A DNA stretch of 64,000 bases from Lyophyllum atratum (lineage: Eukaryota; Basidiomycota; Agaricomycetes; Agaricales; Lyophyllaceae): contig JACGCN010000031.1 of the NCBI GenBank assembly GCA_014905825.1, positions 1 to 64,000 on the forward strand, read 5' to 3'. This document shows, one piece after another, positions 1-64,000 of the stretch (within the stretch, counting starts at the first letter, position 1; every line of letters starts with the position of its first letter). Below the pieces are notes generated by a model. It saw only the letters and a program-made list of their open reading frames with translations, was not told the origin of the DNA and ran no database searches. Position numbers and translations under genes: made by a program.

Positions 1-1330
1 GGGGGCGCGATGTGGGGGCGACGTTCTCGGAGCGTCCAACTTGGACATTGTCGCCGATGATACCCAAAGTCGGAGAGTTCAAAGCTTCGCTCATCCGGTC
101 GTCCTCGTCGTCATTGTCATGACTCTGCCTGCCCTCCTCCTCCTCCTTCATCATTCTTCCTACTCCTCCTCCTCCTCCTCCTCCTCCTCCTCCTCCTGCT
201 CCTCCTCCTCCTCCTCCTCCTCCTCCTCCTCCTCGTCGCTGCTTTCGCTGCTGACCTCCTGCGCCTGCAACCGTTGCCCTCTTGGTCACCAAGTCCGCGA
301 CCGAGCGTCGTCTGGAAGGGGGGCGCGATGTCGGGGGCGACGTTCTCTGAGCGGTCCAACTCGGACATCGTCGCCGATGATACCCAAAGTCGGATAGTCC
401 GGACCTTCGCTCATCCGGTCGTCCTCGTCGTCATTTTCATGATTCTGCCTGCCCACCTCCTCCTCCTCCTCCTCCTCTCCTCCTCGCTGCCTTCCCTGCT
501 AACCTCCTGCGCCTGCAACCGTGCCCTCTTGGCCTTCCCGCCCGCGACGTTCTCCAAGCTCTGCTTCCTCTTCTGTCCGCCGACCGCACGCGAGGCGAGA
601 TGCCACTCCCAGCGCAGCGCCATGACGACATACTGTTCGTCCTCGCCCAGCTTGCTCGGAAGGTGCTTCCTCGCAAAGTCGTGCTTGAAGGAGCACGACC
701 GGTGCCGCCGGGTACAGTACAGGCACCTCAGCCCAGGGCCCGTTGCGGGGACAACGCAGGGCGCCTTGCCGGTCTTGGTGCAGAGGTCGCAGCTCTTCTG
801 CGGGTGGGGAATCAGAAGACGACACCGCAGACGGACGGGAGAGACGCTCACCCCTGCCAGCCACTTCCGCCACGAATCCTCTTTCTTGACGCCCTCCAGC
901 GTTCTGAAACTCTCGTAGAACGCGACTCTCCTCTCACTCAATTCGTTCGGGTCTGGAAACCTCGACGCCTCCTCCTCCGCTATCAGATCATCGCTCGGCT
1001 CCCCATCCTGCTGCCCGGTCCCCCCGCCTTGGTCTTCTTGATGCGCCTGCGGAGCCCTCTGCCCCGTCTGCGTGCCCTCGTCGTCGTCGGAGAAGTCGGC
1101 GTCGCAGTCCGATAGGTCTGAGAGCCCGTCACGTCATGCACTCCATAGGAGACCAATAAGGGCTCACCTTCAAGAACACGCTGCGGGACGTCTGCACCGT
1201 CCCAGGGGATCTGGGCAGCACATCTCCGCTGGCCTTGCATCACCAGTCTGTGCGAGTACCGGTCGATGCGCGCCTGCGCGATGTTCGTCCTGTGCTCTTC
1301 ATGCTCTAGCTCGTTCGCTGGGTGGGACAT
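1..1330 (-). pseudogene. G1 copy 1: Zn2Cys6-like, acidic, coiled-coil protein (frame broken, cut by window edge)
   Basis: This is the same gene as the copy at 9721-11571. It starts at 1330, with introns matching those of the second copy, and reads a cysteine cluster C-x2-C-x7-C-x10-C-x2-C-x6-C (about 695-795) followed by acidic runs. Relative to copy 2 it has single-base changes that shift the frame: one base fewer in the CTC run near 465-485, and one extra G or T near 274, 325 and 352. The acidic tract at 145-235 is also rearranged. The first long acidic stretch therefore ends at a stop near 411. These are true decay or consensus errors in a homopolymer-rich repeat. Confidence 0.55.
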
Positions 1331-1655
1331 GTCTTAGGGTTGAAGAGGGAAAAAAAACCACCGAAAGAGGCGCTCTCAATCAATCAACATTCCTTGAAGG
1401 GTCCTTTCCCATGATCACGGGCCGGTGGAGGAAGCGCCCAGGGCATCATGACGTACAGACAGGGTCAGGGTGAGCTGGGCGGGGCGGGGCGGGGAACGCA
1501 AAGTGGCGCTTCATGAGCTTCGTCATCAGATCGTAGCAGTGGCACTCGTAACCAGAAAGATATTCTATTTTGGCTGGTACTCTACGATGGCAAGACAAAC
1601 AACGGTGGCAAACTTATATACACAAAAAAAACAAGAAAACAGACCACGATCGGAG

Positions 1656-3389
1656 TCACCGCAAAAGCCTCTTTTGCTTGGAGGGCCCTGCCTCTGCATC
1701 CTCGACCTCATCCGCCTTGCGCTTTGTCGATGGAGGAGAGTTGGTGGCGTCGAAAGGCGCCGGGACGGGAGCGGAGAGGAACTCGTTCAGAAGCGCGGAC
1801 GTGCACTCATCCACGTCGATCTCTGAGGCTGATGGGGAGGCGAGTTCGTCGATGTATGGAGAAGGAGGAGACGAGGAGAAGGCGTCGACGTCGTCATCGT
1901 GTCCGAAAGCGTACTGGGCCGCGTCGGGGTCCGCGGAAGAGATGCCAAGGCTGGCGTTGATCATATCTCTCCAAGCATACCACCCGCGGGCTGCGATGAA
2001 AATGTCCCGCAGCTTCGCACTGGCCTGCTCCGTCTTGCCTTTGACCGTGGCCAGGTTCTGCTTCTGCTGCTTCACGTACTCCTTGAGCTGCGTGACCTGC
2101 CCCCGCAGCTCAACGATCTCCTTCTCCTGCGACGTGATGCTCCGCTGGAGCGCCCACAAATCCACGGGGAACGGCGACTCCTGCGAAGCGACCGCACGGT
2201 GCGACTCGGCCTTGGCGGGGGCGGGGGCTGTACGTGCAGTGGCGGCGGTACGAGTGGGTCGGGGACGTCGGGGCTCTTCCGAGTCCTCAGCAGGCGCCTG
2301 CACCGTGCCCGCTCCCTTGCGCGACCTGGCAGCGGGGGGCGACTGGGGCGCTGTCGACTCGTCCTCCGCGTTGCTGTGCTCCGTCCGGGCCTTGGTGAAG
2401 CTGCAGCCTTTCTTGGAGACTGCGCAGTGATAGCACCGAGTGCGGTTGACCCCCTTCCAGCACTTACGCCCGGCCTTCGAACAGGCGTCGCACGGTGGCG
2501 TGTGGACTTCGTCGCCTCGCACGACGTTCCGCGCTGCCTTGGGCCCAGCAGACGCCTCCGCCGCTGTGATCTCCACTATCTCGACCTCATCCTCAGGCTC
2601 GGGCGACGACTCGGAGGGAGGAGTCGGGACGCGAGCCAGTCGTGCTTTCCCCTTACCGCGCATCGAGGTGATGACGACCTCCACCTTGTCGCCCCTTGGG
2701 AGACCGGGGGGTCGCGACAGTGCTGGCTGGGGCGCAGGGGGTGGGACGGCGGTGGTGGATGGAGACGGTGTTGGGACGCGGACGGGAGGGGTGGGGGCGA
2801 CGGCTGAGACACTGTTGGGGCCAGGCCCACGATCGGGAGTGGCTGTGGCGACGGTGACGCGGCCAGGCGGGGGAAGGGCGGAGGGTGGGACGGCGGTGGT
2901 GGATGCAGACGGTGTTCGGACGGGGACGGGAGGGGTGGGGGCGACGGTTGAGACAGGGTCAGGGCCAGGCCCACGATCGGGAGTGGCTGTGGCAACGGTG
3001 ACGTGGCCAGGCTGGGGAAGGGCGGCGGCGGCAGAGGCACGCTCGAGGTCGATGTGGGCGTCGTATGCCGCGATCATGGCCTTGAGCGCCTCCTCGCTCT
3101 TCTTCTGGTGGAACTGGATGAAGCTGTGGATGGTCTTGCCCATGACAGTGGACCGGAAGTGCTCTGCCCGCTCCGGGGCCACCCTGACGGTGAACGGTAA
3201 GCATGCCGCCTTCTGTGTGCGATGGCTCAGTCAGCACGAAACCCTAACCGACGACGATCTCCTTACCGCGTTCCCAAACTCGCCTAGGAGGGCCGCCCGG
3301 GTTTCAGGAGTGTCGCGAACTTTGATGGCCTGGAGTAGGCGTCGAAGGCGCCCGTCAGCGAACTCGAGATCCTGGTATGCGGTGGCCAT
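1656..3389 (-). CDS. G2 copy 1: Zn2Cys6-type cluster and coiled-coil protein
   Basis: Two exons: 3389-3267 (41 codons, beginning MATAYQDLEF) and 3212-1656, giving about 559 residues with phase kept. A conserved-looking head (about residues 1-100) is followed by two ~46-residue Pro/Ser/Thr-rich repeats. At about residues 280-310 lies C-x2-C-x6-C-x8-C-x2-C-x6-C, the spacing of a fungal Zn(II)2Cys6 binuclear cluster. A coiled coil follows at about 375-425 (heptads such as IVELRGQVTQL) and a Ser/acidic tail ending in KRK and KQKR basic patches. In known Zn2Cys6 regulators the cluster is usually N-terminal; here it is central, so a DNA-binding regulator role is only a possibility. The gene is divergent from G3 across 142 bp. 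Confidence 0.7.
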
Positions 3390-3531
3390 GTCGCACAGGT
3401 GGAGTGGCGGTGGAGGGAGAAGTTTTTTTCCCCAGAGTTCAACCCGTCAACCAACACAGGGCACAACAAGGCCCTTTGCCCACGCCACAAGTGTGACCAT
3501 CGTGACGTGACTTTGCTGATCTCCAACCACG
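3390..3531. promoter_or_regulatory. Divergent intergenic region between G2 and G3 (copy 1)
   Basis: The two start codons face away from each other with 142 bp between, so promoters must overlap. A TGACGTGA motif (one base off the palindromic CRE TGACGTCA) lies at 3503-3510, just before the G3 start. There is no clear TATA box. The same sequence is at 13630-13771. The regulatory role is inferred. Confidence 0.35.
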
Positions 3532-4221
3532 ATGAGCGTGGCCAACTTTCAGGAGCTCATCGACTACTTCGACTACCGCCTGCGCGCCGCCTGCCTGCGG
3601 GTGACCTCGCTCGGACACTCCAATCGCCGATCGTGGATGAAGAAGAAGCTCGCAGGAGAAATCGTGCGTGGCCCCGCGCAACCCCCACGTCGCGTTCACT
3701 GATCGTCTGCACAGCATGTCGCCCTCTCCCACGTGGCTGCGGCTTACGGGCGCGGCTTCACGCCTTCTGTGCCCCCGTTTCTCAGCGCCCTCTCCCGCGA
3801 GCTCCAGCCGCCCGAGACCGTCTCGTTCGACATCGATTCCATAAAGCGTGCGATGGAAAGAGCACACGTTACGCGTGCCACAACCCACGGCGAGGGCATA
3901 GCCCTCGACTGGTGGACCACCCTCGACAACGAGAACGCGCCTAAGCGCAGTCGACCAATGACCGACAATGTTCCCGAGCTGCTGGAGGAATATCGTCGCC
4001 ACAAGGCCTCCACGACTTTGGCGGGCGACCTTTCCGACCACGAGGTGTTCGCCGACGAGGACGTTCCCGAGAACGAGCTGTTCTCCGAGGAAGAGGTGTT
4101 CCCAGAGGTGGACTGTGCCGAGAACGAGTTGTTCCCGGACGACGTGGACACGTCCGGGTGGATGGATCCTCTCGTACTGTTTCCCTCGGAGGACGGTGGG
4201 GACATGAGCGTCGACGTCTAG
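3532..4221 (+). CDS. G3 copy 1: acidic protein of unknown function
   Basis: Two exons, 3532-3663 and 3715-4221, phase 0, with a 51-nt GT-AG intron; 212 residues. The N-terminus (MSVANFQELIDYFDYRL) looks helical and the intron separates it from an HVALSHVAAAYGRGF stretch. The C-terminal third carries a threefold acidic repeat of the type ENELFSEEEVFPE / ENELFPDD. I do not recognise the family. Acidic repeats of hydrophobic plus Glu/Asp residues resemble activation domains, but that is inference. Copy 2 at 13772-14461 differs by one silent change in the compared stretch (T at 3969 versus C at 14209). Confidence 0.65.
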
Positions 4222-4386
4222 GCACTATACCCCAGTAGCACTTTGTAGTTTGCGCGCTCCCACTATGCACGTTTGTGTTCCTCGGCCGAAACACCTGGGC
4301 CATCAGAAAGCTTAGTCATGGTACAACCCAAAATAAAAACAGGGAGCGAAATTTTGTTTCACTCCATCTTCCTGCTTCACCACCAC

Positions 4387-5083
4387 ATGCAGTCTGCCAT
4401 GGTCACCTCGCATCCAGAAACTGGGATCGCGTCCGATGAGCGCGATGCGGAGGTGAGTCTCGACGTGTGCGGGACAAGTGTCGTCGCTGACACCCCCTGA
4501 CCCAGGTTTCCGACGTCGCCCGAGCCATGGGCGACGGACAGGTGGTCGACCCCGTCTCACCGTCGCCAGACCGAGGGCGAGAACTCAAGAGGGGACAGGC
4601 TTCCCAAGCACGTACGACCTTGCACTCTTTCCGCACCCGTTTGTGGCTGACGCGCTTTGCTGGCCAGCCACCGACGCCAATCCTGCACCAGCCAAACGGC
4701 CTCGTCGCGACCGCGACGAAAGGGTCACCGCGTCGCCTCACCAGCCCGATGAGAACACCGCGCCCGCCGCCGCGCTCCGCACCGTGGACACCAACACTTC
4801 TGCCAGTAGCCCCTCGCGCACGCCGGTTTTTAGGATCCGCATGCGACTCAGTAAGTTGCCCCTCCCCTCATACCCTGCGCTTCGCCTGGGAGCTGATCGT
4901 CCTCCAGCCCACGAGCAGAACGATATACTCCACGAACTTAGAACACAGATGGGAACCCTGCGACGGGAGGTGGAGGCCCTTGAATTCGTGGTAGAAAATC
5001 TACAAAACCGAGTGGAAAACGTCGAACACCAGGTGGTGTACACCCGAGAGCGAGTGTATGATCTCGAGGACGGGATGCCATAG
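4387..5083 (+). CDS. G4 copy 1: small coiled-coil protein, paralogue of G5
   Basis: Four exons, 4387-4452, 4506-4611, 4668-4850 and 4908-5083, all GT-AG with the frame kept; 176 residues. The middle has the block ADANPAP-like TDANPAPAKRPRRDRDE with a basic patch, then a disordered part. The last exon encodes a leucine-zipper-like coiled coil (ILHELRTQMGTLRREVEAL and onward to the C-terminus). G5 shares the exon layout, the LKRG and DANPAP motifs and the zipper, so the pair arose by tandem duplication. The basic patch is not contiguous with the zipper as in bZIP factors. Function is unknown; dimerisation is likely. Confidence 0.65.
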
Positions 5084-5198
5084 TGCCATTATGATACACA
5101 AAACAAGTCGATTTCTTGCGTTAGTGTTTTGTAGTGCCTGCATACACATTGAGCGCGTGAGCCCTCTACAAGAGAACGAAAGCGATGTCGACGAGCGA

Positions 5199-5206
5199 TG
5201 ACGTCA
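5199..5206. promoter_or_regulatory. Palindromic CRE-like site upstream of G5
   Basis: TGACGTCA, a perfect CRE/ATF palindrome, lies 86 bp before the G5 start; the copy is at 15439-15446. A single occurrence of an 8-mer could be chance. Confidence 0.3.
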
Positions 5207-5291
5207 GGCGGGGGGAGATACCCGCGGGAAAGGAGCGACCTAAAACCTTAGTCATACAAATATCCCGAGTGAAATTTTCCTTTCGCCCACC

Positions 5292-6018
5292 ATGACCACT
5301 GTGCCTCCAGCAACACGGACTCCCTGCCACGATCTTGAGCTGCCTGCGAGGACGACCATGGACTTCAAGGTCAGTCAAGATCCGTGGCCCCAGCGCTCTC
5401 ACTGAAGGCCGCGCTGCCCAGAGCCCTGATGGCGCCAATGCGCTGCAATCAACGCGCGATGAAGATGCGCCGCTAATGTGCGTCCACCCGGTCTCCAACA
5501 TCCATGGTGGCAGATGTTCGCCGAAAGGAGTGCTCAAGAGGGGACACCCTTCAGCTGCTGGTACGATCCTGAGAAATCTCACTACCACTCACTCGCTGAC
5601 GCACCGCACTGAGTAGCGGCCGACGCCAATCCTGCACCCACCAAACGCGATCGTCGCGACGGGAGCGACACGGAGTCCGCGTCGCCTAACCCGGGTGATG
5701 AGAGCAACTTAACCGCCCCGGCAGTCCACGCGCAACACACGAACGTGGGGGCCGCCGCGAACAACGTCTTGAGGCGACAGCCGTCCATGGGACGTATTGC
5801 GGTTAGCATTCGGTCCCAACTCAGTAAGTCCCCCCTGATCACGCCCACTCCCGCCTTACCCCCAGTGTTCCCCAGCTCAAGAACAGCACCATATCGTTGG
5901 GGACCTCCAACGCGAGTTTGAGTGCCTGCGAGAGGACATCGATGCCCTCAGAACCGACGTCGAAACTCTGAAACACCAGCGTAGTACAGGTGTCGACCGT
6001 TCGCCTCACCCGGTGTGA
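5292..6018 (+). CDS. G5 copy 1: small coiled-coil protein, paralogue of G4
   Basis: Four exons, 5292-5369, 5422-5560, 5617-5823 and 5876-6018; 188 residues. Three GT-AG introns (52, 56 and 52 nt) fit a single frame, which is good evidence for a real gene. It matches G4 at LKRG, at ADANPAPTKRDRRD, at the R-x-R-x-x-L exon end, and in the last exon (EQHHIVGDLQREFECLREDI, heptad pattern). Only the second exon is poorly conserved. It is the last gene before the element's non-coding tail. Its introns lie in the sense orientation of X, which matters for how X is copied (see findings). Confidence 0.6.
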
Positions 6019-7764
6019 AACGCTCCCGGTCGCACACTGGGGAGCAATGGCGGCAGTGAGGGTACACCATGGACTCTTAGCGGTTACGGTTGCTCTCACA
6101 AATGATGAATATGGACTCCATTGACATTGGCGACCACGACGACAGCAGGCAGTCCAAAACGCGCAGCGCCGGGGGTGCAGAGCGAGGCGACAATGCGTGG
6201 GTGAAAAGAGCGATCAAAATGCCAAATGACCCATACGGCTCACCAAGCAAAACCGCGGTGCAGAGCGCAGGCAGGCGAAAATGTGTGGGTGAAAAGAGCG
6301 ATCAAAATGCCAAATGACCCATACGGCTGACTAAGCAAAACAGGCGAAAATGCATGGGTGAAAAGAGCGATCAAAATGCCAAATGACCCATACGGCTGAA
6401 TAAGCAAAACCGCCTGGCCCCCACGCGTTTGTATGACGCGCACACGCCTGTTTCTGACTCTATTCTATTTGCAGCTGCACGGGGAATTCTGAGGCGATGC
6501 CACCTTTAACATGGACACATGGTATAATGGTTATCACGCACGCTTTGTCTGCGACTTAGCGGGCGGTCCCCGGTTCAATTCCCGGGTGTGTCTTGGGTGT
6601 CTCGTTGATTTTTTTTGTCCCAGAATGTATGCATCCTGCTCGTTCGTCTTCCAGCTCATCATGAAGAGCAAGGAGAGGGGGAATCGTGGCGGGGGTGCAG
6701 AGCGAGGCGACAATGCGTGGGTGAAAAGAGCGATCAAAATGCCAAATGACCCATACGGCTGAATAAGCAAAACAGGCGAAAATGAAAAGAGCGATCAAAA
6801 TGCCAAATGACCCATACGGCTGAATAAGCAAAACCGCCTGCCCCCCGCCAAACCACTGCTGCAAAAAGCGAAAATGGGTGATGTAATGGACTGCTACCAA
6901 TTACCGTTGCACTCAGAGATAATGAATATCGACTCCACTGACGGTGGCGACGCCGACCACAGCAGGCAGTCCAAAATGCGCAGCGCCGGGGGTGCAAAGC
7001 AAGGCGACAATGCGTGGGTGAAAAGAGCGATCAAAATGCCAAATGACCCATACGGCTGAATAAGCAAAACAGGCGAAAATGAAAGAGCGATCAAAATGCC
7101 AAATGACCCATACGGCTGAATAAGCAAAACAGGCGAAAATGAAAAGAGCGATCAAAATGCCAAATGACCCATACGGCTGAATACGCAAAAACCGCCTGCC
7201 CTCCGCCAAACCACTGCTGCAAAAAGCGAAAATGGGTGATGTAATGGACTGCTACCAATTACCGTTGCACTCAGAGATAATGAATATCGACTCCACTGAC
7301 GGTGGCGACACCGACGACGCACCGCTAACACATACAGCGCAAGTGCGGGGTTTCCATTGACACACGAAAATGAAAAATACAAAGATTGAAAAAAAAATGG
7401 TCATGGCGGCAACACATACATCAACGGACGTCCCTTTCCTGGCCTGCGCGGTGTGACCTTTGACACTTGAAAATGAAAAAAATTACTAAAAGTGGTCACT
7501 AACCCTAAAGTGGTCGTCGCCGAGGACAATGGCGGCGGGGGACTGCACTCACAACGGCAAACACCTCACAAGGACCGACCACTCGTGCGGGACCGGGGTC
7601 ACCTGCTGGACGCTGGAAAATGAGAGAGAAAACAAACCAAAAATCGTGGCCGCCGCCGGCGACTACGGGGGCGACGGACCAGGCGACGGGTTATAACATT
7701 CGCAGAGGCGGCGACCGCACCTTATACACGTCGGATGGAAAAAGACGGGGCTTGCGATTTCCAA
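6019..7764 (+). repeat. X tail with ~61-bp minisatellite (copy 1)
   Basis: There is no gene here. A unit of about 61 bp with the core gatcaaaatgccaaatgacc / catacggctgaataagcaaa recurs at about 6188-6250, 6289-6335, 6358-6410, 6718-6770, 6785-6835, 7018-7068, 7082-7130 and 7142-7190, mostly joined by aggcgaaaatg. Two longer direct repeats of about 170 bp (containing actgctaccaattaccgttg) sit at about 6846-6960 and 7206-7310. Short ORFs here are passages through the repeat and are not genes. Confidence 0.8.
6513..6593 (+). repeat. tRNA-like unit with A and B boxes (copy 1)
   Basis: 81 nt with a good A box (TGGTATAATGG), a perfect B box (GGTTCAATTCC), acceptor-like ends GGACACA/TGTGTCT and a T run 13 nt downstream, as for RNA polymerase III. 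The D stem has two mismatches, the T stem is irregular and no clean anticodon arm forms. It is best called a decayed tRNA or the head of a tRNA-derived SINE. It recurs at 8282-8362, 16753-16833 and 22822-22902. Confidence 0.55.
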
Positions 7765-7949
7765 TTTAGACGAAAGATTCGCACGGAGGTCGTCGCCATA
7801 AAGAACGACGTCTAGCGGGCTCATTTCTTCGCGGTTCCCCGCGGTGCAAGCGGAACCGCAGACGGTTCCCCCTCCCCGAGGCCGTGGAGGGTGCACCGCT
7901 GCGCGGTGCGGTGGGTGCTTCCCTGTGCGGCACAGGGAAGGAAGAATAT
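7765..7949 (+). other. Invariant 185-nt hairpin-rich 3' block of X (copy a)
   Basis: Identical over 185 nt to 9530-9714, 18000-18184 and 21223-21407. It contains GCACCGC-TGC-GCGGTGC (7-bp stem), a larger stem built on GCGGTT/AACCGC and CCGC/GCGG, and a final 10-bp perfect hairpin CTTCCCTGTG-CGG-CACAGGGAAG. It ends gaagaatat followed by ggatag at the junction. It is the shared 3' terminus of every X copy. Confidence 0.75.
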
Positions 7950-8281
7950 GGATAGGCGACAATGCGTGGGTGAAAAGAGCGATCAAAATGCCAAATGACC
8001 CATACGGCTCACCAAGCAAAACCGCGGTGCAGAGCGCAGGCAGGCGAAAATGTGTGGGTGAAAAGAGCGATCAAAATGCCAAATGACCCATACGGCTGAC
8101 TAAGCAAAACAGGCGAAAATGCATGGGTGAAAAGAGCGATCAAAATGCCAAATGACCCATACGGCTGAATAAGCAAAACCGCCTGGCCCCCACGCGTTTG
8201 TATGACGCGCACACGCCTGTTTCTGACTCTATTCTATTTGCAGCTGCACGGGGAATTCTGAGGCGATGCCACCTTTAACAT

Positions 8282-8362
8282 GGACACATGGTATAATGGT
8301 TATCACGCACGCTTTGTCTGCGACTTAGCGGGCGGTCCCCGGTTCAATTCCCGGGTGTGTCT
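8282..8362 (+). repeat. tRNA-like unit (copy 2)
   Basis: Identical to the 6513-6593 unit, with A box, B box and downstream T run. Confidence 0.55.
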
Positions 8363-9529
8363 TGGGTGTCTCGTTGATTTTTTTGTCCCAGAATGTATGC
8401 ATCCTGCTCGTTCGTCTTCCAGCTCATCATGAAGAGCAAGGAGAGGGGGAATCGTGGCGGGGGTGCAGAGCGAGGCGACAATGCGTGGGTGAAAAAGAGC
8501 GATCAAAATGCCAAATGACCCATACGGCTGAATAAGCAAAACAGGCGAAAATGAAAAGAGCGATCAAAATGCCAAATGACCCATACGGCTGAATAAGCAA
8601 AACCGCCTGCCCCCCGCCAAACCACTGCTGCAAAAAGCGAAAATGGGTGATGTAATGGACTGCTACCAATTACCGTTGCACTCAGAGATAATGAATATCG
8701 ACTCCACTGACGGTGGCGACGCCGACCACAGCAGGCAGTCCAAAATGCGCAGCGCCGGGGGTGCAAAGCAAGGCGACAATGCGTGGGTGAAAAGAGCGAT
8801 CAAAATGCCAAATGACCCATACGGCTGAATAAGCAAAACAGGCGAAAATGAAAAGAGCGATCAAAATGCCAAATGACCCATACGGCTGAATAAGCAAAAC
8901 AGGCGAAAATGAAAAGAGCGATCAAAATGCCAAATGACCCATACGGCTGAATACGCAAAACCGCCTGCCCTCCGCCAAACCACTGCTGCAAAAAGCGAAA
9001 ATGGGTGATGTAATGGACTGCTACCAATTACCGTTGCACTCAGAGATAATGAATATCGACTCCACTGACGGTGGCGACACCGACGACGCACCGCTAACAC
9101 ATACAGCGCAAGTGCGGGGTTTCCATTGACACACGAAAATGAAAAATACAAAGATTGAAAAAAAAATGGTCATGGCGGCAACACATACATCAACGGACGT
9201 CCCTTTCCTGGCCTGCGCGGTGTGACCTTTGACACTTGAAAATGAAAAAAATTACTAAAAGTGGTCACTAACCCTAAAGTGGTCGTCGCCGAGGACAATG
9301 GCGGCGGGGACTGCACTCACAACGGCAAACACCTCACAAGGACCGACCACTCGTGCGGGACCGGGGTCACCTGCTGGACGCTGGAAAATGAGAGAAAACA
9401 AACCAAAAATCGTGGCCGCCGCCGGCGACTACGGGGGCGACGGACCAGGCGACGGGTATAACATTCGCAGAGGCGGCGACCGCACCTTATACACGTCGGA
9501 TGGAAAAAGACGGGGCTTGCGATTTCCAA

Positions 9530-9714
9530 TTTAGACGAAAGATTCGCACGGAGGTCGTCGCCATAAAGAACGACGTCTAGCGGGCTCATTTCTTCGCGGT
9601 TCCCCGCGGTGCAAGCGGAACCGCAGACGGTTCCCCCTCCCCGAGGCCGTGGAGGGTGCACCGCTGCGCGGTGCGGTGGGTGCTTCCCTGTGCGGCACAG
9701 GGAAGGAAGAATAT
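9530..9714 (+). other. Invariant 185-nt 3' block of X (copy b)
   Basis: Same sequence as the 7765-7949 block, followed by ggatag and then by the cut G1 gene of the next unit. Confidence 0.75.
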
Positions 9715-9720
9715 GGATAG

Positions 9721-11571
9721 GGGCTCGGCCAGGTTGCCACGGAGACGCCAACGTTCTTGCTCAAAGTCTGGGCGGTCACGTACATCACGAGTCCGCAGAG
9801 AGGGAGGGAGCGACTCACAATATTGGTGCTTCTTGGCTAAGACGGCGCGATGCCTCCACCGATCAGCATCCTGACGCGCGAATGCCAGCGCGGCCTGGCA
9901 CACCTCCAGCTCCTTCTGGCGCCTTACCAGCTCCTGGTGGGCGGGCTTGATGGCTCGCATCTCCCTGCGGAGCTCTTCCATCTCGCTCCGGAGCTCGTCC
10001 TCCAGCTGGTTACGCTGCCGCGCTGCCTCATCCCGCTCCTGCGTCGCCTGCGCACACTCCCGCTCCATCCGCGACAGGGACTCTCGCAGCACCGTCGCCT
10101 CGTCGTTGAGCTTCTTCATGCTGGCTTCGTCGACTCTTCTGAACACCTTATGCGTGCGGAGGGAGACGTCCCTTTCCCAAAGCTCTGCCCGAAGGCGCTG
10201 GATTTCGCCGTCGTCCGCGACCGAGCGTCGTCTGGAAGGGGGGCGCGATGTGGGGGCGACGTTCTCGGAGCGTCCAACTTGGACATTGTCGCCGATGATA
10301 CCCAAAGTCGGAGAGTTCAAAGCTTCGCTCATCCGGTCGTCCTCGTCGTCATTGTCATGACTCTGCCTGCCCTCCTCCTCCTCCTCCTCCTCTTCCTCCT
10401 CCTCCTCCTCCTCCTCCTCCTCCTCCTCCTCCTCCTCCTGCTCCTCCTCCTCCTCCTCCTCCTCCTCCTCCTCCTCGTCGCTGCTTTCGCTGCTGACCTC
10501 CTGCGCCTGCAACCGTGCCCTCTTGGTCACCAAGTCCGCGACCGAGCGTCGTCTGGAAGGGGGGCGCGATGTCGGGGCGACGTTCTCTGAGCGTCCAACT
10601 CGGACATCGTCGCCGATGATACCCAAAGTCGGATAGTCCGGACCTTCGCTCATCCGGTCGTCCTCGTCGTCATTTTCATGATTCTGCCTGCCCACCTCCT
10701 CCTCCTCCTCCTCCTCCTCCTCCTCGCTGCCTTCCCTGCTAACCTCCTGCGCCTGCAACCGTGCCCTCTTGGCCTTCCCGCCCGCGACGTTCTCCAAGCT
10801 CTGCTTCCTCTTCTGTCCGCCGACCGCACGCGAGGCGAGATGCCACTCCCAGCGCAGCGCCATGACGACATACTGTTCGTCCTCGCCCAGCTTGCTCGGA
10901 AGGTGCTTCCTCGCAAAGTCGTGCTTGAAGGAGCACGACCGGTGCCGCCGGGTACAGTACAGGCACCTCAGCCCAGGGCCCGTTGCGGGGACAACACAGG
11001 GCGCCTTGCCGGTCTTGGTGCAGAGGTCGCAGCTCTTCTGCGGGTGGGGAATCAGAAGACGACACCGCAGACGGGACGGGAGAGACGCTCACCCCTGCCA
11101 GCCACTTCCGCCACGAATCCTCTTTCTTGACGCCCTCCAGCGTTCTGAAACTCTCGTAGAACGCGACTCTCCTCTCACTCAATTCGTTCGGGTCTGGAAA
11201 CCTCGACGCCTCCTCCTCCGCTATCAGATCATCGCTCGGCTCCCCATCCTGCTGCCCGGTCCCCCCGCCTTGGTCTTCTTGATGCGCCTGCGGAGCCCTC
11301 TGCCCCGTCTGCGTGCCCTCGTCGTCGTCGGAGAAGTCGGCGTCGCAGTCCGATAGGTCTGAGAGCCCGTCACGTCATGCACTCCATAGGAGACCAATAA
11401 GGGCTCACCTTCAAGAACACGCTGCGGGACGTCTGCACCGTCCCAGGGGATCTGGGCAGCACATCTCCGCTGGCCTTGCATCACCAGTCTGTGCGAGTAC
11501 CGGTCGATGCGCGCCTGCGCGATGTTCGTCCTGTGCTCTTCATGCTCTAGCTCGTTCGCTGGGTGGGACAT
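9721..11571 (-). CDS. G1 copy 2: Zn2Cys6-like, acidic, coiled-coil protein (3' end cut)
   Basis: Exons 11571-11409, 11358-11093 and 11037-9819 read in one frame (549 codons); a further in-frame 51-nt GT-AG intron (9818-9768) is possible. The cluster C-x2-C-x7-C-x10-C-x2-C-x6-C sits near residues 145-175. Two blocks then repeat: a KRARLQAQEVS motif, a long poly-Glu run, a DDEDDRMSE motif and a PSRRRSVAD motif. A long coiled coil follows (about 370-500, for example ERECAQATQERDEAARQRN). The frame stays open through the junction at 9720 into X tail sequence and stops at 9586, so the true C-terminus is lost. A nuclear, dimerising protein is a reasonable guess. It is a distant relative of G2 only by the cysteine cluster. 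Confidence 0.6.
10363..10475. repeat. CTC/GAG trinucleotide tract coding poly-Glu in G1
   Basis: Near-perfect CTC run; a shorter one is at 10696-10726. The copy 1 counterpart (about 133-235) has a different length and interruptions, so the tract is unstable. Long Ser- or Leu-rich ORFs on the opposite frames are shadows of it. Confidence 0.85.
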
Positions 11572-11895
11572 GTCTTAGGGTTGAAGAGGGAAAAAAACCA
11601 CCGAAAGAGGCGCTCTCAATCAATCAACATTCCTTGAAGGGTCCTTTCCCATGATCACGGGCCGGTGGAGGAAGCGCCCAGGGCATCATGACGTACAGAC
11701 AGGGTCAGGGTGAGCTGGGCGGGGCGGGGCGGGGAACGCAAAGTGGCGCTTCATGAGCTTCGTCATCAGATCGTAGCAGTGGCACTCGTAACCAGAAAGA
11801 TATTCTATTTTGGCTGGTACTCTACGATGGCAAGACAAACAACGGTGGCAAACTTATATACACAAAAAAAACAAGAAAACAGACCACGATCGGAG

Positions 11896-13629
11896 TCACC
11901 GCAAAAGCCTCTTTTGCTTGGAGGGCCCTGCCTCTGCATCCTCGACCTCATCCGCCTTGCGCTTTGTCGATGGAGGAGAGTTGGTGGCGTCGAAAGGCGC
12001 CGGGACGGGAGCGGAGAGGAACTCGTTCAGAAGCGCGGACGTGCACTCATCCACGTCGATCTCTGAGGCTGATGGGGAGGCGAGTTCGTCGATGTATGGA
12101 GAAGGAGGAGACGAGGAGAAGGCGTCGACGTCGTCATCGTGTCCGAAAGCGTACTGGGCCGCGTCGGGGTCCGCGGAAGAGATGCCAAGGCTGGCGTTGA
12201 TCATATCTCTCCAAGCATACCACCCGCGGGCTGCGATGAAAATGTCCCGCAGCTTCGCACTGGCCTGCTCCGTCTTGCCTTTGACCGTGGCCAGGTTCTG
12301 CTTCTGCTGCTTCACGTACTCCTTGAGCTGCGTGACCTGCCCCCGCAGCTCAACGATCTCCTTCTCCTGCGACGTGATGCTCCGCTGGAGCGCCCACAAA
12401 TCCACGGGGAACGGCGACTCCTGCGAAGCGACCGCACGGTGCGACTCGGCCTTGGCGGGGGCGGGGGCTGTACGTGCAGTGGCGGCGGTACGAGTGGGTC
12501 GGGGACGTCGGGGCTCTTCCGAGTCCTCAGCAGGCGCCTGCACCGTGCCCGCTCCCTTGCGCGACCTGGCAGCGGGGGGCGACTGGGGCGCTGTCGACTC
12601 GTCCTCCGCGTTGCTGTGCTCCGTCCGGGCCTTGGTGAAGCTGCAGCCTTTCTTGGAGACTGCGCAGTGATAGCACCGAGTGCGGTTGACCCCCTTCCAG
12701 CACTTACGCCCGGCCTTCGAACAGGCGTCGCACGGTGGCGTGTGGACTTCGTCGCCTCGCACGACGTTCCGCGCTGCCTTGGGCCCAGCAGACGCCTCCG
12801 CCGCTGTGATCTCCACTATCTCGACCTCATCCTCAGGCTCGGGCGACGACTCGGAGGGAGGAGTCGGGACGCGAGCCAGTCGTGCTTTCCCCTTACCGCG
12901 CATCGAGGTGATGACGACCTCCACCTTGTCGCCCCTTGGGAGACCGGGGGGTCGCGACAGTGCTGGCTGGGGCGCAGGGGGTGGGACGGCGGTGGTGGAT
13001 GGAGACGGTGTTGGGACGCGGACGGGAGGGGTGGGGGCGACGGCTGAGACACTGTTGGGGCCAGGCCCACGATCGGGAGTGGCTGTGGCGACGGTGACGC
13101 GGCCAGGCGGGGGAAGGGCGGAGGGTGGGACGGCGGTGGTGGATGCAGACGGTGTTCGGACGGGGACGGGAGGGGTGGGGGCGACGGTTGAGACAGGGTC
13201 AGGGCCAGGCCCACGATCGGGAGTGGCTGTGGCAACGGTGACGTGGCCAGGCTGGGGAAGGGCGGCGGCGGCAGAGGCACGCTCGAGGTCGATGTGGGCG
13301 TCGTATGCCGCGATCATGGCCTTGAGCGCCTCCTCGCTCTTCTTCTGGTGGAACTGGATGAAGCTGTGGATGGTCTTGCCCATGACAGTGGACCGGAAGT
13401 GCTCTGCCCGCTCCGGGGCCACCCTGACGGTGAACGGTAAGCATGCCGCCTTCTGTGTGCGATGGCTCAGTCAGCACGAAACCCTAACCGACGACGATCT
13501 CCTTACCGCGTTCCCAAACTCGCCTAGGAGGGCCGCCCGGGTTTCAGGAGTGTCGCGAACTTTGATGGCCTGGAGTAGGCGTCGAAGGCGCCCGTCAGCG
13601 AACTCGAGATCCTGGTATGCGGTGGCCAT
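11896..13629 (-). CDS. G2 copy 2: Zn2Cys6-type cluster and coiled-coil protein
   Basis: Identical in layout and sequence to the 1656-3389 gene: exons 13629-13507 and 13452-11896, 559 residues, central C-x2-C-x6-C-x8-C-x2-C-x6-C and coiled coil. Being intact in both units suggests a very recent duplication or selection. Confidence 0.7.
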
Positions 13630-13771
13630 GTCGCACAGGTGGAGTGGCGGTGGAGGGAGAAGTTTTTTTCCCCAGAGTTCAACCCGTCAACCAACACAGG
13701 GCACAACAAGGCCCTTTGCCCACGCCACAAGTGTGACCATCGTGACGTGACTTTGCTGATCTCCAACCACG

Positions 13772-14461
13772 ATGAGCGTGGCCAACTTTCAGGAGCTCAT
13801 CGACTACTTCGACTACCGCCTGCGCGCCGCCTGCCTGCGGGTGACCTCGCTCGGACACTCCAATCGCCGATCGTGGATGAAGAAGAAGCTCGCAGGAGAA
13901 ATCGTGCGTGGCCCCGCGCAACCCCCACGTCGCGTTCACTGATCGTCTGCACAGCATGTCGCCCTCTCCCACGTGGCTGCGGCTTACGGGCGCGGCTTCA
14001 CGCCTTCTGTGCCCCCGTTTCTCAGCGCCCTCTCCCGCGAGCTCCAGCCGCCCGAGACCGTCTCGTTCGACATCGATTCCATAAAGCGTGCGATGGAAAG
14101 AGCACACGTTACGCGTGCCACAACCCACGGCGAGGGCATAGCCCTCGACTGGTGGACCACCCTCGACAACGAGAACGCGCCTAAGCGCAGTCGACCAATG
14201 ACCGACAACGTTCCCGAGCTGCTGGAGGAATATCGTCGCCACAAGGCCTCCACGACTTTGGCGGGCGACCTTTCCGACCACGAGGTGTTCGCCGACGAGG
14301 ACGTTCCCGAGAACGAGCTGTTCTCCGAGGAAGAGGTGTTCCCAGAGGTGGACTGTGCCGAGAACGAGTTGTTCCCGGACGACGTGGACACGTCCGGGTG
14401 GATGGATCCTCTCGTACTGTTTCCCTCGGAGGACGGTGGGGACATGAGCGTCGACGTCTAG
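13772..14461 (+). CDS. G3 copy 2: acidic protein of unknown function
   Basis: Exons 13772-13903 and 13955-14461; 212 residues, same protein as the 3532-4221 gene. Confidence 0.65.
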
Positions 14462-14626
14462 GCACTATACCCCAGTAGCACTTTGTAGTTTGCGCGCTCC
14501 CACTATGCACGTTTGTGTTCCTCGGCCGAAACACCTGGGCCATCAGAAAGCTTAGTCATGGTACAACCCAAAATAAAAACAGGGAGCGAAATTTTGTTTC
14601 ACTCCATCTTCCTGCTTCACCACCAC

Positions 14627-15323
14627 ATGCAGTCTGCCATGGTCACCTCGCATCCAGAAACTGGGATCGCGTCCGATGAGCGCGATGCGGAGGTGAGTCT
14701 CGACGTGTGCGGGACAAGTGTCGTCGCTGACACCCCCTGACCCAGGTTTCCGACGTCGCCCGAGCCATGGGCGACGGACAGGTGGTCGACCCCGTCTCAC
14801 CGTCGCCAGACCGAGGGCGAGAACTCAAGAGGGGACAGGCTTCCCAAGCACGTACGACCTTGCACTCTTTCCGCACCCGTTTGTGGCTGACGCGCTTTGC
14901 TGGCCAGCCACCGACGCCAATCCTGCACCAGCCAAACGGCCTCGTCGCGACCGCGACGAAAGGGTCACCGCGTCGCCTCACCAGCCCGATGAGAACACCG
15001 CGCCCGCCGCCGCGCTCCGCACCGTGGACACCAACACTTCTGCCAGTAGCCCCTCGCGCACGCCGGTTTTTAGGATCCGCATGCGACTCAGTAAGTTGCC
15101 CCTCCCCTCATACCCTGCGCTTCGCCTGGGAGCTGATCGTCCTCCAGCCCACGAGCAGAACGATATACTCCACGAACTTAGAACACAGATGGGAACCCTG
15201 CGACGGGAGGTGGAGGCCCTTGAATTCGTGGTAGAAAATCTACAAAACCGAGTGGAAAACGTCGAACACCAGGTGGTGTACACCCGAGAGCGAGTGTATG
15301 ATCTCGAGGACGGGATGCCATAG
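14627..15323 (+). CDS. G4 copy 2: small coiled-coil protein
   Basis: Exons 14627-14692, 14746-14851, 14908-15090 and 15148-15323; 176 residues, same as the 4387-5083 gene. Confidence 0.65.
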
Positions 15324-15531
15324 TGCCATTATGATACACAAAACAAGTCGATTTCTTGCGTTAGTGTTTTGTAGTGCCTGCATACACATTGAGCGCGTGA
15401 GCCCTCTACAAGAGAACGAAAGCGATGTCGACGAGCGATGACGTCAGGCGGGGGGAGATACCCGCGGGAAAGGAGCGACCTAAAACCTTAGTCATACAAA
15501 TATCCCGAGTGAAATTTTCCTTTCGCCCACC

Positions 15532-16258
15532 ATGACCACTGTGCCTCCAGCAACACGGACTCCCTGCCACGATCTTGAGCTGCCTGCGAGGACGACCATG
15601 GACTTCAAGGTCAGTCAAGATCCGTGGCCCCAGCGCTCTCACTGAAGGCCGCGCTGCCCAGAGCCCTGATGGCGCCAATGCGCTGCAATCAACGCGCGAT
15701 GAAGATGCGCCGCTAATGTGCGTCCACCCGGTCTCCAACATCCATGGTGGCAGATGTTCGCCGAAAGGAGTGCTCAAGAGGGGACACCCTTCAGCTGCTG
15801 GTACGATCCTGAGAAATCTCACTACCACTCACTCGCTGACGCACCGCACTGAGTAGCGGCCGACGCCAATCCTGCACCCACCAAACGCGATCGTCGCGAC
15901 GGGAGCGACACGGAGTCCGCGTCGCCTAACCCGGGTGATGAGAGCAACTTAACCGCCCCGGCAGTCCACGCGCAACACACGAACGTGGGGGCCGCCGCGA
16001 ACAACGTCTTGAGGCGACAGCCGTCCATGGGACGTATTGCGGTTAGCATTCGGTCCCAACTCAGTAAGTCCCCCCTGATCACGCCCACTCCCGCCTTACC
16101 CCCAGTGTTCCCCAGCTCAAGAACAGCACCATATCGTTGGGGACCTCCAACGCGAGTTTGAGTGCCTGCGAGAGGACATCGATGCCCTCAGAACCGACGT
16201 CGAAACTCTGAAACACCAGCGTAGTACAGGTGTCGACCGTTCGCCTCACCCGGTGTGA
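15532..16258 (+). CDS. G5 copy 2: small coiled-coil protein
   Basis: Exons 15532-15609, 15662-15800, 15857-16063 and 16116-16258; 188 residues, same as the 5292-6018 gene. The CRE-like palindrome is at 15439-15446. Confidence 0.6.
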
Positions 16259-17999
16259 AACGCTCCCGGTCGCACACTGGGGAGCAATGGCGGCAGTGAG
16301 GGTACACCATGGACTCTTAGCGGTTACGGTTGCTCTCACAAATGATGAATATGGACTCCATTGACATTGGCGACCACGACGACAGCAGGCAGTCCAAAAC
16401 GCGCAGCGCCGGGGGTGCAGAGCGAGGCGACAATGCGTGGGTGAAAAGAGCGATCAAAATGCCAAATGACCCATACGGCTCACCAAGCAAAACCGCGGTG
16501 CAGAGCGCAGGCAGGCGAAAATGTGTGGGTGAAAAGAGCGATCAAAATGCCAAATGACCCATACGGCTGACTAAGCAAAACAGGCGAAAATGCATGGGTG
16601 AAAAGAGCGATCAAAATGCCAAATGACCCATACGGCTGAATAAGCAAAACCGCCTGGCCCCCACGCGTTTGTATGACGCGCACACGCCTGTTTCTGACTC
16701 TATTCTATTTGCAGCTGCACGGGGAATTCTGAGGCGATGCCACCTTTAACATGGACACATGGTATAATGGTTATCACGCACGCTTTGTCTGCGACTTAGC
16801 GGGCGGTCCCCGGTTCAATTCCCGGGTGTGTCTTGGGTGTCTCGTTGATTTTTTTGTCCCAGAATGTATGCATCCTGCTCGTTCGTCTTCCAGCTCATCA
16901 TGAAGAGCAAGGAGAGGGGGAATCGTGGCGGGGGTGCAGAGCGAGGCGACAATGCGTGGGTGAAAAGAGCGATCAAAATGCCAAATGACCCATACGGCTG
17001 AATAAGCAAAACAGGCGAAAATGAAAAGAGCGATCAAAATGCCAAATGACCCATACGGCTGAATAAGCAAAACCGCCTGCCCCCCGCCAAACCACTGCTG
17101 CAAAAAGCGAAAATGGGTGATGTAATGGACTGCTACCAATTACCGTTGCACTCAGAGATAATGAATATCGACTCCACTGACGGTGGCGACGCCGACCACA
17201 GCAGGCAGTCCAAAATGCGCAGCGCCGGGGGTGCAAAGCAAGGCGACAATGCGTGGGTGAAAAGAGCGATCAAAATGCCAAATGACCCATACGGCTGAAT
17301 AAGCAAAACAGGCGAAAATGAAAAGAGCGATCAAAATGCCAAATGACCCATACGGCTGAATAAGCAAAACAGGCGAAAATGAAAAGAGCGATCAAAATGC
17401 CAAATGACCCATACGGCTGAATACGCAAAACCGCCTGCCCTCCGCCAAACCACTGCTGCAAAAAGCGAAAATGGGTGATGTAATGGACTGCTACCAATTA
17501 CCGTTGCACTCAGAGATAATGAATATCGACTCCACTGACGGTGGCGACACCGACGACGCACCGCTAACACATACAGCGCAAGTGCGGGGTTTCCATTGAC
17601 ACACGAAAATGAAAAATACAAAGATTGAAAAAAAAATGGTCATGGCGGCAACACATACATCAACGGACGTCCCTTTCCTGGCCTGCGCGGTGTGACCTTT
17701 GACACTTGAAAATGAAAAAAATTACTAAAAGTGGTCACTAACCCTAAAGTGGTCGTCGCCGAGGACAATGGCGGCGGGGACTGCACTCACAACGGCAAAC
17801 ACCTCACAAGGACCGACCACTCGTGCGGGACCGGGGTCACCTGCTGGACGCTGGAAAATGAGAGAAAACAAACCAAAAATCGTGGCCGCCGCCGGCGACT
17901 ACGGGGGCGACGGACCAGGCGACGGGTATAACATTCGCAGAGGCGGCGACCGCACCTTATACACGTCGGATGGAAAAAGACGGGGCTTGCGATTTCCAA
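16259..17999 (+). repeat. X tail with minisatellite (copy 2)
   Basis: Same non-coding tail as 6019-7764, present once here. No gene is seen. Confidence 0.8.
16753..16833 (+). repeat. tRNA-like unit (copy 3)
   Basis: Same 81-nt unit as at 6513-6593. Confidence 0.55.
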
Positions 18000-18184
18000 T
18001 TTAGACGAAAGATTCGCACGGAGGTCGTCGCCATAAAGAACGACGTCTAGCGGGCTCATTTCTTCGCGGTTCCCCGCGGTGCAAGCGGAACCGCAGACGG
18101 TTCCCCCTCCCCGAGGCCGTGGAGGGTGCACCGCTGCGCGGTGCGGTGGGTGCTTCCCTGTGCGGCACAGGGAAGGAAGAATAT
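18000..18184 (+). other. Invariant 185-nt 3' block of X (copy c)
   Basis: Hairpins at 18128-18144 (7 bp) and 18153-18175 (10 bp). The block is followed by ggatag and immediately by PLE reverse-transcriptase coding sequence. Confidence 0.75.
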
Positions 18185-18190
18185 GGATAG

Positions 18191-19368
18191 GATTTTCCCA
18201 TACGCCTACGACCGCCGACATTAGTAAACTTTCCCCGGATATTCTAGTAGAATTAGAAGTATTCCAAATGTGTTTAATACAAGGCAATAATAACTTAATT
18301 ACGCAATATAAAGATAAAACGTACAAACAGATACGGGGACTCGCTATGGGAGTTGCCGATAGTCCAGACCTAGCAAATCTCTACGGCTGGTACTTTGAAT
18401 CAAAGTGCGGCATCTTGGATAACCCGAACGTTCCTTTTTACGGTCGGTATATAGACGATTGCGCGGCAATTGTGTACGCAAACTCTGAAACAGAGGCCTT
18501 GCGGCACTTAGAAGCCGTCAAATTCGCCGATTGCGTCATCGAATGGCAGGCATCCGAATCACATCAAGCGTTCCTTGATATGACGTTGTACCGTGATGAA
18601 CACGGGTCGTTACAACACATGCCGTTTCGGAAGGCCGGTTCGCATCAAGAAAGAATCCCTTGGCATAGTGCCCATCCATTGACCGTCAAACGTGGGACGT
18701 TCATAGGCGAAATGTCACGGTTAGCAACGCTAAGTAGTACCCCTCGGACCTACTTGGATGCAATTGAAGCCCTTACGGCGCTTTATATTGTGCGCGGCTA
18801 CCCGGAAGCGTTAGTTAGAAACTGGCGAAAGAGTAACATGCAAGAACGATGGGCTAAACGCCTCAATGAATCTCGGCCTGCGCCGGAAGGAGTTCTTGTT
18901 CTTAAGTCGGAGTTTAACACCGCATGGGATTACTTTAATGCTAAAGCATTAGGAGATACAGTATTAGGATACTGGCGCGAGTGGATTAACCGCGCCGTAG
19001 ATGGCCGTTTCGATGCCGGCCACTACCAAAATTGGGGTGATTTCGTTGGTGATGTCGATGCCGACCCGGAACTCTGTTCCAAGGTCGTTGTACTCGGCAC
19101 CCCTGTTCTCATGCCCGATATTACTAAATTAGATATTCTAAATCGTAGAGTCTTGGTCGCGCAACGTCGCACCAAAAATCTCTTTGACCTTACCGGTCTT
19201 TGGAAAAAGACTGTACTCTCCGCGATGGAGCGCGAAGTTTCAGATCCAATGAATCAGAAAGAAGATACTCCCGATCCCGACGCAATGGATGTCGAATCGG
19301 ACTCTTCGGATGAAGATCCTTGGGTGCGCGCTTGGAATGTCGATCATGGTTTCCAGGCTGCTCGGTAA
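18191..19368 (+). pseudogene. PLE reverse transcriptase, N-terminal part missing
   Basis: About 392 codons of RT from just before the RGLAMGVADSPDLANLY motif (RT motif B region), through YIDD (18448-18459, motif C), an FLDMTLYRD-like block and PWHSAHPLTVKRG, which is characteristic of PLE RTs and resembles the WSSAHP-type block, to an acidic C-terminus and stop at 19366. RT motif A and everything upstream are absent. No GIY-YIG endonuclease follows, so it belongs to the EN-deficient class. The reading frame runs open into the upstream X block only by chance. As it stands it cannot encode an active enzyme. Confidence 0.8.
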
Positions 19369-20383
19369 TCCCGAGTACCCTTAACCCCTGCCCTTCGGGG
19401 TACGTTACCCTGTGTGTGGATAATTGGCAGGCTGCCAGCCATTGCGGCCCAGCCCCCGTCCAACTTAGCGCCTCGGCCTTCGTTGGGAGCCGGACTTTGT
19501 CCGGTACCAGCCCGTTAGGGCAGCCACAGTGGGCTCAGTTGAGACCGCATACGAAGTGCGGCTCGGTCGTATGCGGGGTTGTAACCCCGCTAAACGCTTC
19601 CTGCTTCTGGCTTTGCAAGTCGAAAACCGGTGTCCTTATGCCGGGGAATAGAATGTAACCCGGGACACGTCGCGGCGAGAGCTCGGAGATACTCCCTTGT
19701 AACCAAAAAACCACCTTTGATCGTCCTCCCTCGCATCATGATTTAGCTACACGCTAAAGTACACATCGTACGTACTACGGTTTCTGCAGATTCATGCAGA
19801 CGGTACTAACCTACTGTGTCCAACTAGAAAGTGATTGTACCGGAACCAACCGGAACTAGTCGGAGAAAGGCGTAAAACCCTAATCCTAACCGTAAGTACA
19901 TTCAAGTAATTGAAATACACAAGTCTAACCGACAGTATCCAACAGCTAACTCTAACGCTAACCCTAACCGGTTAACCGCGTTGGAGGTAGACGTTAGTGC
20001 AGGTAAGCAGTCCTTATTCAGATTCTACCAGAATTCACCTCAGAATGGAGTTGGGGTGGGACGTTGTTCATCGACGTTGAGACTGCTACAAGCGCTTACG
20101 CCTTCGGCGATACTTCGGATCTTTACATAATATCAGGTGACCTCGGACATGTGCCGGATCACCGGGTATTAGTCAGAATGATTGAGTCATCGGCCGCCGA
20201 GCCGGCCCGCTTACGTAGCGGGCTTTATTAAGCGGCCCTGACATCAGTCAGCGTGTTTCACACGCCTGTCAAAGTCTGACTTTGACAGGTCCTGAGTAAA
20301 GATGGTTGCTACGCAACCTTGACAGTAACATGTGCCACCAGACAAAAAGTTTTTTGATGGTCAGCGTGTGAACCGATTGTTAT
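19369..20383 (+). other. Structured PLE 3' region
   Basis: Non-coding. Several perfect hairpins: CGCATACGA/TCGTATGCG (about 19556-19587), GGGGTT/AACCCC just after it, CCTGTCAAAG-TCTGA-CTTTGACAGG (about 20265-20290) and GGTTGC-TAC-GCAACC (about 20303-20318). Degenerate telomeric runs lie at 19874-19894 and 19945-19970. Confidence 0.55.
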
Positions 20384-20449
20384 CAGGACCTGAAGAGCAT
20401 AAAAGCGAAACAGGTTTGGCATGGGAATCCCCCATAGCCTGTTGTCCTG
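20384..20449 (+). ncRNA. Type I hammerhead ribozyme
   Basis: Stem I is CAGGAC (20384-20389) with GTCCTG (20444-20449). The core is CTGAAGA (20390-20396, fits CUGANGA). Stem II is GC/GC (20397-20398 and 20405-20406) with a 6-nt loop. GAA is at 20407-20409, and stem III is ACAGG (20410-20414) with CCTGT (20438-20442), holding an inner ATGGG/CCCAT helix. The unpaired U at 20443 is the H17 cleavage position. All invariant core bases are present and all three helices pair. Hammerheads are known in PLE terminal repeats, where they process the RNA. Only stem II is short. Confidence 0.85.
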
Positions 20450-20510
20450 TACGCAGCCCTCTTCATCAGAGAACCCCCACAACGACTTTCCAAGGTTGTT
20501 GTTCATCCCA

Positions 20511-20528
20511 CCCTAACCCTAACCCTAA
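20511..20528 (+). repeat. Telomeric repeats (CCCTAA)3
   Basis: CCCTAACCCTAACCCTAA, exact, between the 3' end of the PLE and the 5' cut of the next X copy. It marks a former chromosome end and fixes the telomere on the left. Confidence 0.9.
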
Positions 20529-21407
20529 GGGGGGCCGAAATACTTGGCTGAAAAGACCGATCAAAATGCTTAGTCAGACGAACGACCCATTCCAGATTCA
20601 AAATGCTTAGTAAGACGAACGACCCATTCCAGATCACGAAGCAAACCGGCTGCCCGCCAAAAGAAAAATATCAAAATCAAATTGTTTCTGCGGTACTCGT
20701 CGCCGACGACTGTAACATGTGCAACCGAAGCGCTGAATCAAGTCGCAAATCGGAAGTTTACAATTACACAAATTGCCCCGGCATTGTTGTCGACGACATG
20801 GTCGACCGTCCACATCACACGCAGCACCCGCCTCATTGACCGCCTGCGCAAAACCTGAAAATTTCACAAATTGGCTGTTCCCATCGCCGCCGACGACGAC
20901 GACGACCCACCTCAAACACATACCCAACAAGCGACCTCCCTTGCCTGCGATAAGTGACCTTTAAAAATCAGAAAACAAAAAAGTGGTTGTCGCCGTCGAC
21001 AACGGCGGAGCCGGTGGCCTACCACACCACTGCGAACACAGAACCAATAAGCGACCTCTCTTACCTGCGCTCCGTTACCTTTGAAGCTCAAAACTGAGAA
21101 GAAAAAAATCGACGTCGCCGACGACGATGACGGCGGCGGCCGACCACCCGACCGGTACCACATTCGCAGAGTCCACACCCCCCACCTAAAACGCCTCTAC
21201 CCAAAAAGAACGCGGCTTGCCGTTTAGACGAAAGATTCGCACGGAGGTCGTCGCCATAAAGAACGACGTCTAGCGGGCTCATTTCTTCGCGGTTCCCCGC
21301 GGTGCAAGCGGAACCGCAGACGGTTCCCCCTCCCCGAGGCCGTGGAGGGTGCACCGCTGCGCGGTGCGGTGGGTGCTTCCCTGTGCGGCACAGGGAAGGA
21401 AGAATAT
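20529..21407 (+). mobile_element. Element X, diverged 5'-truncated copy
   Basis: Starts directly after the telomeric repeats. The body (aaaagaccgatcaaaatgc and related) is clearly but weakly similar to the X tail. The last 185 nt (21223-21407) are identical to the other copies. No gene is seen. Confidence 0.65.
21223..21407 (+). other. Invariant 185-nt 3' block of X (copy d)
   Basis: Identical to the other three blocks although the sequence before it is strongly diverged. The junction reads aggtag instead of ggatag. Confidence 0.75.
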
Positions 21408-21410
21408 AGG

Positions 21411-21607
21411 TAGGTAAGTCTAGTCGTTCCTAAGCACCCTACATAACTTGACCATCGACGCTAGAACGAAGCTTCCATCTTCTCAACGCCAACCACCAAG
21501 TCGACCGAAAGGTAAGTCTAGCTATGCCTAAGTACCCTACATAAGTTGACTATCGAGACTAGATCCATACCTCGACCTCTTGACTAACTACCAAGTCGAC
21601 GCCTTAA
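21411..21607 (+). repeat. Two imperfect ~98-bp direct repeats
   Basis: Units at about 21411-21509 and 21510-21607 share ggtaagtctag, cctaag-accctacataa, ttgac-atcga and ccaagtcgac. Each ends at a GTAAGT that could act as a splice donor. Confidence 0.6.
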
Positions 21608-21663
21608 AGTAAGTTTCTCTCCTGTTGTAAGTGTCCGCTCAGTTGTTAACCTCCTTCATAGTC

Positions 21664-22231
21664 ATGAAGTGCACTTACTATTCGCCCAAGCCACGCCTCG
21701 CAGATCGCCAAGGCCTGCCGCTTCTCGAAGTCCCTATCGCTGACCGCCTGACTGTGAGTTTCCTTTTCGTCCTCCCTTTTTCCTCTCCACCTAGGTTATA
21801 GGCCGGAACGCCGGTGCACATTAGAGTCGGCTCGCGAGTTCGATACGGGGTTTTTATCCGTTATGAGTGGAGGAAGGCGTCCGCGGTGGGCGAGTATCGG
21901 AGACGTTTGCAGGCGAAGGGGTTCACGAAGATGCCCAAGGTGAGTCTACTCTAACTGACTTCTCTGAGCGACCGTTTTGATACGCTTCGAGGGGGTCTGG
22001 ATCACGGACGGGGTGCTTGTCTCATACAACAGACGTTGGCACCCGAGGGCTGGGTACTACAGGGGCGACCGCATCAGCTTGGCCTTAAGAAGTTGCAGCA
22101 GGGTAAGTAATTAATTCTCTTCGACGATTCTAAGCTGACGACTTCTCTTAGGTATAGGGCGACGAGCAGTCTACAAATGTATATATTGTGACTCTTACAA
22201 TAAACGGAACGCGTTCTACGGGGACTTGTGA
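21664..22231 (+). CDS. Small basic protein, unknown, four exons
   Basis: Exons 21664-21753, 21802-21939, 22033-22102 and 22158-22231 join in one frame through three GT-AG introns (48, 93 and 55 nt), giving 123 residues. No single-frame ORF reveals it. The protein starts MKCTYYSPKPRL, has a basic middle (EWRKASAVGEYRRRLQAKGF) and ends KCIYCDSYNKRNAFYGDL with a C-x2-C pair. I do not recognise it. A GTGAGT overlaps the stop codon, so further 3' exons are possible, and 5' exons may lie in the direct repeats upstream. It sits between subtelomeric repeats. Confidence 0.5.
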
Positions 22232-22289
22232 GTCGGTCTCGAAGAGAAAAATCTACATTGTAATGACTAAAGACTACACAGGACGTACA

Positions 22290-22412
22290 AGAGCCGGTCA
22301 AACGCGTTTGTATGACGCGCACACGCCTGCCGCCAGCGTTATCCTTCCTTACTCTTTGACGATCGTTTCTGACTCTATTCTATTTGCAGCTGCACAGGGA
22401 ATTCTGAGGCGA
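22290..22412 (+). repeat. Sequence shared with the X tail
   Basis: The runs cgtttgtatgacgcgcacac (22305 on) and tttctgactctattctattt (22368 on) also occur in the X tails (for example 6426-6500), where about 37 bp between them is missing. The locus looks like a source from which X captured pieces. Confidence 0.6.
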
Positions 22413-22667
22413 TGTGCCGTCTGACGGGGATCGTGGAACCCCACTGTGGAGAGCCATTCATGATCTTGTAAGTTCGCCGTTCTCACCGCTCTTCGCGCTC
22501 TCAGCCCTGTACGATCAGACGCAGGTATATCTGGGGATCCACGATCCCCTTCTCTTGCTCTTGATGATGAGGTCGAAGACAAACGAGCAGAGTGCGTATG
22601 TATCGTCCGACGGGGATCGTGGATCCCCATGATGACGGCCGTTTGAAGTTTGAACTCCTCTGAACTG

Positions 22668-23043
22668 GTAAGTCAGTGTCCTTACCTCTACCCCAGAACG
22701 TATATGTGGGGATCCACGATCCCCCTCTCCTTGCTCTTTATGACGAGTTCAATGACCAACGAGCAGAATGTATGCGCAGTGGCTATCACGTAGTAAGGTC
22801 GTTATTGCCAAACTTTAACATGGACACATGGTAAAATGGTTATCACGCACGCTTTGTCTGCGACTTAGCGGGCGGTCCCCGGTTCAATTCCCGGGTGTGT
22901 CTTGGGTGTCTCGTTGATTTTTTTGTCCCAGAATGTATGCATCCTGCTCGTTCGTCTTCCAGCTCATCATGAAGAGCAAGGAGAGGGGGAATTGTGGATC
23001 CCCACATATACGTTCTGGGGTAGAGGTAAGGACACCGACTTAT
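22668..23043. mobile_element. Foldback (inverted-repeat) element carrying the tRNA-like unit
   Basis: Arms of about 110 bp at 22668-22783 and 22925-23043; the outer 35 bp (TGTCCTTACCTCTACCCCAG and onward) are perfect inverted copies and the inner parts are about 80% matched. The loop holds the tRNA-like unit at 22822-22902. It has no transposase. The X tail contains the loop and the right arm of this element. Confidence 0.65.
22822..22902 (+). repeat. tRNA-like unit (copy 4)
   Basis: As at 6513-6593 with one A-box change (TGGTAAAATGG). A T run follows. Confidence 0.5.
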
Positions 23044-23308
23044 AACTCTTCATGAATATGTATGTGTTAACTTGACTCGCATGTACATATTCTAACCTCT
23101 TTGCCAGTAGGTATATGTAGTACCGTAGCGAGATTTCTGAGTGGTGTCTGTTCCCCCTGTAGCTTTTTCTGACTTACGTTCTCATTTTTAACACGTAGTA
23201 TGCAGTGATGTAGTTATGTACTCAATAAAAAAGGTTTTGTGTCGTTAATTCTGGTGAACGTTTGAGCAGAGTGATTCCCTTAGTGTGTTAATGGGGATCT
23301 ACGATCCC

Positions 23309-23549
23309 CACGTATGGCTGTCCCCACTCAATGTTCATGCAAGCAAACTCACCACAGCAGTGCTGCTGGGTCGTACGTGGGGATCTAAGATCCCCACTAC
23401 ATGCTACACATCTCTACGCTATCCGGGGATCCGCACGTATGGCTGTCCCCACTCAATGTTCATGCAAGCAAACTCACCACAGCAGTGCTGCTGGGTCGTA
23501 CGTGGGGATCTAAGATCCCCACTACATGCTACACATCTCTAAGCTATCC
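23309..23549 (+). repeat. 125-bp tandem duplication with GGGGATC palindromes
   Basis: Two copies, 125 bp apart, containing cgtatggctgtccccactca and the palindrome GGGGATCTAAGATCCCC. Confidence 0.8.
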
Positions 23550-23566
23550 TACGCTACTGTGTGCTC

Positions 23567-23838
23567 CCCTACCTACCCTCCCTACCCTCCCTACCCTCTA
23601 CCCTCCCTACCCTCCCTACCCTACCCTCCCTACCCTCTACCCTCCCTACCCTCCCTACCCTACCCTCCCTACCCTCTACCCTCCCTACCCTACCCTCCCT
23701 ACCCTCCCTACCCTCCCTACCCTCCCTACCCTCCCTACCCTCTACCCTCCCTACCCTCCCTACCCTCCCTACCCTACACGATTCTAGGTTTAAATCCCTA
23801 CCTTTCAAAAAAAGTCCCCATAACCCCTAACCCTAAAC
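23567..23838 (+). repeat. Degenerate telomere-like satellite and telomeric repeat
   Basis: About 220 bp of (CCCTCCCTA)n and CCCTACCCT variants (23567-23785), then 40 bp of other sequence and CCCCTAACCCTAAAC at 23824-23838. The C-rich strand is on +, as for a left chromosome end. Confidence 0.75.
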
Positions 23839-23843
23839 TCACC

Positions 23844-24583
23844 TCAGTCTCAGCATTGAGGGATTTAGCAATGTCATCATCCAGCAAGCCAGAAGAAGCA
23901 TTGTTACCAGTGTCTTGGGCAGGAGAAGCAGGAGGAGGGGTGGGAGAAGATGACGGAGGAGCAGTCGGCACCTGAGCAGCACCAGGATGAAAGGCACCGG
24001 CACCCGTCGCAACGATTCCGCTCACGAGATAATGAATGTCATCATATAACGGAAACGGAGTCTTTCGCCATCGTTCAGCCTTCTTGTGGCTCTACATAGA
24101 CATGAATTCCATCTCGTCAATGGTCATTCAAAAAAGATCGATGCAAATACGACGTACTTTCAGGTATGCATCCCAGACATCATCTGTTGCAGTGACCATT
24201 TTTGCCTGGTCATCCCATCCGAAACCAGAACAGTTTCGCAATTTGTGGACTTGGACATAGGATGCCTTGAGCTGGGTGACGCGTGAGTGAAGGAAATGGA
24301 TGGATGGAATGAAAATACGGATACAAGTACGTACATTGCCCCAGTGATCTGAACATTTTGCAGCAGTCTTTTTGTTACCCGGCTTGGACAGCCCCCCTTC
24401 CTCCAAAGCCTTGACAACTGCCACCCATGCCGTAGACTTCCACCCATTTTCAGCCTGAGCGCCCGCCAGCTTTTGGATCTTGAGGGTCTCGAGAAGAACG
24501 GCATCCTTCTCAGAGCACCAAGTCACGCGAGACCGAGTGTTTTCCTTGTCAGCAGAGGATTTCGAGGCTTTGCTGTTGGCCAT
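23844..24583 (-). pseudogene. Myb/SANT-like DNA-binding protein gene, 3' end cut at telomeric repeat
   Basis: Exons 24583-24335, 24271-24158 and 24091-23844 read in frame. The first holds a Myb/SANT-like domain (RVTWCSEKDAVLLETL, W at GWKSTAW, SDHWGN); the second ends with NCSGFGWDDQAKMVTATDDV, typical of the large basidiomycete and plant Myb_DNA-bind_3 family; the third has ERWRKTPFPLYDDI. The last exon ends in a correct donor (GTGAGT, 23843-23838) that runs straight into TTAGGG on the coding strand, so the rest of the gene is missing. This fits telomere healing of a break inside the intron. Confidence 0.75.
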
Positions 24584-25110
24584 AGATAAATAAAGGAGTG
24601 TGTGGTAGGGTAGAGTTAAGAGTATAGATACAGTAAAGCGAGGCAAGAACTCGAATCTCGTTGGTACAAAGTGTTCGTCACAACTGCAAGCCACCGTGAC
24701 AACGAAGGCTGGGTTGCCGAACACTCGCTCACGCCTAAACTTGAGGATCCAAGCCCAAGGTCGTGGGTTCAAGCCCTCAGGGTTACAAAATGTTGATTTT
24801 GGCAGGTAAGCGTGCCCTAAGCCGGGATCGAAACGGGGACCCGGACAGGCCCTAAGAGGTGACTATCGGTGGTACCATAACAGCCTTCTGAACCTACAGT
24901 GATTAATCTTTCATGACACCATACAAATCATTGTTATTTCTATCACTACTAACCCGTAGCCTTCGATTTCTCCTGTCTTCTAACCCTGCGAGCCTCTGCA
25001 GCAATATTTATTAGTCGTACAGCTCAAAAAATAAATGCCAAAGACTTACCCTTCTCAGCCCTTAACTCCTCTGTTAGAACAAAGAGTATGTTAGTTTGAG
25101 AAGCTCGCTC
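24584..25110. other. Intergenic stretch with tRNA-like fragments
   Basis: No gene is seen. B-box-like sequences (gggttcaagccc near 24768; tttcgatcccgg on the - strand near 24820) hint at decayed tRNA genes but do not fold. Confidence 0.4.
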
Positions 25111-25125
25111 TCTGAGCTACTGTGC

Positions 25126-25510
25126 GAGACATACCCCATTTTGGGAAGTGCCAGAAGGCTTCGGGCGGCAGGGAGCCATCGGGGCAGATTCTGAGCCACT
25201 CTGGGGGCATGTCGCGGATGTTGAGAAACCCGGGATACCCGTCCTTGACTTGCAAGCGGTCAGCGAATACGCTAGTAAACAGAATGCGGGACTAACCCCA
25301 CTCAAAATAATGTCGGAGCTTGCCGGCACCGCCGTCGGACTCTGACGCTTGTATGGCGTCCGGACAGAGTCGGAGGAAGATGGAATCGCGGTCCTCAGGC
25401 GGCGCGGTGTTTTGTTGGGCTGCCATTGGTGGCGGAGTTGGGGTCCGCGCGCCCGCGTGGCCTGAGGGTGGTGGCGTTGGATCGTCAAGGGGGTGGGGTA
25501 TCCCTGACAA
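25126..25510 (-). pseudogene. Unknown gene fragment with in-frame stop
   Basis: Starts at 25510 (MSGIPHPLDDP), Pro-rich, then RLCPDAIQASESDGGAGKLR. After HYFEWG a TAG interrupts a frame that continues plausibly with FADRLQVKDGYPGFLNIRDM and PEWLRICPDGSLPPEAFW up to a GTATGT donor. No intron of normal size removes the stop. It is either a pseudogene or has an unusual splice. Confidence 0.4.
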
Positions 25511-25605
25511 GAAAAAGGTTTTTGAGTACCTGGTTGCTTAGATATGTATTGTATTTAATTACAGTCCATTTCCATCTCATCGTTTACCACGTCTGAGCTC
25601 ATTGG

Positions 25606-26255
25606 TTAGTCGATAGAATCAGCAGGAAAGGGAAATTCCGACGAACGTTCCCAACCTTCCTCTTCTGCGGGGTTATGCACTCCGTCAGGCGCCCACAGTG
25701 CCGCCAACGACAGTTTTCCGTCCCCGCCATATGGCCACCCCGGTGGCATATCCCCCAAGTGCTTCATCCCTGGCCAGTTATGTTTATCTAATGGAAACGT
25801 TGAATGGTCAGTTTGACATCTAAAAAACAAATCAATTAGAAAGATAAACACATACGTTGGTACAGGGATTCCTGAGTCAACGGTGTGTCCTTGAGTTGGA
25901 TGATATCCCCGCGCAGTATCCGAAGGTGAACACCCGGCGAGGGCACCGTAAAAGGCGCAGGGGGCGAGGCGGGAGTTGCCTTTTGAGGCAAACCGCCCAA
26001 CGCGGTGGATGGCTGGGGCGTTGGAGGGCGTTGGAGGTCTGGTGGTGGGCTGTCGAGGTCCACGAGGTCATCCTCGGAGTCCACTACTTCCGAGTGATCA
26101 TTATCGATCGGAAAGCGCACACGCTTTCTTGGTAAGGTTGGCTCGGGTTCCTCGAGACGCGCTGGCCCTGGAGCCCGAGTCATAATTGTATATTCGTAAT
26201 GATCAAGGGCGGACTCACTTTTGGTTTGGTTTGTCTTGGGAATTGTACGCGTCAT
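25606..26255 (-). CDS. Hypothetical protein
   Basis: Two exons joined by a GTATGT...CCATTAG intron (about 25855-25775), giving about 195 residues. N-terminal basic KRVRFP then acidic SEDDLVDLDSP and Pro-rich stretches; the C-terminal half is Trp/Pro/Gly-rich (HNWPGMKHLGDMPPGWPYGG) and acidic. I do not recognise it. The C-terminal GDMPPGW style resembles NIRDMPPEW in the neighbouring fragment at 25126-25510, so the two may be distant tandem relatives. Confidence 0.5.
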
Positions 26256-26340
26256 GGGGGCGGGGAGCGGGTGGTTAGAGGATGGAGAGACGAAGTGTAA
26301 TGGTGAAATCTTTGAACTTTCGGGTTCACCTGTCAGAAAG

Positions 26341-27158
26341 TCAGAGCGGCTCTACGTCGCTGCGTGACATCGTCGCACCTGCGGTTTGATTGGAGTTATC
26401 AGCCCTGTTCGATGTGCGAGATGATGACGAGGTGGTCCAGCGCGGAAGGTCGTGCTGACGAATAAGGAAAGAAAAGGAAGTGAGTATCGAAAGGCCGAAG
26501 ATACGAAATAGAAAGGGAAATGTGGAGGACATGACTTGTACGAAGACTCACAGGCGCTGCGGTAGGATCCCGGCCATCTTCGAGCTGGGTGTCGTCCCCC
26601 GCGATATAGCTTCGGTTATCGGTCTGCAGTAGGCAGGAACGGGGGTCAGCTAGGCAGCACGAAATCTGAAGATGGGAGAATGGAATGTGCTGACGAGGGC
26701 GCTGGTGCGGTTCAATGTTTCGAGTCGGAGTTCTAGGGCGCCAGGGAGAACGCGATGAAGGGAGGCAGCGATGACAAGATCCAGTCCATTGCCGCCAGGA
26801 ATGCGGCCCAGCGCTCCCTCCAGCAATGCGGGCTCCCCTGGCATGTACATTCGGTCGTCAGGCCAGGGAGATTGGAGATGCGTCGGAACATACCAGTGCG
26901 AGAAGACACGATCCCGGTTTCGTCGATGGCGCTCGCGACGAGTTCGTCGTTGGCGACGCTTCCCTGTGCTGTACACGATCAGGATGCAGTGAAATCAAGT
27001 GTATGTAGGTAAAGCGGCAACTTACTACGCGCATCGAGCACCTCGTTGCTCATTTCTGGACTGTAGGGAGTGTCTTGCGAGCTGGTGACATCAGACGGTT
27101 CTGAAAATAGGCTGCGCATGCTCTCGTTGCTGAGGGAGGGTCGGAGGATGCCTGACAT
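26341..27158 (-). CDS. Hypothetical multi-exon protein
   Basis: Likely start MSGILRPSLSNESM at 27158. Exons can be followed through SNEVLDA, then SVANDELVASAIDETGIVSS, then EPALLEGALGRIPGGNGLDL and VIAASLHRVLPGALELRLET, then DNRSYIAGDDTQLEDGRDPT, and a last exon HDLPRWTTSSSSRTSN to the stop at 26341, all with GT-AG borders. The conserved-looking centre (ALLEGALGRIPGG) is helical. The family is not recognised. Confidence 0.5.
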
Positions 27159-27535
27159 CGTGGTGGACAGCAGGTAAGCTTTGCGAGAGTCGACCCGGTG
27201 GCAAACAGTCGCAAACGTATCTGGTTTCTTAAGTATCGAAGCCCACTTCCTGAGCTCTGGAGACATTCCAATAGTGTAGTTGCTCGCGCGATTATGAACA
27301 GCATGCTAAAACGAGACCTAAAATAATAACCTGACGCTCCAGATACAAGACAGACTACGATCGAGGCAGATCGGGCTTTGATCCAGACCCTCGGATGGCA
27401 AGGAAACGGGTGTTGACCGTTGTTATTCTCAGATGCCCTCAGCAGAAGTCTGTGCGGGAAAAAACGCGACCACCACGACCTCAAGGGCACGTTGCCTCTG
27501 CCCTGCTCTCCTGACGCCCATATAACGACCCAACC

Positions 27536-29968
27536 ATGCGCCCTCTGACGCTTCACGCCTCAGCTCTGAACGATGACGAGTACGATCTCTACACGACGAG
27601 CCTGAACGATTTGGCATGGGCAGACGATACGGACTCCGGGCAGGCGCACGATGATGCGTATTATGAGCAGATGAAGATCGGGATACGGGAGGCGAGGGGG
27701 TGGTTGAGGGGCAGGTATGCGCATCTACCGCCTGGGGCAATCGATTCGGTGAGTACACGTCCCCGGGTCGTCGTGCCCTCGGGTTTCTCACACTAGTACT
27801 GTTGTCTCTGCCAGATTCTTCGATTCTTCTCGCCGGATTTGAGCCAATCGGATGTTCTCACTGGCGGACAGTTCTTCGCTGGGCTACGGCTCGCTGTGCA
27901 CGCCGAGAACGGGAAGGACATCGACCGGGCGCTGGCGTTTGTGCAAGGTACGTGCCGATGTTGTCATAACACGCGTCATGACACTTATAACCTCTTAGCC
28001 CATCCTTCTACCTCCGCCTCTGCGAAACGACCGTCTGTAGACGTCGTTTCTCCCCGCGATTTCGGGCAACCCCCGCCGACCCCGTCGTCCTCAGGCCGAG
28101 CGTTCGATACCCCGACATCAACACCTTCGATGTCGTCAAACCCATTCTCGGCCGCCCATCCGCCCGTCCACCCTACCCAACGCAGCGACCCACACAAATC
28201 CCCGCATGCCGTACACAATCCTTTTGCACGCCCGTCAGGCGACGTCCTCCGACCGCCCCTGCCTCCACGCAAAATAGCACCTCCGATCCCGCTTATTCCG
28301 CCTCCAAAACACGGCTCCACCCTCCTCTCCCCTTCCTCGCGCAAATCCGCCTCCCCAACCCGACCATCTCCCACCTCCATTGCGCCCGCTCACAGCCACA
28401 CACCCCCGTCGATACCACCCCACCCTCCCGTTCCTCCCAAACCAGCGCACGTCACGTCCACGCTGATGAAACAGTCCCTGCAGGCGAGCAAGGCTGCGCA
28501 GACCATGAAGCGCGCCGAGGCGCAGCTCGAGCAGGAGCGGGTGCTGCAGGTGCTGAAGAGCAGCGCGGTGGTGTCGGGTGGGTACAGCCTTGCGGGTGCG
28601 CGTGTGTCCCGCTCACCCGTTGTCATAGGCACGCAGGTGCGCACCTCGTATAACCGGAGCGTCAGCCCTAATAAGGTGGTCGTGAATGCGCAGGGGCCGC
28701 TGGAGGCGACGTTTCATCAGACGGGGTCCGCGTCGATGTCGACTTCGGACTCGAGTGAGGAAGGGAGGGGGAGGGAGAGGAGGGCGCCGCCGTTACCTAG
28801 GAGACGGAATACCCATACCCAGCAGCAGCCGTCGCCGCCCGTTTCCATTTCGTCGCTGGAACAGGTCGCCCTTGCACAGACTTCGGGAGAGGTGACGTCA
28901 CCACTCCCAGTTCGATCCACCACGAATCCATTCCCCAGGCCCGCAGACAACAACCCATTCCACCGCCCTCTCCCCGACCCGCACCCCACCAAGCCCTACA
29001 CCTCCTCCCCGCACACCTCTCCCGCCCACCCTACGACCGACCTCCCTTCCACCAGGCCCCCAACCCACCCCGACCGGAAGCCGCCATTCACATCCTCGCT
29101 CTTCCACAACCCCTCACCCTTCACCTCCCCCACCCAGAACGTCCACCCAACCCTAATGTCGACCACGAACTCCATGACGACGCCCGAAAGCTCTCCCACC
29201 GCCCGCGTCTTCCGCTCCAAATCGCTACACCACCCTTCCCCGCCCCTCCCTCCCCTCCCCGGGCCTCCACCGCGCCGCAAGAGGCCCGAGAGCGTGCAGG
29301 TGCTCGGGTCCCCTGCGAGCTCCGTGTTTGGCGACGGCGCCGAGGTGGTTCCGTACTATGGTACCCCGGAGAGGGAGAGGGGCGTGGGGATGGGGAGACC
29401 GGTCGCAGGCTCGGGTACTCTCTCGCGTCATACGTCGTTCTCTACGCCTTCGCATGCGCATACGCATAGGAGGCAGTCGTCCCTCTCAGCTGCGTCGATG
29501 GCTACCTATTCCACTTCGCGCTCGGACGGGGCGGGTGGCGGTCCGGTGGCGGGAGGAGAGAGCCCGCTGAGTAAGCTCGCGAGGTCGTGGCAGCCCCGCC
29601 TGGAGAAGGCGCGGTATAAGGCGGAGGCGGGGTTGAGCCGGCGGGGGTACGTGCGGGACGTGAGGAGTCGGAGTCGGGGGCGGGAGGGGGAGGGGGAGGA
29701 GAAGGAGGAGCTCATTCAAGTTGGGGGTGGGGAGGAGGGGTGGGGTGGGCAGATGAGGGGGGCGAAGGGGAGGGGGTATGGGTATGGGAGTGGAGGTGGG
29801 GAGGAGTATGAGCCGCCGAGTGTGGATGGGTTGAGCTTGGATGGGAGTACGGTTTCGGTGAGCGATGAGGAGGGGGAGGGGAGATCGAGGAGAGGGGGGA
29901 GGGAGGGGGTGGAGAGGGATGGGTTGAAGTGGCCGGTTGTGGAGGGGGAAGGGTGGAGGCCGCTGTAG
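27536..29968 (+). CDS. Large proline-rich protein with EH-domain-like N-terminus
   Basis: Three exons: 27536-27748, then ILRFFSPDLSQSDVLTGGQF onward, then the long third exon from about 28012 to 29968; introns begin GTGAGT and GTACGT. The first two exons (MRPLTLHASALNDDEYDLY; DVLTGGQFFAGLRLAVHAEN) match the helix-loop-helix pattern of EH domains (Eps15 homology), which bind NPF peptides in endocytosis; NPF-like peptides (SNPFS, HNPFA, TNPFP) occur within this same protein. The remainder is Pro/Ser-rich and disordered, with a short helix (MKRAEAQLEQERVLQVLKSS). The C-terminus is Gly/Glu-rich with strong purine bias. A role in endocytosis or actin is inferred. Confidence 0.6.
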
Positions 29969-30327
29969 GTCGTTTTTCGGATGCGTGGTATAGGTTCTTG
30001 AAGCTTTCGTTCGTTTCGTTTCTTGTAGATGCTTTCGGTCGATGCGATTTGGTGTTAGTGCTACTCTGTATATGTACAAACTAAAACATATCCTCGTATG
30101 TATGTCCCAACGATGATGGATGAGACTACGCTTCCAGCGTAATTATTCCCGTAAAGCTGGTCTCTCGGGACCTGTTCGTGATCCCGTGGTCTCTACAAGG
30201 GTTGGACATGTCTTAATTTGCACTTGGCTACCTCGGAACCTGTCTGATAGGTACATATTCAGATACTCTATGTCTATACAAGTTACAAGATATCCTCGTC
30301 CGACTTGTGCATTCCGGCGATGATAGA
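29969..30327. other. Intergenic, related to 32280-32520
   Basis: No gene. The stretch 30120-30327 is a diverged direct copy of 32290-32490 (for example cacttggctacctcg, gatgatagatcatac). Confidence 0.5.
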
Positions 30328-31023
30328 TCATACCATTTTGTACCAATCGGAGTCTTTTACGTAGATCGTAGCGAACTCGGCCTCCAGACCTAAGGATAAG
30401 TACGTCAGAGCATGCCTAGATTAATGTCTTAGCCCCATACCATGCTCCTCGAGCAACTCATGGATGACATCTTCCTTTTCACCCCATTTGAATTGCTCGA
30501 GTCTTAGAGCGTCGCGGTCGACATCGCGGAACATTTGGCGACTGAAGCGGGCCCTTCGCGTGGGGATAATGAATTTCACGTCGTCATCGTGCTGCGTAGG
30601 ATAGGTAACAACAAGGAACTTCGTTAAGTTGTCCCTGACAAACTTCGCGAGGACCACGATGGCTAACATGTCATCGGCGGGGATGTCGGGCTCCTGCCGA
30701 GAAGACCATCTTCGGGCCTCTGCTGGAGTGATGAGGAACCCTCCTACACGCCATCTTGTGGGTATATGTGTACGACGAAAGATTTGGTCGGTGCGATCGC
30801 ACAGCTGGTTTGTGTAGCAGCCAGCTTTGTGTGAGCTGGGGCTACGGCTAGCCCAAGGTCTCGTGGTCGTCGCGTTTTTCCCGCCAGCCACTTCCGCCAA
30901 AGGCGTCCGAGAATAACAATGGTCAACAGCGATTCCTTGCCCTCCGCCTCCATCGTGCATCGGCTTGACAACGACAAACTCGAAATATGTTGTCCAATGT
31001 AAGTAACATTTCCGCCGAACCAA
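30328..31023 (-). CDS. Family A member 1 (unknown), start codon doubtful
   Basis: Homologous to 32555-32987 and 37955-38380. Core: RVGGFLITPAEARRW, then LAIVVLAKFVRDN, PTRRARFSRQMFRDVDRDAL and an intron ending CTTAG before GLEAEFATIYVKDSDWY; stop at 30328. In members 2 and 3 the protein begins MRVGGFLIT; here the equivalent ATG is one base out of frame (atggcgtgtagg versus atgcgcgtagg). Either it starts further upstream (open to 31023) or it is a pseudogene. Family unknown. Confidence 0.45.
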
Positions 31024-32000
31024 AGGTTTTGTGTTGACACGGAGAAAGAAACCCGATATGCCTGATCTGGGCTAATGGTTTCGATCATCGAGCAACCTTG
31101 GCTTCACTCTTTCCACCGTCAGATATGCCTTGGAAGTTGGTCCCGGGCCGTCGTCAAGTGGTTGAAAATAGGCAACATCTACACCACTGGACGGAGCGAC
31201 TTCTACAGGTTATCCAACTCCCTTCTGGTCGACCTATTCCCCAGCTCACAACGACACCAAATGTTCCCGCACCCCGCTTACTTAACCATCCATCTCATCC
31301 CCCATCCTTATTCGCATTCCAATCTTCTTCCTAGGGGTCAGCACTCCCAGTCCTCGTACCCAGCTCTCCGCCCACAGCAGCGCAGACGATCGAATACTCC
31401 AGCTGAGGTTCCGTGACTTGGCTCCTAGCCCGGTCCCAACAGCGTCCATGTACGCGCTCAGCGCCCTCGGCCCTCAATCCCGTGTCTGCGCATTCGAATT
31501 TCCCACTCAAAGCATCGCTCCGCCCGATAACTGGTCGTCCTTTCACCGATATAGCGTCTCGGGACCGATGGGCGCTCGATTTATTCGAACCAGTTGGGGA
31601 GGCATGATTTTGGGAGGTGGTGGATGTGGTCAAGTGGCTGGCTGCTGGATTATGAGGACGTTCGTTGTTTATCGAGACTTTCCAACGGTACGCAGTCCTC
31701 CCATGCTGAGCTTACATTCTGCGCACCAGTGTGACGAAAAATTATCTAGAGTATATTCTCTCTGTGTCTATGTCTAGTCTTCGGTTCCTGGCGGAGCTAT
31801 TACCTCCTGGTTCTCGAGCTCCGCGCTTCTCGTTTTCGCACTCTCTATTTTATGTCCCGTCCCGTCAATTGGTTCGGTAGACGACCTGACGGACCGTCCA
31901 CGTATCCAACCGTCTTTTTTATCATACCAACGACGCGCAGCCCTACAGTGTAAGCATAACTTCGGTCATCTCATCGTCTGGTTATGAAATGATCGTAGCC
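30330..32000. repeat. Left arm of large inverted repeat (with 36720-38380)
   Basis: 31075-32000 matches the reverse complement of about 36720-37600 (shared HSFHRQICLG coding stretch, GQHSQSSYPALRPQQRRRS, and the non-coding gacctgacggaccgtccacg). The family A gene on this arm is on -, the partner on the other arm on +. Arms are roughly 1.65 kb and diverged. Confidence 0.65.
31413..31640 (+). pseudogene. Decayed companion gene B (inverted-repeat arm)
   Basis: Reads FTDIASRDRWALDLFEPVGE then a TGA and EVVDVVKWLAAG. The other arm (about 37000-37200, -) has LTDIASRDRRARALLEPAGE followed in frame by ARFREVVDAVKGLAAGL. This arm therefore has a premature stop relative to the other copy. Function unknown. 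Confidence 0.4.
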
Positions 32001-32554
32001 GCGTCTGGTATCTCTACAGCAATGGATCCCATTCTGGAAATCTCACGACCTTCCCGTCTTCACGTATCCTACTTTCGCAAATCCCGCAGCGCTCCACTCA
32101 GTTCGAGCGCCGTTTCTCGGATACCGTCTCCTCTAATCTGAAGAGCCGGGGAGGCGGTGTGAAATGTAATAGTCATGGTCTGGCATCCTTGAAATCTCGC
32201 GAACCTTCGTGTGTTCACATATTCTGCTCCCACTTCCGCAGATTCCGCAGCGTTCTACTCAGTCCACGTACCAATTCGCAGATCTTGCCTCCCGAGTATA
32301 CCCATAAAGGGTTGTTCCAGCTGGTCTTTCGGCATCTATTCGTGATCCTGTGTTCTTTACAAGCGCCAGGCATGTCTCTATTTCCACTTGGCTACCTCGA
32401 AATCCATCCGTTAGGTACACATTCTGTGTCTGTACAAACGACAAGACATCCTCATCCGAGTTATACGTTCCGGTGATGATAGATCATACTACGCTTCGAG
32501 CGTGAGTCTTCCCGTAAACGTTGCTGCTGCGACATTTCGGCACTCAACAGACGC

Positions 32555-32987
32555 CTAACTGAACCTCTGGTACCAATAGGAGTCTTTCACGTAAACCGTA
32601 GCGAACTCGACCTCCAGACCTAAGGACGAATAAATATATCAGATCAGGCTCAGACGCGCTTCGTAGCAATATACCATTCTCCGTAAGCCGCTTATGGACG
32701 ATATCTTCCTTTTCACCCCACGTCCACTGCTCGAGTCGCAGGGCATCGCGATCGATGTCACGGAACATCTGGCGACTAAAGCGGGCCCTTCGTGTGGGGA
32801 TAAGGTATTTTTCGTCGGCCTCGTGCTGAGTAGGATAGGTAACAACGAGGAACTTCGCGAAGTTGTCCCTGACAAACTGAGCAAGGACCACGATGGCTAA
32901 CATGTCATCGGCAGGGATGTCGGGCACCTGCAGAGAAGACCATCTTCGGGCCTCTGCTGTCGTGATGAGGAATCCTCCCACGCGCAT
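32555..32987 (-). CDS. Family A member 2 (unknown)
   Basis: Starts MRVGGFLITTAEARRW at 32987; core LAIVVLAQFVRDNFAKFLVV, PTRRARFSRQMFRDIDRDAL, WGEKEDIVHK. An intron (GTATAT...CCTTAG) precedes GLEVEFATVYVKDSYWY and the stop at 32555; about 125 residues. The conserved intron and C-terminal motif in all three members support the model. No recognisable domain; a compact alpha/beta protein by look. Confidence 0.55.
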
Positions 32988-33394
32988 GATGTGGCGAGTG
33001 CAGAGAGTCTGAGACTTGAGTGCGAAGAAGGTGTGAATTCGAAACCCGTAAAACGATAGGCCGATGACTGAGAGCGCCGCGTCGTTGCCTCGTCGTGACG
33101 CGCAGTGAATGAGCTAGGGAAACAAGTGTGTACAACGCGTGTTCCTCCTCATGTCCGTAAAATCATGTGATTCCCCGCCTAGCCATTCTCGAATCTCAAA
33201 GCCCCACGATGATTGGAGTCGATGAGAAGTGTATCTGTGTGCGATGCACCATCCGGCTGGTGCAATCTCACAGCTGGTCTTAGTAACTGTGAACTGAAGC
33301 CGGCTACCAGCCCGAGTGATAGATCATGAGCTGTTCCTGCGTGAGTTTGGTCACATAGTAGCCCTACTCCAGCTTCCATCGCCGTTTCAACTTC

Positions 33395-33450
33395 GTTCAA
33401 TGGCTATATAAATGGTCGAAGTTCATTCACTGGCTATATAAATGGTAGAA
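33395..33450 (+). promoter_or_regulatory. Duplicated TATA-like block
   Basis: Two direct copies of ggctatataaatggt 35 bp apart. They could be promoter elements, but no gene start is clear downstream on + before the tRNA on -. Confidence 0.25.
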
Positions 33451-33486
33451 ATAGTCTTCCCCTCAACGAGAAAAAAATCATTCGTT

Positions 33487-33586
33487 GACCGAGACAGGGG
33501 TCGAACCTGCAATCTCCTGATTACTTAACCGGTTAAAGGTTCTTGGTTCATCGTAGTCAGACGCGATGCCATTTCGCCACACGGCC
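33487..33586 (-). tRNA. tRNA-Arg(ACG) with intron
   Basis: Acceptor GGCCGTG/CTCGGTC (one mismatch, one G-U), D arm GCGA/TCGC, anticodon stem TCTGA/TCAGG with loop CTACGA, and T arm with GGTTCGACCCC. A ~30-nt intron lies one base after the anticodon, the normal position. Exons are identical to the copy at 46149-46239. Confidence 0.85.
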
Positions 33587-33599
33587 ATGCTTCTACCTA

Positions 33600-34064
33600 C
33601 ACCACGGCACCCCTAGTTCCGCCGCCCATGCTGAAGCTTGAAGTCGCATAGTTCCGGCGCCCATGCTGAAGCTTGAAGTCGCAATTCTTAAGACTCGACG
33701 AGATGGAGAAAAGGAGTAAGGATGAAAAGTGCTAAGCACAACCACACGCATATATTTCCAAAGATGGGGGGCACTACATCTCTATCATAAAAAAGGGCGA
33801 AAAAGCCCTCGCATTCCCGCGCCTTGAAGGGGTGGAGCAGTGCGAGCGAGGGTGCTACGCAGAGGCAGACGATTTGGGCTCGTAGCTCCGCTGTTCCTGT
33901 TGCTGGAGAGGTCAGGGTTCAGAAGCTGGACACGAATACGTGCACGCGCTTACCGTGGTGTGGTCCCCGTCGTGTCTCACCGACAAGAACATGACGATCA
34001 GCCTACGATGAAAGCCAAGGAAGCGTCATCATCGTGCGGACGAGGGTAGGAGGAGGAGGAGAAC
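33600..34064. other. Intergenic with a 39-bp tandem repeat
   Basis: gcccatgctgaagcttgaag occurs twice (33625-33690). No convincing gene is seen. The block is part of the segmental duplication shared with 46240-46700. Confidence 0.5.
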
Positions 34065-34936
34065 TCACGAGGCGATGGTGAAGACGAGACCAAGCCAGAG
34101 CAGGACCACGTACGCGATGTTAACTGCCCAGTGCCGATATACTGCGTGGAATCGGAAGGTCAACCTACGTACATGGGGGCGGTGAGGAAGATGAAGGACG
34201 TACCGAGTGGGGGCCGGTAGAAGTACTCAGCGAGGTGCTGGGCCGTCGCTGCATCTACGCCCGTGATGCGTACCTCGTGCGATGCTACGACGATCTGTCG
34301 GATACACCGTAAGAAAATGCGTACACTTTCACGCGCAGACGGAACGCACCGTGCTCATCAACGCCGCAGCCGCCACGCCCAGAGTGACGACAAGCGCAGC
34401 GACGAGCCTGGCGATGTTGTACCACGGCGGGTACCTGCGCTCGGGCCAGAAGATGAGGAAGAAGTAGTCGGCGCCGAAGACGGTGGCGACGAAGACGCAG
34501 AAGACGATGGTGAGGATCTCGGCGTCGATGATGTCGTTGTTGTGCACGGACGCGGCGTGGTTGGACATGCGCTCCATGTTGTCCTGCTGGTCTCCGTACT
34601 TTGAGAGGGAGTACGTCGCGGTGCACTGATAAGTGGGTAGTTGTCCTTGGGTGACGGGTACTCGATGGAATGAGGGAGATACGCACCTCGGCGGCTAGGC
34701 ATAGGTTCATTGCAAGCTGGGGGAGTGGGGAAGTGAAATGACGTGTATCGAGCGAGATGGATTCGACCTACGGAATATAGAACTTGTGGTGGATGAGCAA
34801 AGTCTGAGAAGGAATCGGGGATGGATGACTTACTGGCCTTCTCCCGCTTGAGGTACCACTGCCTACTATACATCTCGGAACCTCTGAGCGCTCCCCACCT
34901 CATCTTCGAGAGATCGAAACCCCATATGACGGCCAT
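34065..34936 (-). CDS. Predicted multi-span membrane protein
   Basis: Start MAVIWGFDLSKMRWGALRGS at 34936, a sharply conserved-looking head. Exons then read LLIHHKFYIP, LAMNLCLAAE and YSLSKYGDQQDNMERMSNHA, followed by AEILTIVFCVFVATVFGADY (TM) and YNIARLVAALVVTLGVAAAA (TM). A further exon IVVASHEVRITGVDAATAQ joins via CTCG/GTACGT to YRHWAVNIAYVVLLWLGLVF (TM) and a stop at 34065; a GTGAGT at the stop allows further exons. At least three TM helices. Family unknown. A decayed paralogue lies at 46560-47833. Confidence 0.55.
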
Positions 34937-34989
34937 TGCTTCACTCTTGGGCAATTGAATAGAATTGTGTCCTCCGTGCGTTGAAAGGG

Positions 34990-35650
34990 AACCAGGGTTA
35001 GATAGGATGTCGGAGCGATAGAACAGAGCGGGGTGGGTTGGGAAGGCGCGAGGTGGGCGCGAATGAGTTGACTTTGAGCCTTATCATAAGACTATTTGCA
35101 GAGATGACGACACGGAGGAGCAAGTCCTTGCCCGCAAGTGGTGCTGGAGGTCCTTGCATAACAAGCCAATACAAAACCAGATATCGACCCGTCACCCGTC
35201 AACGTGAAAGATAACCCTGGAGCTAGTAACTGCCATGGGGAGGCCACGATCCTCGTCACGTTGGAGCAAGTACTCGGTTTACTCTGTAATCAACATCGTA
35301 GCAGCAACGCCCACGATGGACGACGGCCAGAGATCTTTCAACACACGTCTCGTCCCTGGAGGTCATCGGACTCGGTCTTGCCACCGAATCCGCATTCTGT
35401 GGCGACAGACCCGAGACGCCGGTCTACAGAGCACACATAATTGTCAATGGCTATTCTTATCGATGTACAGTGTGGGTTCGATTCTAGGAGTTCAGTGATG
35501 CCACGGTGAGCAACTTCACAACTTCATGACGTCATCCCAACGCCACTATGGATCGGCAGGACGAAAGCTCTTCCCACTCAAACTCGAACCACCACCACCA
35601 CTACCACCAGTTCATCTATACCAGACTCTGTATACATCCAACATAACACT
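34990..35650. other. Intergenic
   Basis: No supportable gene. Short ORFs lack splice support or domain features. Confidence 0.4.
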
Positions 35651-35956
35651 ATGACCTCAGATCCATCCACCGCCCCACTATACCCACCCCCAACCCACAG
35701 CGGGGTCCACTCCTCGCCGCAAGCAAACGAACCCGCACTTGTCGTCCAACAACCGAGAGGGAGTCAGGGCATGAGTAGCACAGGGGCTCCAGTGATGCAG
35801 AATAGGTCCCAGGTCCCAATGCGATTGAGAGGAGGGTGTGTTCCGTGTCCGGTGCGTATCCCAACCCATGAATGGACTCGAGGGCTCGTATTCAAGTGTC
35901 TTCTCCTATAGGGTGGCGGCGTATGTTGGATCATTCCTATTCCGTGTCTCTGCTGA
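35651..35956 (+). CDS. Small protein with Cys/Gly-rich C-terminus
   Basis: Exons 35651-35851 and 35912-35956; 81 residues. The N-terminus is disordered and Pro/Ser/Gln-rich; the spliced end reads RLRGGCVPCP joined to GGGVCWIIPIPCLC. The short terminal exon restores a compact Cys motif that the unspliced frame lacks, which supports the model. Small basidiomycete proteins with similar Gly-Cys C-termini exist. No signal peptide is seen. Function unknown. Confidence 0.5.
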
Positions 35957-36029
35957 GTCAACATCTACGACGCTTGGTGGATTCTGTGGGGCCGTCTTAA
36001 TTGTGCTCCAAGCTGAACCGGAATGACGG

Positions 36030-36720
36030 ACGACGGGACACTTTTTTTAAACACATACACGCATCATACATTGTATCTTAATGAGTTATATCCATGACTC
36101 CCTTTGTTCAGCTACGAAAGGCGGTCCTTGACCTATGCCCACGCGCAGCACTCTCAGGGACATAGTGTCGCTTTATACCGGTTAACACAAGAAACGAAAG
36201 AGAGCCATCACTCTGCTATAGGATCACCAACCCAGGTGTCGATCTTACTCGTACAGACTCCTAATGAGACCCCCACGCGATGCCATTCTCGACATACAGC
36301 CGTCTACTAGAAAATGGCGGAGGCGTGCTGGATTCCCGAGTCGAGACGAGTCCGCTGGTGTTCGTGTCTCGAATTCGACGCGTTCCGAACGCGTGATAGT
36401 TCGTGCATGAGAACTTCTGAAGGTGACAAGGCTGAAGAGCTGCAGTTATGCATCACACGTATTGCGGCCAAGGGATAGACCGCACGGAATACCAAGGATG
36501 GTCGAGCCTGACTACACACCGCGCCCGAGCCACCCCGCACTTAAAGGAGGCAGGATATGGGACACAGTACTCGACCTAACGAGAACGCTACGCACGGAAT
36601 TTCAAGCGAGAGCGGGGCCAGGATACGTGAACATCAAAGGTCGTGAGATTCCAAGAGAGAGAGTAGGAAGCATGGTTGTCGGGATACTAGGCCGGCTAGG
36701 ATGACTTCGTGGCTATACGG
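36030..36720. other. Low-support region with one 93-codon ORF
   Basis: 36423-36704 (+) is open for 93 codons (ends IPRERVGSMVVGILGRLG) with no recognised motif. Otherwise nothing is seen. Confidence 0.25.
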
Positions 36721-36989
36721 TGAGATGAGCAAAGAATACTCAGACTGCGGAGCTACCGGAAAAGATAGGTTGATACGTGGACCGTCCGTCAGGTCATCTA
36801 CCGGAACCCTTGACGGTACGGGACGTGTAATAGAGATTCCGGGGACGAGGATCCGGGGTCCGGGAGCTGGGAACTGAAGACTGTCGTTCAAAGTGAGAAT
36901 ATGAATATCACTGAGGTGCAGAATGTAAGCTTAGCACGGAAGGACTGCGTACCTTCGGAAGACTCAAAAGACCTCGAACATTTTCATAA

Positions 36990-37600
36990 TCCAGCAGCCA
37001 GTCCCTTGACCGCATCCACCACCTCCCGAAATCTTGCCTCCCCCGCTGGTTCGAGTAAAGCCCGCGCCCGTCGGTCCCGAGACGCTATGTCGGTCAAACG
37101 ACGACCAGATCTCAGGCGGAGCGAAGGGTGGAGGGGCTGATTCCAATGCGTAGACACGGGTTGAAGAAAGAGGCGCTGGGGCCGTACAGGGTTGCTGTTG
37201 GGATGATGCAAGAGTCACAGAACCTCGGCTGGCGGATGTGATCGTCTGCGCTGCCGTGGGCGGAGAGCTGGGTACGGGGATGGAAGGTGTTGACCTCTGA
37301 GAAGAAGATTACAATGCGATGACCATGGAGGATGAGATGGATGATGAGGTAAGTTATCTGTCAGTGGGTTTGGGCTGTGGGGACATTGGGTAGTGTTCTG
37401 AGCTGGCCCTGCTGGGGAATAGGTCGACCAGAAGGGAGTTGGATAGATCGTAGAAGTCGTCGCTCTGTCCAGTGGTGCAGATGTTGGATATTTCAAACTG
37501 CTCGATGACACCCTGGGACCAAGGCATATTTGACGATGGAAAGAGTGAAGGCAAGGATGGTCGATGATCGAATTCGGTCGATTTCGGAGATATGAGACGC
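36990..37600 (-). pseudogene. Companion gene B, right arm (model unresolved)
   Basis: Carries HSFHRQICLG near 37550 and LTDIASRDRRARALLEPAGE / EVVDAVKGLAAGL near 37000-37090, the latter intact in frame here. Several alternative frames are open because of Pro/Ser-rich composition, and I could not find a splice model joining them. Unknown function. Confidence 0.35.
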
Positions 37601-37954
37601 TTGTTGGACGCTTGAACCTATCAGCCCAGATCAGGCATATCTTGCTTACTTTGTCTGTGCCAGCAAAAAAATTGGTCGGTGGAAATGGCACATCGCACAA
37701 CATACTTTGAGTTTTCGTGTCAAGCCAATGCACGATAGAGGCAGATCGCAGACTCGGATTGCTGTCGGATGGCAAGGAGAGACTGTTGATTGTTGTTATT
37801 CTCAGACGCCTTTGGCAGGAACGGCTGCGGGCAAAACGCGACCACCACGAGTTGGGCTCGCCGTAGCCCCAGCTCACACAATCCTGGCTCTTACTTAAAC
37901 CAGCTGTGCGATCGCACCAACCGAATTGTTCCTCGCTCACGTATACCCACATCG

Positions 37955-38380
37955 ATGCGCGTAGGAGGATTCCTCATCACTCCATCAGAGGCGCGACGAT
38001 GGTATTCTCAACAGGAACCCGACAGGCTCGCCAGTGAGACCAGAGTCATCACGCTCCTCGGACAGGTCGTCAGGAGAAACCACGCAAAGCTATACGTTAT
38101 CAACCATCCTACTCAGAACGACGACGACATGATGTACCTTGTCCCCACGCGAAGGGCCCACTTCGATCGCCAGATGTTCCGCGATATCGGCTGCGATGGT
38201 CTGCGACTCGAGCAATGCAAATGGGGTGAACAGGAGGATATCGTGCATAAGCTGATTAAGGAGCATGGTATGTGGCTACGACACGCCGCTGGGCATGCTT
38301 TGACGTACTTATCCTTAGGTCTGGAGGCCGAGTTCACTACGGTTTATGTAGAAGACTCCGATTGGTACAGTATGTTTTAG
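37955..38380 (+). CDS. Family A member 3 (unknown)
   Basis: Starts MRVGGFLITPSEARRW. Intron GTATGT...CCTTAG inside KEHG-LEAEF, then FTTVYVEDSDWYSMF and stop; about 124 residues. It has diverged in the middle (TRVITLLGQVVRRNHAKLYV). The intron length is a multiple of three, so an unspliced form is also open. The frame is open 55 codons upstream, as in member 1. Confidence 0.55.
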   Translation: MRVGGFLITPSEARRWYSQQEPDRLASETRVITLLGQVVRRNHAKLYVINHPTQNDDDMMYLVPTRRAHFDRQMFRDIGCDGLRLEQCKWGEQEDIVHKLIKEHGMWLRHAAGHALTYLSLGLEAEFTTVYVEDSDWYSMF

Positions 38381-38773
38381 GCCTTCGCGGATGGACTCCC
38401 TTGAGACCTTGCCTAAGTCCATCACTTGTTTTCTCGAGACCTGGTGGTGTATCGGCAACCTATCTGCGATTTGTAGTGAAAGAACTTCATTTCCCTCCCC
38501 GTTCGACTCGGGGTCAGGTCAACGCACTCTCGATGCCTTGTCTCGTTTTTGTTTTCGCTCCTTGGCATCGTGCAACGGTGCACCTCTCCAGCCTGCCCGA
38601 AACTTGATCACGGCCCCGTGTTTCGCGGTTCCCCTTCCCCATGGAGGAACCCTGAACTCACCATCCCTTAACTCACCATCACGTTTTGATAGACTGCGCA
38701 TTTCGTCACAACTCTCAGTCATAGTCTGGAGTCTAGATTGTGACCACCCCATCACCATTCACATCCCCCACCC

Positions 38774-39775
38774 ATGATCAACAAGCCCGTCCCAGAGGAT
38801 CCCGAACGAAGTCCATCCCCGCCCCCACCCCCCTTCGCGCAGATCGAAGGCCAAGGCCAATGTCTCCCTCCCTACCCCCTGCACCCCTCCCGGCCTCTCG
38901 TCGCTATGAGCATCGTGTCCTGCTTTCTAGCAATCGCGGCCTTCGTCTCGTCCCTCACCGGGTACGACAGCGTCCACCCCGTGGTCATGCCGAACACCCT
39001 CGGCTTCCTCTTCACCGTGCCTTTCCACGTGCACCTCTACCTCTCCGCCCTCACACGGACCCCGCGCCCGTTCATGGGGACCCACGACATCGTGTACATG
39101 TTCTTTCTGGTGTCGCTGTGGATATGGATCTTCTTCATGAACGTGTGCTCTGCGTCTTCGCATCGTGTGGGGTATATACTGGCGACGGTGGCGTCGGGCA
39201 TGGCGTGGCCGACCCTCTTGTTTATCGCGCTCAAGAGCACGAGCGAGGTTCGCCGGATACATGATGCGGGCCTGGAAACGGACTTGTCGGACTCGGAGGG
39301 GGGCGAATCGGACGAGACCAGCGCTGGCGCTGGCGGGTACCCCATCCCCCGCCCCATCCGTCATCACCCACCAGCACGCACGACGGAACCGCAATCTCTC
39401 ATCTTCTTCGCGTCCTTCGTGCTGTGCACAATCACAGCCATGATATTCCACTACCGATGTACCTTCCTCGCCCCGCTCAACGTAGCGGCGTACCTCGCGA
39501 CCGCGCCGCACCACATCGCGCTCTTCGTGTCTGGTCGACGCGGAGGAGGAGGGGGAGGAGGGCTTGCGCGCGCGACGCCGCTGCCGTATGCGTGCTTCTT
39601 GGTATCGCTGTGGTGCTGTGTGTTCGTCCTGGACGTCTCGCACGCGGCGCGGACGAAGCTTTTTCAGAAGATCGTGGCGGGCATATTCGGGGGCCTGGAG
39701 TGTATGGTGGTTGTTGCGCTCGCTGTACGGAGTGTGTCGGATAGTCTCGAAGAGGGACCGATTAAGCTTGTATGA
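38774..39775 (+). CDS. Integral membrane protein, two four-helix halves
   Basis: Single-exon 333-residue protein. Pro-rich cytosolic-looking head (PSPPPPPFAQ), then hydrophobic segments at about 45-65, 70-90, 108-128 and 133-152, an acidic loop (ETDLSDSEGGESDE), and a second set at about 210-230, 235-252, 270-290 and 300-320. The two halves have similar spacing, suggesting internal duplication. No catalytic motif. Unknown transporter-like or scaffold protein; no close motif recognised. Confidence 0.65.
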   Translation: MINKPVPEDPERSPSPPPPPFAQIEGQGQCLPPYPLHPSRPLVAMSIVSCFLAIAAFVSSLTGYDSVHPVVMPNTLGFLFTVPFHVHLYLSALTRTPRPFMGTHDIVYMFFLVSLWIWIFFMNVCSASSHRVGYILATVASGMAWPTLLFIALKSTSEVRRIHDAGLETDLSDSEGGESDETSAGAGGYPIPRPIRHHPPARTTEPQSLIFFASFVLCTITAMIFHYRCTFLAPLNVAAYLATAPHHIALFVSGRRGGGGGGGLARATPLPYACFLVSLWCCVFVLDVSHAARTKLFQKIVAGIFGGLECMVVVALAVRSVSDSLEEGPIKLV

Positions 39776-40600
39776 TGGGAAGTGGAGGGGGAATTGGATA
39801 TGCGGATACTGGGATATGTGTTGTGTTTGAAGGGTACGTTCGTGATGTCGAGGGCTGGGATATGGTAGTGACGGAATGTTTTGGGCCGTCAGCCTGTAGA
39901 GCAGTGTCCATGATACGACTGCGTCTCGGGGGATATGTGTACTTTTACTTTCATTGGCCTATTTATGTCAAAAGCGGAATGAGGAGGGCTTGTCTACATA
40001 TGCACGCCGGGTTTCTGGGTGACAGAATCCGCAGGTGAGAAGGATAGGGGAGTCGTGTGCGAATCAATGAAGGCGAAACGGGCAAACCTAGCACAACGAT
40101 AGCAGACTCCGAATCGAACATAATGTCAAGTATTGATGGTCATACCACGGGGACGATAATTATACACCTCAGATACTAAACGAGATACATGGTGTATCCC
40201 CAATGACGTGAATCTAAGAAACTCCCTCGCCGTTTTGTGGAACGGCGGAGGACTGACGGATCCAAAGCCCCGAGCCCCGAGGGTCCACGTCGTTTCAGGT
40301 TATCATAGGAATTAGAGAATTCACTCATAGCCTCGAATGTCTAACCGATTCGACATACCAGGTATCTTTGGAGGGGATTAAATGGACAGTCCACTAGCGC
40401 AAAATGATCTGAAGTGCGCGTCTCTGATCATGCGATAGTATAGTTAAACATTAACCGAGGCATCTGTTCGGGGCTGAGACTGTACGCTGTTCGCATACAT
40501 GAGTTATAGATTAGCCAAGTCCGAGACGATGAAACGAAGCGGAAGCCCAAACATGAGCGCATACGAGTCCGCCGTCGCCGTATATAGCACTCCCCTCCCC
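39776..40600. other. Intergenic
   Basis: No supportable gene. Confidence 0.4.
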
Positions 40601-40703
40601 CCGCAGACGAAACACAGCCAACCCAACGAAGGTCCATCGAAAAGCACGCCCAACACACCAATTCCCACGCCTCCCTTTCGCTCTCAAACCTCCTGCTCCC
40701 GCC

Positions 40704-41438
40704 TCAACTCCGCCCACCTCCCCAGCTCAAGAAACTCCAGCACCCCCTCCCACACCTCCTCCCTCCCCATCGCATGTGTCCCCCTCGCATGCCCAACACA
40801 CTTCCCACGCACCCCACGCCTCTCCCACCTCTCCCAGGGGCCACAACGCCCGCACCCAGCAGTGGCCATTTCACCATAGGGCCAAGCGCAGCCTTACACG
40901 TCCCGGGCGACGCACACCACGGCGACACCTCGAACACAGCCAGAAAAGCATTGGATAGGACAGCTTCCGCAGCATGCAGGCGGGTCCTTCCGAAAAGGAT
41001 GACGTGTTCTAATACCAGGAGAGTAGAGAGGAGGAGGAGGAGGGCCCAGGGGGTGTAGAAGAAGCGGCGCGGGGAGTGGGTGCGGGCGTGGAGACCGGAG
41101 GCGTAGGGGATAATGGTGGGGACGTCGGTTTCGGTGGCGAGGGCGATGGCGCGCATTATGGAGGAGGATCTGGGTTTGGGTACGGGTCGGGTTTTTGGGT
41201 TGGATCGGTCAAGGGGATTGGTACGGGCTTGCTGGCGGTGGCGGTGGTAGGGGGTGGAGTGACGATGGGAATGGTGATGGTGGCAGTGGGTATGGCGTGG
41301 CGAGCTTGACTGGGACGGCAAGCGCTGAGGCTGCTGGGGTAGGGGCGGGGGCTGAGGCTGGCTTGCAGTAGACGTATCACCGTCAGGCTGGGTAGCATTC
41401 GGACTTGGAACGAGGGTGAACGTGTTGGTACTGAACAA
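40704..41438 (-). CDS. Hypothetical single-pass membrane protein
   Basis: 244 codons. A long low-complexity head (Gln/Pro/His/Ser-rich) is followed by an inner start candidate MRAIALATETDVPTIIPYAS and one strong TM segment (PWALLLLLSTLLVLEHVILF). The Gly-rich C-terminus may be intronic. The inner start may be the true one. Function unknown. Confidence 0.4.
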   Translation of the reverse strand: MFSTNTFTLVPSPNATQPDGDTSTASQPQPPPLPQQPQRLPSQSSSPRHTHCHHHHSHRHSTPYHRHRQQARTNPLDRSNPKTRPVPKPRSSSIMRAIALATETDVPTIIPYASGLHARTHSPRRFFYTPWALLLLLSTLLVLEHVILFGRTRLHAAEAVLSNAFLAVFEVSPWCASPGTCKAALGPMVKWPLLGAGVVAPGRGGRGVGCVGSVLGMRGGHMRWGGRRCGRGCWSFLSWGGGRS

Positions 41439-41514
41439 GTGCGTATATCGTCATGATCCGGGGTGTACTGCCAGTTGACGGCGTGAACGGCTTCGAAGGC
41501 GTCGCGAGATAATC

Positions 41515-42113
41515 TTAGTACGAAGTTGCGAAACGCGCCACCAGGAGCGCGAGGCACCTCTTGCGAAGCTCGAGGGTGATATACTTCGTGCTTGGGCGCA
41601 GGATGCCACTGATGAACGTGAGCAGGACGTCCAGTTCTGCAGAAGGCGAGAGTTCATTGCAGTGCCTGTGTTGATTAAAGTACAATATCAGAAAAAGCTG
41701 AAGAGGAGGCAGTGACTGGCGACGTACGATGGATGATACTGACCCGGAGCAGGTCCTCAAAATCGCTAGGCCTGTCATGCAACTCAACCACTCGCCACCG
41801 CGCCATCCCTCAATCCTGCCATCTCCATCTCATCTCCATCATACAAGGGCTGTGGCAAACCACATATATCCTTAAAAACCTGCGAATGGTTGACCAGACT
41901 CTTAGGGTGGACCTTAAACAGTGTGTTCCCGACCGCAAGGACTATCGTGATCGAACCATCGTGCAGCCGGAAGTCAGCGCTCCTGGTAGATTGGACACCA
42001 CTTGCTATGGATCGGCGAGGCCTGCAGAGGTCATAGTACCATCGAAGGCAGATGACTGGATTGGAAGTGGGAGAGAAAGTGTTCAGTACAAGCCGTTCGA
42101 CATCGTTGAGCAA
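41515..42113 (-). CDS. BTB/POZ-domain-like protein (frame uncertain across intron)
   Basis: RSADFRLHDGSITIVLAVGN then LFKVHPKSLVNHSQVFKDIC is the classic basidiomycete BTB N-terminal half (D-x-R-D-G-S, x-V-H-x-x-L-x-x-H-S-x-V-F). WRVVELHDRPSDFEDLLR continues it, and CNELSPSAELDVLLTFISGI and LRKRCLALLVARFAT form the second half. No donor/acceptor pair I tried joins the halves in frame (off by one), so it may be a pseudogene. Confidence 0.55.
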
Positions 42114-42299
42114 TCGTTAAGCCTGAGGCCTGAGGAACGTAGGCGGGGTGTGGCTGTGCTGCGGCGCTTTGTTTTGATCGAGCGTCTGGAACTAATAGGA
42201 CAAATCGAGGCAAGTGTTGGCGTCACCCCTCATGAATGTTCGTTTCCCACAACCACAGCCGCTACATAGTTGTGGTATGGAGCAGGCGAGTCTTTGAAT

Positions 42300-43273
42300 C
42301 TTGACCCAATTGGTGTTTGCTCACAGAGCAGCATCTGAATGCATGTGATGAGATGCGATGTTACCTCGCTCGCATGAAATTCTTACGGAGGTATTTTCAA
42401 GGTTTTCCTACGATGGGTCCTTGCCGCACAGCACTTCCAGGAAATCTACTGAACCTCTCGATAGATTTCATGCTGCTGGTAAGTGTCGATCGCTAATAGA
42501 TGTTATCACATGTTGATACGTCTGATATAAACTACCCAGATGAAAATTCGGCAGCCGCCTTCCGACGTGTACATGTATCCGTTCCTTCCATTTCCATCTA
42601 CATATTCTCGGGAACACTGTTGGGCAGCTTCTCTTGGATGAACTTTCTGCTGCAGTTGGTCAGTAATATCGCGAACAGGATCTATTCCGCTTGTCCACGT
42701 CACCACATTGCCGGGAAAACAAGTCGGTATCGTTAAGCACAAGCCATCCATAATTAACAACCGCTGTCGACCTCTTCGCTTGTGCAAATTGTCTTTGCAG
42801 AAGCCCCTGCCTTCGCCTCCTCAACTCATACGTCTACCCCACGAAAATCGCTGCGACGATGAAGCGCCAAGAAAAGAAGGACCGTCATGGTGATGTTGGA
42901 TGGTCGAGGTGGAATACAGAAGTATAAAAGGTGAGGTGATTGTGTCCAAGGGATCAGCTTCTATCTCCAAGACTCACGCGCTACTATCGAGGCATGTTCG
43001 ACGGTCAAACATCTTTCGGGAAGCTTTCGATGGCAGCAGTCATGGTACGTTCTTCCACTTCAACCATTTGTATTCTTGCACGGCATATTACAAAAGACAA
43101 GAGATATCATCGACGAAAGGGAACATGATATCATCGACGAAAGGAGACATGATATCTCTTGTGTTTACCGTCGGTTTATCATCAGACAAGGGCTCAGACG
43201 TTTTTTCCGCAAATCGAGCAGTAAACCTAGTTCGGATATTATAAGTTCCACCCTAGGTTTTAGGGAAATATAA
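42300..43273. other. Intergenic, with a 24-bp tandem repeat
   Basis: No supportable gene. gatatcatcgacgaaaggga repeats near 43098-43150. Confidence 0.4.
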
Positions 43274-45121
43274 TCACATATTATGCGTCCAGCTCGTCTT
43301 CGCGCCACCCGCTCCTATCTCGTAAATTACTCGGAGACTGAAATCAGGTCCACACTCGATTTTTATCTGTTGCATCCTTCTAGTGGTATTCTGCAACAAT
43401 TCCCAAGGCATGGAATCCACCTGGGGGATGTAGCCAATCGCATGACGAATGACTGGTCTCGCACCCTTTGCTATCCGCTCCTTCGTTCGAGCCTCTAAGC
43501 CATCTACGAATGCCACAGCGGACGTTTCTTGAAGCCCACATAATATGGATCGGAGGCGGGGAAGAATTTCCCCGTCAGCGAGACTACGTATGCATGGGGG
43601 GTCTAGGACCACGTCGGGGAATCGAAGTGTATGGAGGGATGGTACGAGATCCAGGAATCGGAGAAGGTTGGGTGGACTGTCGCAATGAGTTATTCCGAAG
43701 GAGGTGAAGGTAGCCAAGGCGCATTCTGAGCGTGTAATCATATCGCAAAGCATCCCAGCCGGGAACACATTCTTCGTCTGACCCATGAGTTTGAGGGAGG
43801 TAAGGGCTGGTGCGATAAGCTGGTCAAGGAGTGGGATCGACTGTTTGATCAACGTGAGGTCTTTCAACCGAGGCAATATAAACGTCGTGGCAAATCCTGG
43901 CGGTGGCTCGTGAAGAGCATGGATTGAGAGCTCCTCTACCCGTAAGCACTCACGGAGTACATCATATACTCCTGCGATCATCGTCTTGGAGTCATCGGAA
44001 CTGCCCCACGGAAGCAGGTTGATGCGCGTAACCTTGAGCGAAACTAGCTGGTTCCACGGGAGCAAATTCATGAGCAACGACGGGGACAGCATAGTTGCTC
44101 CTTCTAGCTCGACGTGCTGGAGATCGGGGAGGTTATGGACATAGTTCTCAGCAATTAGGCGCTTTTCGACGGCGAGGACAGAGGGCAGTTTAGCGCGGAG
44201 TCTCTTCAAGGAACGACATTCCCCAAGAACACGATGAAGGTCCCACGCCGCCTGGTCGAGAAGTTCGCCGATGACGAGCGAGGTGAGCTGATGCCACGGC
44301 ATGGGAAGGCTCGTCACGAAGTTCGTAATGCGTGAAGTTTGTAGCACTCGTGGTCGGATTTCAAGCATCCTGAGGTTAGTGGCGCTCTTTAAGATGTCCG
44401 CTTTTGAAAACTGTCCTGCGACTTCGGGGACATGGGACACCCCCCAGAGGTCTAAATGGAGAGATTCGAGGTTGGCGAGGGACGGTGATGGGGTGTTGAA
44501 AAGGTGAGAAAATGATGAGATGGTGGTCTGGATGCTTAACCCCTTCAGACGGGCAAGGCGGGGGATGACGAGCGTATCGAGTATTGTCCGCATTGCAAAG
44601 CCGCTCCGAGTTTCGTTCAAAGGCTCTTCCAGTGAGAGGAACAGGGGCCCTGCTGGAGGTAAGACATCTTTCGCGAGCGAGATGAGTTTTGGGATCGGGA
44701 TAGTGCCGAATTTCCTCGCATCAAGCTTGAACCTGTTCCACAGGCAGGGTTCATTCAATGCGACCGCCCTCCACCGTGAGCAGACTTTGCGCAGCAGCCA
44801 TGGACACCGCCAGGACGTTGGAGGGAATCTCGTGGACTGACCATCCACTGTATGTATAAAAATCTCCACCAGGGCTTCGGTAGGGAGCCTCTTATGTGGC
44901 GCGAGAGCAATCTGAAACCTCGATATAACGCTCGCTATCTTGGCCTGCTTCGCGGTAGGTGGGTAGATCTCCTGATCCAAGGAGTACAGCTCTCTCTCCA
45001 TGTCAGCAAGCATCACCTTTGCCAGTGTTCTCTCTCGATCGGACAGGATGTCGTCGTTGGTGGTTCCCGCCTCGAATTCTATCTTGCGCCTAAGAGCGGG
45101 GTTCTTGATGATTTCTTCCAT
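43274..45121 (-). CDS. F-box-like / leucine-rich protein
   Basis: 615 residues in one exon. N-terminal heptad helix (about 25-70), F-box-like motif (LPTEALVEIFIHTV, then WLLRKVCSRWRAVALNEPCL) at about 78-140, and then a long leucine-rich part of the kind found in fungal F-box proteins, which recruit substrates to SCF ubiquitin ligases via Skp1. The start MEEIIKNPALRRKIEFEAGT is shared by two damaged paralogues (45392-45574 and 61077-61470). This is the only full-length member here. Confidence 0.75.
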   Translation of the reverse strand: MEEIIKNPALRRKIEFEAGTTNDDILSDRERTLAKVMLADMERELYSLDQEIYPPTAKQAKIASVISRFQIALAPHKRLPTEALVEIFIHTVDGQSTRFPPTSWRCPWLLRKVCSRWRAVALNEPCLWNRFKLDARKFGTIPIPKLISLAKDVLPPAGPLFLSLEEPLNETRSGFAMRTILDTLVIPRLARLKGLSIQTTISSFSHLFNTPSPSLANLESLHLDLWGVSHVPEVAGQFSKADILKSATNLRMLEIRPRVLQTSRITNFVTSLPMPWHQLTSLVIGELLDQAAWDLHRVLGECRSLKRLRAKLPSVLAVEKRLIAENYVHNLPDLQHVELEGATMLSPSLLMNLLPWNQLVSLKVTRINLLPWGSSDDSKTMIAGVYDVLRECLRVEELSIHALHEPPPGFATTFILPRLKDLTLIKQSIPLLDQLIAPALTSLKLMGQTKNVFPAGMLCDMITRSECALATFTSFGITHCDSPPNLLRFLDLVPSLHTLRFPDVVLDPPCIRSLADGEILPRLRSILCGLQETSAVAFVDGLEARTKERIAKGARPVIRHAIGYIPQVDSMPWELLQNTTRRMQQIKIECGPDFSLRVIYEIGAGGAKTSWTHNM

Positions 45122-45391
45122 TGCCTATAAATCTGGAATCGAGGTCTTGAGTCAGGTTTTGCAACAGTTTGAATATGAACGTAAAAGGTTAGATGCCTCG
45201 TGAGAGCTGGAAAGGCAGACTTTCGAACCAAATCAGACCAGGACGTCGACAGAAGTCGCGGAGGCAAGCGGAGATGCAACTTGAAAAAGTTCGGTGATGA
45301 AGAAGCTTAAGCCTGATTGTTTCTGTACTCTGATGGCACGTCCTTTCCAGTTCCTCGACATTCCCGCTAGTCATCTGATCTTGTCGTTTTC

Positions 45392-45574
45392 CTATGTAGA
45401 CTCAGGACCCGGGGAGACAAGAGATAATCTATTCCTTTTCGTACAAGAGACGAATCCTCGATCGCTTCGGCTATTTTCATCGAATTCTTGATCATACAGG
45501 ATGTCGACGGTGGTGGTTCCCGCCTCGGATTCCATTTTGCGCCTCAGAACGGAATTCTTGATGATTTCGTTCAT
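45392..45574 (-). pseudogene. F-box paralogue fragment
   Basis: MNEIIKNSVLRRKMESEAGT then the frame decays and stops after 60 codons. The sequence before the start (cctcaggtgctctgtatcgt) matches that before the 61077 paralogue, so promoter and head were copied together. Confidence 0.65.
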
Positions 45575-45799
45575 CTTCTACGATACAGAGCACCTGAGGT
45601 TTTTCCAGCATCAGTCATGAGTAAAATAACGAAAGGTACATGCCTGCGAGAGCGGGGAAGGTAGCCGAATTTCGACCAAAACCAGGTCAGAATGTTGATC
45701 AACAGTAGCGGAGACAAGCGGAGATGATGGAACTTGAACACGTCCGGTGTGATCTCTTCATCCTGCAGCCAACAAGAAACGTATCAAGTGAAGGCCCGG

Positions 45800-46040
45800 A
45801 CAAGGCCCGGACTCCCCTCTTTCACGTTGACAATCCCGTTGATGCCCATGCATCGTGCCACATCTTTCGAATTCCGGGGAACTTGATTTTGACCGCCAAG
45901 CACGGAATATACCCAAGCCCAGCATGAAGCCTGAAGATGTGGTATCGTTGGACATAGCAGAGCTATCACACGAATGAAGGACTACTGCTTATCATCGACG
46001 AGGTTAGATCAAGACATTTCGCCGGCGAATTATGCGACAT
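45800..46040. repeat. ~240-bp repeat, inverted copy at 52870-53130
   Basis: Shared runs include tgttgatgcccatgc-type and cccaagcccagcatg-type sequence and the stretch around gacatttcgccggcgaatta, in opposite orientation. Confidence 0.6.
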
Positions 46041-46148
46041 TCAAGAAATCAGAATCAACAGCCACCCGGGGAACCGCAACTAGTACCACCGCCCACGGCC
46101 TCTTCCGCGGGGTGGAAAAACAAAACATTTCGTGCGCGTTTCCTTATT

Positions 46149-46239
46149 GACCGAGACAGGGGTCGAACCTGCAATCTCCTGATAACACCTCATAGTATCG
46201 TGATCGTAGTCAGACGCGATGCCATTTCGCCACACGGCC
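46149..46239 (-). tRNA. tRNA-Arg(ACG) with intron, second copy
   Basis: Exons identical to the 33487-33586 gene. The intron is shorter (~21 nt) and unrelated in sequence. Same orientation and same downstream membrane-gene block. Confidence 0.85.
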
Positions 46240-46559
46240 ATGCTACATACCCACATAACTCGGCCGATCGATCTTAGCAGCCCCACCAGAATCAGATGGA
46301 ACTTGAGTCGGAGATCCCCAACGAGAAAGAGACAGTCGCGGTGAAATTGTTATAGCATGCTTATATTTTCATTGATGGGGGAGTATGTGGTAACACGCCT
46401 AGGGAAGAAGGCGAGGACTCTGGCAGAATCCCCGCGACGTGAAGGCATGAGCCTGGGACATCGAGGAATACTACCATACGAGGCTTTGGTCTCGTGTTCC
46501 TCAGACGTCAGGGTTGGGGAACTGGCGTCGATACGTGCGTGAGCTTACTGTAGTGGGAA

Positions 46560-47833
46560 CACCGTCGTGTCTGACGACAAGAGCATGATGGGTGGAGGAA
46601 CCGTCAGCCAATGTCGGAGTAGGTGAGGATGGGTAGGCGGAGGAGACGATGGTAAAGCGAGGCCAAGCCAGAGTAGGACTGCGATGTTAGAGGCCTAGTG
46701 CCGATCGACTACACGCAATCGGGCGGTGAGAAGGGGATGGTGGGACCGAGTGGCGGGCGGTCGATGTATTGGGCCGTGTTACGATGATCTGACGGGTAGC
46801 CGCGGAAGAATACATACATGAGCTGACGGATGATCGATCCATGGGCGGTACGGTGCTCATCAAATCAGCAGCCGATACGCCCAGAGGTATCGCGAGCGCC
46901 GGGATCTCCAACGTGTACCCGAGCCTGCGTTACGTTCCGGTAGCACGTCGCTCAATCCCTCCTCGGTCCACCGTGCACGCGCCGACGGAGAGAACGACGC
47001 CGCTGAGCATCTCATCTCCCATTGCTTTACGCGCTCCGTCGGGATGTCGGGTCCTCGGTATATCGTCCAGATGGATGTGGATGAGGCGGGGGTACCTCCC
47101 GCGAGTCTTTTTCGTGCATCCAAGGTAGAACATGACGCGGGGGAGAAATTGGGAACTAGGGTTGGGTGGTGACGCGTGATATCTGGGGCTTGGACGACGG
47201 GAACGCTGTTGTGCGGAAGGAGGGCGAGGACGGTCGATGAGGTGTTGAATGAGCTTTGTAGTGTAAATTGAGGGGCGGTGCTCTCGCAGAAGAAGGCTGG
47301 AGGGCTGGGAGAGGGTTCTACAACGATCTGACGGCCCGGGTATGCTGTAACTTGTAAGAATACATGCGTAGGCTGACAGTTGAGATCGGCGCCGAGGAGA
47401 GCATTGTGACGTTGTGCCACTGAGGACTCGACTTGCGCCCTGGCCAGAAGATGAGGAACAGATCATCGGTGGTTGAAGATCGTGATGACGGATACGCAGA
47501 AGACGATGATTCGGTAGTGTCGTTGTTGTAGCTTGTACAGGGAAGCGGCGTGGTGGATCGTCCGCTCTATATCCTTCTGGCACCTCGGCGGCTAGGCATA
47601 GGTTTATCGTAAGCTAGAGGGCAACTCGTGAACTGCAACCGCATGCATCGAGATAGGGTCCGACCTACGGAATATAGGACCTGCCATGGATCAGCGAAGT
47701 CTGAGAAGAACAGCTGATGGAGGACTCACCGGCCCTACGCTGCTCGAGGTACCACTCCCAACTACACATCTCTGTACCCCCCAGCGCTCCCCACCTCATC
47801 TTTGAGAGATCGAAACCCCATATCACTGCCATT
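46560..47833 (-). pseudogene. Decayed paralogue of the 34.1-34.9 kb membrane-protein gene
   Basis: Head MAVIWGFDLSKMRWGALGGT at 47833 is intact and followed by EMCSWEWYLEQRRAG. Remains of the LCLAAE exon (near 47590) and of the TM exon region (near 47430) are recognisable in nucleotide sequence but frameshifted. Confidence 0.6.
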
Positions 47834-48267
47834 CCTGCACGCCTGAGTGGTTAATCCGGATATCATGGGCCAGATGGTCGTGTATGAAGAAAGAAAACCT
47901 GGACGACGCGACGTGGATGTAAGATACTGATACTTGACAATTCTTCTCGCTGATGCGGACCTAAGGCAATTCTCGAGGATGTATCGGGTGGGCGAGAGGT
48001 CGTGGGCCGAGCCATGGGATACTGTGAAGGAGCCATTGTGAATTAAACATCAAGCGCGAAGTCGGGCGAGGGGCTTACGGTAAGCCCGGAAGGGCAGACG
48101 GGAAAAAATCGCTCGGGACGGTCACAAGGTGTCGTGGCGGTCCAATTGTGGTGGAGGTGCTCGGCTCTCTCAGCGTTGTCGTCCTTCGATTTCAGCGCCC
48201 GGATTCATACGGACAACGTTGACGCAGTGACCTTGGTACTGACCGACATGTAAGCTTCGATGTTGAC
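47834..48267. other. Intergenic upstream of the OSBP gene
   Basis: No gene seen. Probable promoter region, no clear motif. Confidence 0.4.
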
Positions 48268-51200
48268 ATGTTGTATGTTCGGGCCGCGAAGGTTGATCCA
48301 AACATGTGTAAAGCAGATCTAGAGTACGTAACAACCAGTGTGCCTGTCAACAACGTTGCTGGCGTCCCCGACGTCTCTCTCACCGCCGGCTGCGATGCCC
48401 ACAGAATCCATCCGCTCAACGAGCAGCTCAAATCCACGTACGTTCACTCCCCATTCCAATCGAGAGCTCTAACGAGGATCCACACAGATGCGATCCCGAC
48501 AAATCACAATCCCGCCGCCGGGGAGCCGCTGTACCAAGTCAAACTGCTACAAGCCCTGAGGAGCGGTCAGCACCACCCCATCGCCCATCCCTACCCCTGC
48601 TGATCCTTCTGTTTTAGGTGACCCAACACTCATCCACCCCTTCCTCGCGGAGATCGGGAAGGACAGACGTAAATCCGTCGAGGCCGGCCAAGCCGGGAAC
48701 CTCGATACGGGCGCAGCGGCCCTCCACCTCGCCGTCCGATGTGCTTCAGGTGAGAATCCCCCTCCACCCCCCCCATGTGTAGTGTTTGCTGAGTCCGAAT
48801 ATGGCAGTGGACACCGTGGCCCTCCTGCTCTCCCATCGCGCCATCTCCCCGAACGGGATCCACCCCCCGGGCTCGGGGACGACACCCCTACATCTGGCAG
48901 CCTCGCTCGGCCGCGTGGACATTGTGAACCTGCTGTTGGAGCAGGACAGCATCAACGACACGCTGAGAGACGCGCAGGGACGGACATGCCGCGATGTTGC
49001 GCGCGGGCGCGAGGTCATCAAGGCCATCGAAGGTACGTATCCCCCCTTCTCCCCTCCCTCCCCTTTCCCCACTGACGTCACCCCAAACCCAGACTCCCAC
49101 TCCTTCCTCAACGCCTCCTACCGCTCCCTCCTGCGCTCCTACGTCCTCTCCCCACCCACAGCCCCGCCCGCCCCCTCCCTCCTCTCCCTCCTCTCTTCCC
49201 CGCGCATCCGCCACGTCGACCTCTCGTACCTCGACGACGGATCGGGGCACGCCATCCTTCATGAGGCGGCAAGGAGGAAGGACTTGAGGCTGATTGAACT
49301 GGTGGCGCGGGCAGGGGCGGACGTGTTTGTGAGGGATCGGAGGGGGAAGATGGCGGGGGAGGGGAGGGAGGGGAGGGATGAGAGGGTGAGGGTGTTTCTG
49401 AGGCAATGTGCGTGGTTCTCCGTCCTCTGTCTCCCACCTCTTCGTTCTTTGCTTGATTTTGTTACTTACTGGGCCTTGGACAGTCGCGAACCATGATACG
49501 ACCCTCATCGACCCGCCCGAGAATGCCGCGGAGCCGCCCGTCTTGAAGGGATACCTCAACAAGTACACGAACGTCGCCAAGGGGTACAATACCCGGTGGT
49601 TCGTCCTCAAGAATGGGATTTTCTCATGTACGTACCACTCGCTCCGTTCCCCCCTCTCCCCTTCCTCCTTGTACCACCTCCACTAACGAAAACGCGCATG
49701 CACGCACAGACTACCGCCACCAAGAGGACGAAACCGTCGCCTCGCGGGGGAGCATCTCCATGAAAACCGCCATACTCAAACCCGCCTCCTCAGACCGCCT
49801 CCGCTTCGAGGTGCACGCTGCCCCTTCCCACCACTCCACACACCACTCGGCGGGGGCGGCGGCGCAGAAGTGGTACATGAAGGCGAATCATCCGGTTGAG
49901 GCTGCAAGGTGGACGGCCGCGCTGGGACGGAGCATTGAGTGGTGTAGGCGGGAGGGGGAGGGCGCCGAAAGTAGTAATAGTAATAGTGTGGCGAGTGGGG
50001 AGAGCAGGACGGGGGTGAGGAGGAGTGGGGAGAGCGATGAGAGTGGGATGAGGAGTGTCCGGAGCGAGGCGGGGTCGAAGGGAAGGTATCGCTTCTCCTC
50101 TTTGAGGCGCGGGGGCGGGGTGAGCAGCGCGCCTGGGGGTGGGGGGTCAGGGTCGGCGACGAGCTCGAGGGTGAAGCTGGGCACTGGGGAGGGCCCGGGT
50201 GGGGAGGATGCGAGTCCGGATCTGCTTCCACCCGGTCGCAGGGATGAGGAGGAGGATGCGGGGGACGAGGAGGGGGGTGCGAACGCGGAAGGGGAGGGGG
50301 AGAGCTCGAGTGGGGAGGAAGGGGGAGGGAGGGTGCCGTATGAAGAGACGTTTGAGCTGCAGGGGAACTCTACGATCGCGCAGATGGAGCTCACCTCGCA
50401 GCTCCTCGCCAACATCACTTCCGCTTCCACCCCCGACTCTAACTCTAACTCTGACAGGGCAAGGGAGATGGGAGACGCACTGAAGGAGTCCTTCTCCGTC
50501 GTCCAGGGCCTCCTACACGAGTACGTCGACATGGCCCGGGAGCGGGAGGCCTGGTGGAGGAGGAGGGTGGAGGGGGAAAGGAAGAGGCAGAGGTTCTGGG
50601 AGGAGAGTTTGGCGACTGTCGTTAGGGAGGGGGAGGGGTTGGAGCAGGAGTTGAGGGTGAGGAGTCGGAGGCGGGGGAGTCGCTTTTTTGATGTGGGTGG
50701 TGCGGGGGAGGGGACGGTGAGGGTTAGGCCGTCGGTGTTGGGTCGGGCGGTCAAGGAGGAGTTGGGGGGGGAGGGGGAGGGGTATTTCCCGGAGATGAAT
50801 GGGGTGCTGGTGCCGACGACGCCGAAGCAGAGGGGGGAGCCGGTGGGACTTGTGGAAACGCCGGTGGGGAGGGTGGTGCCGAAAAGGACGCAGACGCAGG
50901 ATACGGTCACCTCGCTCCCCTCCACGTTCTCCGTGACCCCACGCCCGCCCCCTATCAGCAGCAGCGGGTACGACGACAACGAGACGGACGAAGAGGACGA
51001 GTTCTTCGACGCCATCGAGTCCGGGACGCTGCCCAACCTCGTCGTTCCCCCCGCCCTCGCCTCCCCCAGTATCCCGCATACGCTCACACGCGATATGAAG
51101 CCGTATGAGGGGTATGCGAGGCTGAGGGAAAAGCTGGACCTGAGGGAGGAGAGGCCGAGCACGAGTTTGTGGAGTGTGTTGAAGGGGAGTATTGGGAAGG

Positions 51201-52720
51201 ACTTGACGAAGATTAGTTTTCCGGTGTTTTTTAATGAGCCGACGAGTATGTTGCAGAGGATGGCGGAGGATATGGAGTTTACGGAGTGTTGTGAGTGCTT
51301 TTTTCGTTCTTTTTTTGTTTGGGAGGATGGGAGGCTGACTTACTTTTGGGGGGCGGGATGGATAGTGGATGCGGCGGCGAGGGATAGGGATGCGTTGAGG
51401 AGGTTGGCGTTTGTGGCGGCGTTTGCGATGTCGAATTATTCGTCGACGATTGGGAGGATCGCGAAGCCGTTTAACCCTATGCTTGTCCGTCTTTTTCTTT
51501 TGTCTTACCTTGGGTGGTGTGGAGGCTGATTGGTGTGGGTGTGGTAGAGCGAGACGTTTGAGTATGTGAGGTTTGATAAGGAGTATCGGTATGTGTCCGA
51601 GCAGGTCAGCCATCACCCGCCCATCTCGGCGTGCTGGGCGGAGTCGCCGTCGTGGCACTATTATGGCGAGGTATGTCCTTTGGGGTGGTGTATCCATATC
51701 CTGTCTTTCAGCTGATATGTCATGTAGGTCGACGCGCAGAACAAGTTCATGGGCAAGTCGTTCGAGATCAGGCCTACGGGTATCGCGCACGCCGAGCTCC
51801 TCATTCCGGAGGAGAGAGGTGGGCCGGGGTACCCCAAGGCCCCCGGGAAGGCGGGGGAAGAGGGAAAGGTGGTGGAGCATTATAGCTGGAAGAAGGTGAC
51901 GACGAATGTTTCGGGGTTCATACTTGGGTCGCCTACGATAGACCATTATGGGGACATGATCGTATGTTTTTTTGTGTTGCGTGGTTGGGATGGCTGATAC
52001 TGACTCTGACTTGGTCGTTGGGGGGTGTAGATTACGAATCATCGGACGGAGGATCAGTGTGTCATGACGTTTAAGCCGAGGGGGTGGAGGGGCAAGGACG
52101 CGTTTGAGATTGCGGGGGAGGTGACGGATGCGGAGGGAAGGGTGGCGTACCGCATCGCTGGGCGCTGGAACTCGCAGCTCATCGCTAGTCCCGCCAGCGG
52201 TAGCAGCAGCAGCACCCTCAACCCGGATCTCGAAGTCGGCTCGCCCGGCACCTCCTCTTCCTCCGGTGCGCCCTTCGTCCTGTGGCGCAACTCGGACAAG
52301 CCCGTCGGGTCGCCGTTCAACCTCACCCCCTTTGCGATTACCTTGAACGACTGCCCCGAGGACACGCTGCGCCCGTACCTCTGTCCTACGGACTGTCGGC
52401 TGAGGCCGGACCAAAGGGCGTTTGAGATGGGGAAGTGGGAGCTGGCGAATGAGCTGAAGAATGAGCAGGAGCAGAAGCAGCGGGCGATTCGGAAGGCGAG
52501 GGAGGAGGGGAGGATGGGGGGGCATCGGCCGAGGTGGTTTAGGGCGGAGACGGATGGGGATACGGGGGAGAGGGTGTGGACGCCGGCGAGGGTGGGGGAG
52601 GACTTGGAGTATTGGGTGGAGAGGGAGAGGGTGTATAGGGCGGGAGGGGTGGGGAAGGTGAAGTGGAAGGATGTGGATGAGATTTTTATTGAGGCGCCGG
52701 AGAGCATTGTGCACAAGTAG
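48268..52720 (+). CDS. Oxysterol-binding protein, Osh1/Osh2 (Swh1)-type
   Basis: Exons about 48268-48565, 48618-48749, 48808-49032, 49093-49407, 49484-49627, 49710-51290, 51366-51484, 51548-51670, 51728-51961 and 52031-52720. Domains in order: ankyrin repeats (TPLHLAASLGRVDIVNLLLE; HAILHEAARRKDLRLIELVA), PH domain (LKGYLNKYTNVAKGYNTRWF to WTAALGRSIEW), a disordered acidic linker, an FFAT motif EFFDAIE, and the ORD lipid-transfer domain with EQVSHHPP. Known relatives move sterols and PI4P at ER-Golgi or ER-vacuole contacts, with FFAT binding ER VAP. The first exon and start are uncertain; a downstream start is possible. Confidence 0.88.
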
Positions 52721-53385
52721 AGGTTTACGTTGGCGAAGTTTTCTTTTCTTTGTGTTTTGTCGATGATACTGTAGAGTCTTTGTTATGTTGTATACCTTTT
52801 CTCATATTTCTACTGTAGACAAACATGTGCGATGTCCACCATATCGATGTTGGTTCTAGGAGCCTGACCATATGCCGGCGAGTTGTCGCATAATTTGTCG
52901 GCGAGATGTCTTGATCTGACCTCGTTTATGATACGCAGTAGTCTTTCATTGGCGTGATAGTTCTGCTATATCTAACAAAGGATACCACATGTTAAGGCTG
53001 CATGCTGGGCTTGGGCATATGTCGTGCTTGGCGATCAAATTCACTCGAAATCCAAGATGTGGCACGGTCTGTGGGCATCAACGGGATTGACGACGTCAAA
53101 GAGGGGAATTCGGGCCTTCCCTTGATATGTTTCACGCTGTTTCACGACGCTGGCTGCAGAATGATGTGTGACATAGTGATAGTGATAGTGATATTACCCA
53201 CGGGCGGTCCCGAAGTGGAACATGTGGGGGTCCGTGCTACGTACGTGCATCAAGTGTACGCTACGGGCGTTAGCTAATCATTGCCGCTATGATATACGGG
53301 ATCGCACGGGTTAATGTAGCTACGCGCATTTGCAAAACAGATGCAGATGTGTTGTAAGCGAGAAGAAATAGCACGAGCCGCACAG
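52721..53385. other. Intergenic, with inverted copy of the 45.8-46.0 kb repeat
   Basis: 52870-53130 is the inverted partner of 45800-46040. 53280-53385 is probably the 3' UTR of the non-LTR element. No gene. Confidence 0.5.
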
Positions 53386-56300
53386 TCATGCAGCCACAGA
53401 CGGTATGAGAAGGGGAGCGCTATCAAAAAGTGCGAAGATGTCGAATATGTATTCAGCGAAGAGAGGGCATAACCCACGGTCACTAACGAGGTGAATAATG
53501 AACTGGGAGGCAGGGGGAGATTGATATGCGATCAGGAGGTCGGGGCGTAACTGTAGGACGGTGTGTATAAATTGCCGTCGCAGAGGCCTCAGGTTGGGGT
53601 GGCCTCTACAGGCAAAGAGAGCGTGCAGTTCGTCCTCCACGGAAGATTCACAGAAGCGGCACAGTCGACGATGCCGCTCAATGTGGGGACGGCCTGAGAC
53701 GTGGCGACGAAGTTGCTCGATTGCTAAGCAGTGGTCTGATAGAAGAAAACGTGTGATGGCGACACGGTGACGAGGGTTAGGAATTCGGAGGTATGGCTGC
53801 AGACGATACGTGGTGACGTCGTGATTCCCGACTTGAAATACCAATTTAGTGGAGGAGTTCCAGAGGTCAATGAGGTGCCGCTTTGCGACAAGAGAAACTT
53901 CGGAGGCAAGTTTGGGTGCGCGCGCAGTAAGGTTGCCGAGGGTGAGGTGAAGAGGGTAGGGCAGGGAATTCAGAGTGTGGAGTAAGCCGCTGATCCAGCA
54001 AGACTTCCCATGAGTCGCAAGCAGGAAAGAGTCACGCAGAGCGCAGGATGCAAGATGATGTCGAGGTAGGTTCAGGGCGTAGATAAGATATCCAATTGAC
54101 AGCATCAGTCGACGATACTTGATGGGGAGAATGCCTGTCTCGGTGAATAGAGGGTGTAAGATAGAGCGACCGGAGACGCGCAGCAGTCGGCGCAAGAATG
54201 AATGCTGAACGCTTTCGAGGTCTTTAAGGCCGACGCTGTCAACGTCAACGATAATTTCGCAGCCGGAGGTTAGGTGAGGGTCGACGCGTGCCATATAGAG
54301 TATCCTGCCGTCTGCAGGTGGCAGGGCGCCCAGGAAAGAATCGATGGCAAATGTCGCACCGGAGATACTCCGAGCAGCAGATGCCTTTGAAGCTAAGTGG
54401 GCGCGGAACATGTGCTTATGGCGGAAGTCGAAGGTGATGCCGACGTAGGTGTATGACGTGACGTGCTTGATAGGCTCGGAGTTCATGAACATGGTAGGGA
54501 TCGGATGTCGATAAGAGCCTGCGAGAGCCCACTCCGACTTGACGATGCTGACAATCATACGATTGATCGAGCACCATCGGCACAGGGCATCAAGTTTCGA
54601 CTGAAGGCCAGTATGCGAGGTGGAGAAAAGGACGATGTCGTCGGCTTGTTCTACATGGGAGACGGGACAGCCATTCAAGCAAACATCGTGAGGGTGATGG
54701 GGGAGATGGAAGTCGGAGAAGAAGACATTCCATAGACCGGGGGAGGCGGTGTCGCCAGTCAGCAAGCCAATTAAGGACGAGAACGATTCAGAGATTTCCC
54801 CCCCAGCACGGACGATGTACCGCATCTCTGCATACAGGTTCCGTAACCAATCAAATATAGGACCCGAGACGCCCTTCCCATACAGCTTGGACCAAAGGGT
54901 GGGTAAGTCTGTCGAGGGAAAAGCGTTCTTGAGGTCGACGAACGCAATGAATAAAGGCAGTCCATCGGCTTGAGCGCGTTCAATGGCGCAGCGTAGAATG
55001 AAGGAATTATTGTTGGTACGGTACCGTGGTCTGAAGCCATTCTGCGTGTCAGGCAACACATGTTCAGCCTCCGCCCAGTCGCGAATGCGCTTGTCAACAA
55101 GGAGGGTGAGGAGTTTGAGCATACAGGATTGAAGACCGATGAGACGGTAGCTGTCAGGATTGGTGCCGTCCTGATTCGTTTTCAGAATTCCGATGAGAAC
55201 TGTGTGAAGCCATGGACCAGGGGTGCGACCTGAGTCAATGCATGCCTGGAGTAGAGGTAAGAGGCGCTCGTTTGGGATGTTGACGATCAAGGAGTACGAA
55301 ACCCCGTCTGCTCCCCTCGCGCTTTTAGGACTATGCTTTGCAAGTTTCGCCTTGGCCCATTGCAACTCGCCGATAGTGAAGGGGGAGCTGAAAAAGGAAC
55401 CTGAGGTACGGTCTACGGTGGTGACAGGGAGAGCGTCGGCGAGGGACCGTGCAGCGGCATGGGCTCGGACATCAAACACGGGTGGAGGAACGGGCAGCGG
55501 ATTGATTCGGGCTCGGAAGACATGGTAGAGCTGATGCGCGGTGACTTGCAGGGGACGAGATTTAGGATCAGTCCATTTACGAATGAGATTCCAGTATTCT
55601 CGATTCGTTTGACAGGATTTTAGATCCTGCAGATTGCTAACCTTCGCCGCGCGCTCGGCAGCTCGCCCCCGGTGAGCATCGAGATTAAAGTCGATATAGT
55701 CAGGAGAGACGTTGTCGACGTCTTTAGAGGTCGGAGGTACAGCCAATGAAAGTGACGTGGAGACTTTAGGTACTGTGGTTGTGGGAGGGGGTGGTTCAGA
55801 AATAACACGTGGTTGCGGGCCTCGCGACGGGATGTGGTACACGAGGGAGTCGTGCCGTCGGGTACACGCGGCGTTAGCGAGTAACCTTCCCTCCAATTGA
55901 TGCACCACGCGGGGGGAGGCATGCAAAGGTAGGAAATCCACGGATGCAGCGCGTGCAATAAGGAATTGCACAATGAGGGCGAGAATATCTCCGTTCGAAC
56001 ACTGCCAGCCTTGGGACATATGTCGAGAAGCGAAGAAAACCAGTGTTCGAATTAGACCTTTTGATGATGAATATAAACGTAGGGGGACATCAGGAGGGGA
56101 ATGTTGCAGGACGAAAAGGACAGCAGCCGCTGAAGCCCTGGCGTCGGTCTGTGTACCTGTGATCCGGTGACCGATGTTGCGGTGGCATTTCGGCCCATAG
56201 TACACACCGAAGGCAGCCACGGGAGGCCCATTGTCGTACCGGTGGCATGTGGAAGCGGTGTAGACGCTAACAGGTGGGACAGTGTCATGCGCCTGACCAT

Positions 56301-57246
56301 ATAACGCCGAAGTGGCGTCTTCGACAGGGAGGGCGGAGGTTAAGGTGGCCTCAAGGATAGTGTTCAAGTTTTGCGTCGCGTGGTCTGCAGGAGGACCCGC
56401 TAATAGCTGTGTCAACAATTTGCGGGCGTTGGAGGCCTTAGGAGGCTGGGAGGTTTCGGGCGTGACGCGAACGTAGTAAGTGAGACGAAGTTGGGCATGG
56501 TCGGACCATCGACTTTGAAGAAAGTTGAGAGAGCGAGGGCGTAAGAGAGTGATCATAGCAGTATTGGCTAAGACGTAGTCGACGACCGCAGATCCACCTG
56601 GTTGAAACGAGGTAAACGATCCTTGCTGTGATGCGTCAAACAGTGTTCCGTTCAGTATCGCAAAAGACTGGTCGTTGCACATAGCTAAGACGCGATTACC
56701 ACGAGCGTTGCGCACCGGGTCTGGAGAGGATCTCGGGAGCGCAGTGGTGGTCGATTGGGCGGACGAGATGCGGGCGTTAAGATCTCCGATGATCATCACC
56801 GGGCCAGAAGAGATGGCAGAGATCGTTGTGACGGTACTGAACAGGCGCTCTTCAGGGTTGATGTCAGTCCACTTGTACCAATTGGAATTCGGAGGAGGGA
56901 GGTAACAGCAGGCGATAATACATTCAGCCAGTCGAAGAACGAGGAGATCTGGCGCGCAGAGATCCGTCATGAGGTGTATATCCAAAGACGACTTAAACAC
57001 AGCGGCGACTCCACCCCTCTGTGAGTCCCAGTTGGGAGATAGAGGTCGAGAGACTGCGAAAATAGAGAACCCATCTGGGAGTTGCAAGCAGTTCTCCTGA
57101 GAGGGACGAAGCCATGTTTCGAGAAAGAAGGTGACGTCGTGTTGTTGTATTAAGGTAAGTATCTCGGATTGCGTACTTTTAAGCGTCAGATTACCATGGA
57201 GGTTCCAGGCGCAAACATGTAGACTAGGACGGAAGTTAAAGTGATG
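53386..57246 (-). CDS. Non-LTR retrotransposon ORF2 (EN, RNase H-like, RT)
   Basis: The in-frame protein begins upstream of the first Met: HVCAWNLHGNL and FFLETWLRPSQEN (near 57200-57100) are the start of the apurinic-type endonuclease, continuing to GDLNAR and SDH. An RNase H-like fold follows (VYTASTCH, QTDARASAA, LYSSSKGLI) and then RT with FVDLKNAF (A), GDTASPGLWN (B) and QADDIVLF (C). The C-terminus has a CRFCESS...H...C knuckle. There is no stop over more than 1,280 codons, so EN and RT look intact. The RNase H catalytic acids appear replaced. Clade unassigned. Confidence 0.85.
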   Translation of the reverse strand, partial: HHFNFRPSLHVCAWNLHGNLTLKSTQSEILTLIQQHDVTFFLETWLRPSQENCLQLPDGFSIFAVSRPLSPNWDSQRGGVAAVFKSSLDIHLMTDLCAPDLLVLRLAECIIACCYLPPPNSNWYKWTDINPEERLFSTVTTISAISSGPVMIIGDLNARISSAQSTTTALPRSSPDPVRNARGNRVLAMCNDQSFAILNGTLFDASQQGSFTSFQPGGSAVVDYVLANTAMITLLRPRSLNFLQSRWSDHAQLRLTYYVRVTPETSQPPKASNARKLLTQLLAGPPADHATQNLNTILEATLTSALPVEDATSALYGQAHDTVPPVSVYTASTCHRYDNGPPVAAFGVYYGPKCHRNIGHRITGTQTDARASAAAVLFVLQHSPPDVPLRLYSSSKGLIRTLVFFASRHMSQGWQCSNGDILALIVQFLIARAASVDFLPLHASPRVVHQLEGRLLANAACTRRHDSLVYHIPSRGPQPRVISEPPPPTTTVPKVSTSLSLAVPPTSKDVDNVSPDYIDFNLDAHRGRAAERAAKVSNLQDLKSCQTNREYWNLIRKWTDPKSRPLQVTAHQLYHVFRARINPLPVPPPVFDVRAHAAARSLADALPVTTVDRTSGSFFSSPFTIGELQWAKAKLAKHSPKSARGADGVSYSLIVNIPNERLLPLLQACIDSGRTPGPWLHTVLIGILKTNQDGTNPDSYRLIGLQSCMLKLLTLLVDKRIRDWAEAEHVLPDTQNGFRPRYRTNNNSFILRCAIERAQADGLPLFIAFVDLKNAFPSTDLPTLWSKLYGKGVSGPIFDWLRNLYAEMRYIVRAGGEISESFSSLIGLLTGDTASPGLWNVFFSDFHLPHHPHDVCLNGCPVSHVEQADDIVLFSTSHTGLQSKLDALCRWCSINRMIVSIVKSEWALAGSYRHPIPTMFMNSEPIKHVTSYTYVGITFDFRHKHMFRAHLASKASAARSISGATFAIDSFLGALPPADGRILYMARVDPHLTSGCEIIVDVDSVGLKDLESVQHSFLRRLLRVSGRSILHPLFTETGILPIKYRRLMLSIGYLIYALNLPRHHLASCALRDSFLLATHGKSCWISGLLHTLNSLPYPLHLTLGNLTARAPKLASEVSLVAKRHLIDLWNSSTKLVFQVGNHDVTTYRLQPYLRIPNPRHRVAITRFLLSDHCLAIEQLRRHVSGRPHIERHRRLCRFCESSVEDELHALFACRGHPNLRPLRRQFIHTVLQLRPDLLIAYQSPPASQFIIHLVSDRGLCPLFAEYIFDIFALFDSAPLLIPSVAA

Positions 57247-57269
57247 TATAGTAACATGTCGGAAAAGTC

Positions 57270-58577
57270 CTACCCCCGGAAGTCCCTTCCCCTGATGAGC
57301 TCGAGGTCATCGATATCAGCAGAAATGGGACAGAATCTGGGTGGTAAGTTTGGGTCGTCTGCGTGCATCGTAGCCATATGTCCCATGCCAGGAGGTGGGA
57401 GGGACGTGAATTGGTGGATGAAAGAGGAGGACAGGTGACGATTCCTGAAACGAATACTAAGAATCGTAGGGTTGCTGTTCCATCGACCAGCGCTAAGGAC
57501 ATTGCCATCGACGAAGTTAGACATTTTGGTAACGATTGCGCGTGCGATGGCCAATGAGTTCCCGTTGGGGGCGACGGGGTGTATAAGAACGTCACGGTCG
57601 TCAATTACCACCCTGGACTTTTTATGGAAACCGCTGTCGTCTTCATGAGCACGCTTCTGTCCCGGGTGCATGCCCTGGATTCCGTAGGAAGGCCCGGCAG
57701 CTGTGCGCCCATCGTTCGGGTTGAACGGGGCGGAAGGGTGGTTGAAGTGGGGGGACGTATCGAGCGCAGGGGAAGGGATGTATGAGGGAGCGACGGAAGG
57801 AGGTGGAGCGGAGGCGCGCGTAACGACGGGGGAGGTGCGCATAGTGTGAATATCTTGGCGTAGACCGTTAACAGCACGAGAGAGGTTGTTAACGTCTTTA
57901 CCATACGCGACGACGGTGTTACAGAGTTTATTGAATTGTTCGTTAGTGCGCAGAGCGTGGTCGAAGCCAGACCCTACGTTCGAACGTTGGGGCGCGGACC
58001 CATAGTCTTGAATAAGTTTAGTAAGGCGCTCGTTACGGTCGTCGGTGGAAGTGGTGAGGGACGATAATTCATCTTCCAGCTTTTTGATGTGGGAGGCGAG
58101 GACGGCGTCGTTGTGGAATGCACGATGAAGCTCATCGCGGGCCGTAGTTGTACGAGGAGAGGAGAGAGGCAGTGTGATCCCAACGACGTCGACCATGGAG
58201 CGGTCGTATTCGGTAATGAGAGAAGGTTGGGCAACGACATTCTCCGTTGAAGTCGAAGGTTCAGTAGGAGAGTCTATCACGGCGCGGGAGGATGCAGTTT
58301 GCTTTCGGATTGGCCTGGCTTTACCTTTGCCTTTAACTGTCGCAGACGAGATCGCCAGGGAGCGACTGCCGTTGCTAAGCTGAGCGTCCTCTTCGCCCCC
58401 GAGAGCCGCAGCAGAGGGTGCGATGGAAGGTGGAACACCAACGCTTTGACAACTATTCTGTGTATGGTCGAGCGGGTCGTCAAACTCGCCGCTCGGAGGT
58501 GTTGAAGGACCCTCCTGTTCGAGAGGGGTAATGCTGGGGAAACGAGGGAGAGAGGGCAGGCGGGGAGTGTCAGACAT
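57270..58577 (-). CDS. Non-LTR retrotransposon ORF1
   Basis: 435 residues. Disordered Ser/Pro-rich head, KGKGKARPIRK basic patch, coiled coil at about 165-205 (ASHIKKLEDELSSLTT), and a C-terminal domain ending NPTILSIRFRNRHLSSSFIH, the kind of RNA-binding fold seen in fungal non-LTR ORF1s. No CCHC knuckle. Its stop TAG (57270-57272) is preceded by five G, and the -1 frame is open into ORF2. Confidence 0.75.
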   Translation of the reverse strand: MSDTPRLPSLPRFPSITPLEQEGPSTPPSGEFDDPLDHTQNSCQSVGVPPSIAPSAAALGGEEDAQLSNGSRSLAISSATVKGKGKARPIRKQTASSRAVIDSPTEPSTSTENVVAQPSLITEYDRSMVDVVGITLPLSSPRTTTARDELHRAFHNDAVLASHIKKLEDELSSLTTSTDDRNERLTKLIQDYGSAPQRSNVGSGFDHALRTNEQFNKLCNTVVAYGKDVNNLSRAVNGLRQDIHTMRTSPVVTRASAPPPSVAPSYIPSPALDTSPHFNHPSAPFNPNDGRTAAGPSYGIQGMHPGQKRAHEDDSGFHKKSRVVIDDRDVLIHPVAPNGNSLAIARAIVTKMSNFVDGNVLSAGRWNSNPTILSIRFRNRHLSSSFIHQFTSLPPPGMGHMATMHADDPNLPPRFCPISADIDDLELIRGRDFRG

Positions 58578-58909
58578 CAGGGGCGGGAAGAGGCACGGTA
58601 GTGGCGGGTAAAGGAGGGCAGTCTAAATAAAGGTCTACGGCGGCGGTGACGACGCGTCGAATGGTGCTAGAATGTTAAGGACTTTTGGGTCGCCGAGACA
58701 TGATGACATTGTGGTTGAGGCATGTTCCGTATAAAGGCCTATCAGCACTCACTTAGTAGGGGAACAGGCAGGAGGCAATGATAGATACAATTGAACGGTA
58801 GCGGACGGGAATGTAGTACTTTTAATTAGTGTTACGGCGGGAACGTAGGATAAAGCTTTAAGTATCAATTTAGACGGGAAGCTCGTGATCATTTAACTAG
58901 GGCGGTATT

Positions 58910-60088
58910 TTATTTGGAGAGGAGAGCGGAAGCCATAGGATCGTCGGCGACGGCGTCCTCGGCAAGAGTCGCAGAGATGAGGGAAGAGTCTGGAATGGTC
59001 GAGGAGGCGAATGCGGACATGAAGTCGTGCGCAAGCGTACGAGTGTGGAATCGAAGGCTGATGGTGGTAGGGTTATGCGGGAGACGTATGGCAGTGCGAA
59101 CACTATCCGGTTGGAGTTTCGGCAGACACTGGAAAAGCAGATAAACAAGATGCATCGGGGGCTCGTCGGGGGTGACGTTGCGGACGAGTACGTCTCGGGG
59201 TGTGATATGCCTTCGTCGACGCAAGTAAGCTGCGGAGGACCTTGCTCGGGCCAACCGTGACATGTGGGAACGACGGGAGCGAGAAGGGAACTGCTCGTCG
59301 TACGCAGATGGACCATCCTGGGATCCTTGTGCAACACCCATGGTGGGTTCGTCAACAGGTGTCGGAGGCGAAGGGGCACGGGTTGACGTTATAGCAGGAC
59401 GCAGCGGAGATTGGAGGTGAAGGGAGTGGATGACCTCATCAACATTGGTGTCGACGACCCCAAGATCGCGTCGAAGAGACGAAGATTCGGTCGAGAGGCG
59501 ACGCAAATCAGCTCCGTGGGACGCGACAGTGTCGAAGAGGTCCTTGAGAGACATCGCGGGAGCCGCAGCATTACCGGGATTTGCTGCAGATGACGGGTCG
59601 TTGTGAAGAAGGGCCATGACGGCGGAGTGCCGCCGGTGCATCGTGTGACCGAGGTAGTTAACCAGTTCTCCGAGCTGGTGGACGTCGTGGGCAAGGACGG
59701 ACACGCGGTCGACGGGCTGGTGGTCATGTACCGGTGACGGGACACGTGGGGGTGCAGGGGCCTCAGCATGCAGGCGCGGGATGAGATGAATGTGAGTGGA
59801 CGGTACAGGGGATGGGGAGGCATCGTGTGAGGTAGCTCGTGACACGATGCCATTGGCTATAGCACGCTCGGCCTCGAGTGCATCCATTGCGGTCTGAATA
59901 GGGTCGGGATCAAAGGGCGAGAGCGAGTGGGAGGAGACGACGGTAGGGGAAGCGGAGGAGACCGTTATGGGGGATGCCTGTCGTTGAGACGCCATCTGGT
60001 GGAGGGAGTAAGGGGTCGGACGTGCAATGTCGGCGTGATAAAGGACTCCGTCCTGCACAGGAGAACGTCGTGGAATCGAGTGACGCAA
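58910..60088 (-). CDS. Second ORF1-like protein upstream of ORF1
   Basis: 392 residues. Helical segments (MDALEAERAIANGIVSR; LAHDVHQLGELVNYLGHTMH; DLRRLSTESSSLRRDLGV) and a C-terminal NPTTISLRFHTRTLAHDFM that matches the ORF1 C-terminal motif. The likely start may be the inner MASQRQASPI. It is either an extra ORF of the same element or the remnant of a second element. Basic patches (SRSRRSHMSRLARARS) suit nucleic-acid binding. Confidence 0.6.
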   Translation of the reverse strand: MRHSIPRRSPVQDGVLYHADIARPTPYSLHQMASQRQASPITVSSASPTVVSSHSLSPFDPDPIQTAMDALEAERAIANGIVSRATSHDASPSPVPSTHIHLIPRLHAEAPAPPRVPSPVHDHQPVDRVSVLAHDVHQLGELVNYLGHTMHRRHSAVMALLHNDPSSAANPGNAAAPAMSLKDLFDTVASHGADLRRLSTESSSLRRDLGVVDTNVDEVIHSLHLQSPLRPAITSTRAPSPPTPVDEPTMGVAQGSQDGPSAYDEQFPSRSRRSHMSRLARARSSAAYLRRRRHITPRDVLVRNVTPDEPPMHLVYLLFQCLPKLQPDSVRTAIRLPHNPTTISLRFHTRTLAHDFMSAFASSTIPDSSLISATLAEDAVADDPMASALLSK

Positions 60089-60300
60089 CTGTCGGGAGCG
60101 GCAGTGCTAAAGGACTCCATTCTGCGCAGGGGAATGTGATGGAAGCAAGTGACGCAGCCGGCGCGAAGGCCCCGGGGGAGCACGGTGACATAGCCGGTTG
60201 CAGTGGATAGGCATACCGTATGGTTAGGGTGATGCGCGCTTCTGCACAGGGGAATGTTGTGGAATTAGTGACGCAGCTGTCGGGAAAGATCCAGCAGAGC
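60041..60300 (-). repeat. ~67-bp tandem monomers upstream of the non-LTR ORFs
   Basis: Three imperfect units sharing aaaggactcc, gcacaggggaatgt-gtggaa and agtgacgcagctgtcggg. Position just 5' of the first ORF on - suggests 5'-UTR promoter monomers. Confidence 0.55.
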
Positions 60301-61076
60301 GCAGCGGCATAGGTGGGTGAAGTGGTTAAGCATGTGATATGGTTAAGGTGAGACATTTCTACGGACACAGAACGGAGGGTGGACTCGGTACTCTCCCAAT
60401 GTGAGTAAAGGAGAATACATGTGGGCTGGCTATGGCGTGTGTACGAAATGGGCTATGCACGAGAAAGTATGAACACGTCGGACATGCAGGAACACAAACA
60501 CATCGGACACGAGGGAACACAAGCACGTCGGACACGAGAGATCTCGAGCACAGCGGAAGGCAATCCAGGAATCGGGGCGGGTCTACAGAGCGAGCAACGG
60601 TGTGAGCAACCGCCTCAGTACGCCGGCACCCGTCGTCTCCGGTGTGTGGAGAGCAGGCAACAAGGCGGATGAGGTTCGTGCGCCGTGGTGCAAAGAACTG
60701 TTCCATACGCTCGCGACCTTTCATGCTCCTACGGTTTGGAGGGATCTAACGTGGGACGGCCATTACGGACATAACCCCAATCAGTAACTCGTAACGCAGA
60801 TCGTCGTCCGCAGTTTGCGAGGCAGGGAATGCGTTAAGACGGGTTTTATCTGGTTTTTGAGTTTTTGATGATGGTGGTATAATTGACATAAGAGATCACA
60901 CCGGTGGACGTGTTGCAAGTTCCATCATCTCCGCCTGTCTCCGCTACTCTTGATCAACATTCTGACCTGGGTTTGCTCAAACTTTGCGACTTTTCCCGCT
61001 CTCCCGAGGCATGGACCTTTCGTATTCTACTCTTAATCGTGGCTGAAAAGACCTCAGGTGCTCTATATCGTAAAAG
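60301..61076. other. Intergenic with a short tandem repeat
   Basis: aacacaaacacatcggacac-type units repeat near 60470-60540. No gene seen. Confidence 0.4.
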
Positions 61077-61470
61077 ATGGACGAAATCATCAAGGACCCC
61101 GCTCTGAGGCGCAAAATAGAATTCGAGGCGGGAACCACCAACGACGACATCCTGTCTGATCAGGAGAGGATGCTCGCAAAGGACATACTCTGTGACATCG
61201 AGGGAGACTCGTACCCTTTGAATCAGGAGATCGTCCCACTTACGGCGGAACGGGTAGAAATGGCGAGCATTATATCCAAGCTTCGAACTGCCCTCGCGCC
61301 CCATAAGAGGCTCCCGTACGAAGCCCTGGCGGAGATTTTCGTGTACACTACGGATGAACAGCACGTTAGATTCCCTCCAGAGATCTCGCGGTGTCCATGG
61401 GTGCTACGCCAAGTTTGCTCACGGTGGAGGGCGGTGGCATCAAACGAACCCCACCTTAGGCACCACAATA
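61077..61470 (+). pseudogene. F-box paralogue, interrupted by KDZ transposon
   Basis: MDEIIKDPALRRKIEFEAGT through LPYEALAEIFVYTT and WVLRQVCSRWRAVASNEPHL matches the 43274-45121 protein. Homology stops at about 61460, where the full gene continues CLWNRF. Sequence of a DNA transposon follows. Confidence 0.7.
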
Positions 61471-61483
61471 TACGCTTAGTCAT

Positions 61484-61799
61484 ACCCTGTGAGGCCCATT
61501 GATTTGACAGAGGGAAATGGGCCTCAGCGGGGGGTTCCATTTGAAACCACGCTAAATATAAACCATCACCTGTCCGTCGCGGGGCGGATCAGCCCTTTGC
61601 GCATGGTTCCAATCTTAAAAATAGACCCCTCCAGATCTGCCAGATCCTGTCGGACCTCCAGCAGCCTCCAGCAGCCTCTAGCAGCCTCCAGCAGCGTCCG
61701 CGGCATTATTGCGTGGGAGTTTTTATGTCAGCAATGTCTGCATGATGCTGCAACAACTATTTTGTCTGCCAATCCATCATATTTTGGAAAATAACGACA
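61484..61799 (+). repeat. Probable 5' end region of the KDZ element
   Basis: GAGGCCCATT...AATGGGCCTC (about 61491-61524) is a 10-bp perfect inverted repeat. A ccagcagcctc-type repeat spans 61656-61695. The exact terminal repeat cannot be set without the other end, which lies outside the window. Confidence 0.4.
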
Positions 61800-64000
61800 T
61801 GCCGAAGCCGAGTAAGCCGACACACGATCAGCAAATGTGCAGGGGGATGGGAGTCCCTTTGAACTCCCCCCTTAAGCGCCGCAGACCTACAGACGTTGAT
61901 ATCTCAGCTGCCCCCCTGGGTCACGTCGCCAAGAGACAAAAACTCAAAGAGCAGCTTCGTGCAGCACAAGCACAACTTCGCAGCGGCGTCCATGCTCTCC
62001 CCGACGTCTCCATTCCTCCTCAGGCTCCCGCTCTCGCGCATCCCACAGAATTAGGAACCGATGCAGACCATCTTGCACCACCTGAACCGCTGTCATACGA
62101 GCCAGATCTTGCCACGACAAGCTACACACCAGACGACGTGCCAACCCCCCGACGTACGGATCCCAGCCAGGCAAAGAACTCATCTTTCAATGGGTGGTGG
62201 CGGGTGCTACCAGGACTCGTCGAACCATACTTGGCGTACGTGACTGCCACAATGCATCAGATACCACCAGCCGTCAGCTCGGAGGACCTGCGAACGACAT
62301 GCGCTGGGGCATGTTTGCTGAAGGAGAAGAGGATTACGTGCCTATTCACTACCCGTGCGTGATCTCGGTTGTTTTCATCTGATTTCTCCAACGCCCTATG
62401 CAGATTTTGAAAACTTCAAAGTCACCTACTGCACATGTCAAACATTGGCACAAGTGCTCGTATCACACGGCCTTTTCCCAACCGCGCCAAAACAACCGCG
62501 CGTGGCTGTCTCCGTTCACGTTCTCGACTTTTATCGAGCACTATTCGAGCGCGCTTGCGATGCTGTGAACGCACTGGCTGGGGCTCTGACTTCGTTTTAT
62601 CGCCGTCGGGGCTATGCCTCGTATAGCCCAAAGACGGTAAGAAACCCCTTGCGCTGCATTGTGCGACTTCCTAACAACATCTCAACAGAGTGCATTTAGT
62701 CAGGACCCCTTTCGTCGGCCGCTTAGCTCTGCGATCCAATGGTACGATAGCCTCCAAGTTCACATCGAGCAGCTGGTGGAGGCCGCACTGGTGGCGGCCG
62801 ACCCCTCCGTTGGGCAACGCGCAAAAGCGCCGCAGTCATCAGAAGCAGACCCGCTGCCTCCATCGCCATCCTCTGAAGACCGTGCGACATCGGAACTACA
62901 AGCTCTGTCGCGGGGATCGCCGCAACCTGCCGCCGACCGCATTGTCTCATCAGGACCACAACTCTCGGTGCCGCCCCGCTCTGTTGACGACGTTCCATCG
63001 CAGCCATTTCGGCCCAACGCAACGTCGTTGGGAGCATTGCAGCGTCCGGCTTTATTTGCAGGACAATGTTCGCGTCTTCTACGGAGACGATGCCCGGCCT
63101 GCTTTGGGGGCGTTGAGTTTGGGCGCTCGTTTGATCAGTAGGTGCTCAATATTTCTTAAGTATTATACATTCGACCACTCTTCAGAGGGGGAGACATCCA
63201 TGGATGCGTGGATGGGAACTTCAACCACCGGCACCTCAAAGACGTCGCCGATTGTCCCAAGTTCCATGTCCCCGAGTATTTCCTCTCGAAAGAGCAGGTT
63301 GATGCAGTCGGCGAGCGCATATCCAAAGTCAGGAAACCACGCGCGAAGCGTAAAGCCACCAAAGTCCCTGACGAAGCCGTCGACGAGTGCCAATCTTCGC
63401 ACGAAGCCGGCTCGGGATCCAACTCCAAGACAAACATGGAGAAGTTCGACGACGGCGGGGTCATGGCCCTGGTATGCCGCCACGACATCCCCCTATTCTT
63501 GGCCAACATCGATACTCCTGGCGAGCAGCAAAAGTACGCAATTGCGTTAATTGAGCATCTTTTCAGCCACCTCCCGCCGGAAGCCACTTTCGCCGGATTC
63601 TACGACGTGGCGTGCGTCCTGGATCGAAGCTTGGATCTGGTGTGTACTTTCTGGCGCCATGCACCGCGAGGCTCACGCATAAACCTCCCCAGTACGACCT
63701 GCTGCCAGACTCTATCACCGAGCGCCTACTGCTCGCCACCAGCGCGATGCACGCGTACGTTCATCAATGGGCGTGCCAACTAGTGTACAATCCCCGGCTG
63801 CGCAACGGCCTAGGCCTAACCGATGGAGAGGGCGTGGAGCGCCTCTGGTCTCGTTTGCGGAAGTTGATAGGGATCACGAGATCGTCGCATGTAAGTCTCC
63901 GTCTTTTTTTCATAATGTCCGCTCAGCCACTTTCCAGCGGCAAAAAAGGCTATGGATGCTCGATCGTCAGGTGGCTTCCATCGGGCGCGACCTTCGGGAT
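61799..64000 (+). CDS. KDZ-type (CxC) transposase, partial
   Basis: Exons 61799-62353, about 62402-62636, 62689-63137, 63188-about 63638, then about 63693-63890 and one starting near 63938 that runs out of the window; introns GT-AG in frame. Seen: CTCQTLAQVLVSHGLFPTAP (CxC-type zinc part), RCPACFGG, HGCVDGNFNHRHL (first catalytic Asp), VCRHDIPLFLANIDTPGEQQ, FYDVACVLDRS, and EGVERLWSRLRK (late acidic residue). These are hallmarks of Kyakuja-Dileera-Zisupton transposases, common in basidiomycetes. No stop is seen within these exons, so it may be intact. Confidence 0.82.

Follow-up and report, generated by a model that had tools for sequence, protein, structure and literature searches.

The window, i.e., the whole stretch of DNA analysed here, comprises the first 64 kb of contig C77 (652,213 bp) of Lyophyllum atratum. 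Its outer part consists of four copies of an element termed X, all on the forward strand, and one Penelope-like element (PLE). X1 (family A, 1..7956, 3' end ..GGATAGG) is joined at the AGG of 7954-7956 by the 5'-truncated X2 (family A, 7957..9721), which is followed by X3 (family A, 9722..18191, 8470 nt), itself 5'-truncated relative to a copy on contig C11. The PLE occupies 18192..20528, and X4 (family B, 20529..21414, 3' end ..AGGTAGG) is again 5'-truncated. In a self-comparison of the window, 1-7956 and 10239-18191 are 99.7% identical, the segments 6185-7956, 7954-9721 and 16425-18191 share 99.5-99.9% mutual identity, and 7507-7956 matches 20980-21414 of X4 at 79%, while X4 displays 98.9-99.7% identity with other family B copies. 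X1 and X3 are separated by 9 substitutions, 7 of which fall inside a CCT microsatellite, and by 13 gaps that mostly span one base; X2 differs from X3 in a single column. The 5' starts are all different, X1 running off the start of C77, X2 beginning at the equivalent of 6188, X3 within the region of a minus-strand open reading frame (ORF G1) and X4 at 20529 directly after (CCCTAA)3. Hence, the serial arrangement described in the earlier note, with four equally oriented copies, four 5' starts and a truncated PLE between two X blocks, is confirmed. That all four copies share one 3' end likewise holds, but not at 7949, 9714, 18184 and 21407, where ..GGAAGAATAT ends; the shared end lies 7 bases further (..GGATAGG or ..AGGTAGG), at 7956, 9721, 18191 and 21414.

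Families A and B have a 3' module of ~191 nt in common (7766..7956, 9531..9721, 18001..18191 and, for family B, 21224..21414, all on the forward strand), while the remainder has diverged: only 2 positions differ in the final 150 nt, whereas elsewhere 13-41 columns match in each segment of 50. No known RNA family was detected in the X 3' module (Rfam, E up to 1, 17900-18220) and no tRNA-like block by ARAGORN in 1-30000 (bacterial setting). Folding of the 191 nt gave a z-score of -2.5, with 4 of 200 shuffled sequences equally stable, and that of 216 nt a z-score of -2.05 (6/200). As the minimum-energy fold differs from the centroid fold, no weight is given to a particular structure, and covariation is uninformative because the copies are nearly identical.

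Upstream of this module, X3 carries G2 (11896..13470, minus strand, 524 aa), G3 (13943..14461, sense strand, 172 aa, 8 genome matches) and a further sense-strand ORF of 208 aa from the reading frame list (14697..15323). Neither G2 nor G3 has a Pfam match; G2 shows 40% protein identity to another protein and recurs as a near-identical stretch in X1, ~10,240 bases to the left. The longest X block read, ~24.3 kb on C11 and maybe not one element, contains a RecQ-like helicase gene, whose product comprises DEAD and Helicase_C domains and matches RecQ structures. Strong helicase copies are found at C11 and C71, and C49 contains a fragment; the gene is absent from X3. Relative to the X template proposed below, the helicase gene and several ORFs are antisense. 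The earlier note had seen no reverse transcriptase (RT) in X, and none was recognised in the X regions read, including the C11 block, whose complete sequence showed no match to a PLE profile.

The element between X3 and X4 is recognised as a PLE by its RT frame, its homologs and its other copies. The C-terminal part of the RT frame (18192..19368, forward strand) is 99% identical to C71:7486-8661 and matches a PLE profile. It carries RT motifs such as YIDD, and RT motifs are visible in the alignment with five homologs of 36-71% identity. RVT_1 was passed by one of the four homologs scanned and failed by the window family itself; a PDB search gave no match for the frame and, with the PLE profile, two at E ~0.1. 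Within the 1087-residue C71 frame, Pfam (E up to 1) matched no GIY-YIG domain, in a search that misses the RT of that frame as well. A possible hammerhead ribozyme in the 3' UTR (20380..20452, forward strand; core by eye) reached 18.1 bits with Rfam HH9 (E 0.22), compared with a gathering score of 52. The PLE ends in (CCCTAA)3 at 20511-20528, with its 5'-truncated end outward, and the C71 copy has (CCCTAA)3 at its end too, followed by another flank, so the repeats preceding X4 belong to the PLE 3' end. The earlier reading of a truncated PLE between two X copies is supported, and we take the element to be endonuclease-less and of the Coprina type, i.e., an RT without GIY-YIG, 5'-truncated and with CCCTAA repeats at the 3' end. 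Priming on telomeric G-overhangs fits this PLE. In contrast to Coprina-type elements, X itself is not a PLE, and the 3' sequences of the two are not alike by eye.

A search of the whole assembly with the X 3' tail yielded 23 matches, drawn from 22 first-look candidates which were all scored, and all 23 end on one base. On contigs of more than 390 kb, 20 of 20 tails have their 3' end inward and 19 of 20 lie no more than 50 kb from a contig end, the exception being a C46 copy 99 kb from its contig end; the other three are on the small contigs C11 (two) and C49 (one). The 5' extents range from ~250 bp upward. Apart from C46, nothing was seen of what the earlier note had named as evidence against its view, namely internal copies in both orientations, identical 5' ends, or a duplication shown to be an assembly artefact or simple break-induced replication, and its expectation of end-located, singly oriented copies with variable 5' cuts and a fixed 3' end was borne out, as was that of serial additions at chromosome ends. 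Some chromosomal targets lack their distal part: unbroken counterparts extend ~11 kb further out (C24 for C68) or about 17 kb beyond a truncated C71 target (C78). On C24, C46, C97 and C130, other subtelomeric sequence lies on the outer side of the X copy, which indicates that recombination is also active at these ends.

The new result for X is a joining rule. Every one of the 23 copies ends in ..TAGG, preceded by A or G, while the base after the X end is variable. Unoccupied target paralogs have AGG directly in front of the junction in 20 of 23 comparisons (18 of 21 distinct sites), as against 4 of 418 control positions. As X ends in ..TAGG and the targets carry AGG, X joins with a three-base overlap; the fourth base matches in 5 of 19 cases, as expected by chance. 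The targets without AGG are C74 (GG only), C11:52437 (G only) and C46 (ambiguous), and AGG is found at none of three PLE 3' junctions. The earlier note had proposed priming of X on telomeric G-overhangs, which is not supported, since none of the 23 X ends passes directly into CCCTAA and a TTAGGG overhang does not explain AGG in 20 of 23 targets. Two X ends are followed by a PLE stub of 21-24 nt ending in CCCTAA repeats, both cut at the same AGG. An RT-less element with such a joining rule was not encountered in those parts of the open-access literature that were consulted. The stacking of X through one 3' end, nearly always at AGG, suggests a retrotransposition-like capping of broken ends beside ordinary telomeres.

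We consider it reasonably probable that X, in both families, is an RT-less chromosome-end element of large size which carries genes and is copied in trans from non-telomeric CCT 3' ends. A non-telomeric chromosome 3' end in ..CCT would pair with the ..AGG of the X 3' end and be extended along the X template. As extension starts from this pairing, the innermost X base would be fixed, and the 5' end of the copy would lie where synthesis stopped or where the end later eroded. Further rounds could follow on the end of a truncated X or PLE copy, or on chromosomal sequence with its distal part missing. We infer that CCT/AGG priming causes the rule and that the most likely template is X RNA, which may be recognised via the shared ~191-nt module, with an enzyme acting in trans for which the resident endonuclease-less PLE is a candidate. 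Counted against this mechanism are the three targets without AGG, the C46 copy at 99 kb, the outer subtelomeric sequence, the antisense genes, the putative nature of the link between the PLE and X, the unlikeness by eye of their 3' sequences, and the missing RNA signature: there is no poly(A), and among introns judged by eye no copy free of a sense-strand intron was seen.

DNA-templated spread, to which we assign a low but real probability, would dispense with RNA: eroded or broken ends would invade and copy X through break-induced replication, replication mediated by microhomology or telomere-attrition-induced recombination, or would fuse with extrachromosomal X DNA that is linear and has a fixed end. 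It accounts for the antisense genes and the absence of spliced copies, recombination between ends is clearly active here, and in Pyricularia arrays are described, in the part of the source consulted, to grow by recombination at interstitial telomeres (PMC8381367). However, all 23 joints fall on one X base that is not an end in the donor chromosome, the overlap comprises just three bases with a chance-level fourth, and the joints do not fall on telomere repeats. A further reading, rather improbable in our view, takes X for a genuine giant retroelement which encodes an RT in a 5' part beyond the sequence read and would be autonomous and terminon-like with a different 3' end. The C71 block from PLE to B tail, ~40 kb with 30 kb outside the sequence read, would accommodate this, as terminons of up to 40 kb are described (PMC6431247, in part), but the C11 block lacks a PLE profile match and neither a PLE RT nor any of 150 scored RVT_1 hits falls in the C71 block (in the RVT_1 search, 84 further candidates unscored, known PLE also missed by this search). 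Helitrons encode a Rep/helicase protein and end in 3' CTRR. One-ended rolling-circle transposition of this or the IS91 type would yield an end fixed by a short target word opposite a variable one, as in X, and one predicted fold places a 10-bp hairpin near the X end; it is nevertheless highly improbable, as all 20 copies on large contigs share one orientation and all but one lie near ends, no Rep domain occurs among 10 proteins scanned, and X ends in TAGG after A or G, not CTRR, with a variable next base. An assembly artefact is hardly credible, for although X1 sits at a contig tip and its differences from X3 are mostly single-base gaps plus a microsatellite, this joint is found again and again, on 14 contigs and beside differing flanks, and obeys the AGG rule.

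Returning to copying in trans from CCT ends, a bolder version, which we regard as tentative, is that the PLE, a telomerase-related RT, serves two templates: on telomeric overhangs it would copy its own RNA, while telomere-less breaks would be capped from giant, helicase-bearing, RT-less X RNAs by three-base AGG/CCT priming through the ~191-nt tag. If true, a host with TTAGGG telomeres would have a second end-healing system, fungi would heal ends along a HeT-A-like path under a simple joining rule, and subtelomeric helicase-gene blocks would be mobile by a mechanism beyond recombination alone. A transferable end tag of ~191 nt and a three-base target rule are directly testable.

HeT-A elements end in oligo(A) at their 3' end. 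In the parts of the sources consulted, HeT-A of Drosophila is described as RT-less, added head-to-tail and in one orientation to chromosome or broken ends, with an RT from another element (PMC4700185, PMC5537684). X resembles it in its head-to-tail, singly oriented addition at truncated chromosome sites and may resemble it in being RT-less, no RT having been recognised in the X parts read, but carries unrelated genes in place of a Gag-like ORF, has no poly(A), follows the AGG rule and resides in a host with TTAGGG telomere arrays, whereas the HeT-A host lacks telomerase. Terminons (Athena, bdelloid rotifers) are likewise large, with many genes and 5'-truncated head-to-tail telomere arrays (PMC6431247), and combine an RT with a hammerhead and, after it, telomere repeats in reverse complement (PMC6431247, PMC5537684), each as far as the excerpts go. 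X shares their size, gene content and truncated head-to-tail arrays at chromosome ends; as far as read, it has neither an RT nor such a 3' end, ending in TAGG instead, so the earlier suggestion that X may be a non-autonomous or composite terminon is not upheld. MoTeR and FoTeR (Pyricularia, Fusarium) are described as telomeric retroelements of fungi, many of whose copies are truncated, and FoTeRs are often located with telomere-linked helicase (TLH) genes (PMC12857005). Their insertion sites are telomere repeats and they encode both RT and endonuclease, whereas X is joined at AGG, with no RT seen. Yeast Y' elements are reportedly mobilised by Ty1. With TLH and Y' blocks, the X-linked blocks have in common a subtelomeric RecQ-like helicase gene, and such a helicase at chromosome ends is also noted, in the part consulted, for Agaricus bisporus var. 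burnettii (PMC7473861). What sets X apart from these helicase blocks is its fixed 3' base together with the AGG rule.

X, the chromosome-end block with a common 3' end, is represented in the assembly (64.76 Mb, 151 contigs) by 23 matches to its 3' tail, all 23 of which finish at one common base. On contigs longer than 390 kb, this 3' end faces inward in 20 of 20 cases and lies less than 50 kb from the contig end in 19 of them, the exception being C46 (99 kb); the remaining three matches fall on two small contigs, C11 and C49. The shortest 5' extent matched is about 250 bp and the longest at least 8.5 kb; G3, a sense-strand ORF of the copy X3, has eight matches, seven on large contigs less than 45 kb from an end and one on C11. 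What the earlier note observed is real, and stronger than could be shown there. Its coordinates are correct overall, with the common 3' end extending 7 bases further. The window makes up the first 64 kb of contig C77 (652,213 bp). From the contig tip inward, it holds X1 (1-7956), X2 (7957-9721) and X3 (9722-18191), all of family A, a 5'-truncated Penelope-like element (PLE; 18192-20528) and X4 of family B (20529-21414), beyond which other sequence, also present in C24 and C49, is reached. Relative to X3, X1 shows 13 gaps, mostly of a single base within homopolymers; as X1 lies at the contig tip, errors in the consensus may account for them. A 192-nt block with a tRNA-like stretch, in which ARAGORN called no tRNA, occurs inside X at 6498-6689, 8267-8457 and 16738-16928 and recurs outside X at 22806-22997 with 97-98% identity.

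Families A and B end in GGATAGG and AGGTAGG, respectively. In their alignment, the last four 50-column windows contain 48, 50, 50 and 43 identities, the fourth taking in a 5-nt gap in its outer part, and the next ones 28, 39 and then 13-41. Because identity falls off in this way, the two families, diverged elsewhere, have in common a module of about 191 nt with sharp boundaries. The folds predicted for it are of moderate stability and not robust, and it matched no Rfam family.

For each of the 23 X junctions, a search was made for a paralog of the inner flank in which the target is unoccupied, lacking X. A script found such paralogs for 22 of 23; directly before the junction, 19 of them have AGG and 20 have GG. 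The flank on C75 fell below the script's length limit, and AGG was seen there in a separate comparison. This gives AGG in 20/23 and GG in 21/23, some paralogs being distant or repetitive and those of nine flanks being judged from 20 of 30 non-self matches. As targets are shared by the two copies on C97 and by those on C68 and C130, AGG stands before the junction at 18 of 21 distinct sites. Three targets depart from this: C74 has GG, within a minisatellite of about 80% identity; C11:52437 has only G, in both its paralogs; and C46, where the homologs are distant, is ambiguous. At a further 19 upstream offsets, used as control, AGG occurred in 4 of 418 cases. The base preceding the target AGG matches the T of the X tail in 5 of 19, which is chance level; hence, X and target overlap by exactly three bases.

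For two junctions, the target counterpart runs on outward: that of C68:45610 continues in C24 about 11 kb past the same AGG, and that of C71:49911 is unbroken in C78 for about 17 kb. X is therefore located where distal DNA is missing. A telomere array caps a truncated B copy on C97, and another on C44 lies on sequence unrelated to the X regions examined; the genome that harbours X therefore has TTAGGG telomeres as well.

The 3' terminus of the PLE carries between one and three CCCTAA units, and a search for its 3' motif gave eleven copies. AGG is absent from all three PLE 3' junctions whose targets are known. The PLE fits the model of the earlier note, priming on telomeric repeats, which X does not. 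The copy in C71, which comes after an X tail, has an open frame of 1087 residues; five homologs share 36-71% identity, one of the four scanned passed the RVT_1 cut-off, and no GIY-YIG was found. The 3' UTR contains a hammerhead-like stretch scoring under the Rfam cut-off. PLE copies are stacked as well: at C2:56200-56500, another PLE stub, about 45 bp long, comes after a PLE 3' end. At the right end of C61, the 3' motif with three CCCTAA units lies about 625 bp inside a telomere array, an arrangement that resembles a truncated PLE with telomere repeats as its cap.

Growth at a chromosome end would extend the strand with its 3' end at the tip, on which the fixed base of X would be synthesised first and the variable end last. 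Target-primed reverse transcription and telomerase have this same polarity. We infer that the tip strand of the target would finish in CCT, able to pair with the AGG at the X 3' end. At two loci, PLE stubs of 21-24 nt share one AGG as their cut site, which a fold prediction places at the top of a hairpin; this would fit an RT stalled on PLE RNA and then switching to X RNA. One PLE is reported to begin reverse transcription within its template, with no homology between template and cut DNA (PMC11167929); on that account, X RNA need not finish exactly at TAGG. The main rival, DNA-based copying of X, accounts for the missing spliced copies but leaves the single start base unexplained. Of the terminon-like addition on G-overhangs proposed earlier, the setting stands, and for X the way in which the joint is made does not. 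X is not classed as a terminon because the 3'-end feature of terminons, when looked for, was not found in it; it probably works most like HeT-A.

Searches for an RT of its own in X gave the following. Pfam recognised none in X among ten proteins, one of them a PLE frame that was also missed, and a PLE profile run against 3451 ORFs of the regions covered (of C71, those outside 10001-40000) picked up the two known PLEs and nothing else. For RVT_1, 150 matches were scored and 84 candidates were not; none of the 150 fell in C11, C77:1-21414, C68:1-46 kb or the C71 block, and the known PLE itself was not among the matches listed. As cargo, a block on C11 that is bounded by a B tail and an A tail, about 24.3 kb in full sequence, carries X genes together with a RecQ-like helicase gene and an OrsD-domain gene on the strand opposite to X sense. 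No further X or PLE end was found within it, and it may be a single element. The helicase recurs with 88% identity in the C71 block, and C49 has a fragment of it; its 11 other genome matches are all weak. The C71 B block also holds an antisense F-box gene exactly at the Pfam cut-off (excerpt L033, 6248-7432).

A third end-associated motif, AAAAGYCCCCATAACCC, follows a CCCTCCCTA minisatellite at 23567-23840 of the window. Genome-wide, 33 exact copies are spread over 15 contigs. Nine of these contigs have a known length above 170 kb, and on them the CCCTAA side faces inward in 21 of 21 copies, located up to about 120 kb from the contig end. The motif may represent another element, likewise with a fixed 3' end of its own.
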